A stretch of 64,000 nucleotides of DNA from Bacteroidales bacterium (GTDB lineage: Bacteria; Bacteroidota; Bacteroidia; Bacteroidales; UBA932): positions 17,136 to 81,135 of the forward strand of contig JAEEJZ010000047.1 of assembly GCA_016282145.1 (NCBI GenBank), written 5' to 3'. Position 1 is the stretch's first letter. The number at the start of each line of letters is the position of its first letter. The notes under the pieces are model-generated. The model was given only the letters and a program-made list of their open reading frames with translations. It was not told where the DNA came from and searched no databases. Position numbers and translations under genes: made by a program. Below are positions 1 to 64,000 of this stretch, one piece after another.

Positions 1-1599
1 GCACTGAATCTCAATTTCTCCAACTACGGCTGCGACCAGAAGGTCATGTACCTGTCCATTCTGCGTGCTTCCGCCGATGCGGCGAAGCGGCATGGACTCG
101 AACTGGTACCCTGCGGCACCGCCATGCAGAATTACCGGGCCACCTGGTACCGGGACAATGTCAACCGGGACGGCTATCATCTGAACCTGGTGGGACGCTA
201 CATCGCGGCGGCCACCTGGTACTGTGTCCTGAGCGGAAGGGATGTCCGCGGCAATGCCTATATGCCGCTCCATCTGACGCCCGGGCAGGTAAAGGCGGCG
301 CAGGAATCGGCTGCGGCTGCGGTGGCCGATCCCGATACGGTGACGGACTTCGGCATGCGCTCGAACAGCATCAATTACGACGAAGCGGCGGTCCCTGCCT
401 ACAAGCTGCCCGAACTGATGCGTTATGCCGACGGCTCGAAGGTGAAGGGACGCGACGGCTGGGAATCGCGCCGCCGAGCGGAGATCTATGCCCTCTTCGA
501 GCGGGAAATGTTCGGCCGGGCCCCGGCCGGCCCGGATACGCTCAAGACGAAAATGAAGGAAAGTGCCGGCGAGGTGCTGGGAGGCCTGGCGAACCGCAAG
601 CAGGTCCGCCTCGATTTGGGCCTGGGCCGGTGGATGGACCTGCTGATTTACACGCCTGCCGGGGCAACTTGTCCCGTCCCTGCCTTTCTGGGTATCAATT
701 TTTTCGGTAATTCCAGCATTGTCGCCGACGAGGCGGTGTGGAGACTGGAGCCGGAGACGATGCAGCGGCGTTATGGCGCCTATCCCGGCATCGACCGCAA
801 TAAAGTGGAAAGCCGCAGTGCCCGCGGGGCACAGGCTTCACGCTGGCCGCTGGAACGGATTCTCGAAGCGGGCTATGCCGTGGTGACCTTCTACAACGGC
901 GATCTCGACCCGGATTTTGACGACGGCTTCCGCAACGGCATCCAGTCCCGGCATTACAAGAAAGGACAGCATTATCCCGAGCCCGACGAATGGGGGACCC
1001 TGGCCGCCTGGGCCTGGGGCCTGAGCCGTGCGCTCGATTACCTGGAGGAAGAACCTTCCGTGGATGCGTCCCGCGTGGCCGTTTTCGGACATTCCCGGAT
1101 GGGGAAGGCGGCCCTTTGGGCGGCCGCTTCCGACCCGCGTTTCGCCCTGGTGATTTCCAATGAGTCCGGTTGCGGCGGCGCCGCACTTTCCCGTCGGGCC
1201 TATGGCGAGACGGTGGAGATCATCAATCGCAGTTTTCCGCACTGGTTCTGCGAAAATTTCAAGAAATACGCCGGGAAGGAGCAGTTGCTGCCCTTCGACC
1301 AGCACGAACTCCTCGCACTCATCGCCCCGCGCCCGCTCTATGTCGCCAGTGCTTCGCTGGACCGCTGGTCGGATCCCAAGGGGGAATTCCTCTCCGCGGT
1401 GGCGGCCTCGCAGGCCTACGGGCTCTATGGCTATAAAGCCCTGAAAGGGGCGAAGATGCCTGCGCCCGGACAGTCCCTTGTCTCCGACCGGATGGCCTAT
1501 CACCTTCGGGAAGGGAAACACGAGATTACCCTTTTCGACTGGGAACATTATCTTGCTTTTGCCGATAGATTCTTAAAAAATAAAAAATGTTTGAAGTAG
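1..1599 (+). CDS. DUF4886/SGNH-CE15 glucuronoyl esterase fusion (5' end missing)
   Basis: The reading frame is open from the first base, so the start lies upstream of the window. The first ~95 visible residues resemble the C-terminal part of DUF4886 (SGNH-like) proteins, including a NRDGYHLN stretch that would carry the catalytic His. The rest resembles CE15 4-O-methyl-glucuronoyl methylesterases: a GHSRMGK nucleophile elbow (the family usually has GCSRxGK), an FFGN stretch that may form the oxyanion region, and a C-terminal YHLREGKHEITLFDW block with the catalytic His. CE15 enzymes cleave esters between glucuronic acid on xylan and lignin alcohols. The export signal would be in the missing part. 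The 3' end overlaps the next gene by 13 bp. The CE15 call is firm; the DUF4886 call rests on the visible tail only. Confidence 0.85.
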   Translation, partial: ALNLNFSNYGCDQKVMYLSILRASADAAKRHGLELVPCGTAMQNYRATWYRDNVNRDGYHLNLVGRYIAAATWYCVLSGRDVRGNAYMPLHLTPGQVKAAQESAAAAVADPDTVTDFGMRSNSINYDEAAVPAYKLPELMRYADGSKVKGRDGWESRRRAEIYALFEREMFGRAPAGPDTLKTKMKESAGEVLGGLANRKQVRLDLGLGRWMDLLIYTPAGATCPVPAFLGINFFGNSSIVADEAVWRLEPETMQRRYGAYPGIDRNKVESRSARGAQASRWPLERILEAGYAVVTFYNGDLDPDFDDGFRNGIQSRHYKKGQHYPEPDEWGTLAAWAWGLSRALDYLEEEPSVDASRVAVFGHSRMGKAALWAAASDPRFALVISNESGCGGAALSRRAYGETVEIINRSFPHWFCENFKKYAGKEQLLPFDQHELLALIAPRPLYVASASLDRWSDPKGEFLSAVAASQAYGLYGYKALKGAKMPAPGQSLVSDRMAYHLREGKHEITLFDWEHYLAFADRFLKNKKCLK

Positions 1600-2447
1600 T
1601 AAAAAAGGAAATGCTGACTCCGACGATTTGTCGGATGAAGGTTTCAGCCCCGAGGCTCGCCGCAGCGGCCCGTCCCGGCCAGTTCCTCATCGTCCGGGCG
1701 GACGAGAAAGGAGAGCGTATTCCGCTGACCATCAGTGATTATGATGCCGAGGCGGGAACCGTTACCATCGTGACCCAGCAGATCGGTGCCTCTTCTGCGG
1801 ACATCATCGCCTTCGAAGAGGGCGAGTGCTTTGCCGACGTGGTCGGCCCGCTCGGTCTTCCTTCCGAGTTTGTGGAGTTCTCCCCGGAGAAACTCTCTTC
1901 CATGCGCTACATCTTCATCGCCGGCGGCGTGGGTACCGCTCCGGTCTATCCGCAGGCGAAATGGCTGCACGCGCACGGTGCGAAGGTGGATGTGATTATC
2001 GGCGCCAAGACCAAGGACCTGCTGATCTACAAGGAGGAAATGGAAGCGGTGAGCGATAATGTCTTCATCTGCACCGATGATGGTTCCGAGGGCTTCCACG
2101 GCATGGTGACCGCGCTGCTGGAGAAACTCGTCGCCGAGGGGCACGAATACAACCAGGCGGTGGCCATCGGCCCGATGATCATGATGAAATTCACCACCCT
2201 GACCTGCAAGAAACTCGGTCTGCCCGTCATCGTGAGCCTGAACACCCTGATGGTGGACGGCACCGGTATGTGCGGGGCCTGCCGCGTGAGCGTAGGCGGA
2301 AAAACCCGCTTCGCCTGCGTCGAGGGACCGGAATTCGACGGTTACGAGGTCGATTTCGACGAAGCGATGCGCCGTCAGGGACAGTACAGGGCCGAGGAAG
2401 CCGAGGCCAATGAAAAACACGTTTGTAAAATAGGGAGGGGCAAATAA
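1587..2447 (+). CDS. nfnA: NfnA-like FAD/NAD(P)- and 2Fe-2S-binding subunit
   Basis: This 286-residue protein has the ferredoxin-NADP reductase fold of the dihydroorotate/sulfide dehydrogenase subunit family. It shows an N-terminal FAD-binding barrel (RPGQFLIVR), an NAD-binding part starting near residue 110 (IAGGVGTAPVYP), and a C-terminal 2Fe-2S cluster motif (GTGMCGACRVSVGG, then FAC). In NfnAB this subunit oxidises NADH and, with NfnB, reversibly couples NADH and reduced ferredoxin to NADPH in the cytoplasm. The ATG lies inside the 3' end of the CE15 gene, and the stop shares one base with the start of the next gene, so the pair should be translationally coupled. An alternative reading is the small subunit of an NADPH-dependent glutamate synthase-like complex. 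Confidence 0.85.
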   Translation: MFEVVKKEMLTPTICRMKVSAPRLAAAARPGQFLIVRADEKGERIPLTISDYDAEAGTVTIVTQQIGASSADIIAFEEGECFADVVGPLGLPSEFVEFSPEKLSSMRYIFIAGGVGTAPVYPQAKWLHAHGAKVDVIIGAKTKDLLIYKEEMEAVSDNVFICTDDGSEGFHGMVTALLEKLVAEGHEYNQAVAIGPMIMMKFTTLTCKKLGLPVIVSLNTLMVDGTGMCGACRVSVGGKTRFACVEGPEFDGYEVDFDEAMRRQGQYRAEEAEANEKHVCKIGRGK

Positions 2448-3832
2448 TGGCAAACAAGATTCCCAGGGTTCCCGTCCGGGAACAGGACCCGCTGGTACGG
2501 GCCAAGAACTTTGAAGAGGTCTGTTACGGATACAATGTCGAAGAAGCGCAGTTGGAGGCTTCCCGCTGCCTGCATTGCAAGAATCCGCGCTGCGTGGGCG
2601 CCTGCCCCGTGAATATCCAGATTCCCGAATTCATCGGGAAGGTGCTGGCGGGCGATTTCCGCGGTGCTGCCGGCATCATCGCCGAAGATTCTTCGCTGCC
2701 TGCCGTCTGCGGACGCGTCTGCCCGCAGGAGTCCCAGTGCGAGGGCAGTTGCATCCTCGGCATCAAGGGCGAGCCGGTGGCCATCGGCAAACTGGAAAGG
2801 TTCGTTGCGGACTGGAGTCACGCGAACGGCGGTTCCGGTGCGACCGTCCCTGCCCCCAACGGGCACAAGGTGGCGGTGGTAGGTTCCGGCCCTGCCGGTC
2901 TGGCCTGCGCCTCCGACCTGGCGAAGTGGGGCTACAGCGTCACCATTTTCGAGGCCCTGCACAAGGCCGGCGGCGTGTTGGAATACGGTATCCCCGAATT
3001 CCGTCTGCCCAAGGAGAAGGTGCTCGCCAAGGAACTGGAAGAGGTGGGGCGTCTGGGCGTGAAGATCGAGACGGACGTCATCATCGGGCGTACCGTGACG
3101 ATTGACGAGCTGATGGACAAGGAAGGCTTCGAGGCCGTGTTTATCGGCTCCGGTGCCGGTCTTCCCAAGTTCATGGGCATTCCCGGCGAGAATTTGAACG
3201 GCGTATTCTCCGCCAACGAGTTCCTGACCCGCAACAACCTGATGAAGGCGTTCCGCGAGGATTATCTCACTCCTATCCACGCCGGCAAGAAGGTCTGTGT
3301 CGTGGGTGGGGGCAACGTGGCGATGGATGCCGCCCGTACCGCCCTGCGTCTGGGCGCCGAGGTGCACGTCGTGTACCGCCGTACCGAGGTGGAACTTCCC
3401 GCCCGTGTGGAGGAAGTGCATCACGCCAAGCAGGAAGGCATCGTCTTCGATATGCTCACCAACCCGGTGGAGGTGCTGGGCGACGAGAAAGGCTGGGTGC
3501 GCGCCCTCAAGTGCGTGCGGATGAAGCTCGGCGATCCCGATGAGAGCGGCCGCCGCAGTCCGGTTCCCGTGGAAGGCTCCGAGTTCGAGATCCCTACCGA
3601 GACCGTCATCATGGCCCTCGGAACCTCGCCGAACCCTCTGATTTCCAAAACGACGTCCGGGCTGGACGTGACGCGGCGGGGCTGTCTCGTCGCAGACGAG
3701 ACCGGCGCCACGACCCGCAGGGGCGTGTTCGCCGGCGGTGACGCCGTCACCGGCGCCGCCACGGTCATCCTCGCCATGGGCGCCGGCCGTACCGCCGCCA
3801 AGGCCATCGACGAATACATCAAGGCGCTGTAA
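2447..3832 (+). CDS. nfnB: NfnB / GltA-like NADPH-dependent oxidoreductase subunit
   Basis: This 461-residue protein is of the glutamate synthase small-subunit/NfnB type. The N-terminal part carries two Cys clusters for 4Fe-4S centres (CLHCKNPRCVGACPV and CGRVCPQESQCEGSC). Two dinucleotide-binding Rossmann motifs follow: VVGSGPAGLACASDLAKWG near residue 142 for FAD and VVGGGNVAMDAARTA near 285 for NADPH. Length and order match the family. It starts in the TAATG overlap with the preceding gene. These proteins are often labelled 'homotetrameric glutamate synthase GltA', but the adjacent NfnA-like partner makes an NfnAB transhydrogenase the better reading. The stop codon sits in the loop of a terminator hairpin. 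Confidence 0.87.
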   Translation: MANKIPRVPVREQDPLVRAKNFEEVCYGYNVEEAQLEASRCLHCKNPRCVGACPVNIQIPEFIGKVLAGDFRGAAGIIAEDSSLPAVCGRVCPQESQCEGSCILGIKGEPVAIGKLERFVADWSHANGGSGATVPAPNGHKVAVVGSGPAGLACASDLAKWGYSVTIFEALHKAGGVLEYGIPEFRLPKEKVLAKELEEVGRLGVKIETDVIIGRTVTIDELMDKEGFEAVFIGSGAGLPKFMGIPGENLNGVFSANEFLTRNNLMKAFREDYLTPIHAGKKVCVVGGGNVAMDAARTALRLGAEVHVVYRRTEVELPARVEEVHHAKQEGIVFDMLTNPVEVLGDEKGWVRALKCVRMKLGDPDESGRRSPVPVEGSEFEIPTETVIMALGTSPNPLISKTTSGLDVTRRGCLVADETGATTRRGVFAGGDAVTGAATVILAMGAGRTAAKAIDEYIKAL

Positions 3833-3850
3833 GGCGCCTTGATTATTTTT
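3821..3850 (+). terminator. intrinsic terminator after nfnB
   Basis: A 7-bp perfect stem (AAGGCGC at 3821-3827, GCGCCTT at 3834-3840) with a 6-base loop containing the nfnB stop is followed by GATTATTTTTTAT. It separates the Nfn pair from the oppositely oriented fecR gene. Confidence 0.75.
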
Positions 3851-4851
3851 TATCGGCGATCCTTCCGGAGGAAGACCTCGGTTCCGTTGATGTCGTACTG
3901 CAGCATCGAAGAGAAACGGATGAGGTCGAGTACACGGGTGATGGACTCGGTCGTGAAGGTAGCGGTCAGCCGGTAGTTCAGAATATCCGGGTCCGCAACA
4001 TGCACGTGGACACCGTACCAGCGTTCCAGCTGCTTGACAATCTCCGGCATGGGAGTATTGTTGAAGATCAGTTCCCCGTTCACCCAGGCGGTATTGAGCT
4101 GGACATTGGCCTTCTTGATTTCCGCCTTGGCCAGCAGGGGAGCTTCGTTGTCTTCCTGCGGGGCGGCGACCTTTATCTCCTGGAGCGGACGGATGACACG
4201 TTCAGAGCCCGATTTCTCCTCCTTGACGACGACCTTGCCCTCAATCAGGGTAAGTTTCACTTCGCCGTCATTGTCATAGGCGGAAAGGTCGAAGGTCGTT
4301 CCCAGGACCTTTATGATAACGCCCTTGGAGGTATGGATGTTCATGGGCCAGTCCTCGAAATGCCGGATCTCGAAGTATCCCTCTCCGGAAAGGAACAATT
4401 CCCTGGAATCCGCCTCGAAGCGGGAGGGGACCGTCAGGGAGGAAGCCCCGTTCAGTCGTACGATGGAACTGTCCGGGAGCATGATCAGGCCCTTGGTGCC
4501 GGGGTTGGCGTAATAGGTGACACTGGAGGAGGCCTGCTGTTTGAGCACCTCCACCTGATGGGAGGCGTCCGCATAGCGGGTCTCTGCCTTATTCTTGGAA
4601 ATCAGCAGCCAGCCGGATACGATCAGCAGTGGCAATATGCCTGCCAGCGCGAAGTTCACGACGACCTGGCGTACCATCTGTCGCCGGTCGGGCAATATCT
4701 TGTTCGGCATTCCGGAGAAAACGTACTGTGCCCTGAGCGCAGCGAATCTCTCCAGATTCTCCGGGCTTTCTTTAATCCACGATACGACTTGCCGGCGCTC
4801 GTTCTTGCCGGCCTTATCCATAACGTATCTGCGAAGTAGTCTATCGTCCAT
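3850..4851 (-). CDS. FecR-family anti-sigma factor
   Basis: This 333-residue inner-membrane regulator has a short cytoplasmic N-terminal part of about 60 residues that would bind the sigma factor and one transmembrane helix at about 64-85 (LAGILPLLIVSGWLLI). Its periplasmic FecR domain includes KGVIIKVLGTTFDLSAY near the middle. A C-terminal DUF4974-like domain follows (ELIFNNTPMPEIVKQLERWY). In this family the periplasmic part senses the STN domain of a TonB-dependent receptor and then releases the ECF sigma factor. It starts 2 bp after the sigma factor gene, so the two are co-translated. The obvious partner receptor is the STN-SusC at 7734. Confidence 0.92.
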   Translation of the reverse strand: MDDRLLRRYVMDKAGKNERRQVVSWIKESPENLERFAALRAQYVFSGMPNKILPDRRQMVRQVVVNFALAGILPLLIVSGWLLISKNKAETRYADASHQVEVLKQQASSSVTYYANPGTKGLIMLPDSSIVRLNGASSLTVPSRFEADSRELFLSGEGYFEIRHFEDWPMNIHTSKGVIIKVLGTTFDLSAYDNDGEVKLTLIEGKVVVKEEKSGSERVIRPLQEIKVAAPQEDNEAPLLAKAEIKKANVQLNTAWVNGELIFNNTPMPEIVKQLERWYGVHVHVADPDILNYRLTATFTTESITRVLDLIRFSSMLQYDINGTEVFLRKDRR

Positions 4852-4853
4852 TA

Positions 4854-5462
4854 TTATTCCTTTACGGGATGACCCGCATATGAATTGTTTTCACTTCGTC
4901 CTAACCTGAGCCGGAGTGCTTTCAGCGTAATGCTGATATGATACTCCACAACCTTGGTCGTAATGCCGAGTTTTGCGGCAATCTTGCCATAGGTAAGCCC
5001 TTCCTGCCTGCTCATCCGGAAGGTGTTGACCACCTTTTCCGGGAGCGACAGATATACTCTCTCTACGAATTCCCGGAGTTCGAGGGCATTGATTTCCTCC
5101 TCTACCGAAGGGGAACTCAGCGCCAGCGAAGAAATCAGGTTCTCCGATTCCTGCAGGGAACAGTCCTTCAGCCGTTTCGCGTTATCCCTGAGATAGTTGA
5201 GTGACTTGTTCCGGGCTATGGTATAGAGATACGAGCGGAAATTGCGATACGGGTCCAGGCTGTCACGGCTTTCCCAAATGGCGAGCATCGTCTCCTGAAC
5301 GATATCTTCCGCGTCGAGTTTGTTCTTTGTGTAACTGTTGACGAAATAAATCAGGTTGTTGTATTCCGCACGATATACCGAACGGAACACGTCCTCACTC
5401 CCCGCCTTGATGGCAAGGGTGATTTCGCGCATCCTTTCGAGTATGTCGTCTCTTTGTTGCAT
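4854..5462 (-). CDS. ECF RNA polymerase sigma-70 factor
   Basis: This 202-residue sigma factor contains only regions 2 and 4. Region 2 includes NKLDAEDIVQETMLAIWE and the helix FRSYLYTIARNKSLNYLR. Region 4 includes LPEKVVNTFRMSRQEGLTYGKI followed by the HTH AKLGITTKVVEYHISITLKAL. Bacteroidota PUL-associated ECF factors have this form and activate their own susCD genes when released by FecR. It lies 13 bp downstream of the GH3 gene on the same strand and directly before fecR. The likely transcript is GH3-sigma-FecR, although an internal promoter cannot be excluded. Confidence 0.93.
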   Translation of the reverse strand: MQQRDDILERMREITLAIKAGSEDVFRSVYRAEYNNLIYFVNSYTKNKLDAEDIVQETMLAIWESRDSLDPYRNFRSYLYTIARNKSLNYLRDNAKRLKDCSLQESENLISSLALSSPSVEEEINALELREFVERVYLSLPEKVVNTFRMSRQEGLTYGKIAAKLGITTKVVEYHISITLKALRLRLGRSENNSYAGHPVKE

Positions 5463-5475
5463 GCTGTAAATATCG

Positions 5476-7626
5476 TCAATTTCTCTTGAATTCCATCATA
5501 AGGCGGGGCTTTTCTGCCTCTGCACCGATGCTAAGCGTGTATTTCCCACGGGCAATCTGCCATTCCCCGGCCTCTTCGTTAAAGGAAGCAAAGGCCTCTG
5601 CCGGCAGTTCCACGCGCACGATCTCGCTTTCTCCCGGAGAAAGCATCCGGGTCTTTCCGAAGGCCTTGAGTTCCAAGGCGGGCTTGTCCAACCCTCCGGA
5701 GGGCGCGGTGAGGTAAATCCCGTAAGCCTCTTTCCCGGGCACGGCGCCGGTATTCCGGACCGTAAAGGAAACGCTGACGCTTTTCTTGCCGGCCTTGACC
5801 TTGGGCATCGCGTACTCGAAAGTGGTATAACTGAGTCCGTAGCCGAAGGGATATGATACCTTCACGCCCTTTGTACAATAGTATCGATAGCCAACGTAGA
5901 TGTCCTCCGCGTAGTCCGTAAAATCGTAATTCTTTCCCTCCTCCGGATGCTCGAAGGGGAAGTTGTAGGCTGAAGGACAGTCGAAATAATCCACGGGGAA
6001 ACTGACGGCCAGCCTTCCGGAAGGATTGGCTTTCCCGGTCAGCAGGTCGCAGACGGCCGTGCCGCCTTCCTGGCCGGGGAGCCAGACATTGAGGATGGCG
6101 TCCGGCTGGTCCTTCCAGGTTTCGGTTTCGATGATCCCCGCAAGGTTCAGCACGAGGGCTACCTGCTTGCCTTTCGCGTGGAAGGCTTCGCAGACCATCG
6201 AGATAAGTTCCTTTTCCGTATCGCTGAGGTAATAATCGTCCTGAAGGTTCCGGTCTTTCCCTTCCTCTGCCGTGCGGCCGATGGTAATGACGGCATAATC
6301 ATTCCGTTCCGCCGCCTTATCGATAAGACTGCGCCGCAATTCCAACTCCGGCAGCAGCGGCAGGCCGATATGGACCTTTATTTTCTCGTTATAGGCGATA
6401 TCGGCGGAAGCAAAAGCCACATACTTGCGGTACAGGTCTTCCAGTTCCGCATCCGCGGCGATGCCGGCTTCCCGGAATGCGTCGATGAGCTGAATGACGT
6501 GGGGACAGACCACGAAGGCCGAGCCGGAGCCCACCGCCACCAAATCGTAGGAGCGGACGCCGAAGAGCGCCGCCGTGCCTTTCGCCGCCAGGGGAAGCAT
6601 CCCCTCGTTCTTCAGGAGTACGGCACTTTCGCAGGCCACCCGCTTCGAAAGGGAGGCTCCGCGCTTCAGGTCAGGCGCCTTGTTCTTGCTGCCATGCCAG
6701 GTCCTTTGGCCGAGTTGGATGACCTTGGAGCAGGCCCTGTCCAGATCGGCAATGTCAATGCGGCCGTTCCGGACGCCTTCGACGATATCCTGCACCTGAT
6801 TGTCGCTGCCGGGCATGAAGAGGTCGTTGCCTGCGTGCAGCTGCGCTGCCGTATTGTGCGGCACTATGCTCCAGTCCGTCATCACCAGTCCGTCATACCC
6901 CCATTCTCCGCGCAGGACAGCCGAAATCAGCCAGGGGTTTTCCTGTACGGGGAGGCCGTTCAGGCTGTTATAGGCGGTCATAATGGTCCAGGGAGAGGCC
7001 TCCTTGACGCAGATTTCGAAGCCTTTCAGATAGATTTCCCGGAGGGCCCGCATGCTCACCAGAGCATTGTTGTGTCCACGGTTCGTTTCCTGATTGTTGC
7101 AAATGAAATGCTTGACGGAAGTGCCGATACCGTTGCCCTGAACTCCGTTCACGTAAGCGGCGCCGATGTTGCCCGCAATGACGGGATCTTCCGAATAATA
7201 TTCAAAATTGCGGCCGCAGAGCGGATTGCGGATGATGTTGATTCCCGGCGCCAGCAATACATTAATATTATAGCGCAGCGCCTCGTATCCGGCAACCGTG
7301 CCCACCTCCTTGGCCAGCGCGGTATCCCAGGACGAAGCCAGGGCCATGCTGGAAGGGAAAGCCGTCGCCCGGTCCTTCTCCCTGCGGCTGAGGTGCACTC
7401 CGGAAGAGCCGTCAGCCAGTGCAAGGGTGGGTATCCCGTAAGAAGGGAAGGGAGCCGTCCGGGCGCAGATGCCCTTGTTGGTAGGGGGGAAGTCGCTTCT
7501 TTTGATACCTACGACGCATCTGGCCTTCTCTTCCAGGGTCATTTTCCCTACGATGGACTGCGCTCCCGACGGGAAACAATACCCAAGGGACAAACATAGG
7601 AAAAAAAGCAGCGTTCTTATCTTCAT
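5476..7626 (-). CDS. GH3 beta-glycosidase, secreted
   Basis: This 716-residue glycoside hydrolase family 3 enzyme has an N-terminal signal peptide ending near SGAQ. The TIM-barrel domain shows the KHF and NNQE motifs (SVKHFICNNQETNR) and the nucleophile Asp in VMTDWS near residue 249. A second alpha/beta sandwich domain (YAVITIGRTAEEGKDR) and a C-terminal fibronectin-III-like domain (YPFGYGLSYTTFEY) follow. The family releases terminal beta-linked glucose or xylose; the exact sugar cannot be read here. It is divergent from susC across 107 bp and leads the operon that also encodes the sigma and anti-sigma factors, so the regulators may be induced together with the enzyme. Confidence 0.93.
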   Translation of the reverse strand: MKIRTLLFFLCLSLGYCFPSGAQSIVGKMTLEEKARCVVGIKRSDFPPTNKGICARTAPFPSYGIPTLALADGSSGVHLSRREKDRATAFPSSMALASSWDTALAKEVGTVAGYEALRYNINVLLAPGINIIRNPLCGRNFEYYSEDPVIAGNIGAAYVNGVQGNGIGTSVKHFICNNQETNRGHNNALVSMRALREIYLKGFEICVKEASPWTIMTAYNSLNGLPVQENPWLISAVLRGEWGYDGLVMTDWSIVPHNTAAQLHAGNDLFMPGSDNQVQDIVEGVRNGRIDIADLDRACSKVIQLGQRTWHGSKNKAPDLKRGASLSKRVACESAVLLKNEGMLPLAAKGTAALFGVRSYDLVAVGSGSAFVVCPHVIQLIDAFREAGIAADAELEDLYRKYVAFASADIAYNEKIKVHIGLPLLPELELRRSLIDKAAERNDYAVITIGRTAEEGKDRNLQDDYYLSDTEKELISMVCEAFHAKGKQVALVLNLAGIIETETWKDQPDAILNVWLPGQEGGTAVCDLLTGKANPSGRLAVSFPVDYFDCPSAYNFPFEHPEEGKNYDFTDYAEDIYVGYRYYCTKGVKVSYPFGYGLSYTTFEYAMPKVKAGKKSVSVSFTVRNTGAVPGKEAYGIYLTAPSGGLDKPALELKAFGKTRMLSPGESEIVRVELPAEAFASFNEEAGEWQIARGKYTLSIGAEAEKPRLMMEFKRN

Positions 7627-7733
7627 ACCTTATAATACACTTGAGGGGAGAAAAGCCCTGAAATCTCCGCATAAATCGGGGATTCTTCCCAAAATCGTGT
7701 ATATAAATGTGAAAAGTATTACAAAGACCCTTT
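7627..7733. promoter_or_regulatory. divergent promoter region between GH3 and susC
   Basis: This is the 107-bp AT-rich gap between two divergent start codons. Each direction carries a GTGTAT box followed by A/T: 7635-7640 on the minus strand, 8 bp from the GH3 start, and 7697-7702 on the plus strand, 31 bp from the susC start. Neither is a perfect TAnnTTTG box. A target site for the nearby ECF sigma factor is plausible but not shown. Confidence 0.4.
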
Positions 7734-10700
7734 ATGTCATTCATTCAAAAAGTGCTCTGTGTCGCCTTGTTGCTGACCTTGAGCTCATTCCTGGCCCCGG
7801 CACAGACGGTTTCCGTCGATTATAATGCCGTCAAGTTGAGTTATGCCATTTCTGACATCCAGCGGCAGACGGGCTATCATTTTGTGTACAACAATTCCCT
7901 CGTGAACGTGGATGCTCCCGTGACGGCCAAGGCCAGCGGGACGCTGCGCGATGTTCTGGATGCCGTCCTGGCGGACCTCCCGGTGAATTACGAAATCATT
8001 GACCGGCAGATTACCTTGACGCCTGCGAGAAAAAAGGAAGTGCCGGCCAAGGTCACCCTTTCCGGGGTGGTCAGCGATGATACCGGCGCCGCCCTTCCCG
8101 GGGTCTTTGTACTGGAGAAGGGCAGTAAAAATGCCACTTCGTCGGATGCTGCGGGAAAATATTCCCTCAGCGTGTCGCCGGGAGCCGTCGTTGTCTTCAG
8201 CTCGATGGGGTTTAAAGATGCCGAGTATACGGTCCCTCGCGCCGGTGGCAAGTTGGATGTGCAACTCTCCTCGGATATCAACTACCTGGACGAGGTAGTG
8301 ATTGTCGGTTACGGTGTCCAGAAACGGGCCAACCTCACCGGTGCCGTTTCTACGATCAATTTCAGCGAAGGGCTGGAGTCCCGGCCCATTACCTCCACTT
8401 CATCCGCGCTGGGCGGTCTCGCCCCGGGTCTTGCCGTCACGCAGACTTCCGGACAGCCGGGCGAGGACGGGGCAACCCTCCGTATCCGCGGTAACACCAC
8501 TCTCAACTCCAACAGCCCGTTGGTGCTGGTGGACGGCATCGAGTATTCCATGGATAACATCAATCCGCAGGATATCGAGTCCATCACCGTCCTGAAGGAC
8601 GCCTCCTCCACGGCCATCTACGGAAGCCGGGCGGCGAACGGCGTCATCCTCATCACCACCAAAGGGGGACAGGCCGGCAAGGTCCACATTACCTACGGAA
8701 ATAACCTGACCCTCCAGATGCCTTATCTGGGCGGGCTGCAATACGTGACGGACTACGCAGAGTCCATGCGGCTCGTGAACGAGGGAACGGACAACATCGG
8801 CATCGCTCACGTATACTCGGACCAGACCATCGCCCTCTGGGAGAATGCCAAACTCTATCCGGATGAACTGAATGCCTACGGCGTTAAGAATGCGATCGCG
8901 TATCCCAATACGGACTGGTTCAAGGAAACCTTTCACAATGGTTTCATGCAGTCGCACAATATCTCCTTATCCGGCGGCACGGAGAAAGTCAAGGCCTATG
9001 CCTCCCTGGGGTTTCTGGACAACCAGGGCGTGATGAGCCATCATGGAATGAGCAGCGGAACGACGAAATTTGACGTCCGTACCAATGTGGACGTGAAGTT
9101 CAACGACTGGCTCTCCGCCGGTGTAAAACTTTTCGGAGAGCGCCAGAACTACGGGATGATGAACCTGTCGTCCGGGTTTCAGTATTTGAAAATGACCATC
9201 CCGGGAATGTATCCCGGAGAACCGGACAAATGGGGATATATCGCAACGGACGAAGAGAATGCCAATGCCAACAACATTTTCAAGAATATGGCCGGCCGCG
9301 AAGGGGAGAAATATACCTACCGGGGCTCCGCTACGGCATACCTGAAAGCGCAACTCTACAAGGGTCTGTCGCTCGAGGTGAACGTTAACCATAACTTCAC
9401 CCACGGTTACGAGCACAGGTACACGGCTTCGACGAGGGTCTGGAATTATGTTACGGATACTGTCCAGAGTGAGTCCTCTCTCAGCACGGCGTCCAATACC
9501 ATCAGCATCTCCGACAGTTTCCGGACGAACGGGGAAGCGCTTCTGCGTTACAACGGAACCTTCGGGAAACACGAAGTCGGCGCCCTTGCGGGTTATTCCA
9601 TCAACTATCATATCGCTCCCTACCATTCCGTGGAAAAGCAGGGAAAGAGCGACTGGAGCATCACGGAAATGTCGGCTTATACGACGCTGCTTTATTCGGA
9701 CAGTGGCAATTCCGAGTGGGGACTGATGTCCGGGTTCGGTCGCGTGAACTATGCCTATGACGGAAAGTATCTCTTTGAAGCCAACCTCCGTTACGACGGT
9801 TCCTCCCGTTTTGCCCCCGAATCCCGCTGGGGTCTGTTTCCCTCCTTTTCCGCAGGCTGGCGCATCAGCCAGGAGAAATGGATGAAGGGTGCGTCCTCCT
9901 GGCTCGATAACCTCAAACTCCGCGCTTCCTGGGGTGTGACCGGTAACAACAACTCCGGGAACTATGCCTGGCAGAGTACCTATTCTTCCGTGAACGTGGT
10001 GTCCGGCAATTCGGAAACCACCGGTCTCGTCGTGACCGCCCTGGGCAACAGGGCCCTGGAATGGGAAACGACCCGGACGGGAGATATCGGCGTGGACTTC
10101 GGCTTCTTCGGCAACCGGCTCACCGGTGAGATCGACGGTTATATCCGCAACACGAGCGGCATCCTTTTCCGGCCGACCATCCATATGACGATGGGAACCG
10201 TCACCGCTCCTTACGAGAACCTGGCAGCGGTACAGAACAAGGGTGTGGAACTCGGCATCAAGTGGCGGGACGGCGTCGGCAAGGACTTCAGCTACTCCGT
10301 CGGCCTCAACCTTTCCTACAACCTCACCACGGTAAAAAAGTATAAGGGAAAGCTGGTCCAGCAATGGGTAGAAGACGAAGAGGGTAACCGCAGCTATGTG
10401 AACAACATCGGCGATGTGGCCCAGAGCGGTTTCGGCGGCTATATCGTGGAAGACCATATCCTTGGCGACCAATATATGCGCAGCCTTTACAAGGGAACCG
10501 GCGCCGGCTACTCCGGCGAGGGTCCCGTGGACATCAAGGCCGGTCCTGTGGACGGTATGATCCGCACGGAGGCCGATATGAAATGGCTGATTGCAATGGT
10601 CTCCGCCGGTTACAAATTCCAGGGCGGCCAGAGCATCTCCAAGAATACGCTCTATTACGGAGATTTTATCTATGCGGACCTTAATGGGGACGGAGACTAT

Positions 10701-11213
10701 GGCGACAACAACGACCAGCACTTTACCGGCCACAGTTATACGCCCAAGTGGACCTGCGGCCTGAACCTGAACCTCCGCTGGAAGAACCTCGATTTCTATG
10801 CGTTGCTGACCGGCGCCTTCGATTTCTACCTGAACTGGAACACCAGTGTGTACAACACGACGCTGGTCAACCAGGCTCAGGCCATCATGCGCAGGATTGC
10901 CGACGACCACTATTCGGCCGCGACGCCCAATGCAACCTATCCCCGTCTCACCTACAACAAGACGCTCAACAACGAGCTTTCCGAATTCTATCATTACCGT
11001 GGCGATTATGTGAAAGTGAAGAGCCTTCAGTTGGGCTACTCCCTGCCCAAAAAATGGATGGACAAGATCCGTATCGAGGGCATACGTTTCTATCTGAACG
11101 GCGAAAACCTCTTTACCATCACTTCCTATCCCGGATTGGATCCCGAAATCGGTACCTCCATCGGATATCCTCTGATGAGGAGTTTCAGCGGTGGTCTTCA
11201 AGTGAATTTCTAA
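7734..11213 (+). CDS. SusC-like TonB-dependent outer-membrane receptor with STN domain
   Basis: This 1159-residue outer-membrane glycan importer begins with a signal peptide (LTLSSFLAPAQ). A secretin/TonB N-terminal (STN) domain at about residues 25-90 (VKLSYAISDIQRQTGYHFVY) is the part that talks to FecR. A carboxypeptidase-regulatory beta-sandwich follows at about 105-180 (GVVSDDTGAALPGVFV), then the plug (DEVVIVGYGVQKRANLTGAV; VLKDASSTAIYGSRAANGVI) and a 22-strand-type barrel ending in Phe (GGLQVNF). It is the first gene of a susC-susD-phosphatase operon with gaps of 13 and 6 bp. Together with the sigma/FecR pair it forms a trans-envelope signalling relay. The substrate is unknown. Confidence 0.96.
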   Translation: MSFIQKVLCVALLLTLSSFLAPAQTVSVDYNAVKLSYAISDIQRQTGYHFVYNNSLVNVDAPVTAKASGTLRDVLDAVLADLPVNYEIIDRQITLTPARKKEVPAKVTLSGVVSDDTGAALPGVFVLEKGSKNATSSDAAGKYSLSVSPGAVVVFSSMGFKDAEYTVPRAGGKLDVQLSSDINYLDEVVIVGYGVQKRANLTGAVSTINFSEGLESRPITSTSSALGGLAPGLAVTQTSGQPGEDGATLRIRGNTTLNSNSPLVLVDGIEYSMDNINPQDIESITVLKDASSTAIYGSRAANGVILITTKGGQAGKVHITYGNNLTLQMPYLGGLQYVTDYAESMRLVNEGTDNIGIAHVYSDQTIALWENAKLYPDELNAYGVKNAIAYPNTDWFKETFHNGFMQSHNISLSGGTEKVKAYASLGFLDNQGVMSHHGMSSGTTKFDVRTNVDVKFNDWLSAGVKLFGERQNYGMMNLSSGFQYLKMTIPGMYPGEPDKWGYIATDEENANANNIFKNMAGREGEKYTYRGSATAYLKAQLYKGLSLEVNVNHNFTHGYEHRYTASTRVWNYVTDTVQSESSLSTASNTISISDSFRTNGEALLRYNGTFGKHEVGALAGYSINYHIAPYHSVEKQGKSDWSITEMSAYTTLLYSDSGNSEWGLMSGFGRVNYAYDGKYLFEANLRYDGSSRFAPESRWGLFPSFSAGWRISQEKWMKGASSWLDNLKLRASWGVTGNNNSGNYAWQSTYSSVNVVSGNSETTGLVVTALGNRALEWETTRTGDIGVDFGFFGNRLTGEIDGYIRNTSGILFRPTIHMTMGTVTAPYENLAAVQNKGVELGIKWRDGVGKDFSYSVGLNLSYNLTTVKKYKGKLVQQWVEDEEGNRSYVNNIGDVAQSGFGGYIVEDHILGDQYMRSLYKGTGAGYSGEGPVDIKAGPVDGMIRTEADMKWLIAMVSAGYKFQGGQSISKNTLYYGDFIYADLNGDGDYGDNNDQHFTGHSYTPKWTCGLNLNLRWKNLDFYALLTGAFDFYLNWNTSVYNTTLVNQAQAIMRRIADDHYSAATPNATYPRLTYNKTLNNELSEFYHYRGDYVKVKSLQLGYSLPKKWMDKIRIEGIRFYLNGENLFTITSYPGLDPEIGTSIGYPLMRSFSGGLQVNF

Positions 11214-11226
11214 TTTTGCAGCGGAT

Positions 11227-13125
11227 ATGAAAAAGCACAGCATATTGGTTTCCCTCGGTCTGATTCTCCTCACTTCCTGTACGGGGATTCTGGACACGGC
11301 GCCCAGGAGTCAGATTTCCGACAATAACATGTGGACGACCCCCAGCCTCTCCAAGGCCGGCGTGGACGGGTTGATGTACACCTTGTACCGGCACATAGAC
11401 GGATTAAGCACCATCGTTCCCAGCGACGGTAGCGGAGGATTCAACCGTATCGGTCTCGAAGGGATGGGCTACACCAGCATCCTGGACGACTCCAACCATT
11501 TCCTGAAAAACGCTACCAAGAAAGCTTCAGGTCTGGAAAACTCTTCGGAGTGGAGGAGTATGTATAACACTATCCACGCCTGTAACAGGGCCATCGCGCA
11601 CCTGGACAGAAAGGTGGTGGGTGACAAACTCTACGAGCAGTATATCTGCGAGGCCCGTATGATCCGCGCATTCTGCTACACCCGTCTGGTGATGCTGTTC
11701 GGCGAAGTTCCCGTCTACCTGGAAGAGGTCCAGGATGTCGATTGCACCAAATCACAGACAGTCTGGGACGATTGCTGGGCGATGATTATCAAGGAATGTA
11801 CGGAATGCATCGACAATGCCGGCTTCCAGGCCAACAACTTTGCCGGCGACAGACTGTACAAGCCCTCCAAAGGAATGGCCTATGCCCTGCGGGGGAACGC
11901 CTATATGTGGCTGGCGGCGGACAAGAATCCAGAAATCTATCCCGATGGTACCAGCATCGGCGCAGCACGCATCAAGGAGTATTATCGCCTTGCTGCCGCC
12001 GATTTCGCACAGGTGAAGGCCTGCGGCTTCGGCCTTTGGCAGGGCAAGTGGGAAGATCTGTTCTCCTATACCAATGAGCATAACCAGGAAATGATTTTCC
12101 CCTTGGAATTTACCTTTACGGATGGATTCTCCTCTATCTGGCAATGGGTGATCGGAGCCCGGTCGCACCTGAATTCCTGGACACGTCTCGTTCCTTCCAC
12201 CGCATTCGTGGACGACTTTGAGTGGAGTGACGGCCGTGCTTTCAATTGGGCTGACGTGCTCCCCGGCTGGAGTAAGCTCACGGAAATCGAGCGAGAGGTA
12301 TTCTTCCTGAGGGACAGCCTCAAGACCTTCAGCAAGTATGTGGAGGAAGGCACCGATGTGGAAAAATACATCACCCTCAGCGGTCAGCTGGAGAAGGTCG
12401 TCAGCCGCATCGGTCAGGAGACTTTCGATGCCTATTATCTCGATTTGGGAAATGAAGCCCGGCTGCGTACCGGTTTCGACGGGCGCGACCCCCGGCTGGA
12501 TAAAGTCGTGGTTACGCCCTACAAGAAGTATCAGTTCATCAACGAGACCAGCCTTACCCCGATTGATTTCCAGCTCCGCTGGCCCCGTTTCAAGCGTCAG
12601 GACGGTGTGGAGGATTCCGACCTGTTCCCTGAATTCGCTTCCAATATGGTCTATCTCTGGAACAAGGGGATTGTCAATGATGGTTCCACGCTGGATCGCA
12701 ATTATGACGGTACCGACTGGCCGCTGATCCGCTTTACCGAAATCCAGCTGATGTGGGCGGAAGCGCTTCTGGGCTCCGATAATCCCGGAGATGCGCTGAA
12801 CCTGCTGAACGAAGTCCGTACCCGGGCGGGTATGCCGCCGTTCCCGAGCCAGGATCCTGTCAGCCTCTTGAACGAAATCCGCTACGAAAGCCGTGTGGAA
12901 CTTTGCCTGGAAGGAAAAGACTTCTTTAACGAAATTCGCTGGAACACCTTCAAGGAGAAGAAATTCCAGGGTAAGGATTTCTGGGATCCCCGTTCCTGCT
13001 GGAATTCCGGAGGCTGGAAGACCGGTTATTATTACGTAGAGCATATGTGGCCGCTCAGCGCACCGCTGAACGAGATCGTGATGAATTCCAATCTCAAGAA
13101 GCGGCCCTGGTGCTGGACCTATTAG
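11227..13125 (+). CDS. SusD/RagB-like glycan-binding lipoprotein
   Basis: This 632-residue surface lipoprotein has the lipobox LTSC (Cys18). SusD hallmarks are the N-terminal helix-rich TPR region (YNTIHACNRAIAHLD; ICEARMIRAFCYTRLVMLFGEVPVY) and the C-terminal block around RFTEIQLMWAEALL and YESRVELCLEGKDFFNEIRW. SusD proteins sit as a lid on their SusC partner and capture oligosaccharide. It lies 13 bp after susC and 6 bp before the phosphatase gene, so it belongs to the same transcript. At 632 residues it is somewhat longer than the usual 500-600. Confidence 0.95.
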   Translation: MKKHSILVSLGLILLTSCTGILDTAPRSQISDNNMWTTPSLSKAGVDGLMYTLYRHIDGLSTIVPSDGSGGFNRIGLEGMGYTSILDDSNHFLKNATKKASGLENSSEWRSMYNTIHACNRAIAHLDRKVVGDKLYEQYICEARMIRAFCYTRLVMLFGEVPVYLEEVQDVDCTKSQTVWDDCWAMIIKECTECIDNAGFQANNFAGDRLYKPSKGMAYALRGNAYMWLAADKNPEIYPDGTSIGAARIKEYYRLAAADFAQVKACGFGLWQGKWEDLFSYTNEHNQEMIFPLEFTFTDGFSSIWQWVIGARSHLNSWTRLVPSTAFVDDFEWSDGRAFNWADVLPGWSKLTEIEREVFFLRDSLKTFSKYVEEGTDVEKYITLSGQLEKVVSRIGQETFDAYYLDLGNEARLRTGFDGRDPRLDKVVVTPYKKYQFINETSLTPIDFQLRWPRFKRQDGVEDSDLFPEFASNMVYLWNKGIVNDGSTLDRNYDGTDWPLIRFTEIQLMWAEALLGSDNPGDALNLLNEVRTRAGMPPFPSQDPVSLLNEIRYESRVELCLEGKDFFNEIRWNTFKEKKFQGKDFWDPRSCWNSGGWKTGYYYVEHMWPLSAPLNEIVMNSNLKKRPWCWTY

Positions 13126-13131
13126 GCTGAT

Positions 13132-14325
13132 ATGAAAAAGGTCGCCCTATGGCTGCTTGCCGCGGCGGCCTTTTTTGCTGCCGCCTGCCAGAAAGACGGG
13201 CCGGAGCCCCTGCCCCCGGGCCCGGAGGTCCCGAGTGTCTTCCAGCTGGAGAACGCCGTCGTACGCTCCTATCTGGATTTCCTGGAGCAACTCCCGTACA
13301 AGGATTCGGATTATAGTTACTCCTACATTGACGATTACTATCTTCTGACTACCATTTACCGCAAGGACCGTCCGCTTCCCGCCCGTGTCAGTTGGCAAAG
13401 GGAAAGCGGCACGCAGCGCCTCTACATTGCGGATAATCCCGATTTTACAGAACCCCTGAGTTATCCCGTAGGCGCCCTGACGGAAAGTTATGAAATCTAT
13501 AACCTGATTCCGGGACGTCAGTACTGGTGGAAGGTCGTATCTTCAGCCAGTTCGAATGTTGTCGGGGAAGGTACGTTCCGTACGGAAGGCCGTCGGCGTT
13601 TCCTCAATATCGACAACATCTGCAACCTGCGTGACCTGGGCGGCATTCCCACGGCCGACGGAAGCCGGCGCATCAAATTCGGACTGTTGTTCCGGGGTGG
13701 CGAGATGAACGGATATCATCAAGATTACGAAGGAAGGTATACCCGTCTGGGCGATAACGGGAAATCGGAAATGTTGCGCTTGGGCATACGGGCGGATTTG
13801 GATATGCGCACGGCTTCGGAGGCCCTGGAGATTACCGAATCCCCGCTGGGGCCGGAGATCGATTATATCCGTTTCGAGACGGCCAATAATTATTATTACG
13901 ACAAATTCTGGCTCGCCGACGATTACATCCGGGCCCTGCAATGGACCATTGATGAATTGCGCAAAGGGAAGCCTGTTTTCTTCCACTGCATTTACGGGGC
14001 GGACCGTACCGGCACGATGGCTTTCCTGATGGAAGCCCTCCTGGGGGTAAATGAAAACCACCTGGCCATCGACTACGAACTCACCTCTTTTTCCTATGGT
14101 CTGGAATCTGCCCCCCGCCGCCGCGGTCCCAGAAACGAACTCAGCGTTTACCGCTACCGGCAGATGGTGGAAGGCCTGCGGTCTTCGGTCTTTGAAGGCA
14201 GCACGCTCCAGCAAAGGGTCTATAACTTCTTCCTGAACGGCTATCCCTATGCACCAAAAAAGACCGTCAGCATTTCTGCTGACGATCTTGACTGGTTTAT
14301 TTCAACAATGTTGGAAGAGGTCTGA
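13132..14325 (+). CDS. secreted tyrosine-phosphatase-family lipoprotein
   Basis: This 397-residue lipoprotein has the lipobox AAAC (Cys19). A fibronectin-III-like region follows (about 80-150: PARVSWQRESGTQRLYIAD, YEIYNLIPGRQYWWKV). The catalytic domain has the NLRDLGG signature of the PF13350-type phosphatases and a complete P-loop HCIYGADRTG with the nucleophile Cys near residue 285. The Asp-Arg pair in ADRTG resembles enzymes of this class with broad or lipid substrates more than classical protein phosphatases. The enzyme would act outside the cytoplasm, so a glycan or lipid phosphate is a likelier substrate than phosphotyrosine. It is the third gene of the susC-susD operon, a place often held by a glycan-binding protein. 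It ends 3 bp from the converging stop of the next gene. Confidence 0.85.
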   Translation: MKKVALWLLAAAAFFAAACQKDGPEPLPPGPEVPSVFQLENAVVRSYLDFLEQLPYKDSDYSYSYIDDYYLLTTIYRKDRPLPARVSWQRESGTQRLYIADNPDFTEPLSYPVGALTESYEIYNLIPGRQYWWKVVSSASSNVVGEGTFRTEGRRRFLNIDNICNLRDLGGIPTADGSRRIKFGLLFRGGEMNGYHQDYEGRYTRLGDNGKSEMLRLGIRADLDMRTASEALEITESPLGPEIDYIRFETANNYYYDKFWLADDYIRALQWTIDELRKGKPVFFHCIYGADRTGTMAFLMEALLGVNENHLAIDYELTSFSYGLESAPRRRGPRNELSVYRYRQMVEGLRSSVFEGSTLQQRVYNFFLNGYPYAPKKTVSISADDLDWFISTMLEEV

Positions 14326-14328
14326 GTC

Positions 14329-15981
14329 TTACTCGTTCAAGACGGCACGGATACGCAGACCATCCCAGACCCAACTCTTGTTGTTGGCGTAGTTCTCGCC
14401 GTAGATCAGACGCATCTGGCAAGCCCGGTTCCAGTAATTATTGGATCCTCCGGTACCGTAGTCGGTGCAGGACATCCAGTAGCGGCCCTGGGCACCGTCG
14501 GTATTGATGGCGCCGTTGTCCGTGTAGGAACAGCGGTAGAAGACCAGTTCAGCGCCGTTGGCCTGATAGACGATGGCGCCCATCGCAGAGGATTTATAGC
14601 CGTAGGCGTTGGTGTAGGTGTCCTTCTCGTACTCGGTGTAACTGAGTTTGTCATCCACGTCAATCTCTTCCGTCAGACGATATTTTCCGTCCTTGAGAAG
14701 GTTGCAGCAGACTTCGTTGGAAGGCATCCGCCACTCGCTGCCCCATTTGACACGTGCGGCATCATACTTGGTCCCGCCGATATCATAGAAGGTTCCGGGG
14801 CCCGATTGCAGACCGCCGCCGCCGGCGTAGTTGACCTCGATGAAAGGACTGACACCCTCAGCCGGGCAGATGAATTTATAGCCGCGCTGCGTGTTATAGG
14901 TTCCGCCGGAGTTCCAACGATAGTTGTCCCTGCTGAATTTTGTTTTCGCTTCAGTCTCGCCCCAGGCGTAGAGATATCCGTTGATGGCATCATCCGAGGT
15001 CGGCGTGCTTCCGCCCACGTTGAACGGTGCCCAGCTGCCCAGCGGATAGCTCTTGCCGTCATAACTGATGCTGCCCATCCGGATGGCGTCGGAAGCAAGG
15101 GGACGGGCCATCAGGTCCAGGTTGCTCATATTGTAGGTTCCCGTACGTCCTGCCTTGGCGGACAGGTTGGTCGAGATGGCCTTGCCCTGGGAAAGGCGCT
15201 TGTCAGCGCTCATGATGGTCACGATCAGACCCGCGAGACGGTTCTCCGAAGAGTGCATCAGGTCGATGGCGGGAACGGCGAGATAAGCCACCTGCTTGGC
15301 CGCGGAAACGGCCGGCAGGGTCAGCATATGGACCGCCTCTTTCTCGGTGCTGGAGACCGTCGCCTGAGCCTTTCCTGCAGAAGTGACATCCCAGCCGCCG
15401 TTATGGGTTTTGCCGGTGTTGAACTCGATGTACTGGATGCCTGCGGGCAGCAGGATGCGCAGCACATAGCTGAGCCGCTTCCCTGTGGCAAAGTCAAAGG
15501 CGGGGCTTGTGCCGGTGGACTGGGCTACGGCATAATCGTAGTTGCCGATCTTGCCCAGCGTGCCGTCCTGGCCGTCATAGCTGCAGACCAGCGTCCCGTT
15601 CTGGACATCGGCCTTGCCGCTGACGGCAACCCAGGTGGTGTTCTCATCGGCCGCTACGGCGCCGGTGGACTTGAATTCCGCGGAAGCGCCGCTGCCGGTG
15701 GTGGTGAAAGTGACCTTAGTCACTACGTCGCCGTTGATTTCCAGGGCGGTAAAGCTGTCTCCGCTTTCCCAGGCACCTGCTACGATATCGGCAATCTCCT
15801 CCACTTCGGAGTAGTTGTCGACATAATTGACCTTGGATTCGCCAAAGGCGCCGGGGGCGGTCGCCGTTGCCGTAATCACTACGCCGTCTTCGCTGTTTGC
15901 AGGGGTCTCAAGGTTTTCCTTGGTGCAGGCTGCCATCAGCGCGAAGGCGCCGAACAATAGGGTAAGTCTGTAAAATTTCAT
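14329..15981 (-). CDS. fimbrillin-like / FISUMP-like surface lipoprotein
   Basis: This 550-residue lipoprotein has the lipobox MAAC (Cys19). Residues about 30-290 match the N-terminal module shared with the genes at 16206, 19555, 31040 and 34132: W..GD.F.ALEI, then WVAVSGKA, Y.GQ.G, and LSYVLRILLPAG. They look like a two-sandwich fimbrillin/Mfa-like fold. The C-terminal part has a FISUMP-like signature (WAPFNVGG, YAWGETE, YDAARVKWGSEWRMPSNEV, ending LRIRAVLNE). The function is unknown. A surface glycan-binding role is possible because the gene sits in the PUL and the FISUMP fold may relate to lectin/FGE-like folds. It lies 15 bp downstream of a small lipoprotein gene. Confidence 0.7.
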   Translation of the reverse strand: MKFYRLTLLFGAFALMAACTKENLETPANSEDGVVITATATAPGAFGESKVNYVDNYSEVEEIADIVAGAWESGDSFTALEINGDVVTKVTFTTTGSGASAEFKSTGAVAADENTTWVAVSGKADVQNGTLVCSYDGQDGTLGKIGNYDYAVAQSTGTSPAFDFATGKRLSYVLRILLPAGIQYIEFNTGKTHNGGWDVTSAGKAQATVSSTEKEAVHMLTLPAVSAAKQVAYLAVPAIDLMHSSENRLAGLIVTIMSADKRLSQGKAISTNLSAKAGRTGTYNMSNLDLMARPLASDAIRMGSISYDGKSYPLGSWAPFNVGGSTPTSDDAINGYLYAWGETEAKTKFSRDNYRWNSGGTYNTQRGYKFICPAEGVSPFIEVNYAGGGGLQSGPGTFYDIGGTKYDAARVKWGSEWRMPSNEVCCNLLKDGKYRLTEEIDVDDKLSYTEYEKDTYTNAYGYKSSAMGAIVYQANGAELVFYRCSYTDNGAINTDGAQGRYWMSCTDYGTGGSNNYWNRACQMRLIYGENYANNKSWVWDGLRIRAVLNE

Positions 15982-15996
15982 GGCTGACCTCCTTTT

Positions 15997-16179
15997 TTAT
16001 TCGTCCCAACTTGCAGGTCCGTCATCAACGAATCCGGCAGGGGCTACATTGTTGGATGTAATCTCCGTAGTCGGTTCGGGGCCCGGACCCGGAGGGGTCG
16101 GGGTGGGTTTGTCTTCGCAGGCGCTCAGGACCGTGAGGGTCAGCGCTGCAGCCAGAATAAGCAGAAGTTTTTTTCTCAT
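15997..16179 (-). CDS. small acidic lipoprotein, unknown function
   Basis: This 60-residue peptide has a clear lipoprotein signal (LLLILAAALTLTVLSAC, Cys21), a proline-rich linker of PTPTPPGPGPEP type and an acidic tail ending PASWDE. It lies between the phosphoesterase lipoprotein gene at 16206 and the fimbrillin-like gene at 14329, with gaps of 26 and 15 bp, so all three can be one leftward transcript. I do not recognise a family. It could be a small partner of the neighbouring lipoprotein. A different small ORF sits in the same place upstream of the gene at 34132. Confidence 0.6.
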   Translation of the reverse strand: MRKKLLLILAAALTLTVLSACEDKPTPTPPGPGPEPTTEITSNNVAPAGFVDDGPASWDE

Positions 16180-16205
16180 AATACTATGATTTGGGTGTTA
16201 ATGGG

Positions 16206-19200
16206 TCAGTTTTCGTTATCTTCTTCCAGTGAAGGGGCTTCGCCGCCGGCCTGGGCATTCTGTCCGGGGCCGGGTGCAGGAGGGTCGGTGGACCAGACAT
16301 AATGGCTTCCTATGGGATAGCCGGTATAATCCCGGGAGAGTACATTGGCGCTGTAGGTCTTCTCCCGTCCGCCAGGAATGGCGTGACGGGCCGTGATCTT
16401 CCAGTCCGTCAACGCGGCAGGATCTCCGCCGGGCGCATCGATCACCCACCAGGTGTAGGAGGTCTTCCCCCAGTTGCCGAACTTGGAATGAATCACCTCT
16501 ACGTAATAAGAATCCGCGCACTGGTCGATGATGGCGCTGGAGAGGCGCGTCATGGGGACGGTTACTCCGTTGTGGGTGAAATTGAGACTCCAGGTTTCCT
16601 CTTCTGCAGAGAGGGCCGGGTCATCCCCGTCCCATACGCGGGCCAGGAATTTCCCCTTGTAGGCAGCGTCCCACTGATATCCGGAATAATTGTCGTTGCC
16701 GCTGTACACGCGGATCTGGAATTCTTCGCTTTCCTTCCAGGTCTTGTTGTATTCCCAATTGAGTGAAGATCCCTCGAAGGTGAAGACCCCATAGCCGGCG
16801 GGGCTTCCGTTGGCGGAGACGTCGGCAAGCCAGATCTGGCCGCTCAGGGACTGCATGTTATGCTCGATGATGGGAGCACCGCTCGCGGAGCGGAAACTCC
16901 GGTGGGTATAATTGGTCAGGTTGTGCAGGTGACCGGTGAAGATGTGCGCCTCCTTGAAGGAGCGCAACAGTTTCTTGACCTCGTCCACGTTCCCGACGGG
17001 GTTATACACCGCCGCGTGGGTGCAGAAGATGGCCAGCTTGTCGGATTTGTCGCTGACGGCGGCGATGTCCTGCTTGAGCCAGTGCAGCTTCTCGCCCGTG
17101 ATGCGCTCGCTGTACTTGATATGGTTGTAGCCGCCGCTGCCGCCCTCGATGCTGCCATTGAAATCGATATCGTCCATCACCACCACGTGCGCATTCCCGA
17201 TATCGAAGGAATAGTCCGTGGGACCGAAATTCTTCAGGAAATTGGCGGTACTCTCGTCGTCGGTGCCACCGGCGATGCTCTGGTGGTCGTGGTTGCCGAT
17301 GGTATAGAAGAAGGGCATGGTGCCGCCCGCACTTTGTACGCCGGTATACACCTCCCGGATGCCGGGGACCATGTCGAAATTGTCCGTCAACTGGTCGCCC
17401 AGGGCCATGCCGATTACCTCGCCGCCTTCAGCATTGAGCTGCCTGACCGTCCTCTGGATATCGGCAAACGCCTCTTCCCGGAAGCGGGCAAGATGCTCTT
17501 CATTCTGTACATGGGCATCCGCCACGGTAATGAGCGTAAAGCGTGATACGGCCTGCTTGCGCGGGGTGAGGGAGAAGTCTGCGACCACGGTGGCGCCGTG
17601 CTTGGCAGGGATGAGCTGGTAGAAAGCGGGACGTCCGTCCTCTCCCAGCGGGATTTCATAGCCTGAGGGGATGGTGACATTGATGGAACGGGCCGCAGGA
17701 TTGGCTTCCATACGGTAGGCGCCCTCCGCATCGGTCTTGCAGCAGGTATAACCGTCAGATACGGTGACGCCGGCGATGCCCTTGCCCGTGACTGCATCGG
17801 TGATATGGCCGCTTGCCGTCAGCTCAGCGGGAATGTCGCTGTCCTGCGCGAGCACGGGCCGCACGGAGAAGGCATAACCGCATTCCTGCGACATGAGGTC
17901 CACCTGACTGTTCCTGACGTACAGACGATAGGCTTCTGCGCGCCCGGAGACATTATTGTGCGCTCCGCCGAAGTAATAGCCTGCCTTGCCCACCATCGAT
18001 GCCGTTCCAGTCTCCGCTCCGGCGGTATAGTAATACCTTCCGGCGAAGGGGAAGAAGATGGTGACTCCGTTCTTGCTGAAGGTGCGCCCGCTCACAGCCA
18101 CGCCCTTGTATTCGGAAACATCGATGGTAGTGAAGATGTTGTCCGTCTTGGCGGAACGCCCTGCGTTGCAGGTGAATACCTCGTTGTTACCGTTGAAACT
18201 CATCATCTCCTCGAGGAAAGGCATGCGCCAGGCGCGGCCCCACTTCACGCGCGCTACGTCGTATTTGGTGCCGGAGATATGCTTGAGGTTCAGGGTGATG
18301 TCGGCGCGTCCAGTGTAGGCGCGGACAGTGCCCAGCGACTCATCCTTTCCCATATGACGGTAGGAGGCGGCGCTGTACGAACTGCGCTGCTCCGTCTCGC
18401 CCCAGGCGAAATAGCCGCCGTAGGTCTCTTCCGCAGTCGTAGGGGAGGCCTTCGCTCCCAGGTTGAACGGTGCCCAGAGCGGGGAACAGGAAAGGTCGTA
18501 AATATCATTTATCCCGTCCCAGGAACTGTTGTTGATGTACTGAAGGGTACAGGAGAGTTGTGACAGGAAATTGATGGCTTCGGTGGGGAGGGGCCTGTCA
18601 ATGAGGCTATCCATCTCAAGGGTTGCGACGTGCCCGCCTTTCGCGGAGAGGTCGGCACTGAGCACCTTGCCCTGGGAGCGGGTTTCAGCCTTGCTCATAG
18701 CGGTGACGATGAGCCCGGCACTGGAATAATCGACGGCCGGAACGGCCAGATAAGCGATTTGACCCGCGCTGCTTTCTTGAGCCATTTCAAGGAGCCGGGT
18801 TGCCTTGGGGTGGTAATCCGGCGTGCAGGCGGCCGTGTTCCCTTCCTCGTCGATAATCCATTCGTCCCCGGAGGCCCAGGTGTTGAATTCCAGTTTCCCT
18901 ACGCCTTCCGGCAGTTTGAGCCGGAGCAGGTAACTGAGGTGCCTGCCCTCGCCGTAATCGAAGTCCGGCGTCTCTCCTTGGGCGCGGGCGAGCATATAAT
19001 CGAAATGCTCCAGCCCCTTCAGGCTGCCGTCCTGCCCGCTGTAGTTGCAGTGGATGGTCCCGTTGTCGAAGGCGGCGCTTTTTCCCAGAACGGCTACCCA
19101 GCGGGTCTGCGCATCCGCCGCGACGGCACCGCTGGAGGTGAAACTCGTCTTTTGGTCCGCAGGAGCGGTGGCCGTAAAGGTGACGGGCGTAATGGTGCTG

Positions 19201-19445
19201 CCGTTGATTTCCAGGGCGAGGAAGGTATCTCCGGTCACCCAGCCGGTCTTGATACCGTCGGTTCCGGGGTAATGATCCTCGTAAATCATCTTGGAACGGT
19301 CGTCCGGCAGCGTTGCCGTAGCAGTAATGATAACTTCCTCAGTATTGACGGGTTGCTCCGCCGGTTCCGTCGTACAGGAAATACCCGTAGACAATAAGAA
19401 GACCGGGCATAGGAGCCTGGTGAGTATTTTCTCCAACATACGCAT
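16206..19445 (-). CDS. fimbrillin/FISUMP-like plus calcineurin-like phosphoesterase lipoprotein
   Basis: This 1079-residue lipoprotein has the lipobox TGISC (Cys24). Its order is: fimbrillin-like module (about 30-290), FISUMP-like module (about 320-530; WAPFNLGA, GGYFAWGETE, YDVARVKWGRAWRMP), a beta-sandwich N-terminal metallophosphoesterase domain (about 540-635; GVTVSDGYTCCKTDAEGAYRM), the catalytic calcineurin-like domain (about 636-890) and a C-terminal metallophosphoesterase beta domain. Metal-ligand motifs are complete: ADAHV near 643, GDQL near 683, GNHDH near 718, CTHA, and GHLHN near 837. The family hydrolyses phosphomono- or phosphodiesters. The enzyme would be surface- or periplasm-anchored. 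It is divergent from a same-architecture paralog at 19555. Confidence 0.85.
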   Translation of the reverse strand: MRMLEKILTRLLCPVFLLSTGISCTTEPAEQPVNTEEVIITATATLPDDRSKMIYEDHYPGTDGIKTGWVTGDTFLALEINGSTITPVTFTATAPADQKTSFTSSGAVAADAQTRWVAVLGKSAAFDNGTIHCNYSGQDGSLKGLEHFDYMLARAQGETPDFDYGEGRHLSYLLRLKLPEGVGKLEFNTWASGDEWIIDEEGNTAACTPDYHPKATRLLEMAQESSAGQIAYLAVPAVDYSSAGLIVTAMSKAETRSQGKVLSADLSAKGGHVATLEMDSLIDRPLPTEAINFLSQLSCTLQYINNSSWDGINDIYDLSCSPLWAPFNLGAKASPTTAEETYGGYFAWGETEQRSSYSAASYRHMGKDESLGTVRAYTGRADITLNLKHISGTKYDVARVKWGRAWRMPFLEEMMSFNGNNEVFTCNAGRSAKTDNIFTTIDVSEYKGVAVSGRTFSKNGVTIFFPFAGRYYYTAGAETGTASMVGKAGYYFGGAHNNVSGRAEAYRLYVRNSQVDLMSQECGYAFSVRPVLAQDSDIPAELTASGHITDAVTGKGIAGVTVSDGYTCCKTDAEGAYRMEANPAARSINVTIPSGYEIPLGEDGRPAFYQLIPAKHGATVVADFSLTPRKQAVSRFTLITVADAHVQNEEHLARFREEAFADIQRTVRQLNAEGGEVIGMALGDQLTDNFDMVPGIREVYTGVQSAGGTMPFFYTIGNHDHQSIAGGTDDESTANFLKNFGPTDYSFDIGNAHVVVMDDIDFNGSIEGGSGGYNHIKYSERITGEKLHWLKQDIAAVSDKSDKLAIFCTHAAVYNPVGNVDEVKKLLRSFKEAHIFTGHLHNLTNYTHRSFRSASGAPIIEHNMQSLSGQIWLADVSANGSPAGYGVFTFEGSSLNWEYNKTWKESEEFQIRVYSGNDNYSGYQWDAAYKGKFLARVWDGDDPALSAEEETWSLNFTHNGVTVPMTRLSSAIIDQCADSYYVEVIHSKFGNWGKTSYTWWVIDAPGGDPAALTDWKITARHAIPGGREKTYSANVLSRDYTGYPIGSHYVWSTDPPAPGPGQNAQAGGEAPSLEEDNEN

Positions 19446-19554
19446 ACTTACACTACACTTTTCGTGCCTCTTTCCCCTGACAATATACGCATTTTTAAAT
19501 AAGGGGGGAAGGCCCCGATTCGTGTATTATTACCGATAAAGCACTAACGTACCA
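19446..19554. promoter_or_regulatory. divergent promoter region between the two phosphoesterase paralogs
   Basis: This 109-bp gap separates two divergent paralogs. The plus strand has GTGTATTATTA at 19522-19532, 22 bp before the ATG. The minus strand has a GTGTAGTGTAAG stretch immediately before its ATG. The layout mirrors the GH3/susC gap, which hints at common regulation. Confidence 0.35.
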
Positions 19555-22500
19555 ATGAATCTCTTTCACAAGTTTTCTTTTGTTGCAGCTCTGACGGGAG
19601 CTGTCCTGACCGCTTCTTGTACGAAGGAAATCGTTCCGCAAGAAGGAATTACGGAAATTATCGCCACCGCCTCTCTCCCCGAAAGCGACGGCACCAAAGT
19701 CATTTATTCGGAAACCGATCCGTCCGGGAAGCATAGCGGCTTGAAGTCGGTATGGGAAGAAGGGGATTTCTTTTATGCCTTCTCTTCTGCCGGCGGCTGT
19801 GTCCGCTTCGAGCTTCAGTCCGGCGCCGGGAGCAAGACTGGCGTTTTCAAGGCTACGACAAGCGGCGTAGGGGCGTCCACTACCTGGAAAGCCGTCTTGG
19901 GAGCCAGTGCGGAGCAACTTTCCGCCAACCTGATCCAATGCCCGTACAGTGGCCAGGAGGGAACGCTGGATGCCCTGGGGGACTATGATTATATCATCTC
20001 GGAAGCGACGGGCACCGGCCCCAATTTCAATTTCTCCGGCGGTACCCGCCTGTCCTATTTCCTGCGCATCAAACTTCCCGCGGGCGTACGCTTTCTGGAA
20101 TATTGTACCACGGCGTCCTGGAAAGTTTCCCCGTCCACGCATTCTGTCCTTTCCGACGGGAATTACGATAATGTTTCGCTTACCGATCTCGGCCACACGT
20201 CTTCCGAGGGAGAGGTTTGCTACCTGTCCATCCCGGCAATCCAGTACGGGAACTACATCACCGATAGCCCGAGGGGCGTAATCATCACCTTCTTCAATGC
20301 CGATATGAACAAGTCCAACGGCCGGGTACTCAACGCCAATGTCAGCAGCAAGGCGGGACAGATCGGTACCTTTGACCTCAGCGGCATGGAACTCATCGAC
20401 CGTCCCCTTCCGTCTGAGGGCGTTTCGCTCGGAGGGCTGTCCGTACTGATCCGCAAGGATCCCGACAGTGACTTCTGCAATAAGTACAATAACCTTGAAG
20501 ATTATCAATACCGCACCGCAGTCGCTCCCATTTGGGCGCCCTATAACCTCGGCGCGAGGGTTACCGCGGCTTCGCCTACGGCTCAAGATCTTTACGGCGA
20601 CAGTTTTATGTGGGGAGAAACGGCCCCGCGCACCTCTTTCTCTTCCAGTAATTGGACCTATAACGGAACCCATACGGTGGGGGATTTGGAGAACTTCCCT
20701 TCCATCCAGCTCGGCTATTACGAATCCGTTGCGGTTTCCGACGGCTCTTCCGACGGAACCTTGAAGTTCCAGCGGATTAACGGTACCAAGTACGATGCGG
20801 CCCGCGTACGCTGGGGCCACGACTGGAGAATGCCCACCATCGAGGAACTCGTCGGCCTGATTGGCGACAATATCAGCATTGACATTTCGGATAGCCAGAC
20901 TACAACCTCTTCCGGTCTTACAACAAAGATTGAGACCATCGACTTCTACAATGTAGGTCGGACCGTCAAGGGCCGCTGGTTCAAGAACGGGGACAACACG
21001 GTATTCCTCCCCTTCGGTGGCTGGTACGGTACCGGTCACGCCTATTACGGCGCCCGCGGTTTCTACTGGAGCGACAGCCGTATCCGTGCCACACCCTCCA
21101 ACCCGAATCTTACCAATGCGACACTTCGTTTTGAGATGACGGGCAGCTCGCTCAATTACGGCCGCAACAGCAGCCCCTCGACGGAGATGTATTACGGTCT
21201 CGCCATCCGTCCGGTCCGGAACATCGTGGATATGAACGGTTCCGCTTCCGCCCCTTCCATCTGGGAGGATTGCGGCGAGAGCACCATTCTGCCCACTTCC
21301 AACCTCTGGGGTGTCATCAGGGACGAAAACGACAATCCCATTCCGGGAGTCGTCGTCTCCGACGGTTATTCCTGCGTAAGGACCGACATCAACGGAACCT
21401 ACCAGATGGCGGCCAATGCGAAAGCCCGTACCGTGAACGTGACCATCCCGGCCGAATATGAGATTCCGCTCGATGCCAACGGCCGTCCGGCCTTCTTCCA
21501 GTATGTGACAATTCCTTCCACGGGAAACATCCAGCGGGATTTCACCCTTACGCGCAGGGCCAGCGTCCCCGAGCGCTTCACCCTGCTGGCCATTGCCGAT
21601 GCCCACGTGCAGACCAGTACGCAACTCAGCAGGTTCCAGACCGCCATCGATGATATCGAGGAGACGGCGACTACACTGAAGACTACGGGCATTCCCGTGG
21701 GAGACGGCGGAGAAGCCGGCGAAGTGATTGCCGTCGCGTTGGGTGACCAGCTTTCCGACAAACTGTCCATGGCCTCCTCCGTCATCGATAAATTCTCCAC
21801 CCTGAGCATTCCCGTATTCTATACGATCGGCAATCACGACTACGATTCTTCCAAGGAGAGTGATTACGATTCCGAGACGGCCTTCGTGAATGCCTTCGGC
21901 CCCACCAACTATTCCTTTGACATCGCGAATGCCCACGTCATTGTAATGGACGACATCGTGCGCCGGAGCGGCAACACTGACAGGGGCGACGGATATTACA
22001 GCATCAACTATGGCGCGGGCTTCACGGAGGAACAGGTGGCCTGGCTTCAGGATGACATTTCCAAAGTCCTCGGTTCCAAGACCAAAGTCGTGGTATTCTG
22101 TGTCCACGCTCCGCTCAACAGCGCTTCCGCCGGCGACAGCGGTACGCAGAATGCCGTCATGGGCGCCTTGAAGAACAACTTCTACAACGTACACGTTTTC
22201 TCCGGCCACACGCACCACATCAACAACAACCTCTACTCAGGCTGGGCGGCCAAGAGCGGACGGCAGATTTACGAGCACAACCTGCAGACCCTGTCCGGTT
22301 ATTTCTGGGAGGCTGATATCGCCTATGGCATCGGCAGCCCGGCCGGTTATGGCGTATTCACTTTCGGCCATGACGATCTCTATGCTGAATACAACAAGAT
22401 CACCAAGGAGGATCCCGGCGTTCAATTCCGCACTTACAACGGCGGTGAAACCTATACCCGCAGCGGGAAATCCTACAGTTGGGACAGCCCCGTAAGCGGC

Positions 22501-22851
22501 AAATATGTCGTCCGTCTCTTCGATGCAGGAGACGCTGACGACGGTCTGGACTACTGGCAGGTTTATGTGACGAAAGGCGGCACCACCACCGAACTGACGC
22601 GGGTATCCACTGCCATTAACGACCGTGCCGCCCACTGCTATCTCGCCAAATACTTCGACAACGAGCACGGCGGAGCGGGGGAGGACACGGACCAGTTCTG
22701 GTATTCTTCCGCCAGCTATGCCAGCAGCGGGTACACCATTACCGCCGTCCATACGATGAAGAGTGGCTGGACGGCCACCTATACCGGCAAGCATTTTGTA
22801 AATGGGTCTACATACAAGGGCTTCGGCTATGGTGTAAGGTACGATGACTAA
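19555..22851 (+). CDS. fimbrillin/FISUMP-like plus calcineurin-like phosphoesterase lipoprotein
   Basis: This 1098-residue paralog of the divergent neighbour has the lipobox TASC (Cys22). The fimbrillin-like module spans about 30-300 (W..GDFFYAFSSAGG, WKAVLGASAEQ, LSYFLRIKLPAG). The FISUMP-like module spans about 325-555 (WAPYNLGARV, MWGETAPR, YDAARVRWGHDWRMPTIEEL). The metallophosphoesterase N-domain (GVVVSDGYSCVRTDINGTYQM), catalytic domain and C-domain follow. Metal-ligand motifs are complete: ADAHV near 681, GDQLSD, GNHDYD near 759, CVHA, and GHTHH near 883. It would act outside the cytoplasm on a phosphate ester of unknown nature. It is 15 bp upstream of the phosphoesterase-lyase gene on the same strand. 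Confidence 0.86.
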   Translation: MNLFHKFSFVAALTGAVLTASCTKEIVPQEGITEIIATASLPESDGTKVIYSETDPSGKHSGLKSVWEEGDFFYAFSSAGGCVRFELQSGAGSKTGVFKATTSGVGASTTWKAVLGASAEQLSANLIQCPYSGQEGTLDALGDYDYIISEATGTGPNFNFSGGTRLSYFLRIKLPAGVRFLEYCTTASWKVSPSTHSVLSDGNYDNVSLTDLGHTSSEGEVCYLSIPAIQYGNYITDSPRGVIITFFNADMNKSNGRVLNANVSSKAGQIGTFDLSGMELIDRPLPSEGVSLGGLSVLIRKDPDSDFCNKYNNLEDYQYRTAVAPIWAPYNLGARVTAASPTAQDLYGDSFMWGETAPRTSFSSSNWTYNGTHTVGDLENFPSIQLGYYESVAVSDGSSDGTLKFQRINGTKYDAARVRWGHDWRMPTIEELVGLIGDNISIDISDSQTTTSSGLTTKIETIDFYNVGRTVKGRWFKNGDNTVFLPFGGWYGTGHAYYGARGFYWSDSRIRATPSNPNLTNATLRFEMTGSSLNYGRNSSPSTEMYYGLAIRPVRNIVDMNGSASAPSIWEDCGESTILPTSNLWGVIRDENDNPIPGVVVSDGYSCVRTDINGTYQMAANAKARTVNVTIPAEYEIPLDANGRPAFFQYVTIPSTGNIQRDFTLTRRASVPERFTLLAIADAHVQTSTQLSRFQTAIDDIEETATTLKTTGIPVGDGGEAGEVIAVALGDQLSDKLSMASSVIDKFSTLSIPVFYTIGNHDYDSSKESDYDSETAFVNAFGPTNYSFDIANAHVIVMDDIVRRSGNTDRGDGYYSINYGAGFTEEQVAWLQDDISKVLGSKTKVVVFCVHAPLNSASAGDSGTQNAVMGALKNNFYNVHVFSGHTHHINNNLYSGWAAKSGRQIYEHNLQTLSGYFWEADIAYGIGSPAGYGVFTFGHDDLYAEYNKITKEDPGVQFRTYNGGETYTRSGKSYSWDSPVSGKYVVRLFDAGDADDGLDYWQVYVTKGGTTTELTRVSTAINDRAAHCYLAKYFDNEHGGAGEDTDQFWYSSASYASSGYTITAVHTMKSGWTATYTGKHFVNGSTYKGFGYGVRYDD

Positions 22852-22866
22852 AAACGAAAACGGAAG

Positions 22867-25800
22867 ATGTTGTTTTCCCTCTTATTAATGCTGACGGTCC
22901 CGGTCTCCGGGACCGTTGTCAGTTCCCTGAACGGCAGGGGAATCGAAGGGGTGGTGGTGTCTGACGGATATCACTGCACTGCAACCGATGCCGCAGGCCG
23001 GTATTTCCTGGATGCGGATTCCCTGGCAAGGACCATCAGCATTACCGTCCCGGCCGCGTACGAAATCCCCCTGGCAGCGGACGGCGCTCCAGCCTTCTTC
23101 AAGTATATCGACAGCGGAGAGCGTGATTTCGTGCTTTCGCCCCGGAAGAAAGTGTCGGAGCGTTTTACGCTCATCGCGGTGACGGACGCGCACTTCGGGC
23201 ATGTGAACAGCATCGAACGTTTCAGTGGCGAAAGTATTCCGGATATTCAGAAAACCATCGAGCGGCACTGTTCTTCCGGGCCTGTCATCGGCATCGCGCT
23301 GGGCGACCAGCTCTCGGACAGGATGGAGGACGCCGCTGCCGTAAAGCCGTTGTACAACGGGCTCGCCTGCGCCGGAAAGACCATGCCTTTCTTCTACTGC
23401 ATCGGCAACCATGATCATGACAACACCGGCGGGAAGAGCGAATATGCCGTTACGGAACATTTCGTGCGCCATTTCGCCCCTACCGACTACTCTTTCGACA
23501 TCGGCAAGGTCCACTTCGTGGTGATGGACGATATCCAGTATACCGGCACTCAGCGCGACGGAAAGAAGATTTCCTATACCTGCGGATTGACCGATGCCCA
23601 ACTGGAGTGGCTGCGACAGGATATTTCCCTGGTCAGGGACCGTGGGAACAAGGCCGTGGTCTTCTGCATTCACGCGGGGCTGTACGGCCGGTTCTCGTAT
23701 AAAGACGAGGTGAAGGCCCTGCTCGGAGAATTCCGGGAAGCGCACGTGCTGTCGGGTCACGAGCACAACATCAACAATATCCGCCACGCCGCGTCGATCT
23801 GGGAGCACAATCTCCAGTCCATCGGCGGCGCCTGGTGGTATAGCAACCTCTCTCCGAGCGGCTGCCCCATCGGCTATGGCGTGTTCACCTTCAACGGCCC
23901 CGTGTTGTGGGAGGAGTATAACAAAACGACCACCGAGGACAGTGATTTTCAGCTGCGCGTCTATGACGGCAACGATGCTTACGACGGGAACTGCCTGTTC
24001 ACGGGCCTGAAAGCCGCTCCCAAACGGACGGAAGTCTATGGCTGGCCGGAAGCCTGGAAAGGCTGTTTCGTGGCCCGCATCTGGGATGCGACGCCGGACT
24101 GGGAGGTAAGTTTCGTGCAGAACGGCGTGGAGACGCCCATGCGGCAGATTCAGGAGAAGTATTTTGATGCGGCATCGGCCGCATTCATGGTGGATGTGTT
24201 CGGTGCGCCTTTCGGCGGCAGCCGGGTCTATAAACCCAAGGTGGATACGTTCTGGATATTGGAAGCCCCCTCCGGCGACCCTGCGGCGGAAACGGACTGG
24301 GAAATCGTGGCGAGGCACCGCATGCCTTCCGGCCGCGTGGAAAGCTATCGATCCAGTATCCTGATGCGCGACTTCCGCGGCTTCGAAACGGGTACGCACC
24401 ATCTGCGCAACTATGACAGGCATATCCTCCTGGATGCAGCGCGGAAGGTGGATATCGGGGAATCCCTGGTGACGGACCAGGCCTGGGTGCCCTATCCGGC
24501 CTATGCCGACCGTGCCGGATGGGAAGCCCTGCTGGGCAGGTACAAGGAAGATTTCATCGCCCGGGGCGAGCAGTTTCTGGGCTTCGACTATCTGCTGCTC
24601 CGCGCTACCGATTATCTGGAATACACCCGCACAGGTGACCGTTATGCACAGGAAGACAGGCTTGCCGAAAATGCAGAGGCCCTGAGTTCCCTGATGATGG
24701 CCGAACTGGCGGAGGGCCGCGGCCGGTTCCTGGACGATATCATCAACGGAACCTTCTATTTTTGCGGTCTCGATTCCTGGGCGGTGTCAGACCATCTGTA
24801 CAAGTTTCAGCAGGTTCATACGCCCCTGCCGGACTACAAAGAGCATATCCTGGCCCTCTATCAGGGCAATTACGCACAGATGCTCTCCTGGATAGGGTAT
24901 TTCTTCCATGCGGAATTTGACAAGGCGGATCCGATGATCTCCGAGCGACTGCGCTATGAAATCAAGCAGCGCGAACTGGATCCCTACCTGGAGCGGAACG
25001 GCTTCGACTGGATGGGATTCCGTGCCAAGGCCACGCCCAACAACTGGAATCCCTGGTGCAATTCCAACGCCATCCTCTGCTTCATGCTGATGGAAAATGA
25101 CCCGATTCGGCTGAAGGCTGCCGTAGAGAAATCCGTCATCTCCGTGGACCGCTATCTCGAAAGCCTCAAGACCGACGGCGCCTGCGACGAGGGGCCGGTG
25201 TACTGGTACACTTCAGGAGGGTATCTGCTGAACTACCTGCAATGCCTGCGCCTGATTACCGGAGGGCGGATCGACATTTTCGATGCGCCGCTGCTCCGGA
25301 ATTTCGGGGAATATATCGTACACGCCCAGGTGGACGGCGTGCATCAGGCCAATTTTGCCGATGCAAGGCCTGCAACGGGCATCAATACGTCCCTTATCCT
25401 GCGTTTCGGGAAAGCCGTCGGAAGTACGCTGATGCAGGATTTCGCGGTGCACACCTACGCGCAGAAGGGTTACGACCCGGTGGATGCCGACTGGAGCTGC
25501 TTCTATCGCGCGATGGAGAACCTGCGTACCTGCGCGGAACTGGAGGCGGCGGGCAGGCGCGCCTTCAAACCCTCGCCTTTTACCTGGTACCCGGAGACAG
25601 AGCTGTGCTTTATGCGCTCGGGCAAGGGCTATCTGGCGGTGAAGGGCGGCAACAACCGCGAACGGCACAACCACAACGATGTGGGCAGCTGCATCTATTA
25701 TTACGACGGGCAGCCGGTGCTGGTGGATGCGGGCAAGGGCACTTACAACAGCAAGACTTTCGACAAGCGCTACCGCTATCAGATCTGGAACATGTCCAGC

Positions 25801-26265
25801 AATTATCACAATGTTCCGCAAATCAATACCTGTGCGCAGGAGTACGGACGGAGCTTCAAGGCGACGGACTGCCGGTCCGACAGCCGCACGAAGAGTTTCA
25901 GTGCAGATATTGCGGAGGCTTATCCCGATTCCGCCGGCGTGAAATCCTGGGTGCTGAACTACCGCTTGCTGAAAGACGGAGCGTTGGAAATCCGGGAGCG
26001 CTTCGAGATGCGCACAGGGGAAGTCCCTGCGGAGTTGCATTTCCTCCTCCCTGCCGAGCCTGATCTGGCCACTGCAGGCTGTGCCGGGCTGAATGCCGGG
26101 CTGAAGCTTTATTACAATGCCGGGACTTTCAGCGTCTCTGCCGAACGGATTCCGCTTGAGGGGACCGGCGTAAGCGGCTATGGCGGCGATGCGCTATGGC
26201 GCCTCAGCCTGACGGCCCGTTCCCTGCCGCAAAAAGGCGAATTCGTCCTGAAAATTACCCGTTAA
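22867..26265 (+). CDS. calcineurin-like phosphoesterase-heparinase II/III-like lyase fusion
   Basis: This 1132-residue protein starts with a short hydrophobic leader (LFSLLLMLTVPVSG). The first half is a metallophosphoesterase: N-domain (GVVVSDGYHCTATDAAGRYF), then ligand motifs TDAHFG near 107, GDQLSD, GNHDHD near 179, CIHA, and GHEHN near 297, and a C-domain to about 515. The second half (about 520-1132) is a heparinase II/III-like polysaccharide lyase with an alpha/alpha toroid (WNPWCNSNAILCFML) and the catalytic block RERHNHNDVGSCIYYYDG near 930-945 followed by LVDAGKGTYN. Such lyases cleave uronic acid-containing polysaccharides. Both active sites look intact, so one polypeptide would remove a phosphate ester and cut a uronate chain. 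I see no internal stop or frameshift. Confidence 0.88.
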   Translation: MLFSLLLMLTVPVSGTVVSSLNGRGIEGVVVSDGYHCTATDAAGRYFLDADSLARTISITVPAAYEIPLAADGAPAFFKYIDSGERDFVLSPRKKVSERFTLIAVTDAHFGHVNSIERFSGESIPDIQKTIERHCSSGPVIGIALGDQLSDRMEDAAAVKPLYNGLACAGKTMPFFYCIGNHDHDNTGGKSEYAVTEHFVRHFAPTDYSFDIGKVHFVVMDDIQYTGTQRDGKKISYTCGLTDAQLEWLRQDISLVRDRGNKAVVFCIHAGLYGRFSYKDEVKALLGEFREAHVLSGHEHNINNIRHAASIWEHNLQSIGGAWWYSNLSPSGCPIGYGVFTFNGPVLWEEYNKTTTEDSDFQLRVYDGNDAYDGNCLFTGLKAAPKRTEVYGWPEAWKGCFVARIWDATPDWEVSFVQNGVETPMRQIQEKYFDAASAAFMVDVFGAPFGGSRVYKPKVDTFWILEAPSGDPAAETDWEIVARHRMPSGRVESYRSSILMRDFRGFETGTHHLRNYDRHILLDAARKVDIGESLVTDQAWVPYPAYADRAGWEALLGRYKEDFIARGEQFLGFDYLLLRATDYLEYTRTGDRYAQEDRLAENAEALSSLMMAELAEGRGRFLDDIINGTFYFCGLDSWAVSDHLYKFQQVHTPLPDYKEHILALYQGNYAQMLSWIGYFFHAEFDKADPMISERLRYEIKQRELDPYLERNGFDWMGFRAKATPNNWNPWCNSNAILCFMLMENDPIRLKAAVEKSVISVDRYLESLKTDGACDEGPVYWYTSGGYLLNYLQCLRLITGGRIDIFDAPLLRNFGEYIVHAQVDGVHQANFADARPATGINTSLILRFGKAVGSTLMQDFAVHTYAQKGYDPVDADWSCFYRAMENLRTCAELEAAGRRAFKPSPFTWYPETELCFMRSGKGYLAVKGGNNRERHNHNDVGSCIYYYDGQPVLVDAGKGTYNSKTFDKRYRYQIWNMSSNYHNVPQINTCAQEYGRSFKATDCRSDSRTKSFSADIAEAYPDSAGVKSWVLNYRLLKDGALEIRERFEMRTGEVPAELHFLLPAEPDLATAGCAGLNAGLKLYYNAGTFSVSAERIPLEGTGVSGYGGDALWRLSLTARSLPQKGEFVLKITR

Positions 26266-26285
26266 AACCGATTATCCCCCAAAAA

Positions 26286-27650
26286 ATGCGAAATATGAGA
26301 AAGATTCTGTTTCTTCTTTTCACTGCCGCGACAATCCTTGTTGCCTGCAAGGAGAAAGACGATCCCGTTATCTCGTCAGGCTTGGAGATTAAAGGTTCCG
26401 TCGATTATACCGGCGCTATGGTTCCCGTCGCAGATGGCGTCTGGGAGGTATACGGCAGGTTTAAAAGCGGACAGGTAACCGTGTCCGATGCGGGAGGCAG
26501 GGAGTTTGTTTCTTTTCAGGTCCCTGCTCAGAAAGAGGGGCTGTGCAGGCTTCGTGTCAAGTCCGACAGGACTTACAGCCTCGTCCGGATTGATAAAATT
26601 TCCCTGGTTGTGACCGAAGGCGGGGTTGACAAACCGAGGGTCGGTTCCAAACCTCCCATCGAGGCGGTTTATCGTGGTGGTGGCGTCTGGGGCGTGACAA
26701 GGCTCCTCGTCGCCACCGACCATATGCGCTATCGTTTCCTGCTGGAGACGGACACTCCGGGGGAGCTCAGATACTTGTGTCCTGCCTGGAACGATGCGGG
26801 ATTGCAGCCATCATCCTATTCGGACGATTATCTTAAAGTCCGTTCTCTCGGGCAGGATGAATACGATGCCCTGGATATCAAGGACAACTTTGCCTGCTGG
26901 ATGTTCCCCACAAGCGAGACTGACCGTATGGCCTCATTCACTCTCCCTATGAATAAAGCCGCCACGCAGCTGGAGGTTGCTTTTTCGACATCTCATCTGG
27001 GCCCCAGGGCCCTGTTTATGGGCGACAGCATCATCCGGCATTGGGGAAGCGAGTCGCCGCGTGAAATCGAAAAATCCGCGATTGTGATACCGATGGATCC
27101 TTTACCCTCATGGATGAGGGACGACGGTGACTTTGTTACGGTTTTCTGGCATCCGGAGTTTTTCTCCGACAATAATTATCTCAGCGCCGGTATCAGCGGC
27201 AACAACACGACCCAGATGCTGGCCCGCTACCGTAGTGAGGCTCTGACCCCGGACCCCCAGTGCATTGTGATAATGGGCGGTACCAATGACCTCAGCAACG
27301 GTCAGCCGGAGGCGCTTATTTTCGATAATATCCGGAATATGACCGAACAGGCCGAAGCCCTCGGTATAAAGGTAATCCTGTGCTCGGTTACTCCCTGCAA
27401 CCACAACCATTCGGCCCTGAGCAATCCTCAGACCAAGGGTGCCCATATCAATGAACTCAACCGGATGATCAGGGAGTACGCTGAGAGCAAAGGCATCATA
27501 TATTGCGATTTCCACTCTCTCCTTGTAGACACTGACGGCGTCTCGCTTCAGGGGCGCTACCGTCTATATGACGACCTCCATCCCAACCCGGATGCATATA
27601 CCCTTATGGAAAGGGAGATTAAACCACTGATAGACTCGATTACAGAATAA
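26286..27650 (+). CDS. SGNH/GDSL hydrolase lipoprotein
   Basis: This protein of about 454 residues has the lipobox LVAC. The ATG at 26286 and one three codons later (26295) are both possible; the open frame extends further upstream into the preceding gene but lacks a signal there. The N-terminal ~230 residues form beta-rich, SusE/SusF-like domains (VWEVYGRFKSGQVTVS; YRFLLETDTPGELRYLCPAW). The C-terminal SGNH hydrolase has FMGDSIIRHWG (block I Ser), GNNTTQML (block II), MGGTNDLSNG (block III) and DDLHPNPDAY (block V Asp-His). It is likely a carbohydrate acetyl- or acyl-esterase on the cell surface. It follows the lyase fusion by 20 bp and is probably in its operon. Confidence 0.87.
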   Translation: MRNMRKILFLLFTAATILVACKEKDDPVISSGLEIKGSVDYTGAMVPVADGVWEVYGRFKSGQVTVSDAGGREFVSFQVPAQKEGLCRLRVKSDRTYSLVRIDKISLVVTEGGVDKPRVGSKPPIEAVYRGGGVWGVTRLLVATDHMRYRFLLETDTPGELRYLCPAWNDAGLQPSSYSDDYLKVRSLGQDEYDALDIKDNFACWMFPTSETDRMASFTLPMNKAATQLEVAFSTSHLGPRALFMGDSIIRHWGSESPREIEKSAIVIPMDPLPSWMRDDGDFVTVFWHPEFFSDNNYLSAGISGNNTTQMLARYRSEALTPDPQCIVIMGGTNDLSNGQPEALIFDNIRNMTEQAEALGIKVILCSVTPCNHNHSALSNPQTKGAHINELNRMIREYAESKGIIYCDFHSLLVDTDGVSLQGRYRLYDDLHPNPDAYTLMEREIKPLIDSITE

Positions 27651-27680
27651 TCCGGGGAGCGGATAGAGAATATTTCTCCC

Positions 27681-28772
27681 TCAGCGAATCCCGTATTTGC
27701 GGAGGATGCGGAGCACCGGTTTTTCAATGGACCCGGCCCAGAGGCTGTATCCGTAGTTGTCCGGATGGACGCCGTCCACGGTGGCCTCGTGGGATTTCGA
27801 AGTGGCTGTGGTGGTCTTGATGTAATAGACATCCTTGTAACGCCGACAGGCTATGTTCATCAGGCTGTCAGCGATGCGCAGACGGTCGGCTTCCCGTTCG
27901 TCCTCGTAGGTGTTGAAATTCCTTTTTTCCCGGTAGATGGTCCGCTGGAAGATAAGCGGTTTGCCGGGATGGGCAGCCTGCAGCTGTTCAATGAAAGGGA
28001 ACAGGCGCGCCCTCAGCTGTATGCGTGATGGGTTGGAGAAAGCATCCAAAAGAAAGGCTTCCGCATCAACCGCCGCCAGGACGCGCCCGAAATAATCCTG
28101 CAGTTTGCAATTGCCGCCGCAGCCCAGGTTCAGAAGCTGGATTCCCGTGCTGCGGGAAAACTGTGCGGGATAGGTCATTCCGCTGCGGGAACAACTGACG
28201 CCATGGGTAAAACTGGAGCCGAAGATGGCTACCCGGTGGCGGAAAGGGTTGGGTATGGCTTCGATGGTAGCCTCTGCTGCAACACCGATATCCAGGGTGT
28301 ATAACTCGCTCATCAGCGGCAGGTAGAGCAGGCACTCGTGCATAGACCCGTCCATGTTGCTGATGATGGTGTAGGGATTATCCTGTTTCTTCTCCGACAT
28401 GGCGCCCCCTGCGGCAGCCCAAAGCCACTTGCCGTCCTTCCGGATATAGAGATCAAAGCCTCTGGCAGCATTTGACATGGTGTTTGAAGGGTGCTCCATC
28501 CTGCCGGTGGTGGCCTTCAGGCGGATGACCGGACTGTCGGTTCGGAAAGCCACTGCCAGACCGGAACATTGCCTTACCTGATTGTTCTCACCAGGCGTAA
28601 AGCCCTTGAACCTTACGGTATCCACCCTGTGATAGGGGTTGGGCGTATCCGGGAACAGTTTGCCGACAAGGGTCAGTTCCGTCGCAGGGACAAACTTAAA
28701 TTCCTGGTCCTGGGCGTTGACGCCAATGCAGGCCATGCCTAAAGCAAGAATAAGAAGAAAGGCTTTTTTCAT
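27681..28772 (-). CDS. secreted SGNH hydrolase of the GxDLY/Lipase_GDSL_3 type
   Basis: This 363-residue protein has a cleavable signal peptide (GMACIGVNA before QDQ). A beta-sandwich N-domain covers about 25-180 (AARGFDLYIRKDGKWLW). The SGNH domain follows, with IFGSSFTHGVSC (nucleophile Ser), LLNLGCGGNCKLQ, and VDGVHPDNYGY near the C-terminus (Asp and His). This subtype is found as glycan esterases. It belongs to a different SGNH subfamily from the convergent gene at 26286. It lies 13 bp downstream of the GH97 gene and is likely co-transcribed with it. Confidence 0.86.
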   Translation of the reverse strand: MKKAFLLILALGMACIGVNAQDQEFKFVPATELTLVGKLFPDTPNPYHRVDTVRFKGFTPGENNQVRQCSGLAVAFRTDSPVIRLKATTGRMEHPSNTMSNAARGFDLYIRKDGKWLWAAAGGAMSEKKQDNPYTIISNMDGSMHECLLYLPLMSELYTLDIGVAAEATIEAIPNPFRHRVAIFGSSFTHGVSCSRSGMTYPAQFSRSTGIQLLNLGCGGNCKLQDYFGRVLAAVDAEAFLLDAFSNPSRIQLRARLFPFIEQLQAAHPGKPLIFQRTIYREKRNFNTYEDEREADRLRIADSLMNIACRRYKDVYYIKTTTATSKSHEATVDGVHPDNYGYSLWAGSIEKPVLRILRKYGIR

Positions 28773-28785
28773 TTTGCGGGTTGTT

Positions 28786-30969
<2,184 letters not shown>

Positions 30970-30983
30970 TTATCCAATGACGA

Positions 30984-31021
30984 AAACCGCCCCGGGACCG
31001 GTGAGGTCGCGGGGCGGTAAA
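30984..31021 (-). terminator. intrinsic terminator of the truncated lipoprotein gene (repeat copy 1)
   Basis: Read on the minus strand, a CCGCCCCG...CGGGGCGG stem is followed by TTTT. The 33 bases at 30989-31021 are identical to 34081-34113 behind the related gene, so gene and terminator were duplicated together. Confidence 0.7.
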
Positions 31022-31039
31022 GGACTAATCTAAATAAAA

Positions 31040-32293
31040 TCAGTAGGATTGGTTGGCCAGCGTAAAGACGGAAGAGGCTAAGACGGCCCTGACGGGCATT
31101 CCACAGTATTTCTCACGTCTGTCATAATCCTGGCTCTGAGTCTGCATGTTTGGACAAAAGGCAAATGCCATATTCCAACCGGGATTACTTGCAGCCTGTT
31201 GCATAATGGTAGTTGACCAGGCAACCCAATCATATGTTGTCCCGTCTCCATAGTGCGATAAGGTTGAGCCGTCCATACATCCGCTGATAGGAAGGGTAAG
31301 CCCTTCACATACATAGCATTTCTGTCCGCTTATAGTAGTAACGGATACGTTATGTCCTCCCTTTGTGAGGTCAAGAGCGCGGAATTCGCACATATTTGGC
31401 ATCCTCCATGCACTACCCCACAAAACGCGCGCGGTGTCATACCTTCCGCCATCTATGGTATAATAGTTATTCGGAGAAGGGGATTGAATCTTGACACCCA
31501 GATAATCAGGACGTCCTGACATGCTAGCTCCGGCCCTAAGGGAGTAGGTGCCGTTGCTATACTCTGATTTAGGTTGAGACTCACCATAGGCGTAATAGTT
31601 GCCTATTTCATAGGGCTGTTCTGCCCCGATGTTATAAGGAGCCCATCCTGTTTCCATGGTCTCAGCCGTTTGAATTGTTCCACTCCAACTTATGCCGACT
31701 TTGCTTGAACTGATAGTTATTGCATCAGAGACTTTAGGCCTTTTAAGAAGGGTGGCACCTGTCCAGTCCCACGTGCCGATTTGCCCACCCTTGCTACTGA
31801 GGTCAGAGCCTATTACAGAACCAGTGGAAGCTGTAGCCTCTGCAGAAGTATCATTAAGGATAGTTACAATGACACCAGTTCTAAGATTGCCGTATTGCTT
31901 GCCGGAGTTATAAGTCCAAGCCGAGTGGGAGTGATTAATTGCGGGAACAGCGATATAAGCCAATTGTCCAGCTGTCGAGGCGGACGCAAGGGTAACCGTT
32001 GTTGTTGGAATGTTCTTGTACGGATCATTCTCTCCCTTTGCATAAACCGTCCCTACGCCGGAACTCTGAACTTTGAAATAAGCCGGCGAGGTGTATTCAA
32101 TGCATTTGATGCCGGCAGGCAGTTTGAGCCGCACAATGTAGGATAATTTTTCTCCGTTGGCAAAATCAAACGCAGGCGTGATGCCGGTGCCGGTGGCCTT
32201 AACATAGTTGACTTTGTCCAGGCCGCTGGCTTTTCCGTTCTGCCCAGTGTACCCGCAATGGATTTCGGTTCCGTGCACAATTTGCCATAACAT
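31040..32293 (-). pseudogene. fimbrillin/FISUMP-like lipoprotein gene lacking its 5' part
   Basis: The remaining 417-codon frame matches the paralog at 34132 from the VHGTEIHCGYTGQNG region to the end. The signal peptide, lipobox and first ~120 residues are missing. DNA similarity to the paralog stops abruptly at 32278 (35391 in the paralog), right after GTGCAC. The ATG at 32291-32293 starts a few unrelated codons before the homology, so any product would stay in the cytoplasm. The FISUMP-like part is intact (WAPYNIGAEQ, YAYGESQ, YDTARVLWGSAWRMPNM, MPVRAVLA). The break is followed within 100 bp by the AbiE genes, whose arrival may have removed the 5' end. Minimal expression as a cytosolic remnant cannot be excluded. 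Confidence 0.75.
32085..32278. repeat. 194-bp near-identical segment, copy 1 of 2
   Basis: It differs from 35198-35391 at about 4 positions by eye, much less than the flanking coding sequence of the same two genes. This is compatible with recent gene conversion or partial duplication. Confidence 0.8.
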
Positions 32294-32358
32294 CCAGGGA
32301 AGCCGTTATCTGCGGATATCGAGGTGACAGCCTCCCGAATCCTATCCCATTTTTAAAC

Positions 32359-33183
32359 TCAGAAATCCACTGGGGGATTTACTCTTTTGTCCGGAAGTAG
32401 TTTTGCGATGAATTCGTCACGGACTCGTTCCCAGGCGCTTTGCGGGTCATATTCCAGCAGTGGCTTGAGGAGGCCGATAGTGTCGCCGATAAAATCCGGA
32501 TTCTTCATCTTCTCGTCCATATTGAGCACGTACTCCTTGTAGGTGGGGGCATGGCTGGCAACGAAACGTAAATAACGGTCGTATGCAGCCATTACGCGGT
32601 CAATATCCAATTCGCCGGAAGCAAGAGCCGTATAGACATCGAAGAGGTCTCGTCCTTTCAATCTCTGGTACAAGGCACGGACTTTTGTGCCGACAAGTTC
32701 GTCGAGTTCATAGGTCAGCACTTCGCACTTGCCGGTGAACCAATCGTTCTCCACCGAGAATGGTACCCGGACCATCGGAAAGACGCTGAAATGCTCCTTG
32801 CAGTTGATTTCTACCTTCAGGTGAATTTCACCGGCACCCACGTCCGTAGGCTGTACTTTGAACAGGAGCGTATTGTTGTGCTTCTTCTGTTTGACTACCG
32901 GTTCACCGAGCCAGGCAAGGGTGTCACGAAGGTGATCGATGGTTTCCTTGATGGGCTCGGCATTGACTTGAACCAGGTCAATATCCTCCGAATAGCGAGG
33001 CTGCGGATGGAGATACAGCTTATGCAGCGCCGTGCCGCCTCGGAAAGCCAGGTGCTCCGATAGGAACGGATCGTTGTATATGGAAACCAATGCCCGGCAG
33101 ATAATCAGGTCCTGCTCGACAAGGCGCGGGGAGGTCCAAGGAACGACCGTACCCCACTGTGTTATGAATGCTCTCTGTATCAT
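32359..33183 (-). CDS. abiEii: AbiEii-type nucleotidyltransferase toxin
   Basis: This 274-residue protein is of the AbiEii/AbiGii family. It carries the nucleotidyltransferase signature GGTALHKLYLHPQPRYSEDI followed by DLV, and the downstream block KVRALYQRLKGRDLFDVY that family members share. AbiE toxins are bacteriostatic tRNA or nucleotide-modifying enzymes with a role in phage abortive infection and plasmid or element maintenance. The start overlaps the stop of the antitoxin gene by 4 bp (ATGA), so translation is coupled. It is inserted between two related lipoprotein genes. Its family assignment is clear; its target is not. Confidence 0.9.
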   Translation of the reverse strand: MIQRAFITQWGTVVPWTSPRLVEQDLIICRALVSIYNDPFLSEHLAFRGGTALHKLYLHPQPRYSEDIDLVQVNAEPIKETIDHLRDTLAWLGEPVVKQKKHNNTLLFKVQPTDVGAGEIHLKVEINCKEHFSVFPMVRVPFSVENDWFTGKCEVLTYELDELVGTKVRALYQRLKGRDLFDVYTALASGELDIDRVMAAYDRYLRFVASHAPTYKEYVLNMDEKMKNPDFIGDTIGLLKPLLEYDPQSAWERVRDEFIAKLLPDKRVNPPVDF

Positions 33184-33983
33184 AGTTCGTCAATCTCTAT
33201 TTCTTGGTTTACCAACACTTTCCATTTTCTGTCTACTTCGGCATCTTCCGTAAGAACACCAAGCTGAAGGGGTACGGCTTTCATTTTCAGGCCTCCCGAT
33301 TTCATCAGGCGGAGAAGGTCATCTGCAAGGCTTTCTTCCTCCAGAACGCGGTCGAGCAGATAGCCGAGCCGTTGGAAGACCGGGGCAGGAGCCACCTGCA
33401 GAAAAGATGCGTCAAGACGGGAAAAGTCCAGTTTCAGGGCCAATTCTTCCAGCACCGTTGCAGCGCGGGTAAGCCCGCCGACGTGGTCCTGATAGACAAT
33501 CAGATCAACGGCGGTGAGTTCCGGAGAGGAAACATTCAGCCAGCCAGCCGGGACTTCCTTACGTTCGACATAATCCATAGGAATCTGACGGCGTTCGGCA
33601 TAGCGGATGGCATAGCCGTCACGCTCTTTGTCGCGCATCATCGGCGGCTCAACCATCACCTGAAATTCCATAGGGGCCTGGTGCGCGGCTCCGTGCCGCT
33701 CTGCGGCACTCAACAGCGCCACATAATAGGTTCGTCGCAAATGCTGCATCATCCGGTCCAGATACACTTCCTGGGGGACAGCCTTCCATAGGCGGTACTC
33801 TTCCGGAACTATGACATAGAAGCCACGACAGGGAGAGAAGATGCGCCCTTTGGTCACAGCACGTTGAACAGCCGTGTCGATGGCGTGCGGCGTCATATCG
33901 GCAAACTCCTTTCTCACGGTCTCTTTCGAGAACGTGTATCGACCGCTTGGCGCTTGTTTTTCTATCCAGTCAGCAACACTCAT
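33180..33983 (-). CDS. abiEi: AbiEi-type antitoxin / transcriptional repressor
   Basis: This 267-residue partner of the toxin gene is placed first in the operon, as is usual. The N-terminal part (WIEKQAPSGRYTFSKETVRK, then AIDTAVQRAVTKGRIFSPCRGFYVIVPEEY) is a winged-helix DNA-binding domain. The middle part (YYVALLSAAERHGAAHQAPMEFQVMV) and the C-terminal domain match AbiEi family antitoxins, which bind the operon promoter and neutralise the toxin. The TATATTTG box 28 bp upstream is the probable promoter and so the likely site of autoregulation. Confidence 0.88.
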   Translation of the reverse strand: MSVADWIEKQAPSGRYTFSKETVRKEFADMTPHAIDTAVQRAVTKGRIFSPCRGFYVIVPEEYRLWKAVPQEVYLDRMMQHLRRTYYVALLSAAERHGAAHQAPMEFQVMVEPPMMRDKERDGYAIRYAERRQIPMDYVERKEVPAGWLNVSSPELTAVDLIVYQDHVGGLTRAATVLEELALKLDFSRLDASFLQVAPAPVFQRLGYLLDRVLEEESLADDLLRLMKSGGLKMKAVPLQLGVLTEDAEVDRKWKVLVNQEIEIDEL

Positions 33984-34011
33984 ATACCACGTAAATTATT
34001 CCATTCACTCG

Positions 34012-34019
34012 CAAATATA
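34012..34019 (-). promoter_or_regulatory. -7 promoter box of the abiE operon
   Basis: TATATTTG matches TAnnTTTG perfectly, 28 bp before the abiEi ATG, in a strongly AT-rich 148-bp gap that otherwise holds only the terminator of the next gene. Confidence 0.5.
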
Positions 34020-34080
34020 CACAAAAATTGTATAATTACGTAAGCAGATGGAAGAATACGCTTCTGTAATTCATTAAAAT

Positions 34081-34113
34081 GCCCCGGGACCGGTGAGGTC
34101 GCGGGGCGGTAAA
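34081..34113 (-). terminator. intrinsic terminator of the fimbrillin-like gene (repeat copy 2)
   Basis: A GCCCCG...CGGGGC stem is followed, on the minus strand, by ATTTTAAT. All 33 bases match 30989-31021. Confidence 0.65.
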
Positions 34114-34131
34114 CTTGAGTATCAACGGGAA

Positions 34132-35745
34132 TTATTTAGCCCGGTAGGATACGCTGATTGTAGATGAGGCAAGAATCGGGCGAATCTGTAAGCCCCATTC
34201 ACGCTTCATACCCTTACGCCACCAGTCGGCGGACCCGTGACCGTCTGTGCTACCTACTATATATGCGCTGTCATAATCGACTCCTCCCTGATTTCTCTGG
34301 AACTGGTCTGCCGACCAGATGCAGGCCTGATCCCAACCCTTAGGCTGGTATTCGTCCGTACCCTTCCTGGCATTGTACCCCGGAAGGAAAACGCCGCCAT
34401 ATGAGAGACCTCCCTGTCCGTTGACCGTTGTCCAGGAAGCTTTTTTCCAAGTGGCATAGGCCTCGATGTAGCCGGGCATCCTCCAGGCGCTTCCCCACTT
34501 GACACGGGCCACATCGTAACGTCCTCCGCGAATGGTATTGTAACGGCTGGCAAGTGATGGCGTTTCTACAGCGGCATAGACGGAGATGTAATTGTAATAA
34601 TTGGTGCTGGCACCGCTCGGCTGACCTCTCAAAGAGTAGCCCGGGAAATCATAACCGCTTCTTCCCCTTTCTTCCGGAGTGCTGATTTCTCCCCAACCGT
34701 AGTAGGTGCCCTTTCCTTCCGGTGTGGATGCTCCTACGTTGAAAGGAGCCCAGAAAGTATCTGTGCCGGTTAGATCAAAAATATAATTTGAGGCACCATC
34801 TTCGGTGACGGCATCAGTCGTTACGACCTCGATGGCATCTGCAGGCCTCGGCCGTGCAATCAGGGTCATACCGGTCATATCCCAGGTGCCCACCTGGCCG
34901 CCCTTGCTGGATAAATCACTGTCAATCACACTACCGTTGGACAGGGTCGCTTCCGCCGAGGTATTATTCAGCAGGGTGACAATGACACCAGTCTTCATAT
35001 TCCCATACTGCTTGTTGTTGTTATAAGTCGTTAGCTTGCTGTTGTGATTGACTGCCGGCACGGCAATGTATGCAATGTCGCCAGCAGACGATACGGATGA
35101 GAGCGTAATGGTAGAAGTGGGGATGTTGGAGTATGGATCATTCTCTCCCTTTGCATAGAAATAGGATGCGCCGCTGGACGTAACCTTGCCTGTCGCAGGC
35201 GAGGTGTATTCAATGCATTTGATGCCGGCAGGCAGTTTGAGCCGCACAATGTAGGATAATTTCTCTCCGTTGGCAAAATCAAACGCAGGCGTGATGCCGG
35301 TGCCGGTGGCCTTAACATAGTTGACTTTGTCCAGGCCGCTGGCTTTTCCGTTCTGACCCGTATACCCGCAATGGATTTCGGTTCCGTGCACGGACGCATT
35401 CTTTCCGAGGACGGCTACCCATTCCGTAGCAGCGGTAACACCTTCGGCCTCCGCTTCAAAGATAGCGGAAGTGGAGCCTGCTCCGGAGATAAGGGAGAAG
35501 GTAACGACAGTACTGCCGTCTTGAATGGCGTAGAAGGTATCGCCGTCGGACCATACGGAGCTGATGCCGGCGCCGCCGCCGGGCGTATTCTCGGAGTAGC
35601 TGAGTTTGGAAGGGCAGTTCACAATGGCGGTGATAATCTGCTTCTCACCGGACGGGGTGTTATCTTCAGGGGCAACTTCCTTATTGCAGGCGCAGAAAAA
35701 GGAAAGAAGCGCAGCAAAAGTTAAAATCTTCTTCATATTCTTCAT
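34132..35745 (-). CDS. fimbrillin-like / FISUMP-like surface lipoprotein
   Basis: The protein has about 537 residues from the ATG at 35745; ATGs at 35757 and 35736 are also in frame and give the same lipoprotein signal (LLSFFCAC). The N-terminal fimbrillin-like module includes W.DGDTFYAIQDGS, WVAVLGKNASVHG, GYTGQNG and LSYIVRLKLPAG. The C-terminal FISUMP-like part includes FWAPFNVGAST, GWGEIST, YDVARVKWGSAWRMPGYIEA and LQIRPILA. It is an intact version of the truncated gene at 31040 and lacks a phosphoesterase domain. The function is unknown; glycan binding at the surface is one possibility. A 44-codon ORF lies 8 bp upstream and is probably co-transcribed. Confidence 0.7.
   Translation of the reverse strand: MKNMKKILTFAALLSFFCACNKEVAPEDNTPSGEKQIITAIVNCPSKLSYSENTPGGGAGISSVWSDGDTFYAIQDGSTVVTFSLISGAGSTSAIFEAEAEGVTAATEWVAVLGKNASVHGTEIHCGYTGQNGKASGLDKVNYVKATGTGITPAFDFANGEKLSYIVRLKLPAGIKCIEYTSPATGKVTSSGASYFYAKGENDPYSNIPTSTITLSSVSSAGDIAYIAVPAVNHNSKLTTYNNNKQYGNMKTGVIVTLLNNTSAEATLSNGSVIDSDLSSKGGQVGTWDMTGMTLIARPRPADAIEVVTTDAVTEDGASNYIFDLTGTDTFWAPFNVGASTPEGKGTYYGWGEISTPEERGRSGYDFPGYSLRGQPSGASTNYYNYISVYAAVETPSLASRYNTIRGGRYDVARVKWGSAWRMPGYIEAYATWKKASWTTVNGQGGLSYGGVFLPGYNARKGTDEYQPKGWDQACIWSADQFQRNQGGVDYDSAYIVGSTDGHGSADWWRKGMKREWGLQIRPILASSTISVSYRAK
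35198..35391. repeat. 194-bp near-identical segment, copy 2 of 2
   Basis: Partner of 32085-32278. It lies within the N-terminal module of the intact lipoprotein gene and ends where the truncated copy loses homology. Confidence 0.8.
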
Positions 35746-35765
35746 GGTAATGCGCATTAATCGGG

Positions 35766-35900
35766 TTAAAAAGAAGCGAAATCGGTATCATCATCCTCGC
35801 TGATCGAGGGTGCGTTGATCCATTCGGTACTGGTTGCGATGAATCTTACCGTCACAAGCTGGACTGTGTCTGCAGTAGGTTTGGTGTATTCAATTTTCAT
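35766..35900 (-). CDS. small 44-residue peptide upstream of the fimbrillin-like gene
   Basis: The frame runs from ATG (35898-35900) to TAA (35766-35768). The product begins MKIEYTKPTADTVQLVTVRF and ends SISEDDDTDFASF, so it is acidic at the C-terminus and has no signal peptide. It sits 20 bp upstream of the lipoprotein start used here and in the same direction, as the small lipoprotein at 15997 does for the gene at 14329. I do not recognise a family. Short lysine-plus-acidic peptides of this layout are common next to Bacteroidota surface protein genes. Coding status is inferred from the position and clean frame only. Confidence 0.45.
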   Translation of the reverse strand: MKIEYTKPTADTVQLVTVRFIATSTEWINAPSISEDDDTDFASF

Positions 35901-35933
35901 TTTCAAAAATGGTTAGGTATGTCTTACGAAATA

Positions 35934-38546
35934 CTAATACACGTAAAATGACCGTGTTCCCGAAAAATTTTCCGTTTCTCCGTCCGGACGCACAAAACTG
36001 GCCCGGGTTCCGTCAGGTAGGGAGGCGGAATAAATCACCTTCCGGCCCTTGCGCTCCCAATGGACGGAAATCGCTCCGTAGGGACTTTCGTACGTACATT
36101 CGAAGTGCTTCATCCCCTTGGGAAAGACCGGCTTGAGGACGATGTGCCGGAAGCCGGGTTCCTCCGGATCGGGACGAATGCCGCCCAGGCAGCGGTATTG
36201 CCAGGCGGAAATGTCCCCGAACATGATGTGGTTGAACGAATTGTCGCGGACTGCGTCGAGGTTCCAGTTCTCGACGAGGGTGCTATGCCCGTTCCGTACC
36301 CACCAGCCCCATGAGGGTGCATCCTCGGCGGTAGCGATCCGGAAGGCGGATTCGGCATAGCCGTTGTCGCACAGGGCCGTGAGCACCGCCTTGGCCCCGT
36401 GGACCCCGGCGTTGATGTGATAGCCGTCGGCCTTTACCCGTTCCTCCAGTGCGGCGGCCACCTTGCCCCGGAGTTCTTCCGGGACGAGGCCGAAGAGCAG
36501 CGGGAGACTTTGCTCCGTCTGCATCCCCTCCGCATAGATGCCGCTGGCGGCATCCAGGTACCGGGCATTGACGGCCGCCTTTACCTGGGCCGCGACGGCT
36601 TCATATTTCTTTTCATCCTCCGTCTTCCCGAACAGGCGGGCGGCGCGGACAAGAATGTCGAGGTCCTTATAAAGGAAGCAACTGGTAATCAGTGTCTTGT
36701 TGGCCCGCTTGGTCACGGCGACCCAGTCGCCGCGTCCCCAGGGGCACAGTCCGTCCACCGTAAGGCTGAGGGCATAATCCACATAGCGGCGGAGGTTGTC
36801 ATAGCAGTCCCGAAGGGGCTTGCTGTCCCCGTAAAAGAGATAGAGGTTCCAGGGAATGAGGGCGATGGTGCTGGTCCAGTCCAGCCCGTTGCCGTTGGCG
36901 GAAGTGGGCTGGTAGCCCCATCCTCCGGTAGGGATGATGTCGGGAAGGACGCCATTGGGCTGCTGTTCGTCCCGGTGGTCCGCCATCCATTTTTCATAGA
37001 CGGTAAAAGCATCGAAGTTGTACAGCCCGGTCTCGATGGCGATATGCGCATCTCCCGTCCATCCGTTCTTTTCCCGCTGGGGGCAGTCGGTGGGGAAGCC
37101 CATCAGGTTGGACAGATAGGCCCGGCGGGCAGCCTGGTGAATGGCTTCCAGAATCGGAACGGAGGAAGAAATCTGCCCCGCTTCCGGGACGTCGCTTCCG
37201 ACGCGGACCGCCGTCAGGTTCTCTTTGCTCATCTCCACGGGCCGGCTGGCATTGACCTCCACGTAGCGGAATCCTTTATAACTATACGCAGGGGAGAAGA
37301 AATCCTCTTCTCCGCTCAGGGTGACGATATCGGTCTGGAAAGGCTCCGTCTTCCGGTCTCCGAAATAATAGGCATCCAGCTGGTTCAGGTCGGCCCGGCC
37401 GTCCGGGCCGAGTTTTTCTGCATAGAGAAGTTGGAGGACGGTCCCTTTTTCGCCCTTCAGGCGCAGATGGACGTTCCCCGCCCGGTTGGTGCCGAAGTCA
37501 TAGACCCAGCGGGTAGGACGCAGGCGGACGATCTCCACCGCCTCTTCCTCCGCGCTTTCCCGAATCGGGTACATCAGTTGCGAAACGATCTTTTCTGCCG
37601 GGCAGCTCCTGAAAATGACCTTGTCCCAGTCGGAATCGTCGTAGCCGGCTTCAGACCAGCCCTGCTGGAGCCTCCGGGCATCGTAGTGCTCTCCGGTGTA
37701 AAGGTTGTTGTAGAGCAGCGGCCCGTCCGATGAGGTTTTCCAGGAAAGATCGGTGGAAACGGTTTCACAGGAGCCGTCCTCGTAGAGGATGCGCACATCC
37801 ATGCAGAAGGCCGGGCGGTCCCTCCAGGGGGCCTTGTTGAAGCGCCAGGTCGTCGAGGGCTGATGATTGTACCAGCCGTTGCCCAGTTCCACACCCAGGG
37901 CGTTGCCGCCCGCCTGAAGGAGGGGAGTGATGTCGAGGGTGGAATATAGGATGCGGCGGTCGTAACGCGTAAACGCCGGGTCGAGGACACGGTTGCCCGC
38001 TTTGCGGCCATTGACTTCCAGGGTATAGAGTCCGGCGGCGGCGATATAAGCCCGTGCCCGCACGACTTTCCCGCGGAGCGTGAGTTCTTTCCTGAACCTG
38101 GGGGCGGGTCGGAAATCCCTGTCCTTTGCGTCGGAAATCCAGTGCCCGCGCCAGGCGGATTCCGTCATCATCCCTGTTTCGAAACTCTGTAGGGCGGATT
38201 CCACCGGGACGGTCTCCCCGTCTTCATAGCGGACTTTCCACCAGTAGCGGGTAAACGCCTCCAGGGGTTGCCCGTCATAGGAAGCAAGGACGATACCGGC
38301 GGCGATGCGGCCGGAATCCCACACTTGATGGGTATCGAAAGCCAGGGAGTCGGACGAGACCAGCACCCTGCAGGCGGCTTGCCGTACGTCGCTCATTTCG
38401 TCCACCAGCTGCCAGGAAAGGCGAGGGTGCGCATTATCGACCCCCAGGGGGTTCACCAGATGCTCGGTGCGCAGGCCGACGACCTCGACCGCATTCAACT
38501 GAAGCGGAAGAAGCGCAAGAAGAGAAAAAAGGAAAGAGACTCTCAT
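35934..38546 (-). CDS. GH78 alpha-L-rhamnosidase, secreted
   Basis: This 870-residue enzyme has a signal peptide (FLFSLLALLPLQLNA). It shows the GH78 order: an N-terminal fibronectin-like domain (LRTEHLVNPLGVDNAHPRLS), a lectin-like beta domain (RARAYIAAAGLYTLEVNGRK), a linker beta domain, the (alpha/alpha)6 barrel and a C-terminal beta domain. The catalytic region DCPQREKNGWTGDAHIA near residue 490 supplies the general acid Glu. The family removes terminal alpha-L-rhamnose. It is divergent from the GH2-GH88 fusion across about 77 bp, which suggests both serve one rhamnose- and uronate-containing substrate. Confidence 0.94.
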   Translation of the reverse strand: MRVSFLFSLLALLPLQLNAVEVVGLRTEHLVNPLGVDNAHPRLSWQLVDEMSDVRQAACRVLVSSDSLAFDTHQVWDSGRIAAGIVLASYDGQPLEAFTRYWWKVRYEDGETVPVESALQSFETGMMTESAWRGHWISDAKDRDFRPAPRFRKELTLRGKVVRARAYIAAAGLYTLEVNGRKAGNRVLDPAFTRYDRRILYSTLDITPLLQAGGNALGVELGNGWYNHQPSTTWRFNKAPWRDRPAFCMDVRILYEDGSCETVSTDLSWKTSSDGPLLYNNLYTGEHYDARRLQQGWSEAGYDDSDWDKVIFRSCPAEKIVSQLMYPIRESAEEEAVEIVRLRPTRWVYDFGTNRAGNVHLRLKGEKGTVLQLLYAEKLGPDGRADLNQLDAYYFGDRKTEPFQTDIVTLSGEEDFFSPAYSYKGFRYVEVNASRPVEMSKENLTAVRVGSDVPEAGQISSSVPILEAIHQAARRAYLSNLMGFPTDCPQREKNGWTGDAHIAIETGLYNFDAFTVYEKWMADHRDEQQPNGVLPDIIPTGGWGYQPTSANGNGLDWTSTIALIPWNLYLFYGDSKPLRDCYDNLRRYVDYALSLTVDGLCPWGRGDWVAVTKRANKTLITSCFLYKDLDILVRAARLFGKTEDEKKYEAVAAQVKAAVNARYLDAASGIYAEGMQTEQSLPLLFGLVPEELRGKVAAALEERVKADGYHINAGVHGAKAVLTALCDNGYAESAFRIATAEDAPSWGWWVRNGHSTLVENWNLDAVRDNSFNHIMFGDISAWQYRCLGGIRPDPEEPGFRHIVLKPVFPKGMKHFECTYESPYGAISVHWERKGRKVIYSASLPDGTRASFVRPDGETENFSGTRSFYVY

Positions 38547-38611
38547 TACAAATAATACCCGAAACTGGGCGGATTACCTTATGAAATCAGGGAAGTTTCC
38601 GAAGGAAAGTG

Positions 38612-38619
38612 TATCTTTA
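38612..38619 (+). promoter_or_regulatory. probable -7 box of the GH2-GH88 gene
   Basis: TATCTTTA differs from TAnnTTTG at the last base. It is preceded by GTG, as at several other starts in this window, and lies 4 bases before the ATG at 38624. Confidence 0.35.
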
Positions 38620-38623
38620 TCAT

Positions 38624-41600
38624 ATGAAACGCCTTCTTCCGCTATTTTTTCTCATTTTTCTGATTTCCGGCTGCCGCGCGCAGCAAGTGAATGTAGCCCT
38701 GCACCGCACGGCTACGGCTTCGTCGAATTATGATGCCAACCTTACCGCCCAGTTACTGACGGACGGGATTATTCTGCAGGGGTCTCCCGCCTTTCTGGAG
38801 TTGGACTCTTCAGAAGGCCCGGTGGACCGGGTGGAAAGGGAGAACGCCTTGGACGGGGATGTGAATTCCCGGAACATCCTTACCGGAAAGGAAGGTTGGC
38901 TGAAGTGGCGTTTCCACGGTTATCCCGTTTCGGCGGACCAGGCGGAAGTGCTCTATCAGGAAGCGCTGAAAGGAGGTCGCGGAGGTCCGCTCCACCGTGT
39001 TGGCGTTCCCATTGCCGAGGAACAGGAAAACGTGCTCCGCCTTGCGCTTACTTTCCCGTACGAAGCTCGCTGGCGGGTCAAAAGTGTCGATTTTTACAAA
39101 GAGGGTAAGCCTCTCGGGAACCTGCTCCCCTCGGCGCACTTTACCAGCGCCTGGATGAGCGAGGGCTGTGCGGACGAATGGGTCAGCATCGACCTGGGCC
39201 AGGTCCGTAAGATTAGCTCGGTGCGGCCGCACTGGATTTATACCCCGGACCGTTATGATGTAGTGGTTTCCAAAGACGGCGTTTCCTGGAAGGCTTTCCG
39301 CCCCGGTCGCTGGCGTTATGTGAAGTTGCAGTTGCACGGGGATTCCGGAGAGCGTTTCAGCCTGACGGAAATCGAGGTGCTGGGGCCGGACAGGCAGAAA
39401 GAAGCTGCCGGCGGCTGGAAGATTCAGCGCGCCTCCTGCGTGGAGGCCGGGGGAGCGGAGGTCTCTTCTCCGGGATTCGATACCCGGGGCTGGCTTCCCG
39501 CGAGCGTTCCGGCGACGGTGCTGGCCAATTATATCGCCGCAGGCGCAGTCCCGGATCCGGGCTTCGGTGATAACTGGAGCCAGATTTCCGATGCCTATTT
39601 CAACGGCGATTTCTGGTATCGCAGGGAATTTGAATATCAGCGTGGGAGCAAGCGCCCGTTCCTGGATTTCGATGGCATCAACTGGAAAGCGGAAGTCTGG
39701 CTGAACGGCGTTCAGGCCGGAAGGATCAAGGGCGCGTTCATGCGCGGGCATTTCGAGGTGGATTCGCTTCTCAGGGACGGCCTGAATGTGCTGGCGGTCA
39801 AGACGCTGTGCAACGCACATCCCGGTGCAGTCAAGGAAAAGACGGCGAAATGGACGGGCTACAACGGCGGCGTCCTCGGGGCTGACAGCCCCACCTTCCT
39901 CGCCAGTATCGGCTGGGACTGGATGACGACGGTCCGGGGCCGGAACTGCGGTATCTGGAACGATGTGCGCCTGACGGAAAAGGGAGCGGTGGAAGTTGCC
40001 GATCCGCTGGTGGTCTCGAAGGTGAATCCTGACGGGACGGCCAGCATCACGGCTTCCGTAAGGGTAAAGGGCGCGGACTCCGCCCCCGGCCGTGTAACGC
40101 TGGAAGGCTGGATAGGAGATATCCGCTTCTCCAGGGAAGTCGGTGCAGACGGCGAGCTTTCCTTCACGCCGGCCGATTTCCCCCAATTGAATGATTGTCG
40201 TCTGGGGCTCTGGTGGCCCGTGGGCTATGGGGATCCGCTGCTGCACGATGCCGGGTTTATCGTGCGCGTGGACGGGGAAATATCGGATTCCCTGCATTTC
40301 AAGGCCGGAATCCGGGAAATGCGTTGGGACAGTGCCGACGGCATCCTGAAACTGTTCATCAATGGCCGGAGGTTTATCCCGCAAGGGGGAAACTGGGGCT
40401 TCTCGGAGCATAATCTGGTGTTCCCTGCCGAAAAGTACGATCTCGCCCTCAACTACCATCGCCAGATGCATATGAATATGATCCGTAACTGGGTGGGTCA
40501 GGTGGCCGATGAGGAATTCTACGATGCCTGCGACCGCTACGGCGTAATGGTGTGGCAGGATTTCTGGCTGGCCAATCCCGGCGACGGCCCGGATCCGGAC
40601 GACGAATGCCTGTTCCTTGCGAATGCAGACGACTGGGTGCGCCGGATTCGCCGCCATCCCTGTCTGGCCCTTTATTGCGGACGCAACGAGGGTGATCCTC
40701 CTGCATCGCTGGACAAGGCTTTGAAGGAAGATATTGTCGCCCGCCTGCATCCGGGCATGCTTTATATCTCGAATTCCGCCGACGGCATCGTGAGCGGGCA
40801 CGGACCGTATAATGCCCAGCCTGTTGCGGAGTATTACGGCCAGCAGAGCGGGAAACTCCATTCGGAGCGGGGCCTTCCCAACGCCCCCACCTGGGAGAGC
40901 CTGCAGCGGATGGTCCCGCCGGAGGATTTCTGGCCTGTCGGGGAGATGTGGGGAAAGCACGATTTCACGCGGGACGGTGCCCAGAGCGTCAAAACCTATA
41001 CCCGCCTGATCGAGAATACCTGGGGAAAACCCGTTTCGGCCTGGGAATTCAGTTTCCTGTCCCAATGGCTCAACTACGAAGGCTGCCGCGCCATTTTCGA
41101 GTCGTCGAATGCTGCCGGCAGGATGGGGATGCTCCTTTGGATGACGCATCCCAGCTGGCCGTCGATGGTGTTCTGTACCTATGATTATTATTTTGAACAG
41201 ACCGGGGCTTTCTTCGGTTGCAAGAAAGGCTGCGAACCGCTGCATATCCAGTATAATCCGCAGACCCGCGAGGTGGAGGTGGTGAATCTCTGTTGCGGCG
41301 ACCGGGAAGGATTGACCGCGCAGTTGGATATCTATGACGGCAGGGGTTTGCTGCTGGGTAAGCGGGAAGCCCGCGTGAATGTGCCGGACGATGCTACCGT
41401 TTCCTGTTTTGCCGCGGACCTGCCCGTCGGGGAGTCTGCCTGTCTTCTGCGCTTGCGGTTGCTCTCAGATGAAGGCGCGTCACTCTCTGAAAACTTCTAT
41501 ATGGTTCCGGAAGACAGCGTCCAGGGCTGCTCTCTTAAATCCCTTCGTCCCTTGCCGGCGGCGAAACTGCAGAAGACGGTCAGCGTTTCCGATGCGGGGA

Positions 41601-42928
41601 TTACGGTGACCCTGCGTAACGAAGATACGCTGCCCGCCCTTCTCGTGCGGCTCGTCCTGAAGGACAGGAAAGGAACGGAGATTCTGCCGTGCAGTTTTTC
41701 GGACAATTATTTCGCCCTGATGCCGGGAGAAGAGAAAATGATTGAAATATTGGCGCCGTCGCTTCCGGCTGCCCCGGACGTGGAGGTGCAGCAGCTGGGA
41801 GACTTTTCCCGCAGTGCAATGGACCTGATGACGGAGGAGGTGAGCCCCCTGAGTGCAAGCCAGTGCCTGCTCCTGGGGAAATCGACGCCCGGGGATTCTT
41901 TGCCGCAGACCTTTGAAAACGGGCATCTGGTGTTCTCGGACAGGGTGCGCTGGACCAGCGGCTTCTTCCCGGGGACCTGCTGGTATGCCTACCGGCTCAG
42001 CGGACAGGAGGCGGTCAAGGCCCTGGCTGAGTCGTTCACGGCTCCGATGCTGGACGTGGATGCGTATTTCCGGGACCACGATATCGGTTTCCAGATCATG
42101 TGCTCAGCGGGCCTGGCGTACAGGACGACCGGGGATGAAACTTACCTGCCTGCCATCCGCAGGGGGGCAGAACTGCTCGCGTCGCGTTTTTCGCCGCTTA
42201 CCGGCACCATCAAGAGTTGGGACAGCAGCCGGCCGGTATGCAAGGTCATCATCGACAATATGATGAACCTGGAACTCCTGACCTTTGCTTCCCGCCAGTT
42301 CGGCGTTCCCGAGTGGGAGGCGATGGCAAAATCCCATGCCGACAAGACCATGGTCAACCATTTCCGGGAAGACGGTTCTTCCTATCATCTGCTGGAATAT
42401 GACCTGGCGACGGGCGAGGTCCTGGTCCGGAAAACGGTACAGGGCTACAGTGACGATTCTTCCTGGTCCCGGGGGCAGTCCTGGGGCCTGTACGGATACA
42501 CTATGATGTACCGTGAGACCGGAGAGAAACGCTATCTGCAGCAGGCCGAGAAGATTGCCGCCTATCTGCTTCCCCTCTTGGCGGACCGGCCCGTGCCGGC
42601 CTGGGATTTTTCCGCTCCGTCGCCGTTCAGCGGGCAGGATGACGCTTCCGCCGCGGCGGTAATGGCCTCCGCCTTTGTAGAACTGAGTACCCTGACGAAG
42701 GACAAAGGCCGTTCAGCGCAATACCTCGAACAGGCAGAGGCGATGCTGCTTGCGCTCGCATCGCCCCGTTATCTGGCATCGCCCGGAGAGTTGGGCGGCT
42801 TCCTGCTGAAGCATAGCACCGGCTTTTACAGGCATGGCAGTGAGGTGGATGTACCCCTGACCTATGCGGACTATTATTTCCTGGAAGCGCTGGACCGTTA
42901 CCGGTATTATCCCAGCACTTCCAGGTAG
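38624..42928 (+). CDS. GH2 glycosidase-GH88 unsaturated glucuronyl hydrolase fusion lipoprotein
   Basis: The protein has 1434 residues from the ATG at 38624; a GTG at 38609 would overlap the promoter. The lipobox is ISGC. The N-terminal ~245 residues resemble a discoidin-like carbohydrate-binding region (ALHRTATASSNYDANL). The GH2 part follows: sugar-binding domain (FLDFDGINWKAEVWLNG near 347), barrel with acid/base Glu in YCGRNEGDPP near 687 and a probable nucleophile Glu in WEFSFLSQW near 806, like mannosidase or exo-glucosaminidase relatives. The C-terminal ~330 residues are a GH88/GH105-like (alpha/alpha)6 domain with VIIDNMMNLELL near 1210. GH88 removes unsaturated uronic acid left by lyases. 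The 3' end overlaps the convergent gene by 22 bp. Confidence 0.88.
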   Translation: MKRLLPLFFLIFLISGCRAQQVNVALHRTATASSNYDANLTAQLLTDGIILQGSPAFLELDSSEGPVDRVERENALDGDVNSRNILTGKEGWLKWRFHGYPVSADQAEVLYQEALKGGRGGPLHRVGVPIAEEQENVLRLALTFPYEARWRVKSVDFYKEGKPLGNLLPSAHFTSAWMSEGCADEWVSIDLGQVRKISSVRPHWIYTPDRYDVVVSKDGVSWKAFRPGRWRYVKLQLHGDSGERFSLTEIEVLGPDRQKEAAGGWKIQRASCVEAGGAEVSSPGFDTRGWLPASVPATVLANYIAAGAVPDPGFGDNWSQISDAYFNGDFWYRREFEYQRGSKRPFLDFDGINWKAEVWLNGVQAGRIKGAFMRGHFEVDSLLRDGLNVLAVKTLCNAHPGAVKEKTAKWTGYNGGVLGADSPTFLASIGWDWMTTVRGRNCGIWNDVRLTEKGAVEVADPLVVSKVNPDGTASITASVRVKGADSAPGRVTLEGWIGDIRFSREVGADGELSFTPADFPQLNDCRLGLWWPVGYGDPLLHDAGFIVRVDGEISDSLHFKAGIREMRWDSADGILKLFINGRRFIPQGGNWGFSEHNLVFPAEKYDLALNYHRQMHMNMIRNWVGQVADEEFYDACDRYGVMVWQDFWLANPGDGPDPDDECLFLANADDWVRRIRRHPCLALYCGRNEGDPPASLDKALKEDIVARLHPGMLYISNSADGIVSGHGPYNAQPVAEYYGQQSGKLHSERGLPNAPTWESLQRMVPPEDFWPVGEMWGKHDFTRDGAQSVKTYTRLIENTWGKPVSAWEFSFLSQWLNYEGCRAIFESSNAAGRMGMLLWMTHPSWPSMVFCTYDYYFEQTGAFFGCKKGCEPLHIQYNPQTREVEVVNLCCGDREGLTAQLDIYDGRGLLLGKREARVNVPDDATVSCFAADLPVGESACLLRLRLLSDEGASLSENFYMVPEDSVQGCSLKSLRPLPAAKLQKTVSVSDAGITVTLRNEDTLPALLVRLVLKDRKGTEILPCSFSDNYFALMPGEEKMIEILAPSLPAAPDVEVQQLGDFSRSAMDLMTEEVSPLSASQCLLLGKSTPGDSLPQTFENGHLVFSDRVRWTSGFFPGTCWYAYRLSGQEAVKALAESFTAPMLDVDAYFRDHDIGFQIMCSAGLAYRTTGDETYLPAIRRGAELLASRFSPLTGTIKSWDSSRPVCKVIIDNMMNLELLTFASRQFGVPEWEAMAKSHADKTMVNHFREDGSSYHLLEYDLATGEVLVRKTVQGYSDDSSWSRGQSWGLYGYTMMYRETGEKRYLQQAEKIAAYLLPLLADRPVPAWDFSAPSPFSGQDDASAAAVMASAFVELSTLTKDKGRSAQYLEQAEAMLLALASPRYLASPGELGGFLLKHSTGFYRHGSEVDVPLTYADYYFLEALDRYRYYPSTSR

Positions 42929-43209
42929 AAACTTACCGGGCGGAAGCCGTCGTTGCAACTGATCATCGCGCTGAGGGGATTGCGCATCCATCCGTCAAAG
43001 AAGTTGCCCTCGCCGCGGGCGAGCGCTTCGGCGAACGGACGCACCGAATCCCAGGCGGAGGGACAGAAGCCCTCCGGACATTTTCCGTCCACGGAGACCC
43101 ACTGCTGACCGATGCGCACATCGCAGCTATGTTCGATGGGGTTCTCATACCGGGCCATCAGGTCCGGATACTCCGTTTGGCGTACGGCGGTGATGCGGAC
43201 TTGCTTCAA
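42907..43209 (-). CDS. TIGR04076-family protein
   Basis: This protein of about 100 residues resembles the TIGR04076 family: VRITAVRQTEYPDL near the start, GKCPEGFCPSAWDSVRPFAEAL in the middle and ISCNDGFRPVSFYLEV at the end, with conserved Cys residues. Family starts usually read MKKVKIT, which fits a TTG start at 43207-43209 (LKQVRITAV). An ATG further upstream (43278) would lie inside the preceding gene. The TTG is 5 bp after the stop of the beta-helix gene, so translational re-initiation is likely. Function is unknown; cytoplasmic. Confidence 0.7.
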   Translation of the reverse strand: MKQVRITAVRQTEYPDLMARYENPIEHSCDVRIGQQWVSVDGKCPEGFCPSAWDSVRPFAEALARGEGNFFDGWMRNPLSAMISCNDGFRPVSFYLEVLG

Positions 43210-43214
43210 GGGGC

Positions 43215-44729
43215 TTAACGCGGCATCTGAGCGCCGTAATTGGCCACTTTCCCGAAAAGATCCGCTGCCTTCTCCCAAGGATACTTGTTGCAGTACATGC
43301 TGGGACGGACAATCTCGCTGCCCTGCTGGTTCAAACCGAAGGCACGGTTGATCTGATTGGCGGCGGAGTTGGGGTTGTAACTCTGGGAAGACATGATCGT
43401 CAGGCTCAGGAAGCCTTCCAGATAGGGTTTGTCGATGGCGTTAAGGAACGCGTCGTTCCCTTCCGGCATTTCCACGTTGCCCTCGTATTTGGGTCCGATC
43501 TGTTCGGCTTCCTCGATGCGGGCGGCGGGGACGGAGATGGAGGGAGCGCCCATGGCGGCGATTTCAAGATCCCGACGGTTGGCGAAATAATAATTGTCGT
43601 ACAGGTTGCTCACCTTGAGTTTTTCCATCTCTTTGTTGGATTCGTAGTACACCCGCTCGACGGCACAGTTGCTGTTGCATCCGAAGATGTTGTTATGGAC
43701 GTCGATGGTGCGGATGCCGTTCATGAAACGGAAGCCCTGTCCCATATCTTCGAAGGTCTTGGTGCGGGTCCAGGTGAAGAGCACGGTATTGTGGTGGAAT
43801 TCCAGGGAAACCTTTTCGATGTCGGCGTCGCGGGTGCTGCCACGGACCTGGCAGGCGGCGTAACGGCAGGCAACGAAGATATTGTTGCAGATTTCCATGT
43901 GTCCCATTCCCATCATGGCGGAGATACCATAGTCGCGGCAATTGACGAAAACGCAGTTGGAAACGCGGATATTGCCTTCTACATCCATGTGCAGGGCATA
44001 TTCGTCCCCGCTGGAGTAACCTTCGGTAGGGCACTGGGGAGAGGCGTCGGGCTCCAGGAAGCGGCCGGTGAGGACGCCCGTGTTAGGCGTACCGGTAATC
44101 TCCAGATCCACGTTGGCCACGCAATAGCGGTTGTTTTCGCCCAGGTCGAAGGTGAAGCCGTCGATGACGACCGTCCCCACGGGACCGGTATAGCCATAAG
44201 GACGACGGGCATTGATGTTCATCAGCGGAGCGGTGAATTTCTGGCTGGTGGGCTGGATCTTGGTGACGTGCTTGATGACGTCGCGCTCGCTGAAGTCAGT
44301 AGCATAACCGCCGTAGATGCTGATGTATTTGCCGCGGTCGTTCTGGGCGTTGCCGAACTTTCCGCTTTCCACATAGCCGCGGTCCAGATTGCCGAGGTAG
44401 TTGCCTTCGGCCACGAGGATGACATCGTTTTCTTCCGCCGTGTCAATGGCTTTCTGCAGGTCTTTCATGGCGGAAGTCGCCGACAGGCCGTCGGCACGGG
44501 CCGATCCCGTCGTGATGCTTACGTAGAAAGTTTTGCCCTTGGCTGCCGGAACGGAGGCGCTGCTCGCAGCGCTGCTTGTAGCGTTGCTGCCCGCACTGGC
44601 ATTACTGGCGCCGGGTTTGATGGCGCTTGCGGCTTTGCCGGCCAGGCTCTTGAGGTTGAATTGCGCGTGGGCGGCAGGCCCAGCGGAGAGCACCATCATG
44701 ATGGCGACTGCGATTTTGTAGTTCTTCAT
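43215..44729 (-). CDS. secreted right-handed beta-helix protein
   Basis: This 504-residue protein has a signal peptide (VLSAGPAAHA before QFNL) and a low-complexity Ala/Ser linker (about 35-62). The rest is a parallel beta-helix-like repeat region: KTFYVSITTGSARADGLSA, LQKAIDTAEENDVILVAEGNYLGN, IRVSNCVFVNCRDYGISAM, MEICNNIFVACRYAACQVRG, IDVHNNIFGCNSNCAVE. Its start resembles the DUF1565 region of polysaccharide-processing or surface helix proteins. No catalytic signature is obvious. It lies 26 bp downstream of cysS in the same direction, an unusual housekeeping neighbour. A polysaccharide lyase or adhesin role is possible but not supported by a specific motif. Confidence 0.75.
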   Translation of the reverse strand: MKNYKIAVAIMMVLSAGPAAHAQFNLKSLAGKAASAIKPGASNASAGSNATSSAASSASVPAAKGKTFYVSITTGSARADGLSATSAMKDLQKAIDTAEENDVILVAEGNYLGNLDRGYVESGKFGNAQNDRGKYISIYGGYATDFSERDVIKHVTKIQPTSQKFTAPLMNINARRPYGYTGPVGTVVIDGFTFDLGENNRYCVANVDLEITGTPNTGVLTGRFLEPDASPQCPTEGYSSGDEYALHMDVEGNIRVSNCVFVNCRDYGISAMMGMGHMEICNNIFVACRYAACQVRGSTRDADIEKVSLEFHHNTVLFTWTRTKTFEDMGQGFRFMNGIRTIDVHNNIFGCNSNCAVERVYYESNKEMEKLKVSNLYDNYYFANRRDLEIAAMGAPSISVPAARIEEAEQIGPKYEGNVEMPEGNDAFLNAIDKPYLEGFLSLTIMSSQSYNPNSAANQINRAFGLNQQGSEIVRPSMYCNKYPWEKAADLFGKVANYGAQMPR

Positions 44730-44755
44730 CTCGATTGGTTATGATTTAGTGAAAC

Positions 44756-46285
44756 TTATTCCAGGGTCCATTCGGCACCGTCCTTGGTGTCCTTGACGGT
44801 GATTCCGAGGGCTTTGAGGCTGTCGCGGATATGGTCGGAAACGCCCCAGTCCTTGGCCGCTTTTGCCGCCGCACGCTGCTCGAGTACCATTTCCATCAAG
44901 CCGTCGATGACCTTGCGCGCTCCGTCCGAACCGCCTTCGTCTTCCCTCAGGCCGAGTACGCCGAAAACGATGTTGTCGAAAAGGAAGCAGAGCGCATCGA
45001 GGTCCGCCGGAGCCAGTTTGACGCTGCCCGCCTTGGCGGAATTGATGAGGCGTACGGCCTCTGACAGCTGCGCCAGGGCGACCGGCGTATTGAGATCGTC
45101 GCAAAGGGCGTCGTAAATGCCTTCGAAAATGGCTTTGACTTCCGCGGAAGTCCCCTCCGGGCATTTGTCGGGGGCGGTGACGGAAGGCAGCTCGCCGTAC
45201 ACGCAGACCGGCGCCTTGCGTCCGGCCATCGCGTAGAGGTCCTTGGCCGCCTGATGCAGGCGCCTGAGCCCCTTTTCTGCCGCTTGAAGTGCATCGTTGG
45301 AGAAATCGAGCGTGCCGCGGTAGTGCGCCTGCAGGATGAAGAAGCGCACCGTCATCGGGTCATAGGCCTGGTCCAGTTTGGGATGGTCCCCGCTGAAAAG
45401 CTGGGGCAGGGTGATGAAGTTGCCCAGCGACTTGCCCATCTTCTGTCCGCCGATGGTAATCATATTGTTGTGCACCCAGTAGTGGACGCCCTGCGTTCCG
45501 CGGCTGGCCACGTTCTGGGCGATCTCGCATTCGTGGTGGGGGAACATCAGGTCCATTCCGCCACCGTGGATGTCGAACTCCGTTCCGAGGTATTTTTCGC
45601 CCATCACGGAGCATTCCAGGTGCCAGCCGGGGAAGCCGTCGCTCCAGGGCGAAGGCCAGCGCATGATGTGCTCCGGCTCCGCCTTTTTCCACAGCGCAAA
45701 GTCGAAGGGCGCGCGCTTGTCGCTTTGTCCGTCCAGGGCGCGGGTGCCCTCGAGCGTATCGTCCAGGTTGCGGCCGGAAAGAACTCCGTAATGATGGTCA
45801 TGATTGTATTTCTGTACGTCGAAATAGATGCTGCCGTTGCTTTCGTAGGCGTATCCCGCCGCAAGGATCTTCTTGATCGATTCAATCTGCTCGATGATAT
45901 GGCCGCTCGCCCGCGGTTCGATGGACGGCGGCGCGACGTTCAGGGCGCGCATCGCCTCGTGGTAGCGCAGGGTGTAGGCCTGCACCACCTCCATCGGCTC
46001 CAGCTGCTCCAGGCGTGCCTTCTTTGCGATTTTATCTTCGCCTTCGTCGGCATCCTGCTCCAGATGGCCCACGTCGGTAATGTTGCGCACATAGCGCACT
46101 TTGTATCCGAGGTGCGTCAGGAACTTGAACAGCACGTCGTAGGTCACGCCCGGGCGCGCATGGCCCAGGTGAGCGTCCCCATAGACGGTCGGACCGCAGA
46201 CGTACATGCCCACGCGGCCCTCATGCACCGGCTTGAATACTTCTTTGTTCCGGCTCAGTGTATTGGTCAGTCTCAGTACTCTCAT
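44756..46285 (-). CDS. cysS: cysteinyl-tRNA synthetase
   Basis: This 509-residue class I synthetase charges tRNA-Cys in the cytoplasm. It shows the zinc-site start [18 protein letters not shown] with the HIGH-like HLGHAR, the central [15 protein letters not shown], the [10 protein letters not shown] zinc-ligand block and the KMSKS loop in the variant form KMGKSLGNF near residue 285. The C-terminal anticodon-binding helices are complete ([18 protein letters not shown]). It starts 6 bp after the small membrane protein gene and forms part of a leftward cluster with the PfkB kinase gene. Confidence 0.97.
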
Positions 46286-46291
46286 AACTTT

Positions 46292-46765
46292 CTACTTAAT
46301 CAGCGATACAGCCCCGAAAACGCCCAGGGAAGCGGCCAGCATGATAGTGCCGGCAAGCAGCACGCCGCACAGTACGGCGGTCATGCTCTTTTTGAAATCC
46401 ATGTTCAGCAGGCTCGCGGCCAGCGTCCCGGTCCAGGCTCCGGTACCCGGCAGGGGAATGCCCACGAACAGCAGCAGCGCGACATAGAGCCCGCGCCCCG
46501 CCTTCTCCTGCAGCTTCGCGCCGCCTTTCCTTCCTTTCTGCAGGCAGAAGCGGCAGAATCCGCCGATCAACTTCTTATCCTGCCCCCATTCCAGCACTCT
46601 CTGCGCGAAAAGGAAAATGAAGGGTACGGGAATCATATTGCCGATGACGGCCACCAGGCACGACGGCGCCACCGGCAGCCCGACCCCGACGGCATAGGGA
46701 ACGGCGCCGCGCAATTCAATCAGCGGCACCATCGAAATCAGGAAAACGATCAGGTACTTTTTCAT
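46292..46765 (-). CDS. small multidrug export-family (COG2426) membrane protein
   Basis: This 157-residue integral membrane protein belongs to the PF06695/COG2426 family. Hydrophobic segments include IVFLISMVPLIELRGAVPYA, MIPVPFIFLFA, ALLLFVGIPLPGTGAWTGTL and LAGTIMLAASLG, with the family's conserved Glu-Arg-Gly (ELRGAVPYA) and PLPGTGAWTG motifs. The label 'small multidrug export' is historic and transport has not been established for this type. Its start overlaps the stop of the kinase gene by 4 bp (ATGA), and cysS follows after 6 bp. Confidence 0.85.
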   Translation of the reverse strand: MKKYLIVFLISMVPLIELRGAVPYAVGVGLPVAPSCLVAVIGNMIPVPFIFLFAQRVLEWGQDKKLIGGFCRFCLQKGRKGGAKLQEKAGRGLYVALLLFVGIPLPGTGAWTGTLAASLLNMDFKKSMTAVLCGVLLAGTIMLAASLGVFGAVSLIK

Positions 46766-47760
46766 CGGCCTGACTGTTCGAGTAAGCTGCGGATTTCCGC
46801 CTTGGCGTCCTTCCAGCGGGGAATGTCAATCTTAGTGCCGATGACTTCCACCACCTTCGCGGCGATGATCGAGCCCACCTCACCGCAAACCTTCAGCGGC
46901 ATACCCAGGGAATGGGCATAGAGGAAGCCTGCGGCATAGGTGTCGCCGGCGCCCGTCGCGTCGATGGGGGTTGCGGGCCAGGCGGGGATGTAATGCACTT
47001 CGTCCCCGGACTTGACATAACTGCCGTCCTTGCCCACTTTCACCACGGCGATGGTGCAGTGGCGGGCGATCTCGTCGAGCGCTTCGCGCGGGTCGGCAAT
47101 CTTGGTGAAGGCCTTCGATTCGGTTTCGTTGGAGAAGACGATGTCCACATAGCGGTCGATGATGTCGTGGAGGAAAGCGTTGTTGGATTCCACGACGTTA
47201 TAGGAGGCCATGTCGATTGAAATGAGGCAGCCCGCCTCGTGCGCCATCTCCACGGCGCGGCGGATCAGGGCCTGGTTCTGGACCAGATAACCCTCGATGT
47301 GGAAATAGTCGTATCCCTGGAAATACTCCGGCTTCAAGTCCTCGGGTACCAGTTCCAGCGCGGCGCCCAGATAAACTGCGAAGGTGCGTTCCGCATTCTC
47401 GCCGGTGACAAAGACCACGGACCTCCCCGAAGGGCTTTTTCCGGTCAGCAGGGTGCTTTTGACCCCGTGCTGGGCCTGGTCGCTCTTGAAAAGATGTCCC
47501 AGTTCGTCGTCCCCGATCTTCCCGATAAAGGCGGAAGGCATCCCGAAGGTGGAGGTGCAGGTAATCGTATTGGCGGCCGAGCCTCCGGCTACATAATGTA
47601 CCCCGAGCGGCCTCAGGGAGTTCCAGATGCGGTCTCCCGTCTCCTTATCCACGTGCTGCATGCTCCCGAGCGGGAGGTGCAGCCGGTCCAGCAGGCTGTC
47701 GTCCGGCAGAATTGCCAGAATATCCGTCAATGCATTGCCTATTCCCAGAATCGATTTCAT
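46762..47760 (-). CDS. PfkB-family carbohydrate/adenosine kinase
   Basis: The protein has 332 residues from the ATG at 47758-47760, 6 bases after a TAAATTTG box. Signature 1 is GGSAANTITCTSTFGMPSAF near residue 60; signature 2 with the catalytic base is DATGAGDTYAAGFLY near 265. Members with this layout in Bacteroidota are annotated as adenosine kinases or ribokinase-like sugar kinases, and the substrate cannot be fixed here. It is the first gene of a tight kinase-membrane protein-cysS cluster. Confidence 0.9.
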   Translation of the reverse strand: MKSILGIGNALTDILAILPDDSLLDRLHLPLGSMQHVDKETGDRIWNSLRPLGVHYVAGGSAANTITCTSTFGMPSAFIGKIGDDELGHLFKSDQAQHGVKSTLLTGKSPSGRSVVFVTGENAERTFAVYLGAALELVPEDLKPEYFQGYDYFHIEGYLVQNQALIRRAVEMAHEAGCLISIDMASYNVVESNNAFLHDIIDRYVDIVFSNETESKAFTKIADPREALDEIARHCTIAVVKVGKDGSYVKSGDEVHYIPAWPATPIDATGAGDTYAAGFLYAHSLGMPLKVCGEVGSIIAAKVVEVIGTKIDIPRWKDAKAEIRSLLEQSGR

Positions 47761-47766
47761 AACTCG

Positions 47767-47774
47767 CAAATTTA
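47767..47774 (-). promoter_or_regulatory. -7 promoter box of the PfkB-kinase operon
   Basis: TAAATTTG matches TAnnTTTG and lies 6 bases from the ATG, so the mRNA may be leaderless. Confidence 0.45.
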
Positions 47775-47796
47775 CAAAATATTTCTGACACTGCTC

Positions 47797-48195
47797 TTAA
47801 AGCGAAATACTGAGAAACTCTTGGCCGATCTCGTGGATGCAGGACTCGATTTTATGGGCTTGGGTATCTGAAATATAAGTATCCCCTAATTTATAATGTC
47901 GCATCAAGGATGGATTAATGCCGCTTCTTTTGGCAAATTTTGAGATATTCAAAAATTCGAAAAGATTGAAAAATGCGGAAATATCATATCTGAATTCAAA
48001 TTCAGGGTTTTTGAGTTCCGCCGGAATATCATCGGACGATGCGTAGGATTCTACGACTTCTTGAAAAGAACGAAAAAAGTCTGCCTTGGCTTCGGAAGCA
48101 GTCTTCCCTTCCCCGATGATCGTAGATTGAATGTTGTCGGAGAAAGCTCCAAATCCATTTTTATCCTTCTCAATGATAACAAGTATTTTCCCCAT
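47797..48195 (-). CDS. solitary HicB-like antitoxin
   Basis: This 132-residue protein has the HicB N-terminal fold (KILVIIEKDKNGFGAFSDNI, GEGKTASEAKADFFRSFQEV) and a C-terminal helix-turn-helix (FLNISKFAKRSGINPSLMRHY). HicB proteins neutralise the HicA mRNA interferase and repress their own operon. No hicA gene is present; upstream there is only a 19-codon ORF. The local sequence is markedly AT-rich compared with neighbours, which suggests horizontal acquisition. A palindrome and a promoter box lie at 48277-48297. Confidence 0.78.
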   Translation of the reverse strand: MGKILVIIEKDKNGFGAFSDNIQSTIIGEGKTASEAKADFFRSFQEVVESYASSDDIPAELKNPEFEFRYDISAFFNLFEFLNISKFAKRSGINPSLMRHYKLGDTYISDTQAHKIESCIHEIGQEFLSISL

Positions 48196-48215
48196 AATCC
48201 GTCAATTAATTACTA

Positions 48216-48275
48216 TTAGCAATTTATGTAATAACCTTGGCCTGACTTCCTGACCGAGATGTCTTTCCATTTCAT
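48216..48275 (-). other. 19-codon ORF upstream of hicB, possible hicA remnant
   Basis: An ATG directly after a TATATTTG box opens a 19-residue frame (MKWKDISVRKSGQGYYINC) that stops 20 bp before hicB. The position is that of hicA, and MKWKDI resembles a HicA start, but the length is far below the usual ~60 residues. It may be an internally deleted hicA, a leader peptide or chance. Confidence 0.3.
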
Positions 48276-48276
48276 G

Positions 48277-48297
48277 CAAATATAGCACAATTTTGTG
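48277..48297 (-). promoter_or_regulatory. promoter box and palindromic operator of the hicB unit
   Basis: The minus-strand TATATTTG (48277-48284) is followed upstream by an inverted repeat CACAA-TT-TTGTG (48286-48297). Placement beside the -7 box suits repression by the HTH domain of HicB. Confidence 0.45.
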
Positions 48298-48301
48298 ATA
48301 T

Positions 48302-49867
48302 TTATAGTTCCATAATCATTTTCCGGTCCAGAAAGCGGTAGGAAGCGGCTTCGCTCAGGTGGACGGGGAGAATGTCCGGGGCTCCGGCGAGGTCGGCGAT
48401 GGTGCGGGCCAGTTTGATGATGCGGAAATAAGCCCGCAGCGAGAGCCCGGTCCCGCTCATAATGGTTTCCATCGTCGCCCGGCATTCCTCGCTGAGCGGG
48501 CAGTATTTTTCAATCAGGCGGTTGTTCATCTCGGCATTGGTGGAGATTCCTTCCTTTTCGAAGCGCAGTTGCTGGACCTTGCGGGCATGCAGCACCCGCT
48601 GTGCCACTTCGCGTCCCGGTTCTCCCTTCTGCGAGCCCATGATTTTCCCGGAAGCGACTTCGTGCATATGTATCTGCAGGTCGATGCGGTCCAGGATCGG
48701 CCCCGATAGTTTTGAAAGGTAAGCGAGCCGCTGCGACGGGGTACAGGTGCAGCGGTCCCCTTCGCCCCAATAGCCGCAGGGGCAGGGGTTGGAGGCCGCC
48801 ACCAGCATAAAGGAAGCCGGGTAGCGCACTTTCGCCCGCAGTCGCGACACCGTTACATAGCGGTCCTCCATCGGCCCCCGGAGCGCTTCGATAACCCCTT
48901 TGGGCATCTGCCCGAATTCATCGAGAAAAAGCACGCCGTTGTGGGCGAGGCTGATTTCTCCGGGGAAGATGTTCTCTCCGCCGCCTCCGCCGACGATGGC
49001 CGGAACGGAGGCGCTGTAGTGCGGGGCGCGGATGGGTCGCCGGCGGATCAGTCCGAGCCGCAGGTCTCCTTTCCCGGCGATGGAGTAGATTTTGCTCGTC
49101 ACCAGCGCTTCTTCCCGCGTCATCGGCGGCAGAATACCCGCGAGTGCCTTGGCCAGGGAACTTTTTCCCGAGCCCGGAGGGCCGATCAGAGCAATGTTGT
49201 GCCCCCCTGCAGCCGCGATCTCCATTCCCCGTTTCGCCCCTTCCTGTCCGATGATATCGGCGAAGTCCATGCCCTCCTCGCGCTTGGGTGCGTGCATCCG
49301 TGCCCGCCGGAGTTTGTGGTAGAGTTGCGAATTTTCCGCCAGCAGTGCGGAACAGTCCTCCTTGCCTTCGAGGATACGCAGGGCTTCGCCGAGGTTGTTT
49401 GCGCCGTAAACCGCCGTTTCTCCGAGTTCCACCGCCTCCAGCGCGGATCCGGGCGGAAGAATGACCCCGTCGAATCCTTCCTGCGCGGCCAGCATCGCAA
49501 AGGGGAGTGCACCCGGAATATCGCGCAGACTGCCGTCCAGGCCCAATTCTCCCATAACGATGAATCTTCCGCAGAGGGGCAGTTCCCGCTGTCCCGAGGC
49601 GGCGATGATGCCCGTGGCGATGGGCAGGTCGTAGCCGCTGCCGTTCTTCTGCAGATCCGCGGGGGCCAGGTTGATGACGATTTTCCTGCCCGGAATATGG
49701 AATCCGCAGGACTGGAGCGCCGTCACCGTCCTGAGCAGGCTTTCCTTGACCGCCGTGTCCGCCAGCCCCACCAAATGGATGCCGATTCCCTTGTCAATGG
49801 TAATCTCCACGGTCACCCGGACCGCATCGATTCCGATACACTTTGCTGCTGCAATATTGACCATCAT
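48302..49867 (-). CDS. YifB-family Mg-chelatase-like AAA ATPase
   Basis: The protein has about 521 residues from the ATG at 49865-49867 (a second ATG follows directly); an earlier in-frame start would overlap the divergent gene. It has an N-terminal ChlI-like domain (GLADTAVKESLLRTVTALQ; KIVINLAPADLQKNGSGYDL), a Walker A GPPGSGKSSLAKALAGILPP near residue 220, a Walker B FLDEFGQMPKG, the Cys-rich block NPCPCGYWGEGDRCTC and a C-terminal domain (SLRAYFRIIKLARTIADL). The family includes ComM, a branch-migration helicase used in DNA uptake in some bacteria. Its role in Bacteroidota is unclear. Confidence 0.93.
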   Translation of the reverse strand: MMVNIAAAKCIGIDAVRVTVEITIDKGIGIHLVGLADTAVKESLLRTVTALQSCGFHIPGRKIVINLAPADLQKNGSGYDLPIATGIIAASGQRELPLCGRFIVMGELGLDGSLRDIPGALPFAMLAAQEGFDGVILPPGSALEAVELGETAVYGANNLGEALRILEGKEDCSALLAENSQLYHKLRRARMHAPKREEGMDFADIIGQEGAKRGMEIAAAGGHNIALIGPPGSGKSSLAKALAGILPPMTREEALVTSKIYSIAGKGDLRLGLIRRRPIRAPHYSASVPAIVGGGGGENIFPGEISLAHNGVLFLDEFGQMPKGVIEALRGPMEDRYVTVSRLRAKVRYPASFMLVAASNPCPCGYWGEGDRCTCTPSQRLAYLSKLSGPILDRIDLQIHMHEVASGKIMGSQKGEPGREVAQRVLHARKVQQLRFEKEGISTNAEMNNRLIEKYCPLSEECRATMETIMSGTGLSLRAYFRIIKLARTIADLAGAPDILPVHLSEAASYRFLDRKMIMEL

Positions 49868-49879
49868 GTCGAAAATGTT

Positions 49880-49887
49880 TAACTTTG
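49880..49887 (+). promoter_or_regulatory. -7 promoter box of tsaE
   Basis: TAACTTTG matches TAnnTTTG and ends 6 bases before a GTG. It overlaps an in-frame TTG at 49885, so the GTG at 49894 is the better tsaE start. Confidence 0.45.
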
Positions 49888-49893
49888 CCCACC

Positions 49894-50319
49894 GTGGAGC
49901 ACCAACTGTCAATTCCTTCCTTGTCCGGGATCGATGCCGCCGCGCGCGAATTCCTCGCCCGTATCGGCGATCACCGCCTCTTGGCTTTCGAAGCGCCGAT
50001 GGGCGCCGGTAAAACCACCTTTATCGCTGCGCTCTGCCGGGTCCTCGGCGTCCACGCCGATGCCGTCAGTTCCCCGACCTTCGCCCTGGTGAACGAATAC
50101 CGTGCAGGCGACGGCGAGCCGGTCTATCATTTCGATTTCTATCGCATCGAAAAGCCTTCCGAAGCCCTGGATATCGGCTTCTATGAATATGTGGACAGCG
50201 GCTGCCTCTGCCTGATGGAATGGCCCGGGAATATCGCCGGCCTGCTCCCCGAGGAGACGCTGATCATCCGCATTCAGGTGGATCCCGACGGTATCAGGAC
50301 CCTCCGTTGGGAGGACTGA
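49894..50319 (+). CDS. tsaE: TsaE, tRNA threonylcarbamoyladenosine synthesis ATPase
   Basis: The protein has 141 residues from GTG at 49894. It has the TsaE P-loop FEAPMGAGKTTFIAALCRVLG, the SSPTFALVNEY motif and YHFDFYRIEKPSEALDIGFYEY, followed by the Walker B-like LCLMEWPGN. TsaE works with TsaB and TsaD to place the t6A modification at position 37 of tRNAs reading ANN codons. The length is normal for the family. The 3' end overlaps the convergent gene by 26 bp. Confidence 0.93.
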   Translation: MEHQLSIPSLSGIDAAAREFLARIGDHRLLAFEAPMGAGKTTFIAALCRVLGVHADAVSSPTFALVNEYRAGDGEPVYHFDFYRIEKPSEALDIGFYEYVDSGCLCLMEWPGNIAGLLPEETLIIRIQVDPDGIRTLRWED

Positions 50320-51550
50320 GGAACGCTTCCACCGCACAGATATAGCCGTTCAGTGTCCATTCTCCCAGTTTGCGCCCCGACCACAGATAGGATTTTCCTC
50401 CGCTGCGGGGCGTAATGCCGAGGAAAACCCTTTCTCCCAGGACGGAGGCACAGTTGCCGGAACTGAAAAAGACGCTTTCCCCGCTTTCCCACAGGACAGT
50501 CCCGCCTGCGCTGTCGGTCCTGCTCAGTCCGCCACGCAGTGTCAGGCGGTGGTCTCCATCATAGCTGACCACATATTCCGTATTTTTCCCTATCGGAAAG
50601 CAGAGTCCCTTTCCGGCGCCGAATAAATCGCCGTTCAGGGCAGACAGCAATTGGAGGGGAGTCGTCTCTCCCCGGATCAGGGCACTGCCCAGAAGGGCCG
50701 GGCCATCCTCCCAGGCTACAATCCGGGCTTCCTGCCAGCGGAGCAGGCCATACCAGTTGAAGTCGTGCTTCTCCATCCCGTCCGTGAGCCAGGTTGCACC
50801 GTCCCGGTCACGGTAGAGCGTCCAGGTCCTGCCCTCCAGCAGCCGGGCATCCAGGAATTGCAGGCCGCTGCCTTTATAGAGCAGCATCTCGCTTCCGCCG
50901 AGGGAGAGAAAGCAGCCGGTCTGGTCGCCGACGGGAAGGCAGTAGGCAAAGCAGGCGGTTCCGCCGGTGAAGGACAGGGCTCCTCCGCTGCGGTCCGCAT
51001 CCCCGAAGTCTCCCATCGGCCATCCGTTCTCCCGGCGCTGCATTACGGTGCCGTCCTTGCGCAGGGTGAAGCCGTTTCCGTCCCGGTCCCGCCAGAGACT
51101 GTAATGATGGCCCTCCGCGCACAGGTAACCGCAGAGTTTTTCCCAGCCCTCGAACTGCAGCAGGACTTCTCCGTCACGAAGCAGCAGGGTCTCCCCGTTC
51201 CGGAACCCTTCGCTGAGCAGGTGTCCGCCCGACAGGTGATGCGTGTCTCCGTCCGGCTGCAGTCCGCTTGCCGCGCCCGTTTCCAGCGACAGTACCTGCT
51301 TCCCGTTCGCATAGACCCGGACCTGGCAGCCTTCCCGCAAAGCGCTGCTGTCCGAAAGCCAGTCATAGCCGGCGGGGTAGCGGATGGTGCAGACGGAGAC
51401 CACCGTATCCCCACCGGGCCAGAGGGCGTTTCCCCCTGTCGGGGAGGGATGCCAGAAATGCGGCCGTCCGTTCAGCGACAGCGGCTCCGGCCTGCAGGAG
51501 AGCAGGACGGCCAGGCAGCAAAGCACAAGGATATGGCGTGATTTATGCAT
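50294..51550 (-). CDS. lipoprotein of unknown function, beta-rich
   Basis: This 418-residue protein has the lipobox VLLSC (Cys19). It is rich in Trp, Gly and Asp and has repeated short units such as YSLWRDRDGNGFTLRKDG, WTLYRDRDGATWLTDGM and YLWSGRKLGEWTLNG, which suggests a beta-propeller-like or repeated beta-hairpin fold. No enzyme motif was recognised. It is convergent with tsaE (26-bp overlap of 3' ends) and divergent from the TPR gene. It could be a Bacteroidota-specific surface or periplasmic protein. Confidence 0.7.
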   Translation of the reverse strand: MHKSRHILVLCCLAVLLSCRPEPLSLNGRPHFWHPSPTGGNALWPGGDTVVSVCTIRYPAGYDWLSDSSALREGCQVRVYANGKQVLSLETGAASGLQPDGDTHHLSGGHLLSEGFRNGETLLLRDGEVLLQFEGWEKLCGYLCAEGHHYSLWRDRDGNGFTLRKDGTVMQRRENGWPMGDFGDADRSGGALSFTGGTACFAYCLPVGDQTGCFLSLGGSEMLLYKGSGLQFLDARLLEGRTWTLYRDRDGATWLTDGMEKHDFNWYGLLRWQEARIVAWEDGPALLGSALIRGETTPLQLLSALNGDLFGAGKGLCFPIGKNTEYVVSYDGDHRLTLRGGLSRTDSAGGTVLWESGESVFFSSGNCASVLGERVFLGITPRSGGKSYLWSGRKLGEWTLNGYICAVEAFLSPPNGGS

Positions 51551-51666
51551 TCTCGTTTTTGCGCAAAGAAAAGCAGGATTCTCCGGAATCCCGGGCGTTT
51601 CCTGCGTTTAAGCGAAAGTTTTTAATGTTTCTTGTACAGATTTACGCAAATCGTGAAAATTTCAGT

Positions 51667-51674
51667 TATTTTTG
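51667..51674 (+). promoter_or_regulatory. -7 promoter box of the TPR-envC operon
   Basis: TATTTTTG matches TAnnTTTG and lies 8 bases before the ATG at 51683. The rest of the 132-bp gap upstream holds nothing recognisable. Confidence 0.45.
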
Positions 51675-51682
51675 TAGGTAGT

Positions 51683-52915
51683 ATGCGAAAATGGTCTTTG
51701 CTTTTTCTCCTTTTTCTTCTGCTGCCTGCCCGGAGTAGTGCGGAAATCAGTCCGGCATCCCAGGGTCGTTTCCTGGATGCGGTGGCCCTTTACGGGAAAG
51801 GGGAGATGGAGGCTTCGGTCAAAGTCCTGGATTCGCTTTATCGTGCGGGGACCCGTGAAGATGCCGTCTGCTATTATCTGGGACTGGGCGAGGCGGCGCT
51901 CGGGAACACCGCAACCGCCCGGCAGATGCTCGAAGAGGCCGTTTCCCGCGACAGCCTGAATACCTGGTATCTGGGCGCCCTGGCTTCCATATATGAGGCG
52001 GAAGAGCGCTGGATTTCGCTGGCTCTGACCTGTGAGCGGCTGATTCACTTGGATCCGGCCCATTTCGCCGAACCCTTTTTTTATACCCGGACGGGGAACG
52101 CTTTCTCACAGGCACGCGAGTCCGCGCGCGCCATCCTTTATCTGGATAAGGCGCTGGCTATCGTGCCCGACCTGCCGATGGCCCTGTACAACCGGGCCGG
52201 CCTATCGCTCATTGAAGAGGATTATGAAGGTTTCTTCGATTTTGCCGGCCGTCTGATGCAGACGTCGGAACTGGATGGCGACTGGAAGCACAAGTACCTT
52301 TCTTCGATGATTTCCGCGATTCCGGAATCCACGCGGACGGCGTGGAAGGAGCCCCTGCTGACGCTTTGCGCGCAAGCCTGCCAGGCGCATCCGGAGCATA
52401 TCGGCCTGCACGTGTTCCGCCAGAGCGTTGCCTATGTCGTGAAGGACTATGCGAGCGTCATTGCCGAAGCGGAAGCGATCCTGTCCCTTTCCGGCGATGA
52501 TGCCGATACCCGGGAGTCGATGACCCAACTCATCGGGGATGCCTATATGGAGATGGGGGACCGCAAAGCCTGCTTCGCCGCCTATGAAAAGGTCCTGAAG
52601 CAGAATCCCGACAATATCGCCACGCTGAACAATTATGCCTATGCCCTCAGCCTTGCCGGGAAGAATCTTGGCAAGGCCTTGAAAATGAGCGAGAAAGCCA
52701 TAACGGCGGAGCCGGAGAACGTAACCTATCTGGATACTTATGGCTGGGTGCTGCACCGTATGGGCCGTCACGCGCAGGCCAAGGAGGTCTTCAAGAAGGC
52801 GATGCTCTTTGGCGGCCGGCAGGAAAAAGTCATTCTCGCTCACTATGCGGCCGTGCTGCGTGCCCTCGGGGAAGCGGACCTGGCCGTGTATTATGAATCC
52901 CTTTCCGCCCAATGA
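51683..52915 (+). CDS. exported tetratricopeptide-repeat protein
   Basis: The protein has 410 residues from the ATG at 51683; an upstream in-frame start at 51632 would precede the promoter box. The signal peptide is RKWSLLFLLFLLLPARSSA. TPR units occur throughout, for example DAVCYYLGLGEAALGN, AILYLDKALAIVPDLPMALYN, CFAAYEKVLKQNPDNIATLNN and VTYLDTYGWVLHRMGRHAQA. It is a periplasmic or lipid-free scaffold protein. The stop overlaps the start of the envC-like gene by 4 bp (ATGA), so a role beside that cell-wall protein is likely. Confidence 0.88.
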   Translation: MRKWSLLFLLFLLLPARSSAEISPASQGRFLDAVALYGKGEMEASVKVLDSLYRAGTREDAVCYYLGLGEAALGNTATARQMLEEAVSRDSLNTWYLGALASIYEAEERWISLALTCERLIHLDPAHFAEPFFYTRTGNAFSQARESARAILYLDKALAIVPDLPMALYNRAGLSLIEEDYEGFFDFAGRLMQTSELDGDWKHKYLSSMISAIPESTRTAWKEPLLTLCAQACQAHPEHIGLHVFRQSVAYVVKDYASVIAEAEAILSLSGDDADTRESMTQLIGDAYMEMGDRKACFAAYEKVLKQNPDNIATLNNYAYALSLAGKNLGKALKMSEKAITAEPENVTYLDTYGWVLHRMGRHAQAKEVFKKAMLFGGRQEKVILAHYAAVLRALGEADLAVYYESLSAQ

Positions 52916-54090
52916 AAGTTTCCCCGTTCTTCCTTTCGCTTTGCCTCTGCCTCTTTGCGCCGTTCCTGACGATGGCGCAGGATACTTCCGCGCAGAAGAA
53001 CCAGATAGCCAAACTGCAGAAGGAGATATCGGTGATAGAAAGCCAGATCAAGGAGAATGACAAGCAGAAGGCTTCGGAACTCTCCACCCTCACCCTGGTC
53101 CAGAAGAAGGTGTCCGCACGACGGAAACTCATCGGGGAGAGCGAGCGCCAGATTGGCGGGCTGGATAAGGATATCCGTGCCAAACAGCAGGAAATCAACG
53201 CCTTGAGCGATCGTTTGGATACGATGTCGGTCTATTATGCCCGCCTGGTCAAAAGCGCCTACCGCAACCGGGACTACCGGCTCTGGTACCTGTATATCCT
53301 GACGGGCGGAAACTTGAGCCAGACGGTGCGGCGTTTCGCCTATCTGCGCAATCTTTCGGACCGGATGAACGAGCAGGCGCTGAAAATCAGTTATACGCGG
53401 CGGGAGCTGGAAGAGCAGCAGGCGCAGATCAAAGAGATGCGTGCAGAATCAGTCCAGCTGAAAAAGGAGCACGAGGCGGCCCTCGGTCAGTTGCGGGCCG
53501 AAGAAGCGCATTCCCAGCGGATTATCGACAATCTCCAGCGCGATAAGAAAAAATACCAGAAGGAACTGGCGTCGAAGCGCAAGCAGGTGGAAGCGCTGAA
53601 CCGCGAAATCGCCCGCATCATCGAGCAGGCGATGGCCGGCGGCAAGAAAAAGGATAAGAAGCCGGTGGACTACAAGTTGAGCGGGGAGTTTGCGGCCAAC
53701 CGCGGCATCCTGCCCTGGCCGGCGAACGGCGTGGTCGTCGAACACTTCGGCAAGCATTTCCATCCGGTGTACAAGTCCATCGAAATGCCGATGAGCAACG
53801 GCATCACCCTGTCCACTTCTCCGAACGCCCCCGTATGGAGCGTGTTCAACGGCGTGGTGAAACAGGTCATCGTGATGCCCGGCTACAAGCAGTGCGTGCT
53901 GGTGCAGCACGGAAACTACTTTACCTTCTACTGCAAACTCGGGACAGTGAACGTCAAGGCGGGCCAGAATATCAAAACCGGCGACCTTATCGGAACTGTC
54001 GATACGATCGCCGGTGAGAATCAATTGCACTTCCAGCTCTGGGAGGGGCGTACGCCGCAGAATCCCGAAGCCTGGTTGCGCGAGCGCTGA
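52912..54090 (+). CDS. EnvC/M23-family cell-wall hydrolase activator
   Basis: This 392-residue protein has a signal peptide (LFAPFLTMA before QDT), a long coiled coil (about 25-235; QIAKLQKEISVIESQIKEND, NEQALKISYTRRELEEQQAQI) and a C-terminal LytM/M23 domain (about 275-390). The usual HxxxD zinc-ligand motif is replaced (HPVYKSIEMPMSNGI), while the final LHFQLW is kept. The domain is thus probably non-catalytic, as in EnvC, which activates amidases at the division septum. It is translationally coupled to the TPR gene. Its stop abuts the converging stop of the mdh gene. Confidence 0.87.
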   Translation: MKVSPFFLSLCLCLFAPFLTMAQDTSAQKNQIAKLQKEISVIESQIKENDKQKASELSTLTLVQKKVSARRKLIGESERQIGGLDKDIRAKQQEINALSDRLDTMSVYYARLVKSAYRNRDYRLWYLYILTGGNLSQTVRRFAYLRNLSDRMNEQALKISYTRRELEEQQAQIKEMRAESVQLKKEHEAALGQLRAEEAHSQRIIDNLQRDKKKYQKELASKRKQVEALNREIARIIEQAMAGGKKKDKKPVDYKLSGEFAANRGILPWPANGVVVEHFGKHFHPVYKSIEMPMSNGITLSTSPNAPVWSVFNGVVKQVIVMPGYKQCVLVQHGNYFTFYCKLGTVNVKAGQNIKTGDLIGTVDTIAGENQLHFQLWEGRTPQNPEAWLRER

Positions 54091-55083
54091 TTAAAGATTC
54101 GGATTGACGCTCTTCCAGTCGGAGACGGGCGGGATGATGCCGAGGCCGATGATTTCGTCCCGCATCTTGCACAGGTGCTCATAGGACTTCTGCAGGTCAG
54201 CCATTTCCTGGGCCGTGCCCACGGGAGCGCAGTAGTGCACGCCGCGTTCGTCGATGACGCTCGGCATAGCCATCATCACATTCTTGTAACCGCACTTGTC
54301 GCAGTTGACATAGCAACCGGCAGGCCAGGTGAAGGGCGCGCCGCCCATCGCAGCCTCAATCATCTTCACGGCGTTGTAGGCAGGGCTCTGGAAGGAGCTG
54401 CGGCCGCGAAGTTTGATGATATTGGAACCGCCCTGGACGGTATTGTGCTTGATTTCTTCCCAGGCTTCATCGCTGATTTTCAGCTCGGAGAGGGGCTTCC
54501 CGTCAATCTTCGCCGCAGAGGCGAAAACGGCCATCGCTTCGCCGTGTCCGCCATAGGTGCGGGCATCGGTGACTTTGTACTGGGGAACGCCGAAATGTCC
54601 GGCGAGCGCTTCCTGGAGCCGGGTGCTGTCGAGGGCAGCGAGGGTGGTGACCTTCTCGGGGGCGAGACCGGAGTGCAGGAGCACGACGAGACCGGTGAGG
54701 TCAGCGGGGTTGAAGATGACGACGATGTGCTTGACATCGGGGCAGTAGGCCTTCACGTTCTTGCCGAATTCCTCGGCGATGAGGCAGTTGCCCTTGAGCA
54801 GATCCTCGCGGGTCATCCCTTCCTTGCGCGGCGCACCGCCGGAGGAAATGATGTATTTCGCTCCCTTGAAAGCGGTCTCGGCATCGGTAGTCCAAGTGAT
54901 GTTGGCACCTTCGAATGCGCAGTGGTCCATTTCCGCCACAACCCCTTTCAGGCCGGGCTCGTACACGTCGTAAAGGCAGATGTTGGGGGTGAGCCCGAGC
55001 ATCAGCGCAGACTGTGCCATATTGGAACCGATCATTCCCGCGGCACCTACGATCGTCAGTTTCTCGTTGGTTAAGTATTTCAT
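54091..55083 (-). CDS. mdh: malate dehydrogenase
   Basis: The protein has 330 residues from the ATG at 55081-55083, where a Rossmann motif follows (KLTIVGAAGMIGSNMAQSAL). An upstream in-frame ATG at 55143 would add 20 residues across the promoter. Substrate-binding Arg residues appear in APRKEGMTREDLL, the NPADLTG block follows, and the catalytic His is in TYGGHGEAM. The enzyme interconverts malate and oxaloacetate with NAD(H), here likely in the fumarate/succinate branch of an anaerobe. This Bacteroidota form is closer to the LDH-like MDH group. Confidence 0.92.
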   Translation of the reverse strand: MKYLTNEKLTIVGAAGMIGSNMAQSALMLGLTPNICLYDVYEPGLKGVVAEMDHCAFEGANITWTTDAETAFKGAKYIISSGGAPRKEGMTREDLLKGNCLIAEEFGKNVKAYCPDVKHIVVIFNPADLTGLVVLLHSGLAPEKVTTLAALDSTRLQEALAGHFGVPQYKVTDARTYGGHGEAMAVFASAAKIDGKPLSELKISDEAWEEIKHNTVQGGSNIIKLRGRSSFQSPAYNAVKMIEAAMGGAPFTWPAGCYVNCDKCGYKNVMMAMPSVIDERGVHYCAPVGTAQEMADLQKSYEHLCKMRDEIIGLGIIPPVSDWKSVNPNL

Positions 55084-55112
55084 AATCTTTTGATGGTTTT
55101 CAAAAAGCGCTG

Positions 55113-55120
55113 CAAATTTA
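55113..55120 (-). promoter_or_regulatory. -7 promoter box of mdh
   Basis: TAAATTTG matches TAnnTTTG, 29 bases before the mdh ATG. A second box for the opposite direction lies 11 bases away. Confidence 0.45.
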
Positions 55121-55131
55121 CAAATTTTCAT

Positions 55132-55139
55132 TATATTTG
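55132..55139 (+). promoter_or_regulatory. -7 promoter box of the phosphopantetheinyl transferase gene
   Basis: TATATTTG matches TAnnTTTG but lies 147 bases before the ATG at 55287. The transcript would have a leader of about 140 nt with a 32-codon ORF starting at 55164, whose status is uncertain. Confidence 0.45.
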
Positions 55140-55286
55140 CCACGAATTTGATAACGTTACTAAATGGAGCCTCCCAGTTCTGTCATAGTAGTTCCCGGTA
55201 AGGAGTCCGCTTCGGACGTCCCGTTATCAGCCTGCACTATATTGAGTTTTACCTTCCGGTAGTTTTCTGCCGGAGAAATCTGTTTT

Positions 55287-55922
55287 ATGGCACTGTTTCT
55301 TAAAAAAGAATCTGAAGAAGACGGCACACGAATAGGCGTGTGGCAGGTTTCCGAGACGGAAGCCGAGTTACGCGCGATGACGAGCATCCCCTCCGACGAG
55401 ATGGAGGAGATTTCCTTTATCAAAAGCGAATCCCTGCGCAAGCAGAAACTGGCGGTACGCGCCCTCCTCGACGCGATGTTCGAGGAGAAGGTGTACCTGA
55501 GCCACCACGACAACGGCAAGCCCTACATTGAGAACAGTGCGCTGAACATCAGCATCACCCATACCGATAAATACGTCGCCATCATCCTCCACGAGTCGGA
55601 GGAGGTGGGCATCGACTGCGAATCCCTCGACCGCGATTTCTCCGCAGTAGAAAAGAAAGCCCTTTCCGAGGAGGAAATCGACGACCTGGACGACGAGAAA
55701 CGCAACGAGCAACTGGCCATCTATTGGTGCGCCAAGGAAGCGGTCTATAAGAAAATGTCCCAGTACAAGGTGGATTTCGCCGAGCAGATCGAGGTGGAAT
55801 CCTTCCGCCTGCGCGGTGAAGGGGAAATCGAAGCCACCTTCATCCACAAAGACGGTTACGAAGAGGAACTCGAACTCGAGTACATCACCTTCGACCGTCA
55901 CGTCCTCGTCTGGGTGAAATAA
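55287..55922 (+). CDS. 4'-phosphopantetheinyl transferase superfamily protein
   Basis: This 211-residue protein of the Sfp/AcpT type has the motifs NISITHTDKYVAIIL, VGIDCESLDRDFS and YWCAKEAVYKKM; the Asp, Glu and Lys residues bind magnesium and CoA. Such enzymes attach the phosphopantetheine arm of CoA to acyl or peptidyl carrier proteins. No carrier protein lies nearby. It converges on lepA with a 6-bp gap and no terminator. Confidence 0.88.
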   Translation: MALFLKKESEEDGTRIGVWQVSETEAELRAMTSIPSDEMEEISFIKSESLRKQKLAVRALLDAMFEEKVYLSHHDNGKPYIENSALNISITHTDKYVAIILHESEEVGIDCESLDRDFSAVEKKALSEEEIDDLDDEKRNEQLAIYWCAKEAVYKKMSQYKVDFAEQIEVESFRLRGEGEIEATFIHKDGYEEELELEYITFDRHVLVWVK

Positions 55923-55928
55923 AGAGCG

Positions 55929-57719
55929 TCAGCTGTCCAGTTTCAGGACGGCCATGAAGGCGCTCTGAGGCACCTGGACGGTGCCGATCTGGCGCATGCG
56001 CTTCTTGCCTTCCTTCTGCTTCTCGAGCAGTTTCCGCTTGCGGGTCACATCGCCGCCGTAGCATTTGGCGGTCACGTCCTTGCGCACCTGCTTCACGGTC
56101 TCGCGGGCGATGATCTTCGCTCCGATGGCCGCCTGCACCGGGATGTCGAACTGGTGTCGGGGGATCAGTTCCTTGAGTTTCACGCACATCCGGCGGCCGA
56201 AGTCATAGGCGTTGTCCTCGTGGATCAGGGTGGAAAGCGCATCGGCGGGTTCTCCGTTCAGCAGGATATCCAGTTTGACCAGTTTGGCCGGCCGGAAGCC
56301 GGTGATGTGATAATCGAAGGAGGCGTAACCCTTGGAAATGGTCTTCAACTTGTCGTAAAAGTCGAAGACGATCTCGCTCAGCGGCATATCGTAGGTGAGT
56401 TCCACGCGGTCGGCGGTGATGTAATGCTGGCCGATGAGGGTCCCGCGGCGGTCCAGGCACAGTTTCATGATGGGCCCGAAGAATTCCGACTTGGAGATGA
56501 TCTGTGAGCGGATGTAGGGTTCCTCGATATGGTCGATCAGGGTAGGGGCGGGGAGCCCCGAGGGATTATGCACGTCCAGACATTCGCCCTGCGTGGTATA
56601 GACCTTATAGGAGACGTTCGGGACGGTGGTGATCACGTCCATGTCGAACTCGCGGAACAGGCGTTCCTGCACGATTTCGAGGTGGAGCAGTCCGAGGAAG
56701 CCGCAGCGGAAGCCGCTACCGAGCGCCAGCGACGATTCCGGTTCATATACGAATGAAGCGTCGTTGAGCTGGAACTTTTCGAGCACGGAACGCAGTTCTT
56801 CGAACTTGTCCGCCTGCACGGGGTACATGCCCGCGAATACCATCGGCTTTACTTCCTCGAATCCCGCGATGGCGCTGCTGCAGGGCGCTTCGGCGTGGGT
56901 GATGGTATCGCCCACCTTCACTTCGGCGGCATTCTTGATGCCGGAAATGATGTAGCCGACATCGCCGCAGCCGATCTGTGCCGTAGGCTGCAATTTCAGC
57001 TTCAGCACCCCGACCTCGTCCGCCTCGTATTCCATGCCGGTATTGAAGAACTTCACGCGATCGCCCTTACGGATGCTTCCATTGGCGATTTTGAAGTAGG
57101 CGATGACCCCGCGGAAAGGATTGAACACGGAATCGAAGACCAGGGCCTGCAGGGGAGCGTCGGGATCTCCGGAAGGGGCCGGAATCTTTTCGACGATGGC
57201 GTCGAGGATGGGGGCTACCCCTTCGCCCGTGCGGGCCGATACCTTGAACACATCCTCCGGCGCGCAGCCGATCAGGTCGCAGATTTCGTCCGTCACCACG
57301 TCCACCTGCGCCGATTCCATGTCGATCTTATTGAGGATGGGGATGATTTCGAGGTCGTGGTCGATGGCCATGTAGAGGTTGGAGATGGTCTGTGCCTGAA
57401 CGCCCTGGGTGGCGTCCACGACAAGCAGCGCCCCCTCGCAGGAAGCGATGGAGCGGGAGACCTCGTAGGAAAAATCCACGTGACCCGGCGTGTCGATGAG
57501 ATTCAGCCGGTAGGTTTCCCCTTTGTAGGGATACTCCATCTGGATGGCGTGGCTCTTGATGGTGATGCCTTTTTCCCGTTCGAGGTCCATGTCGTCCAGC
57601 ACCTGCGCCTCCATGTCCCGCTCGGAGAGGGTGCGCGTCAGTTCCAGCAGGCGGTCTGCCAGCGTACTCTTCCCGTGGTCGATATGGGCGATGATGCAAA
57701 AATTGCGGATGTGTTTCAT
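55929..57719 (-). CDS. lepA: elongation factor 4 (LepA)
   Basis: The protein has 596 residues from the ATG at 57717-57719 ([22 protein letters not shown]). An in-frame extension upstream runs through the mutY 3' region and lacks family similarity. G motifs are complete: [18 protein letters not shown] and NKIDME. The C-terminal LepA-specific domain is present ([20 protein letters not shown]). LepA back-translocates or remodels stalled ribosomes. It has a TATCTTTG box 7 bases upstream. Confidence 0.97.
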
Positions 57720-57726
57720 GCCGGCA

Positions 57727-57734
57727 CAAAGATA
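57727..57734 (-). promoter_or_regulatory. -7 promoter box of lepA
   Basis: TATCTTTG matches TAnnTTTG. It is 7 bases from the lepA ATG and supports the short start. Confidence 0.45.
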
Positions 57735-57735
57735 A

Positions 57736-58746
57736 TCAAAATAATTCGTCCAGCAGCAGTTCGAAGAGCCGGGGTTTGGCGTAGTTGTCCAGTCCGCTTT
57801 CGGGAATCCAGCGGAATCCTTCGGGCAGCGGCGGTCGCTTCCCGGTAACAAAGAGGTAGAAATCGGCGTGCAGGATGCGGTGGGTCAGGACGTGTTTCAC
57901 GCCCAGGCGAAGCGGCGTCAGCGTGCCTTCCGAGGTCCAGGCGGGCCATTCCGGGGCAGTTCCGTCGTGTTCGAGCAGCAGCGGTTCCCAAAGCCCCTGC
58001 CAGATATCGCCGGACGGCCGTTTCCGGATGGCGGTTTCCCCGCCGCAACGCAGGTAGATATAGGTAAAGTAGCGCTCCGTGACTGCAGGTCCGGCTTTCT
58101 TGACGGGCAGGCTTTCCACCCGGCCGCTCTCCAGGGCCCGGCAGCTCGCACTGAGCGGGCAGGTCAGGCAGGCTGGGGAGCGGGGCGTGCACTGCAGGGC
58201 GCCGAAGTCCATCATCCCCTGATTGAAATCTCCGGCACGGTCCGGCGGCAGCAGCGATTGGGCGAGGGCGCCGAACTGCTTCGCGGCCGCTGTCGTCCCT
58301 ATCGGCGTATCGATGCCGAAATGGCGGCTCAGCACGCGGTAGACGTTGCCGTCCACGACCGCTGCTCTCAGTCCGAAGGCGATGGAGCCGATGGCGGCTG
58401 CGGTATAGTCGCCGATGCCTTTTAGCGCGCGAATGCCTTCGAGCGTATCGGGGAAAGTCCCCAGGGCGACAATCTGCCGGGCGGCTGCATGCAGGTTGCG
58501 GGCGCGGCTGTAATAGCCCAGACCCTCCCAGAGCCGCAGCACTTCATCCTCGGAGGCGGCGGCAAGGGACTGAACGTCGGGGAAGCGTTCCATAAAACGC
58601 TCCCAATAGGCCGTTCCCTGCGCGATACGGGTCTGCTGCAAGATGATCTCACTGAGCCAGACGGCATAGGGGTCCCGGGTCCGCCGCCAGGGTAGATCCC
58701 GTCCGTACGCTTCGTACCATTTCAGGATGGTCTCGGTAAATGTCAT
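57736..58746 (-). CDS. mutY: A/G-specific adenine glycosylase MutY
   Basis: The protein has 336 residues from the ATG at 58744-58746. The order is [32 protein letters not shown] with the catalytic Glu, the helix-hairpin-helix [18 protein letters not shown] followed by catalytic Asp ([14 protein letters not shown]), and a 4Fe-4S cluster [17 protein letters not shown]. The C-terminal NUDIX-like domain recognises 8-oxoguanine. MutY removes adenine mispaired with 8-oxoguanine. It ends 17 bp before the lepA start and is divergent from the transketolase genes. Confidence 0.95.
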
Positions 58747-58767
58747 TATTCCGTCTTCTTGCCTATG

Positions 58768-58775
58768 CAAAAATA
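58768..58775 (-). promoter_or_regulatory. -7 promoter box of mutY
   Basis: TATTTTTG matches TAnnTTTG, 21 bases before the mutY ATG at 58746. Confidence 0.4.
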
Positions 58776-58786
58776 GAAAAATTTCC

Positions 58787-58794
58787 TATCTTCG
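58787..58794 (+). promoter_or_regulatory. probable -7 box of the transketolase operon
   Basis: TATCTTCG has one mismatch to TAnnTTTG and lies 4 bases before the ATG at 58799. Confidence 0.35.
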
Positions 58795-58798
58795 CAGT

Positions 58799-59653
58799 AT
58801 GGACAACACAGACATTTTGAACACGCAAAAACTCAGCGACATCGCCTCGCAAGTGCGCAGGGATATCGTAAGAATGGTATCGGCGGCAGGCTCCGGGCAT
58901 CCGGGCGGATCGCTCAGCAGCACCGACATTCTCACGGCCCTCTACTTCCAGGTGATGAAGCATGATCCTGCTTCCTGGACGCGCAGTGCGGAGGGGCAGG
59001 ACGCTTTCTTCCTTTCCGCCGGCCACCTTGCGCCGGTGTATTATGCGGTTCTCGCCCGCGCCGGCTATTTCCCCGCCTCGGAACTGGCGACGTTGCGGCG
59101 CTTCGGCAGCCGCCTGCAGGGGCATCCCTCCACGGTGGACGGCCTCCCCGGCGTGTTGCGTCCTTCCGGTTCGCTCGGGCAGGGGCTCGCTGCGGCAGCC
59201 GGGATGGCGCTCGGGAAAAAGATGTCCGGCGATGTCCATACCGTCTATGCGCTCTGCGGCGACGGTGAAAGCGAGGAAGGGGAGATCTGGGAGACGGCGA
59301 TGTTCGCCGCCCACCACGGTCTGGACAACCTCGTCGCGATGACGGACTGCAACCATCAGCAGATCGACGGCAGCGTGGAGGATGTCGCGGGTCTGGATGC
59401 CCTTTCGGATAAGTGGCTTGCCTTCGGCTGGGATGTCATCTGTGCCGACGGTCACGACTTCTCCTCGATCCTCGATGCCTTCCAACTTGCGCAGCGCCGG
59501 GACGGCAAACCGAAGATGATCCTTTTCGAGACCGTGATGGGCAAAGGCGTGGATTTCATGGAAGGGACGCACGAATGGCACGGCAAGGCACCGAATGCGG
59601 AACTTGCGGAGCGCGCACTGGCACAGTTGAAAGAAAGCTTGGGAGACTATTAG
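58799..59653 (+). CDS. transketolase, N-terminal subunit
   Basis: The protein has 284 residues from the ATG at 58799. It is the thiamine diphosphate-binding half of transketolase: AAGSGHPGGSLSSTDILTAL, then LGQGLAAAAGMALGKKM, and the ThDP/Mg motif CGDGESEEGEIWETAMFAA. Transketolase exchanges two-carbon units between sugar phosphates in the non-oxidative pentose phosphate pathway. It is encoded as two genes, as in various anaerobes and archaea, and the second half follows after 1 bp. Confidence 0.94.
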   Translation: MDNTDILNTQKLSDIASQVRRDIVRMVSAAGSGHPGGSLSSTDILTALYFQVMKHDPASWTRSAEGQDAFFLSAGHLAPVYYAVLARAGYFPASELATLRRFGSRLQGHPSTVDGLPGVLRPSGSLGQGLAAAAGMALGKKMSGDVHTVYALCGDGESEEGEIWETAMFAAHHGLDNLVAMTDCNHQQIDGSVEDVAGLDALSDKWLAFGWDVICADGHDFSSILDAFQLAQRRDGKPKMILFETVMGKGVDFMEGTHEWHGKAPNAELAERALAQLKESLGDY

Positions 59654-59654
59654 C

Positions 59655-60599
59655 ATGAAAACATACATCGATACTGGAAAGAAGGATACGCGCAGCGGCT
59701 TCGGTGCCGGTCTGCTGGAAGCGGGCCGCCGCGATCCGCGGGTCGTCGCCCTGGCGGCGGACCTCAAGGGCTCGCTCAAAATGAATGCTTTCGCCGCGGA
59801 ATTTCCCGAGCGCTTCGTGGAGTGCGGCATCGCGGAAGCGAATATGGTGGGCGTGGCCGCGGGACTCGCCCTGACGGGGAAAATTCCCTTCTGCGGTTCC
59901 TTCGCCGAATTCATTACCGGTCGCGTCTATGACCAGATCCGGCAGGAGGTGGCTTACAGCGGCACCAATGTGAAACTGGCTTCCTCGCATGCCGGGATTA
60001 CCCTGGGTGAGGACGGTGCCACGCACCAGACGATGGAAGACCTGGCGCTGATGCGCGCTCTTCCGGGGATGACGGTGCTCGTGCCCTGCGATTACAACCA
60101 GACCGTGCAGGCGACGCTCGCCGCCGCTGCTTTCGAGGGTCCGGTCTATCTGCGCTTCGGCCGTCCGGCGGTGCCGAATTTCACGGATCCGTCGGAGCCT
60201 TTCGAGATAGGCAAAACCTATGTGCTGAACGATGGCACGGACGTGACCCTGATTGCCTGCGGGCATACCGTCTGGGAGGCCCTGGAAGCTGCGAAACTGC
60301 TGGAAGCGAAAGGCGTCAGCGCCGAAGTGCTCAATGTCGCGACCGTCAAGCCGCTGGATATAAAGACCATCGCCGCTTCTGCCGCAAAGACCCGGAAGCT
60401 GGTGGTGGCGGAGGAGCATAATGCCGCAGGAGGCCTCGGGGAGGCAGTTGCGGCCGGGCTTGCCTGTATGGAAGTTTTCGCCAAGATGCGCTTTATCAAC
60501 GGCGGCGACCGTTTCGGCCGCTCAGGCTCTCCCGCTGAATTGATGAATGCCTACGGCCTGACTGCGGAGAATATCGCCGCGGTGGCTTCGGCACTGTAA
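59655..60599 (+). CDS. transketolase, C-terminal subunit
   Basis: This 314-residue partner of the preceding gene has the pyrimidine-binding domain (VECGIAEANMVGVAAGLALTG with the catalytic Glu, SSHAGITLGEDGATHQ) and the C-terminal domain (LIACGHTVWEALEAAKLLE, VAEEHNAAGGLGEAV). The two subunits should assemble into an alpha2beta2 enzyme. The stop is immediately followed by a large hairpin at 60599-60679, shared with the convergent lolD gene. Confidence 0.94.
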   Translation: MKTYIDTGKKDTRSGFGAGLLEAGRRDPRVVALAADLKGSLKMNAFAAEFPERFVECGIAEANMVGVAAGLALTGKIPFCGSFAEFITGRVYDQIRQEVAYSGTNVKLASSHAGITLGEDGATHQTMEDLALMRALPGMTVLVPCDYNQTVQATLAAAAFEGPVYLRFGRPAVPNFTDPSEPFEIGKTYVLNDGTDVTLIACGHTVWEALEAAKLLEAKGVSAEVLNVATVKPLDIKTIAASAAKTRKLVVAEEHNAAGGLGEAVAAGLACMEVFAKMRFINGGDRFGRSGSPAELMNAYGLTAENIAAVASAL

Positions 60600-60679
60600 A
60601 AATTTCCTGCAAGCAACGGGCACTTGTTGCTTCGCAACCCTATCCGGGTAAATGTGCCCTAACGCTTGCAGGAAATTTT
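60599..60679. terminator. large branched hairpin between transketolase and lolD
   Basis: A perfect 15-bp inverted repeat (60599-60613 and 60665-60679) encloses a second stem GGGCAC/GTGCCC. Inside that are two small hairpins, GTTGC-TTC-GCAAC and CCC-TATCC-GGG. The outer arm ends in A-runs on one side and T-runs on the other, so it could terminate transcription in both directions between the convergent genes. Confidence 0.65.
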
Positions 60680-61334
60680 ATTGAATAGTGCCGTCCACGA
60701 GGGTGATGCTGCGGTCGCAGCGTGCCGCCAGCGCCGGATCGTGCGTGACGATGACGAAAGTCTGTCCGGTGCGCTCCCTCAGTTCGAAAATAAGCCGGTG
60801 AATTTCCTCTTTGGTGACGGAATCCAGATTTCCCGTCGGTTCGTCGGCAAATACCACCTCCGGTGCATTGACGATGGCGCGGGCGATGGCGACCCGCTGG
60901 CTCTCGCCGCCGGAAAGTTCGGCCGGCTTGTGGCTCCGGCGCCCTTCCAGCCCCACGGCGGCAAGGAGTTCCCGGGCGCGGGCTTTGGCCTTTGACGCAT
61001 TTTCCCCCGCAATCAGCGCAGGAATCATGACATTCTCTTCCGCGGTAAATTCCGGCAGCAGGTGATGCGCCTGGAAGACGAAGCCGATGCGTTTGCCGCG
61101 GAAGGCCGCCTTTTCCTTTTCCGGCATCGTCAGGACGTCTTTGCCTCCGATGCGCAAGGTCCCCGAATCGGGAGAGGAAAGGGTGCCCAGAATTTCCAGG
61201 AGGGTGGTCTTCCCCGCTCCGGAAGCGCCGGTAATGGCGACGATTTCACCGGGCTCTACGCTCAGCGACACGCCGCCCAGCACTTCAAGGGGGCCGAAGG
61301 ATTTGCGGAGGTTCTCCGCTTGGATAATGGACAT
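60678..61334 (-). CDS. lolD: LolD-like ABC transporter ATPase
   Basis: The protein has 218 residues from the ATG at 61332-61334; any longer start would run through the tRNA gene. Motifs are Walker [21 protein letters not shown]-loop [12 protein letters not shown], signature [15 protein letters not shown], Walker [14 protein letters not shown] and the switch His in VTHDPAL. It belongs to the LolD/MacB ATPase branch that drives lipoprotein release from the inner membrane or related MacB-type export. No permease gene is adjacent. Its start is 4 bases behind the end of tRNA-Pro on the same strand. Confidence 0.9.
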
Positions 61335-61338
61335 ATCG

Positions 61339-61412
61339 TCGGGGTGATGTGACTCGAACACACGACCCTCTGCTCCCAAAGCAGATGCGCTAGCCAACTG
61401 CGCCACACCCCG
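61339..61412 (-). tRNA. tRNA-Pro (anticodon TGG)
   Basis: This 74-nt tRNA has an acceptor stem CGGGGTG/CACCCCG, a D-arm GCGC/GCGC, an anticodon stem TCTGC/GCAGA with loop TTTGGGA (anticodon TGG, reading CCA/CCN) and a T-arm with TTCGAGT. The discriminator is A and the CCA end is not encoded. It carries a TATCTTTG promoter box 8 bases upstream and is followed 4 bases later by lolD. Confidence 0.95.
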
Positions 61413-61420
61413 CTTGGGCG

Positions 61421-61428
61421 CAAAGATA
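61421..61428 (-). promoter_or_regulatory. -7 promoter box of tRNA-Pro
   Basis: TATCTTTG matches TAnnTTTG, 8 bases before the tRNA 5' end. It would also serve lolD if the two are co-transcribed. Confidence 0.45.
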
Positions 61429-61456
61429 GTAATACTTTCCCAATTATTGCCGCTCC

Positions 61457-61870
61457 TCAGGCCTCGGACAGCTTTTCAAGTTCCCTGTCCTGCCGCTGCC
61501 GTATGTTTTCGAGCAGTCGGATGCGTTCGCGCTGTTCCTCGATGATGCGTTCCTGTAACTGGATGGTATTCCGGCTGCTTTCCAGCCGGTTCTCGTACTC
61601 GTTGATCAACTGCTGCCGCTCCGCCTTCCGGTCTTCCAGGAAGCTGTCTCCTTCCGGCAGGGGCGCATATCCGAGCAGCAGTTCTTCCACGGAGATGCCG
61701 TAAATCCGGGCCAGGGCCGGGATTTGTTTGTTGAGGATCCGCGTCCTCCCTTTTTCGAGTTTGATGAAACTGGCTCTGTTGATTCCAAGCCGCACGGATA
61801 CTTCTGATTGGGAAAGCCCGCAGGATTCCCTCGCCTTACACAGATTTTCCTTTATGGAAAAGTCGTCCAT
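61457..61870 (-). CDS. XRE-family HTH regulator with C-terminal coiled coil
   Basis: The protein has 137 residues from the ATG at 61868-61870. The helix-turn-helix lies at about 8-60 ([36 protein letters not shown], then [18 protein letters not shown]). Residues about 75-137 form a charged coiled coil ([39 protein letters not shown]), likely for oligomerisation. It is divergent from the small ORF and EF-G2 unit across 166 bp, so it may regulate it. An in-frame extension to 62107 crosses the promoter and was not used. Confidence 0.85.
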
Positions 61871-61884
61871 CGTTTTTTTTCTTT

Positions 61885-61892
61885 CAAAAATA
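61885..61892 (-). promoter_or_regulatory. -7 promoter box of the XRE regulator
   Basis: TATTTTTG matches TAnnTTTG, 14 bases before the ATG at 61870. Confidence 0.4.
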
Positions 61893-62036
61893 CCCAGAGG
61901 GGAGAAAGAAAGTTGTAGCCTAAAAAGCGACAATGACGCTAAAAAACATACAAAATGTATATAAAACGTTAAAATTTTGGAGTTAACTGTTGCTTTTTTG
62001 CCGACAAGGCGGCAGTTTTGCGAAAAAAACGAAGCG

Positions 62037-62276
62037 ATGTTATACAGGAAAAGCGAAAGGTTTCTGGCGCATCTGGCCGCCTGCTCCGAAGAAGAGTTGA
62101 GAAGCATGGATTACTGTCTGATATGTAAGCAGTTACGGATTGCTCCTGCAGACCTGGATGAAATTTTGGAAGAAGAACTCGGAATGACGGGGAAAGAACT
62201 GTTGCGATTGCCGTCAAATTTTTATAAATTTGCAGACTACCTCAAGGAAATACAACTAAAAACTACAATAAAATGA
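62037..62276 (+). CDS. 79-residue protein coupled to EF-G2
   Basis: The frame from the ATG at 62037 gives a small, charged, helical protein beginning MLYRKSERFLAHLAACS, with a central MDYCLICKQLRIAPADLDEI stretch and the end KFADYLKEIQLKTTIK. It has no signal peptide or membrane segment. The central part looks like a small helical domain, but I do not recognise a family. The stop overlaps the EF-G2 start by 4 bp (ATGA), so translation is coupled. A TTG at 61977 is a less likely start. Confidence 0.6.
   Translation: MLYRKSERFLAHLAACSEEELRSMDYCLICKQLRIAPADLDEILEEELGMTGKELLRLPSNFYKFADYLKEIQLKTTIK
62225..62232 (+). promoter_or_regulatory. possible internal promoter box before EF-G2
   Basis: TAAATTTG matches TAnnTTTG inside the small ORF, 40 bases before the EF-G2 ATG. 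It could give a separate fusA2 transcript. Confidence 0.3.
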
Positions 62277-64000
62277 AAGATTATTCCAACAAAGACATCC
62301 GCAATGTGGTCCTCCTCGGAGCAACCAAGTCCGGCAAGACCACCCTGGCGGAAACGATGCTTTTCGAAGGAAAGGTCATCGACAGGCGCGGCTCCGTGGA
62401 GGACAAGAACACGGTATCTGACAACGACGAACTGGAGAAAATCAACCAGCGTTCCATCTATGCCACCCCGCTGTATGCGGAGTTCATGGGCAAGAAGATC
62501 AATTTCATCGACGCTCCCGGTGCCGATGATTTCATCGGTGGTGCCTATTCCGCCTTCCGCGTCTGCGAGAGCGGTATTCTGGTCATCAACGCCCAGCAGG
62601 GCGTGGAGGTCGGCACGCAGATCATCATGCGTCACGCCGGCGAGCACAAGCTCCCCATCGTGATCGCCGTCAACCAGCTCGAGACCGACAAGGCGGACTG
62701 GGATATGGTGCAGAACTCCCTGAACGAGGCCTTCGGCGGCAAACTGGCCTACCTCCAGTTCCCCGTGGCCACCGGCGCCGGCTTTGACGGCTTCGTGGAT
62801 GTCCTGATGAACAAGTATTATCACTTCAAGGATGCCAACGGCACTCGTGAGGACCTCGAGATTCCCGCCAACCTCGCCGACAAGGCCGAGGAGGCACGCA
62901 ATACCCTCATCGAGAAGGTCGCCGAATTCGACGACAGCCTGATGGAGAAGTTCTTCGAGGAAGGCACGCTTTCCGAGGAAGAGATCCGCAAGGGTCTTGC
63001 CGCCGGTATCGACAGCGGTGAACTGTATCCCGTCTTCTGCGTTTCCGCAAAGAAGGACATCGGCGTGAAGCGCCTGATGGAATTTGTCGGCGATGCCGCT
63101 CCTGCACCCGTGGAGTGCAAGGAAGACGGCCCCGCCTCACTCTTCATCTACAAGAACGATGTGGAGCAGCATCTGGGTGAGGTTTCCTTCTTCAAGGTGA
63201 TGAGCGGAAGCATTACCTCCGGTCTCGACCTCGAAGACCCTGTGAGCGGCAATAAGGAGCGTCTCTCCGCCATCTATGTGGTGGCCGGCCAGAAGAAAGA
63301 GCCCGTGAACGTGCTGCACGCCGGAGATTTCGGCTGCGCCGTGAAACTCAAGAACAGCAAGTCCAGCACTACCCTTTCCCTCCCCGGAACGGGCATCAGC
63401 TACGACCGCATCTCCTATCCTGCCCCCAAGTACCGCTGCGCCATCAAGGCAAAGGTCCAGCAGGACGAGCAGAAACTCGGCGACGCACTCAAGAAAATCG
63501 CTTCCGTGGATCCCACCGTCATCGTGGAATACTCCAAGGAACTGCGCCAGACCATTCTGAGCGGCAATGGCGAGCAGCACATCAACATCGTGAAGTGGCT
63601 CATCAACAATGAGTACAAACTCGATGTGGAACTCTTCGCCCCGAAGGTGCCTTACCGTGAGACCATCACCAAGGTGGCTACCGCCCAGTACCGTCACAAG
63701 AAGCAGTCGGGCGGCGCCGGCCAGTTCGGCGAGGTCCATCTGCTCGTCTGCCCTGCCGAGGGAGAACTGAACACCAGGTTCAAGATCGACGGCAAGGACA
63801 CCCAGCTCAACATCAAGACCCAGGACAGCACCGAACTCGAGTGGGGCGGCAAACTGGAATTCTACAACTGCGTCGTGGGTGGCGCCATCGATCTCGGCTT
63901 TATGCCCGCCATCCTCAAGGGTATCAAGGAGAAGATGACCGAAGGCCCGCTCACCGGTTCCTACGCCCGCGACATCCGCGTGTATGTGTACGACGGTAAG
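62273..64000 (+). CDS. fusA2: elongation factor G2-like protein (3' end beyond window)
   Basis: At least 576 residues are visible and the frame is open to the window end; the family has about 720. The P-loop is intact (GATKSGKTT, residues 16-24), but other GTPase motifs depart from EF-G. The switch I ERGIT motif is absent (NQRSIYA). The G3 motif is DAPGADDF, lacking the catalytic His that follows DTPG. G4 is NQLE instead of NKxD. Domains II to IV follow in EF-G order (YRETITKVATAQYRHKKQSG in domain IV). An EF-G paralog without GTPase activity has been reported in Bacteroides thetaiotaomicron, and this gene fits that group. It is translated behind the 79-residue ORF through an ATGA overlap. 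Confidence 0.88.
   Translation, partial: MKDYSNKDIRNVVLLGATKSGKTTLAETMLFEGKVIDRRGSVEDKNTVSDNDELEKINQRSIYATPLYAEFMGKKINFIDAPGADDFIGGAYSAFRVCESGILVINAQQGVEVGTQIIMRHAGEHKLPIVIAVNQLETDKADWDMVQNSLNEAFGGKLAYLQFPVATGAGFDGFVDVLMNKYYHFKDANGTREDLEIPANLADKAEEARNTLIEKVAEFDDSLMEKFFEEGTLSEEEIRKGLAAGIDSGELYPVFCVSAKKDIGVKRLMEFVGDAAPAPVECKEDGPASLFIYKNDVEQHLGEVSFFKVMSGSITSGLDLEDPVSGNKERLSAIYVVAGQKKEPVNVLHAGDFGCAVKLKNSKSSTTLSLPGTGISYDRISYPAPKYRCAIKAKVQQDEQKLGDALKKIASVDPTVIVEYSKELRQTILSGNGEQHINIVKWLINNEYKLDVELFAPKVPYRETITKVATAQYRHKKQSGGAGQFGEVHLLVCPAEGELNTRFKIDGKDTQLNIKTQDSTELEWGGKLEFYNCVVGGAIDLGFMPAILKGIKEKMTEGPLTGSYARDIRVYVYDGK

Follow-up and report, generated by a model that had tools for sequence, protein, structure and literature searches.

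A stretch of 64,000 nucleotides from the genome of a member of the Bacteroidales (referred to below as the window) carries what is probably a polysaccharide utilization locus (PUL) that strips phosphate from a glucuronate-containing heteroglycan and thereby enables its digestion by a lyase and glycosidases. The prediction, made from sequence, rests on a locus in which a SusC/SusD pair and carbohydrate-active enzymes (CAZymes) are joined with four phosphoesterase-family proteins.

Gene content of the locus

The first-pass annotation described a 19-kb locus, but the actual span is ∼39 kb (3850-42928; Table 1). Within positions 7734-26265, the coordinates and domains of SusC, SusD, a PF13350 lipoprotein (PTP), and three Metallophos proteins (MPE1 to MPE3) were confirmed. 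The GH3 gene and the uronate lyase domain said to adjoin them were also found, the latter being a PL33 domain of 615 residues at the C terminus of MPE3. Beyond these boundaries, the locus extends upstream to FecR, ECF sigma factor, and GH3 genes and downstream to two SGNH esterases, GH97, GH78, and a GH2-GH88 fusion.

The intergenic gaps are 13 bases between SusC and SusD and 6 bases between SusD and PTP. Adjacent susC and susD homologs and CAZymes in the same cluster (GH3, PL33, GH97, GH78, and GH2-GH88) identify the locus as a predicted PUL. It resembles Bacteroidota PULs with an ECF sigma/FecR pair in its SusC/SusD proteins, lipoproteins, glycosidases, lyase, esterases, and sigma/anti-sigma pair but differs in the addition of three MPEs, one of them fused to the lyase, and the PTP lipoprotein, and in the absence of a sulfatase among the locus proteins scanned.

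Table 1. Genes and putative promoter elements of the locus, with positions in the window.
Feature	Position	Strand	Remarks
FecR-type anti-sigma factor	3850..4851	-	PF04773/PF16344; 2 bases from sigma
ECF sigma factor	4854..5462	-	PF04542, E 5e-19
GH3 glycosidase	5476..7626	-	PF00933/PF01915
Putative ECF promoter element GGG-N15-GTGTA	7636..7658	-	Before GH3-sigma-FecR
Putative ECF promoter element GGG-N15-GTGTA	7679..7701	+	Before SusC-SusD-PTP
SusC-like TonB-dependent transporter	7734..11213	+	PF00593, PF07715, PF07660
SusD-like lipoprotein	11227..13125	+	PF07980, E 8e-28
PTP, PF13350 Cys-phosphatase lipoprotein	13132..14325	+	PF13350, E 3e-24; P-loop HCIYGADRTG; N-terminal FN3-like region
FIS, surface-type lipoprotein	14329..15981	-	Module common to MPE1/MPE2 N termini; no Pfam match
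60-aa lipoprotein-like ORF	15997..16179	-	Between MPE1 and FIS, same strand
MPE1	16206..19445	-	Lipoprotein module + MetallophosN-Metallophos-MetallophosC
Putative promoter element GGG-N15-GTGTA	19454..19476	-	Before MPE1
Putative promoter element GGG-N15-GTGTA	19504..19526	+	Before MPE2
MPE2	19555..22851	+	Lipoprotein module + MetallophosN-Metallophos-MetallophosC
MPE3-PL33	22867..26265	+	MPE3, residues 1-505; PL33 lyase, residues 512-1126
SGNH/GDSL esterase lipoprotein	26286..27650	+	PF13472; start re-read from 26196 ORF
SGNH/GDSL esterase	27681..28772	-	GxDLY plus Lipase_GDSL_3
GH97	28786..30945	-	PF10566, E 1e-99
GGG-N16-GTGTA	30941-30964	-	At GH97
GH78-type alpha-L-rhamnosidase	35934..38546	-	PF17389; 1351 bits to GH78 of related locus L146
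GGG-N16-GTGTA	38590..38613	+	Before GH2-GH88; annotated start inside element, next ATG fits better
GH2-GH88 fusion	38609..42928	+	2338 bits to L142:14381-18709 (gene after PL33 in relative)

Motifs and conservation of the phosphoesterases

PTP scores far above the curated cut-off of PF13350 (86.6 bits against 22.2) and has an intact Cys-x5-Arg P-loop; the P-loop residues of the CxxGADRTG motif and a D224/R226 pair are invariant in all 26 aligned homologs. The MPEs share the domain order and metal site of MetallophosN-Metallophos-MetallophosC proteins: PF16371, PF00149, and PF16370 are all above cut-off in MPE1 and MPE3, and in MPE2 PF16370 alone falls below it (25.7 versus 29.7). The metal motifs, described earlier as complete, are indeed so, with all eight metal-site residues present in each of the three proteins and in every one of the 25 MPEs aligned across nine loci (7 MPE1, 9 MPE2, and 9 MPE3). 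The locus type is set apart from other proteins of this architecture by a D-x-H first metal motif (25/25) and, in MPE1 and MPE2, by an extra N-terminal lipoprotein module of 540 to 575 amino acids that is also found in FIS (31 to 36% identity over 557 to 588 columns). This module was presumed, from motif likeness alone, to be PF09603 (FISUMP), an identity that was rejected: protein P0002 had no Pfam match at E 5, MPE2 had only a weak match to Lcl_C (E 0.022), and a PDB search with the module to E 0.1 yielded no match. The export signals claimed for all four phosphoesterases agree with the N termini as read by eye, which assign PTP, MPE1, and MPE2 as lipoproteins and MPE3 as a protein with a plain signal peptide.

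In profile searches of the PDB, an MPE came closest to purple acid phosphatases, with an E value of just 3e-9, and neither an assay of any MPE family member nor a characterized protein of the MetallophosN/C family was found in the open-licence literature. With the PDB matches of the phosphoesterase proteins absent or remote, it could be argued that the phosphate reading stems from family names only and that these domains hydrolyze other glycan esters or protein-linked phosphate or are binding modules. We consider this improbable: simple binding modules would not normally keep the metal site in 25/25 MPEs or the P-loop in 26/26 PTP homologs, and the two SGNH esterases in the locus already cover acyl esters.

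PTP orthologs were found in 11 genomes, including that of the window, and in 10 of these SusD lies directly 5′ of PTP; in G694, SusD is at the opposite end of the locus, and in G693, PTP is on one contig and the MPE/PL33 genes are on another. Among the nine loci with sufficient sequence (the short contigs G689 and G691 were excluded), MPE2 and MPE3 are present in all nine, MPE1 in seven, and PL33, within the locus, in eight. The G692 locus retains three MPEs and PTP without PL33 in the locus, so the lyase and the phosphoesterases are separable. MPE1 was not seen in the loci of G696 and G698. Genome G673, which has the same contigs as G698, encodes on another contig a full-length match to MPE2 of 38% identity, as expected of MPE1, so in a G698-type genome MPE1 may have been relocated rather than lost. 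Across 398 genomes of the family, a PTP ortholog (at least 55% identity) occurs in 6 and a full-length MPE2 (at least 59%) in 5, all within those 6, a co-inheritance with a hypergeometric probability of 7e-11 when kinship is ignored. G696 and G698 have 98 to 99% identity in MPE2 and in the MPE3-PL33-GH88 protein, and G691 and G692 have 99.7% identity in PTP; the sample of nine loci and 11 genomes is therefore only partly independent. Subject to this limited independence, synteny and co-inheritance rule out a chance association of the locus genes.

Predicted glucuronate-directed enzymes and comparison with known systems

The C-terminal domain of MPE3 is of the PL33 subfamily 1 (PL33_1) type, with a 615-residue match to 8r73 (542 bits, E 2e-161). 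All eight PL33 residues checked are kept: R592, H643, L664, N726, W727, W730, Y779, and H934 are equivalent, by alignment and PMC11848413, to R103, H154, L174, N238, W239, W242, Y291, and H444 of BtPL33, respectively. The domain thus has both the catalytic Asn, Tyr, and His (N726, Y779, and H934) and the Trp (W730; Val in PL33_2) of PL33_1 lyases such as BT4410 (PMC11848413), from which it differs in being C-terminal to a metallophosphoesterase and in having lost its own signal peptide. The +1 subsite of PL33 is specific for GlcA (PMC11848413, PNAS 2025).

Fusion with the lyase recurs among relatives. MPE3 and PL33 are encoded by adjacent genes in four relatives and are fused in four loci, that of the window among them, and 10 of 120 PL33 relatives among the matches listed are MPE-PL33 fusions. 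In G696 and G698, the fusion extends to MPE3-PL33-GH88 proteins of 1,507 amino acids; their GH88 portion and that of the window GH2-GH88 protein share 76% identity. Locus L015 encodes a GH2-Malectin-Metallophos fusion.

Two candidate specificities were not adopted. The nearest structures of the GH2 part are CsxA-type, which would suggest an exo-beta-glucosaminidase, but NE, which is typical of GH2 enzymes, was read in its acid/base region. GH92 is found in three related loci (L143, by Pfam; L145 and L146, from N-terminal sequence only) and adjoins PL33 in L143 and L145. The Man-P-Man GH92 enzyme has Gln at the position of the Glu acid, but the single GH92 protein searched has retained Glu, and its closest match is an alpha-1,3-mannosidase that acts on plant N-glycans; phosphomannan gains no support from it.

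The best PDB match of the GH88 domain is 3wiw (E 3e-98), the specificity of which we take to be for heparin. The locus might therefore target host glycosaminoglycans, with PL33 acting on hyaluronan (HA) or heparosan-like chains and the phosphatases acting on minor groups or on the phosphorylated xylose that the glycosaminoglycan linkage region contains. The PL33_1 enzymes tested, which are mainly active on HA or heparosan (PMC11848413), would fit as well. Such a target is nevertheless very unlikely: HA or heparosan require no GH78, GH97, or GH92, four phosphoesterases would hardly be devoted to one rare phosphate, and the gene cluster is shared with rumen Bacteroidales, several relatives being named after rumen or reticulum samples.

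The earlier proposal of a dedicated system for a phosphorylated uronate glycan therefore holds in part, with respect to a glycan locus (SusCD, GH3, PL33, GH97, GH78, GH2-GH88, and two SGNH esterases), to the membership of the four phosphoesterases in it (synteny, co-inheritance, gene fusion, and a common upstream element), and to glucuronate in the target, which PL33 plus GH88 support well; teichoic acid and phosphomannan, suggested as substrates, gained no specific support.

Proteins with the Metallophos fold act on nucleotides and lipids as well, and SusCD and the phosphatases could constitute a phosphate utilization system (PUS) that collects phosphorus from nucleotides, phytate, or lipid head groups, with the CAZymes as chance neighbors. 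Six further MPEs are encoded at two other places in the same genome (C24 and C32), indicating that the MPE family is not tied to uronates; C24 carries a second SusCD cluster, with four MPEs and no CAZymes in the seven C24 proteins scanned against Pfam. A weakly GH2-like ORF (39 to 50 bits) lies ∼7 kb from the C24 SusCD/MPE cluster. In Flavobacterium, PUSI-IV with PusCD likewise join SusCD to exported phosphomono- and diesterases and are reported to respond to phosphate depletion (PMC8115612). In that study, however, phosphoesterases are described as replacing CAZymes, whereas the present locus is CAZyme-rich, fuses MPE3 to PL33, and has a relative in which Metallophos is fused to GH2. Furthermore, the C24 and C32 MPEs are, judging from their first metal motif (D-x-Q in 5/6), a subtype distinct from the locus MPEs, and the locus encodes an ECF sigma/FecR pair, with no phosphate regulator seen among the locus proteins scanned. 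A pure PUS is therefore unlikely, and we read the locus as a hybrid of a PUL and the PusCD systems, differing from the latter in its PF13350 and MetallophosN/C proteins and its sigma/anti-sigma pair.

Yeast-mannan PULs of Bacteroides thetaiotaomicron reportedly include a single mannoside phosphatase among mannosidases and so also place a phosphatase within a PUL for a phosphorylated glycan. The present locus differs in having four phosphoesterase-family proteins from two families, lyase and glycosidase fusions, and a glucuronate pathway. No PUL with several phosphoesterases for removing glycan phosphate was found in the open-licence literature.

Upstream element and proposed mechanism

The element GGG-N15-GTGTA was found upstream of GH3 in 5/5 loci, SusC in 6/8, MPE2 in 8/9, and MPE1 in 5/7, compared with 0/30 internal genes of the same clusters, in counts made on the same sequences in which the motif had been spotted by eye. 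Five of the 29 upstream checks failed as annotated; in three of these (MPE1 and MPE2 of L142 and MPE1 of L145), the element is inside an over-long annotated start, and SusC of L016 and L118, with spacers of 14 to 16 bases, are still misses. The 2.0-Mb genome contains 23 exact matches, four of which are in the two divergent gaps of the locus; the window contains five, one of them outside the locus. An ECF sigma gene adjoins GH3/SusC in four relatives (L013, L015, L018, and L020). Given the element before GH3, SusC, MPE1, and MPE2, the units of the locus are likely under joint control of the adjacent ECF sigma factor. The first-pass annotation had held that its reading would fail if the genes were not coregulated; at the sequence level, the common element points the other way.

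Under the proposed mechanism, the lipoproteins PTP, MPE1, and MPE2 would share the outer surface with SusD and FIS and detach phosphate groups or phosphodiester substituents, with the FIS-like N-terminal module of MPE1 and MPE2 holding both on the substrate. SusCD would bring in the fragments, and MPE3-PL33, predicted to be periplasmic, would clear leftover phosphate and cut before 4-linked GlcA. The GH88 domain would then take off unsaturated GlcA, and GH2, GH3, GH78, and GH97, together with the SGNH esterases, would complete oligosaccharide breakdown. Import through SusC, which has a possible STN domain (a weak match, E 2e-6, just below Pfam's cut-off), may signal to FecR and the ECF sigma factor, which would activate the GH3-sigma-FecR, SusC-SusD-PTP, MPE1-FIS, and MPE2-MPE3-PL33 units via the GGG-N15-GTGTA promoters.

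More tentatively, and at somewhat less than even confidence, the locus may represent a new hybrid PUL/PUS class for phosphorylated glucuronate glycans, in which surface PTP and MPEs would be glycan phosphatases or phosphodiesterases, dephosphorylation would be coupled to chain cleavage by the MPE3-PL33, MPE3-PL33-GH88, and GH2-Malectin-Metallophos fusions, and one ECF sigma factor would be in control. If true, the MetallophosN/C family and the PF13350 lipoproteins of SusCD operons would receive their first assigned role, a testable one for two protein families that could be found in the open-licence literature only by domain name, and the locus would be a source of enzymes with which phosphorylated glycans could be edited. 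Bacterial capsules and exopolysaccharides commonly carry phosphate groups and phosphodiesters, and the reading, if true, suggests that rumen Bacteroidales feed on the coats of other microbes.

Predicted phosphoesterases and the PL33 lyase

The ORF positions and Pfam domains that the first-pass annotation had assigned to the SusCD pair, the PTP and the three MPEs (MetallophosN-Metallophos-MetallophosC proteins) were borne out when ORFs and Pfam matches were checked again. The complete metal motifs reported for the three calcineurin-like domains likewise held, with all eight metal-site residues present in each of MPE1, MPE2 and MPE3; the set (Asp, His, Asp, Asn, His, His, His, His) is complete in 25/25 aligned MPEs from nine loci (7 MPE1, 9 MPE2 and 9 MPE3). 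The PTP carries the P-loop HCIYGADRTG, and its C286, G289-G294 and D224/R226 pair are invariant in 26/26 aligned homologues. Export of all the phosphoesterases, also proposed in that annotation, agrees with N-termini read by eye, which appear lipoprotein-like in the PTP (P0001), MPE1 (P0003) and MPE2 (P0004), as in the FIS lipoprotein (P0002), and a plain signal sequence in the MPE3-PL33 protein (P0005).

Features of the locus, in window coordinates
Feature	Position	Strand	Basis	Remark
GH3, ECF sigma factor, FecR	3850-7626	-	Pfam	upstream of SusC
SusC	7734-11213	+		13 bases before SusD
SusD	11227-13125	+		6 bases before PTP
PTP (P0001)	13132-14325	+	Pfam	PF13350
FIS lipoprotein (P0002)	14329-15981
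MPE1	16206-19445	-	Pfam	PF16371 + PF00149 + PF16370
MPE2	19555-22851	+	Pfam	PF16371 + PF00149 + PF16370 (PF16370 under Pfam cut-off, alone among these matches of MPE1-3)
MPE3	start of 22867-26265	+	Pfam	PF16371 + PF00149 + PF16370
Two SGNH esterases, GH97			Pfam	downstream of MPE3-PL33
FIS-like ORF	31040-32293		likeness by eye
AbiEi/AbiEii toxin-antitoxin pair	32359-33983			inside the glycan locus, between two FIS-like ORFs
FIS-like ORF	34132-35757		33% identity to the 14329-15981 protein
GH78	35934-38546			beyond the AbiEi/AbiEii stretch
GH2-GH88 fusion	38609-42928			beyond the AbiEi/AbiEii stretch

The best solved relatives of the MPE profile are purple acid phosphatases (E = 3e-9), and the phosphatase matches of the PTP profile are 8dhi and PtpB. 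No description of MPE family activity was found in the open-licence literature, a scope that makes this a weak negative. The genome encodes six more MetallophosC proteins, in two clusters on contigs C24 and C32, and five of the six have D-x-Q where the locus MPEs have D-x-H, so that the latter look like a separate subtype. In a distant relative, database protein P0303, an MPE is joined to a glycerophosphodiester phosphodiesterase (GDPD) domain, a hint that the wider MPE family may include phosphodiester chemistry. One protein of the C32 cluster (L077:3295-8367; 1690 aa) combines an MPE and a GDSL esterase with a purple-acid-phosphatase-N/FN3-like region.

The C-terminal part of P0005 (residues 509-1127) aligns with four solved PL33 sequences (E = 2e-161 to 2e-151) from a 2025 PNAS study (PMC11848413); three other lyases match far more weakly. 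By alignment with the residues named in that study, catalytic N238, Y291 and H444 correspond to N726, Y779 and H934; binding residues R103, H154, L174 and W239 to R592, H643, L664 and W727; and the PL33_1 marker W242 to W730. All eight positions are invariant across an alignment of 14 PL33 relatives. In that study the main substrates of the PL33_1 members tested are hyaluronan or heparosan, and the +1 subsite is described as GlcA-specific (PMC11848413). A second PL33 in the window's own genome (L117:9247-12240, contig C80) is 50% identical and lies in a protein of 997 aa that also has a GH88 region, the latter 51% identical to that of the window.

Extent and conservation of the locus

The core of the 19-kb locus originally outlined was confirmed, but that outline was too small: Pfam and similarity searches place further genes on both sides. 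GH78 and the GH2-GH88 fusion are assigned to the system because the former matches the GH78 of related locus L146 (1351 bits) and the latter matches the gene immediately 3' of PL33 in another genome (L142:14381-18709; 2338 bits). The GH88 domain has 3wiw as its nearest structure (E = 3e-98), is not matched by the Pfam GH88 model, and shares 76% identity with its counterpart in the MPE3-PL33-GH88 proteins of genomes G696 and G698. No sulfatase was found among the locus proteins scanned with Pfam. At the left edge of the window, outside the locus, 46-1599 encodes DUF4886 and glucuronoyl-esterase-like domains. AAA/STAND-type ATPase genes occur at differing points of related loci (L142:4476-5606 and L119:1032-2231), which look as if they collect mobile or defence cargo.

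A scan of genome contigs with an alignment of 26 PTPs yielded 62 loci, 11 of which (L012-L021 and L024) carry a PTP orthologue (≥53% identity). The organism titles of these 11 loci are uncultured Bacteroidia or Bacteroidales, and five of the titles refer to rumen or reticulum samples; the loci represent ten genomes, or 11 with the window. The remaining 51 loci encode distant PTPs (≤38% identity), mostly in long ORFs, with no adjoining SusC, SusD, MPE or PL33 of the window type; a GH3-like gene adjoins five of them, in one case together with an esterase-like gene. SusD directly precedes the PTP in 10/11 genomes, the exception being G694, where it lies at the opposite end of the cluster. In the nine loci whose sequence extends far enough, both MPE2 and MPE3 are present in 9/9, MPE1 in 7/9 (not seen in G696 and G698) and PL33 in 8/9 (the sole match in G692 is on a different contig); with 98-99% identity between G696 and G698 in the compared proteins, the nine do not count as independent of one another.

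Across 295 genomes of the order, the PTP orthologue was found in the window's genome only, and one further genome gave a weak 39% match. In the family set of 398 genomes, a PTP match at 1e-30 is found in 48, and ≥55% identity in only six (G000, G684, G665, G581, G671 and G673); the last five have match coordinates identical to those of G689, G697, G692, G696 and G698, and on that ground are taken as the same genomes, not as additional cases. MPE2 matches at 1e-60 occur in 24/398, of which five are full length at ≥59% identity and 19 cover only the catalytic half at 31-38%. All five fall within the six PTP-orthologue genomes (hypergeometric probability 7e-11, ignoring kinship); in the sixth, G684, the PTP contig measures 4.3 kb. 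PL33 matches at 1e-150 occur in 12/398, and the four at ≥61% identity are all inside the same six genomes. G671 has a second full-length MPE2 copy on another contig (C70:11010-14321; 59% identical).

A shared upstream element

The putative promoter element GGG-N15-GTGTA is present on both strands of both divergent gaps, GH3/SusC and MPE1/MPE2. These four exact matches and one outside the locus make five in the window, compared with 1.3 on average, and never more than 4, in 60 first-order random sequences. The genome (2.0 Mb) has 23, including the four in the gaps, versus 52 for the reversed pattern, so the element is no common word there. As description rather than an independent test, the element having been spotted by eye on the sequences later counted, the form with a 14-16 spacer precedes GH3 in 5/5, SusC in 6/8, MPE2 in 8/9 and MPE1 in 5/7 loci, and 0/30 SusD, PTP, FIS and MPE3 starts. 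In the window this form also lies 5' of GH97, GH2-GH88 and one gene outside the locus (52912-54090), and precedes 7 of 42 non-overlapping ORFs, six of the seven in the locus. Given a weak STN match in SusC, just below the Pfam cut-off, and the FecR/sigma pair nearby, an ECF circuit is the likely user of the element.

Fusions and relation to known systems

MPE3 and PL33 are separate, adjoining genes in G690, G693, G695 and G697, each PL33 with its own signal-like sequence, and a single protein in the window and in G694; the window fusion has lost the second signal sequence. In G696 and G698, the MPE3-PL33 protein, 1507 aa long, runs on into a GH88 region; these two share 98-99.9% identity with database protein P0016. 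Among the 120 PL33 relatives listed, of 1273 found, 10 carry MPE domains and many others GH88 in their place. A further phosphoesterase at the related locus of G692 is a GH2-DUF4982-Malectin-Metallophos protein (L015:13362-16859) with a complete metal motif set, a fusion independent of the MPE3-PL33 ones. That both kinds of enzyme act on one substrate is most strongly indicated by such fusions of a phosphoesterase with a lyase or a glycosidase.

For the window locus, the closest precedents are ordinary PULs and Flavobacterium PusCD systems. Yeast-mannan PULs of Bacteroides thetaiotaomicron reportedly contain a phosphatase. PusCD systems are described as pairing SusCD with phosphoesterases; they respond to phosphate depletion and are set against CAZyme-bearing PULs (PMC8115612). 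A second SusCD cluster in the window's own genome (C24, L074/L075, about 55-80 kb) has four D-x-Q MPEs between GLUG/BACON proteins, with no CAZyme in the seven proteins scanned with Pfam and a weakly GH2-like ORF ~7 kb off; it is possibly a true phosphate utilisation system (PUS). The window locus shares SusCD and phosphoesterases with PusCD systems but also encodes CAZymes; it shares SusCD and CAZymes with ordinary PULs but also encodes phosphoesterases. Because it holds both enzyme sets, the locus would, on its gene content, be a hybrid of PUL and PUS, a new variant that is a full member of neither.
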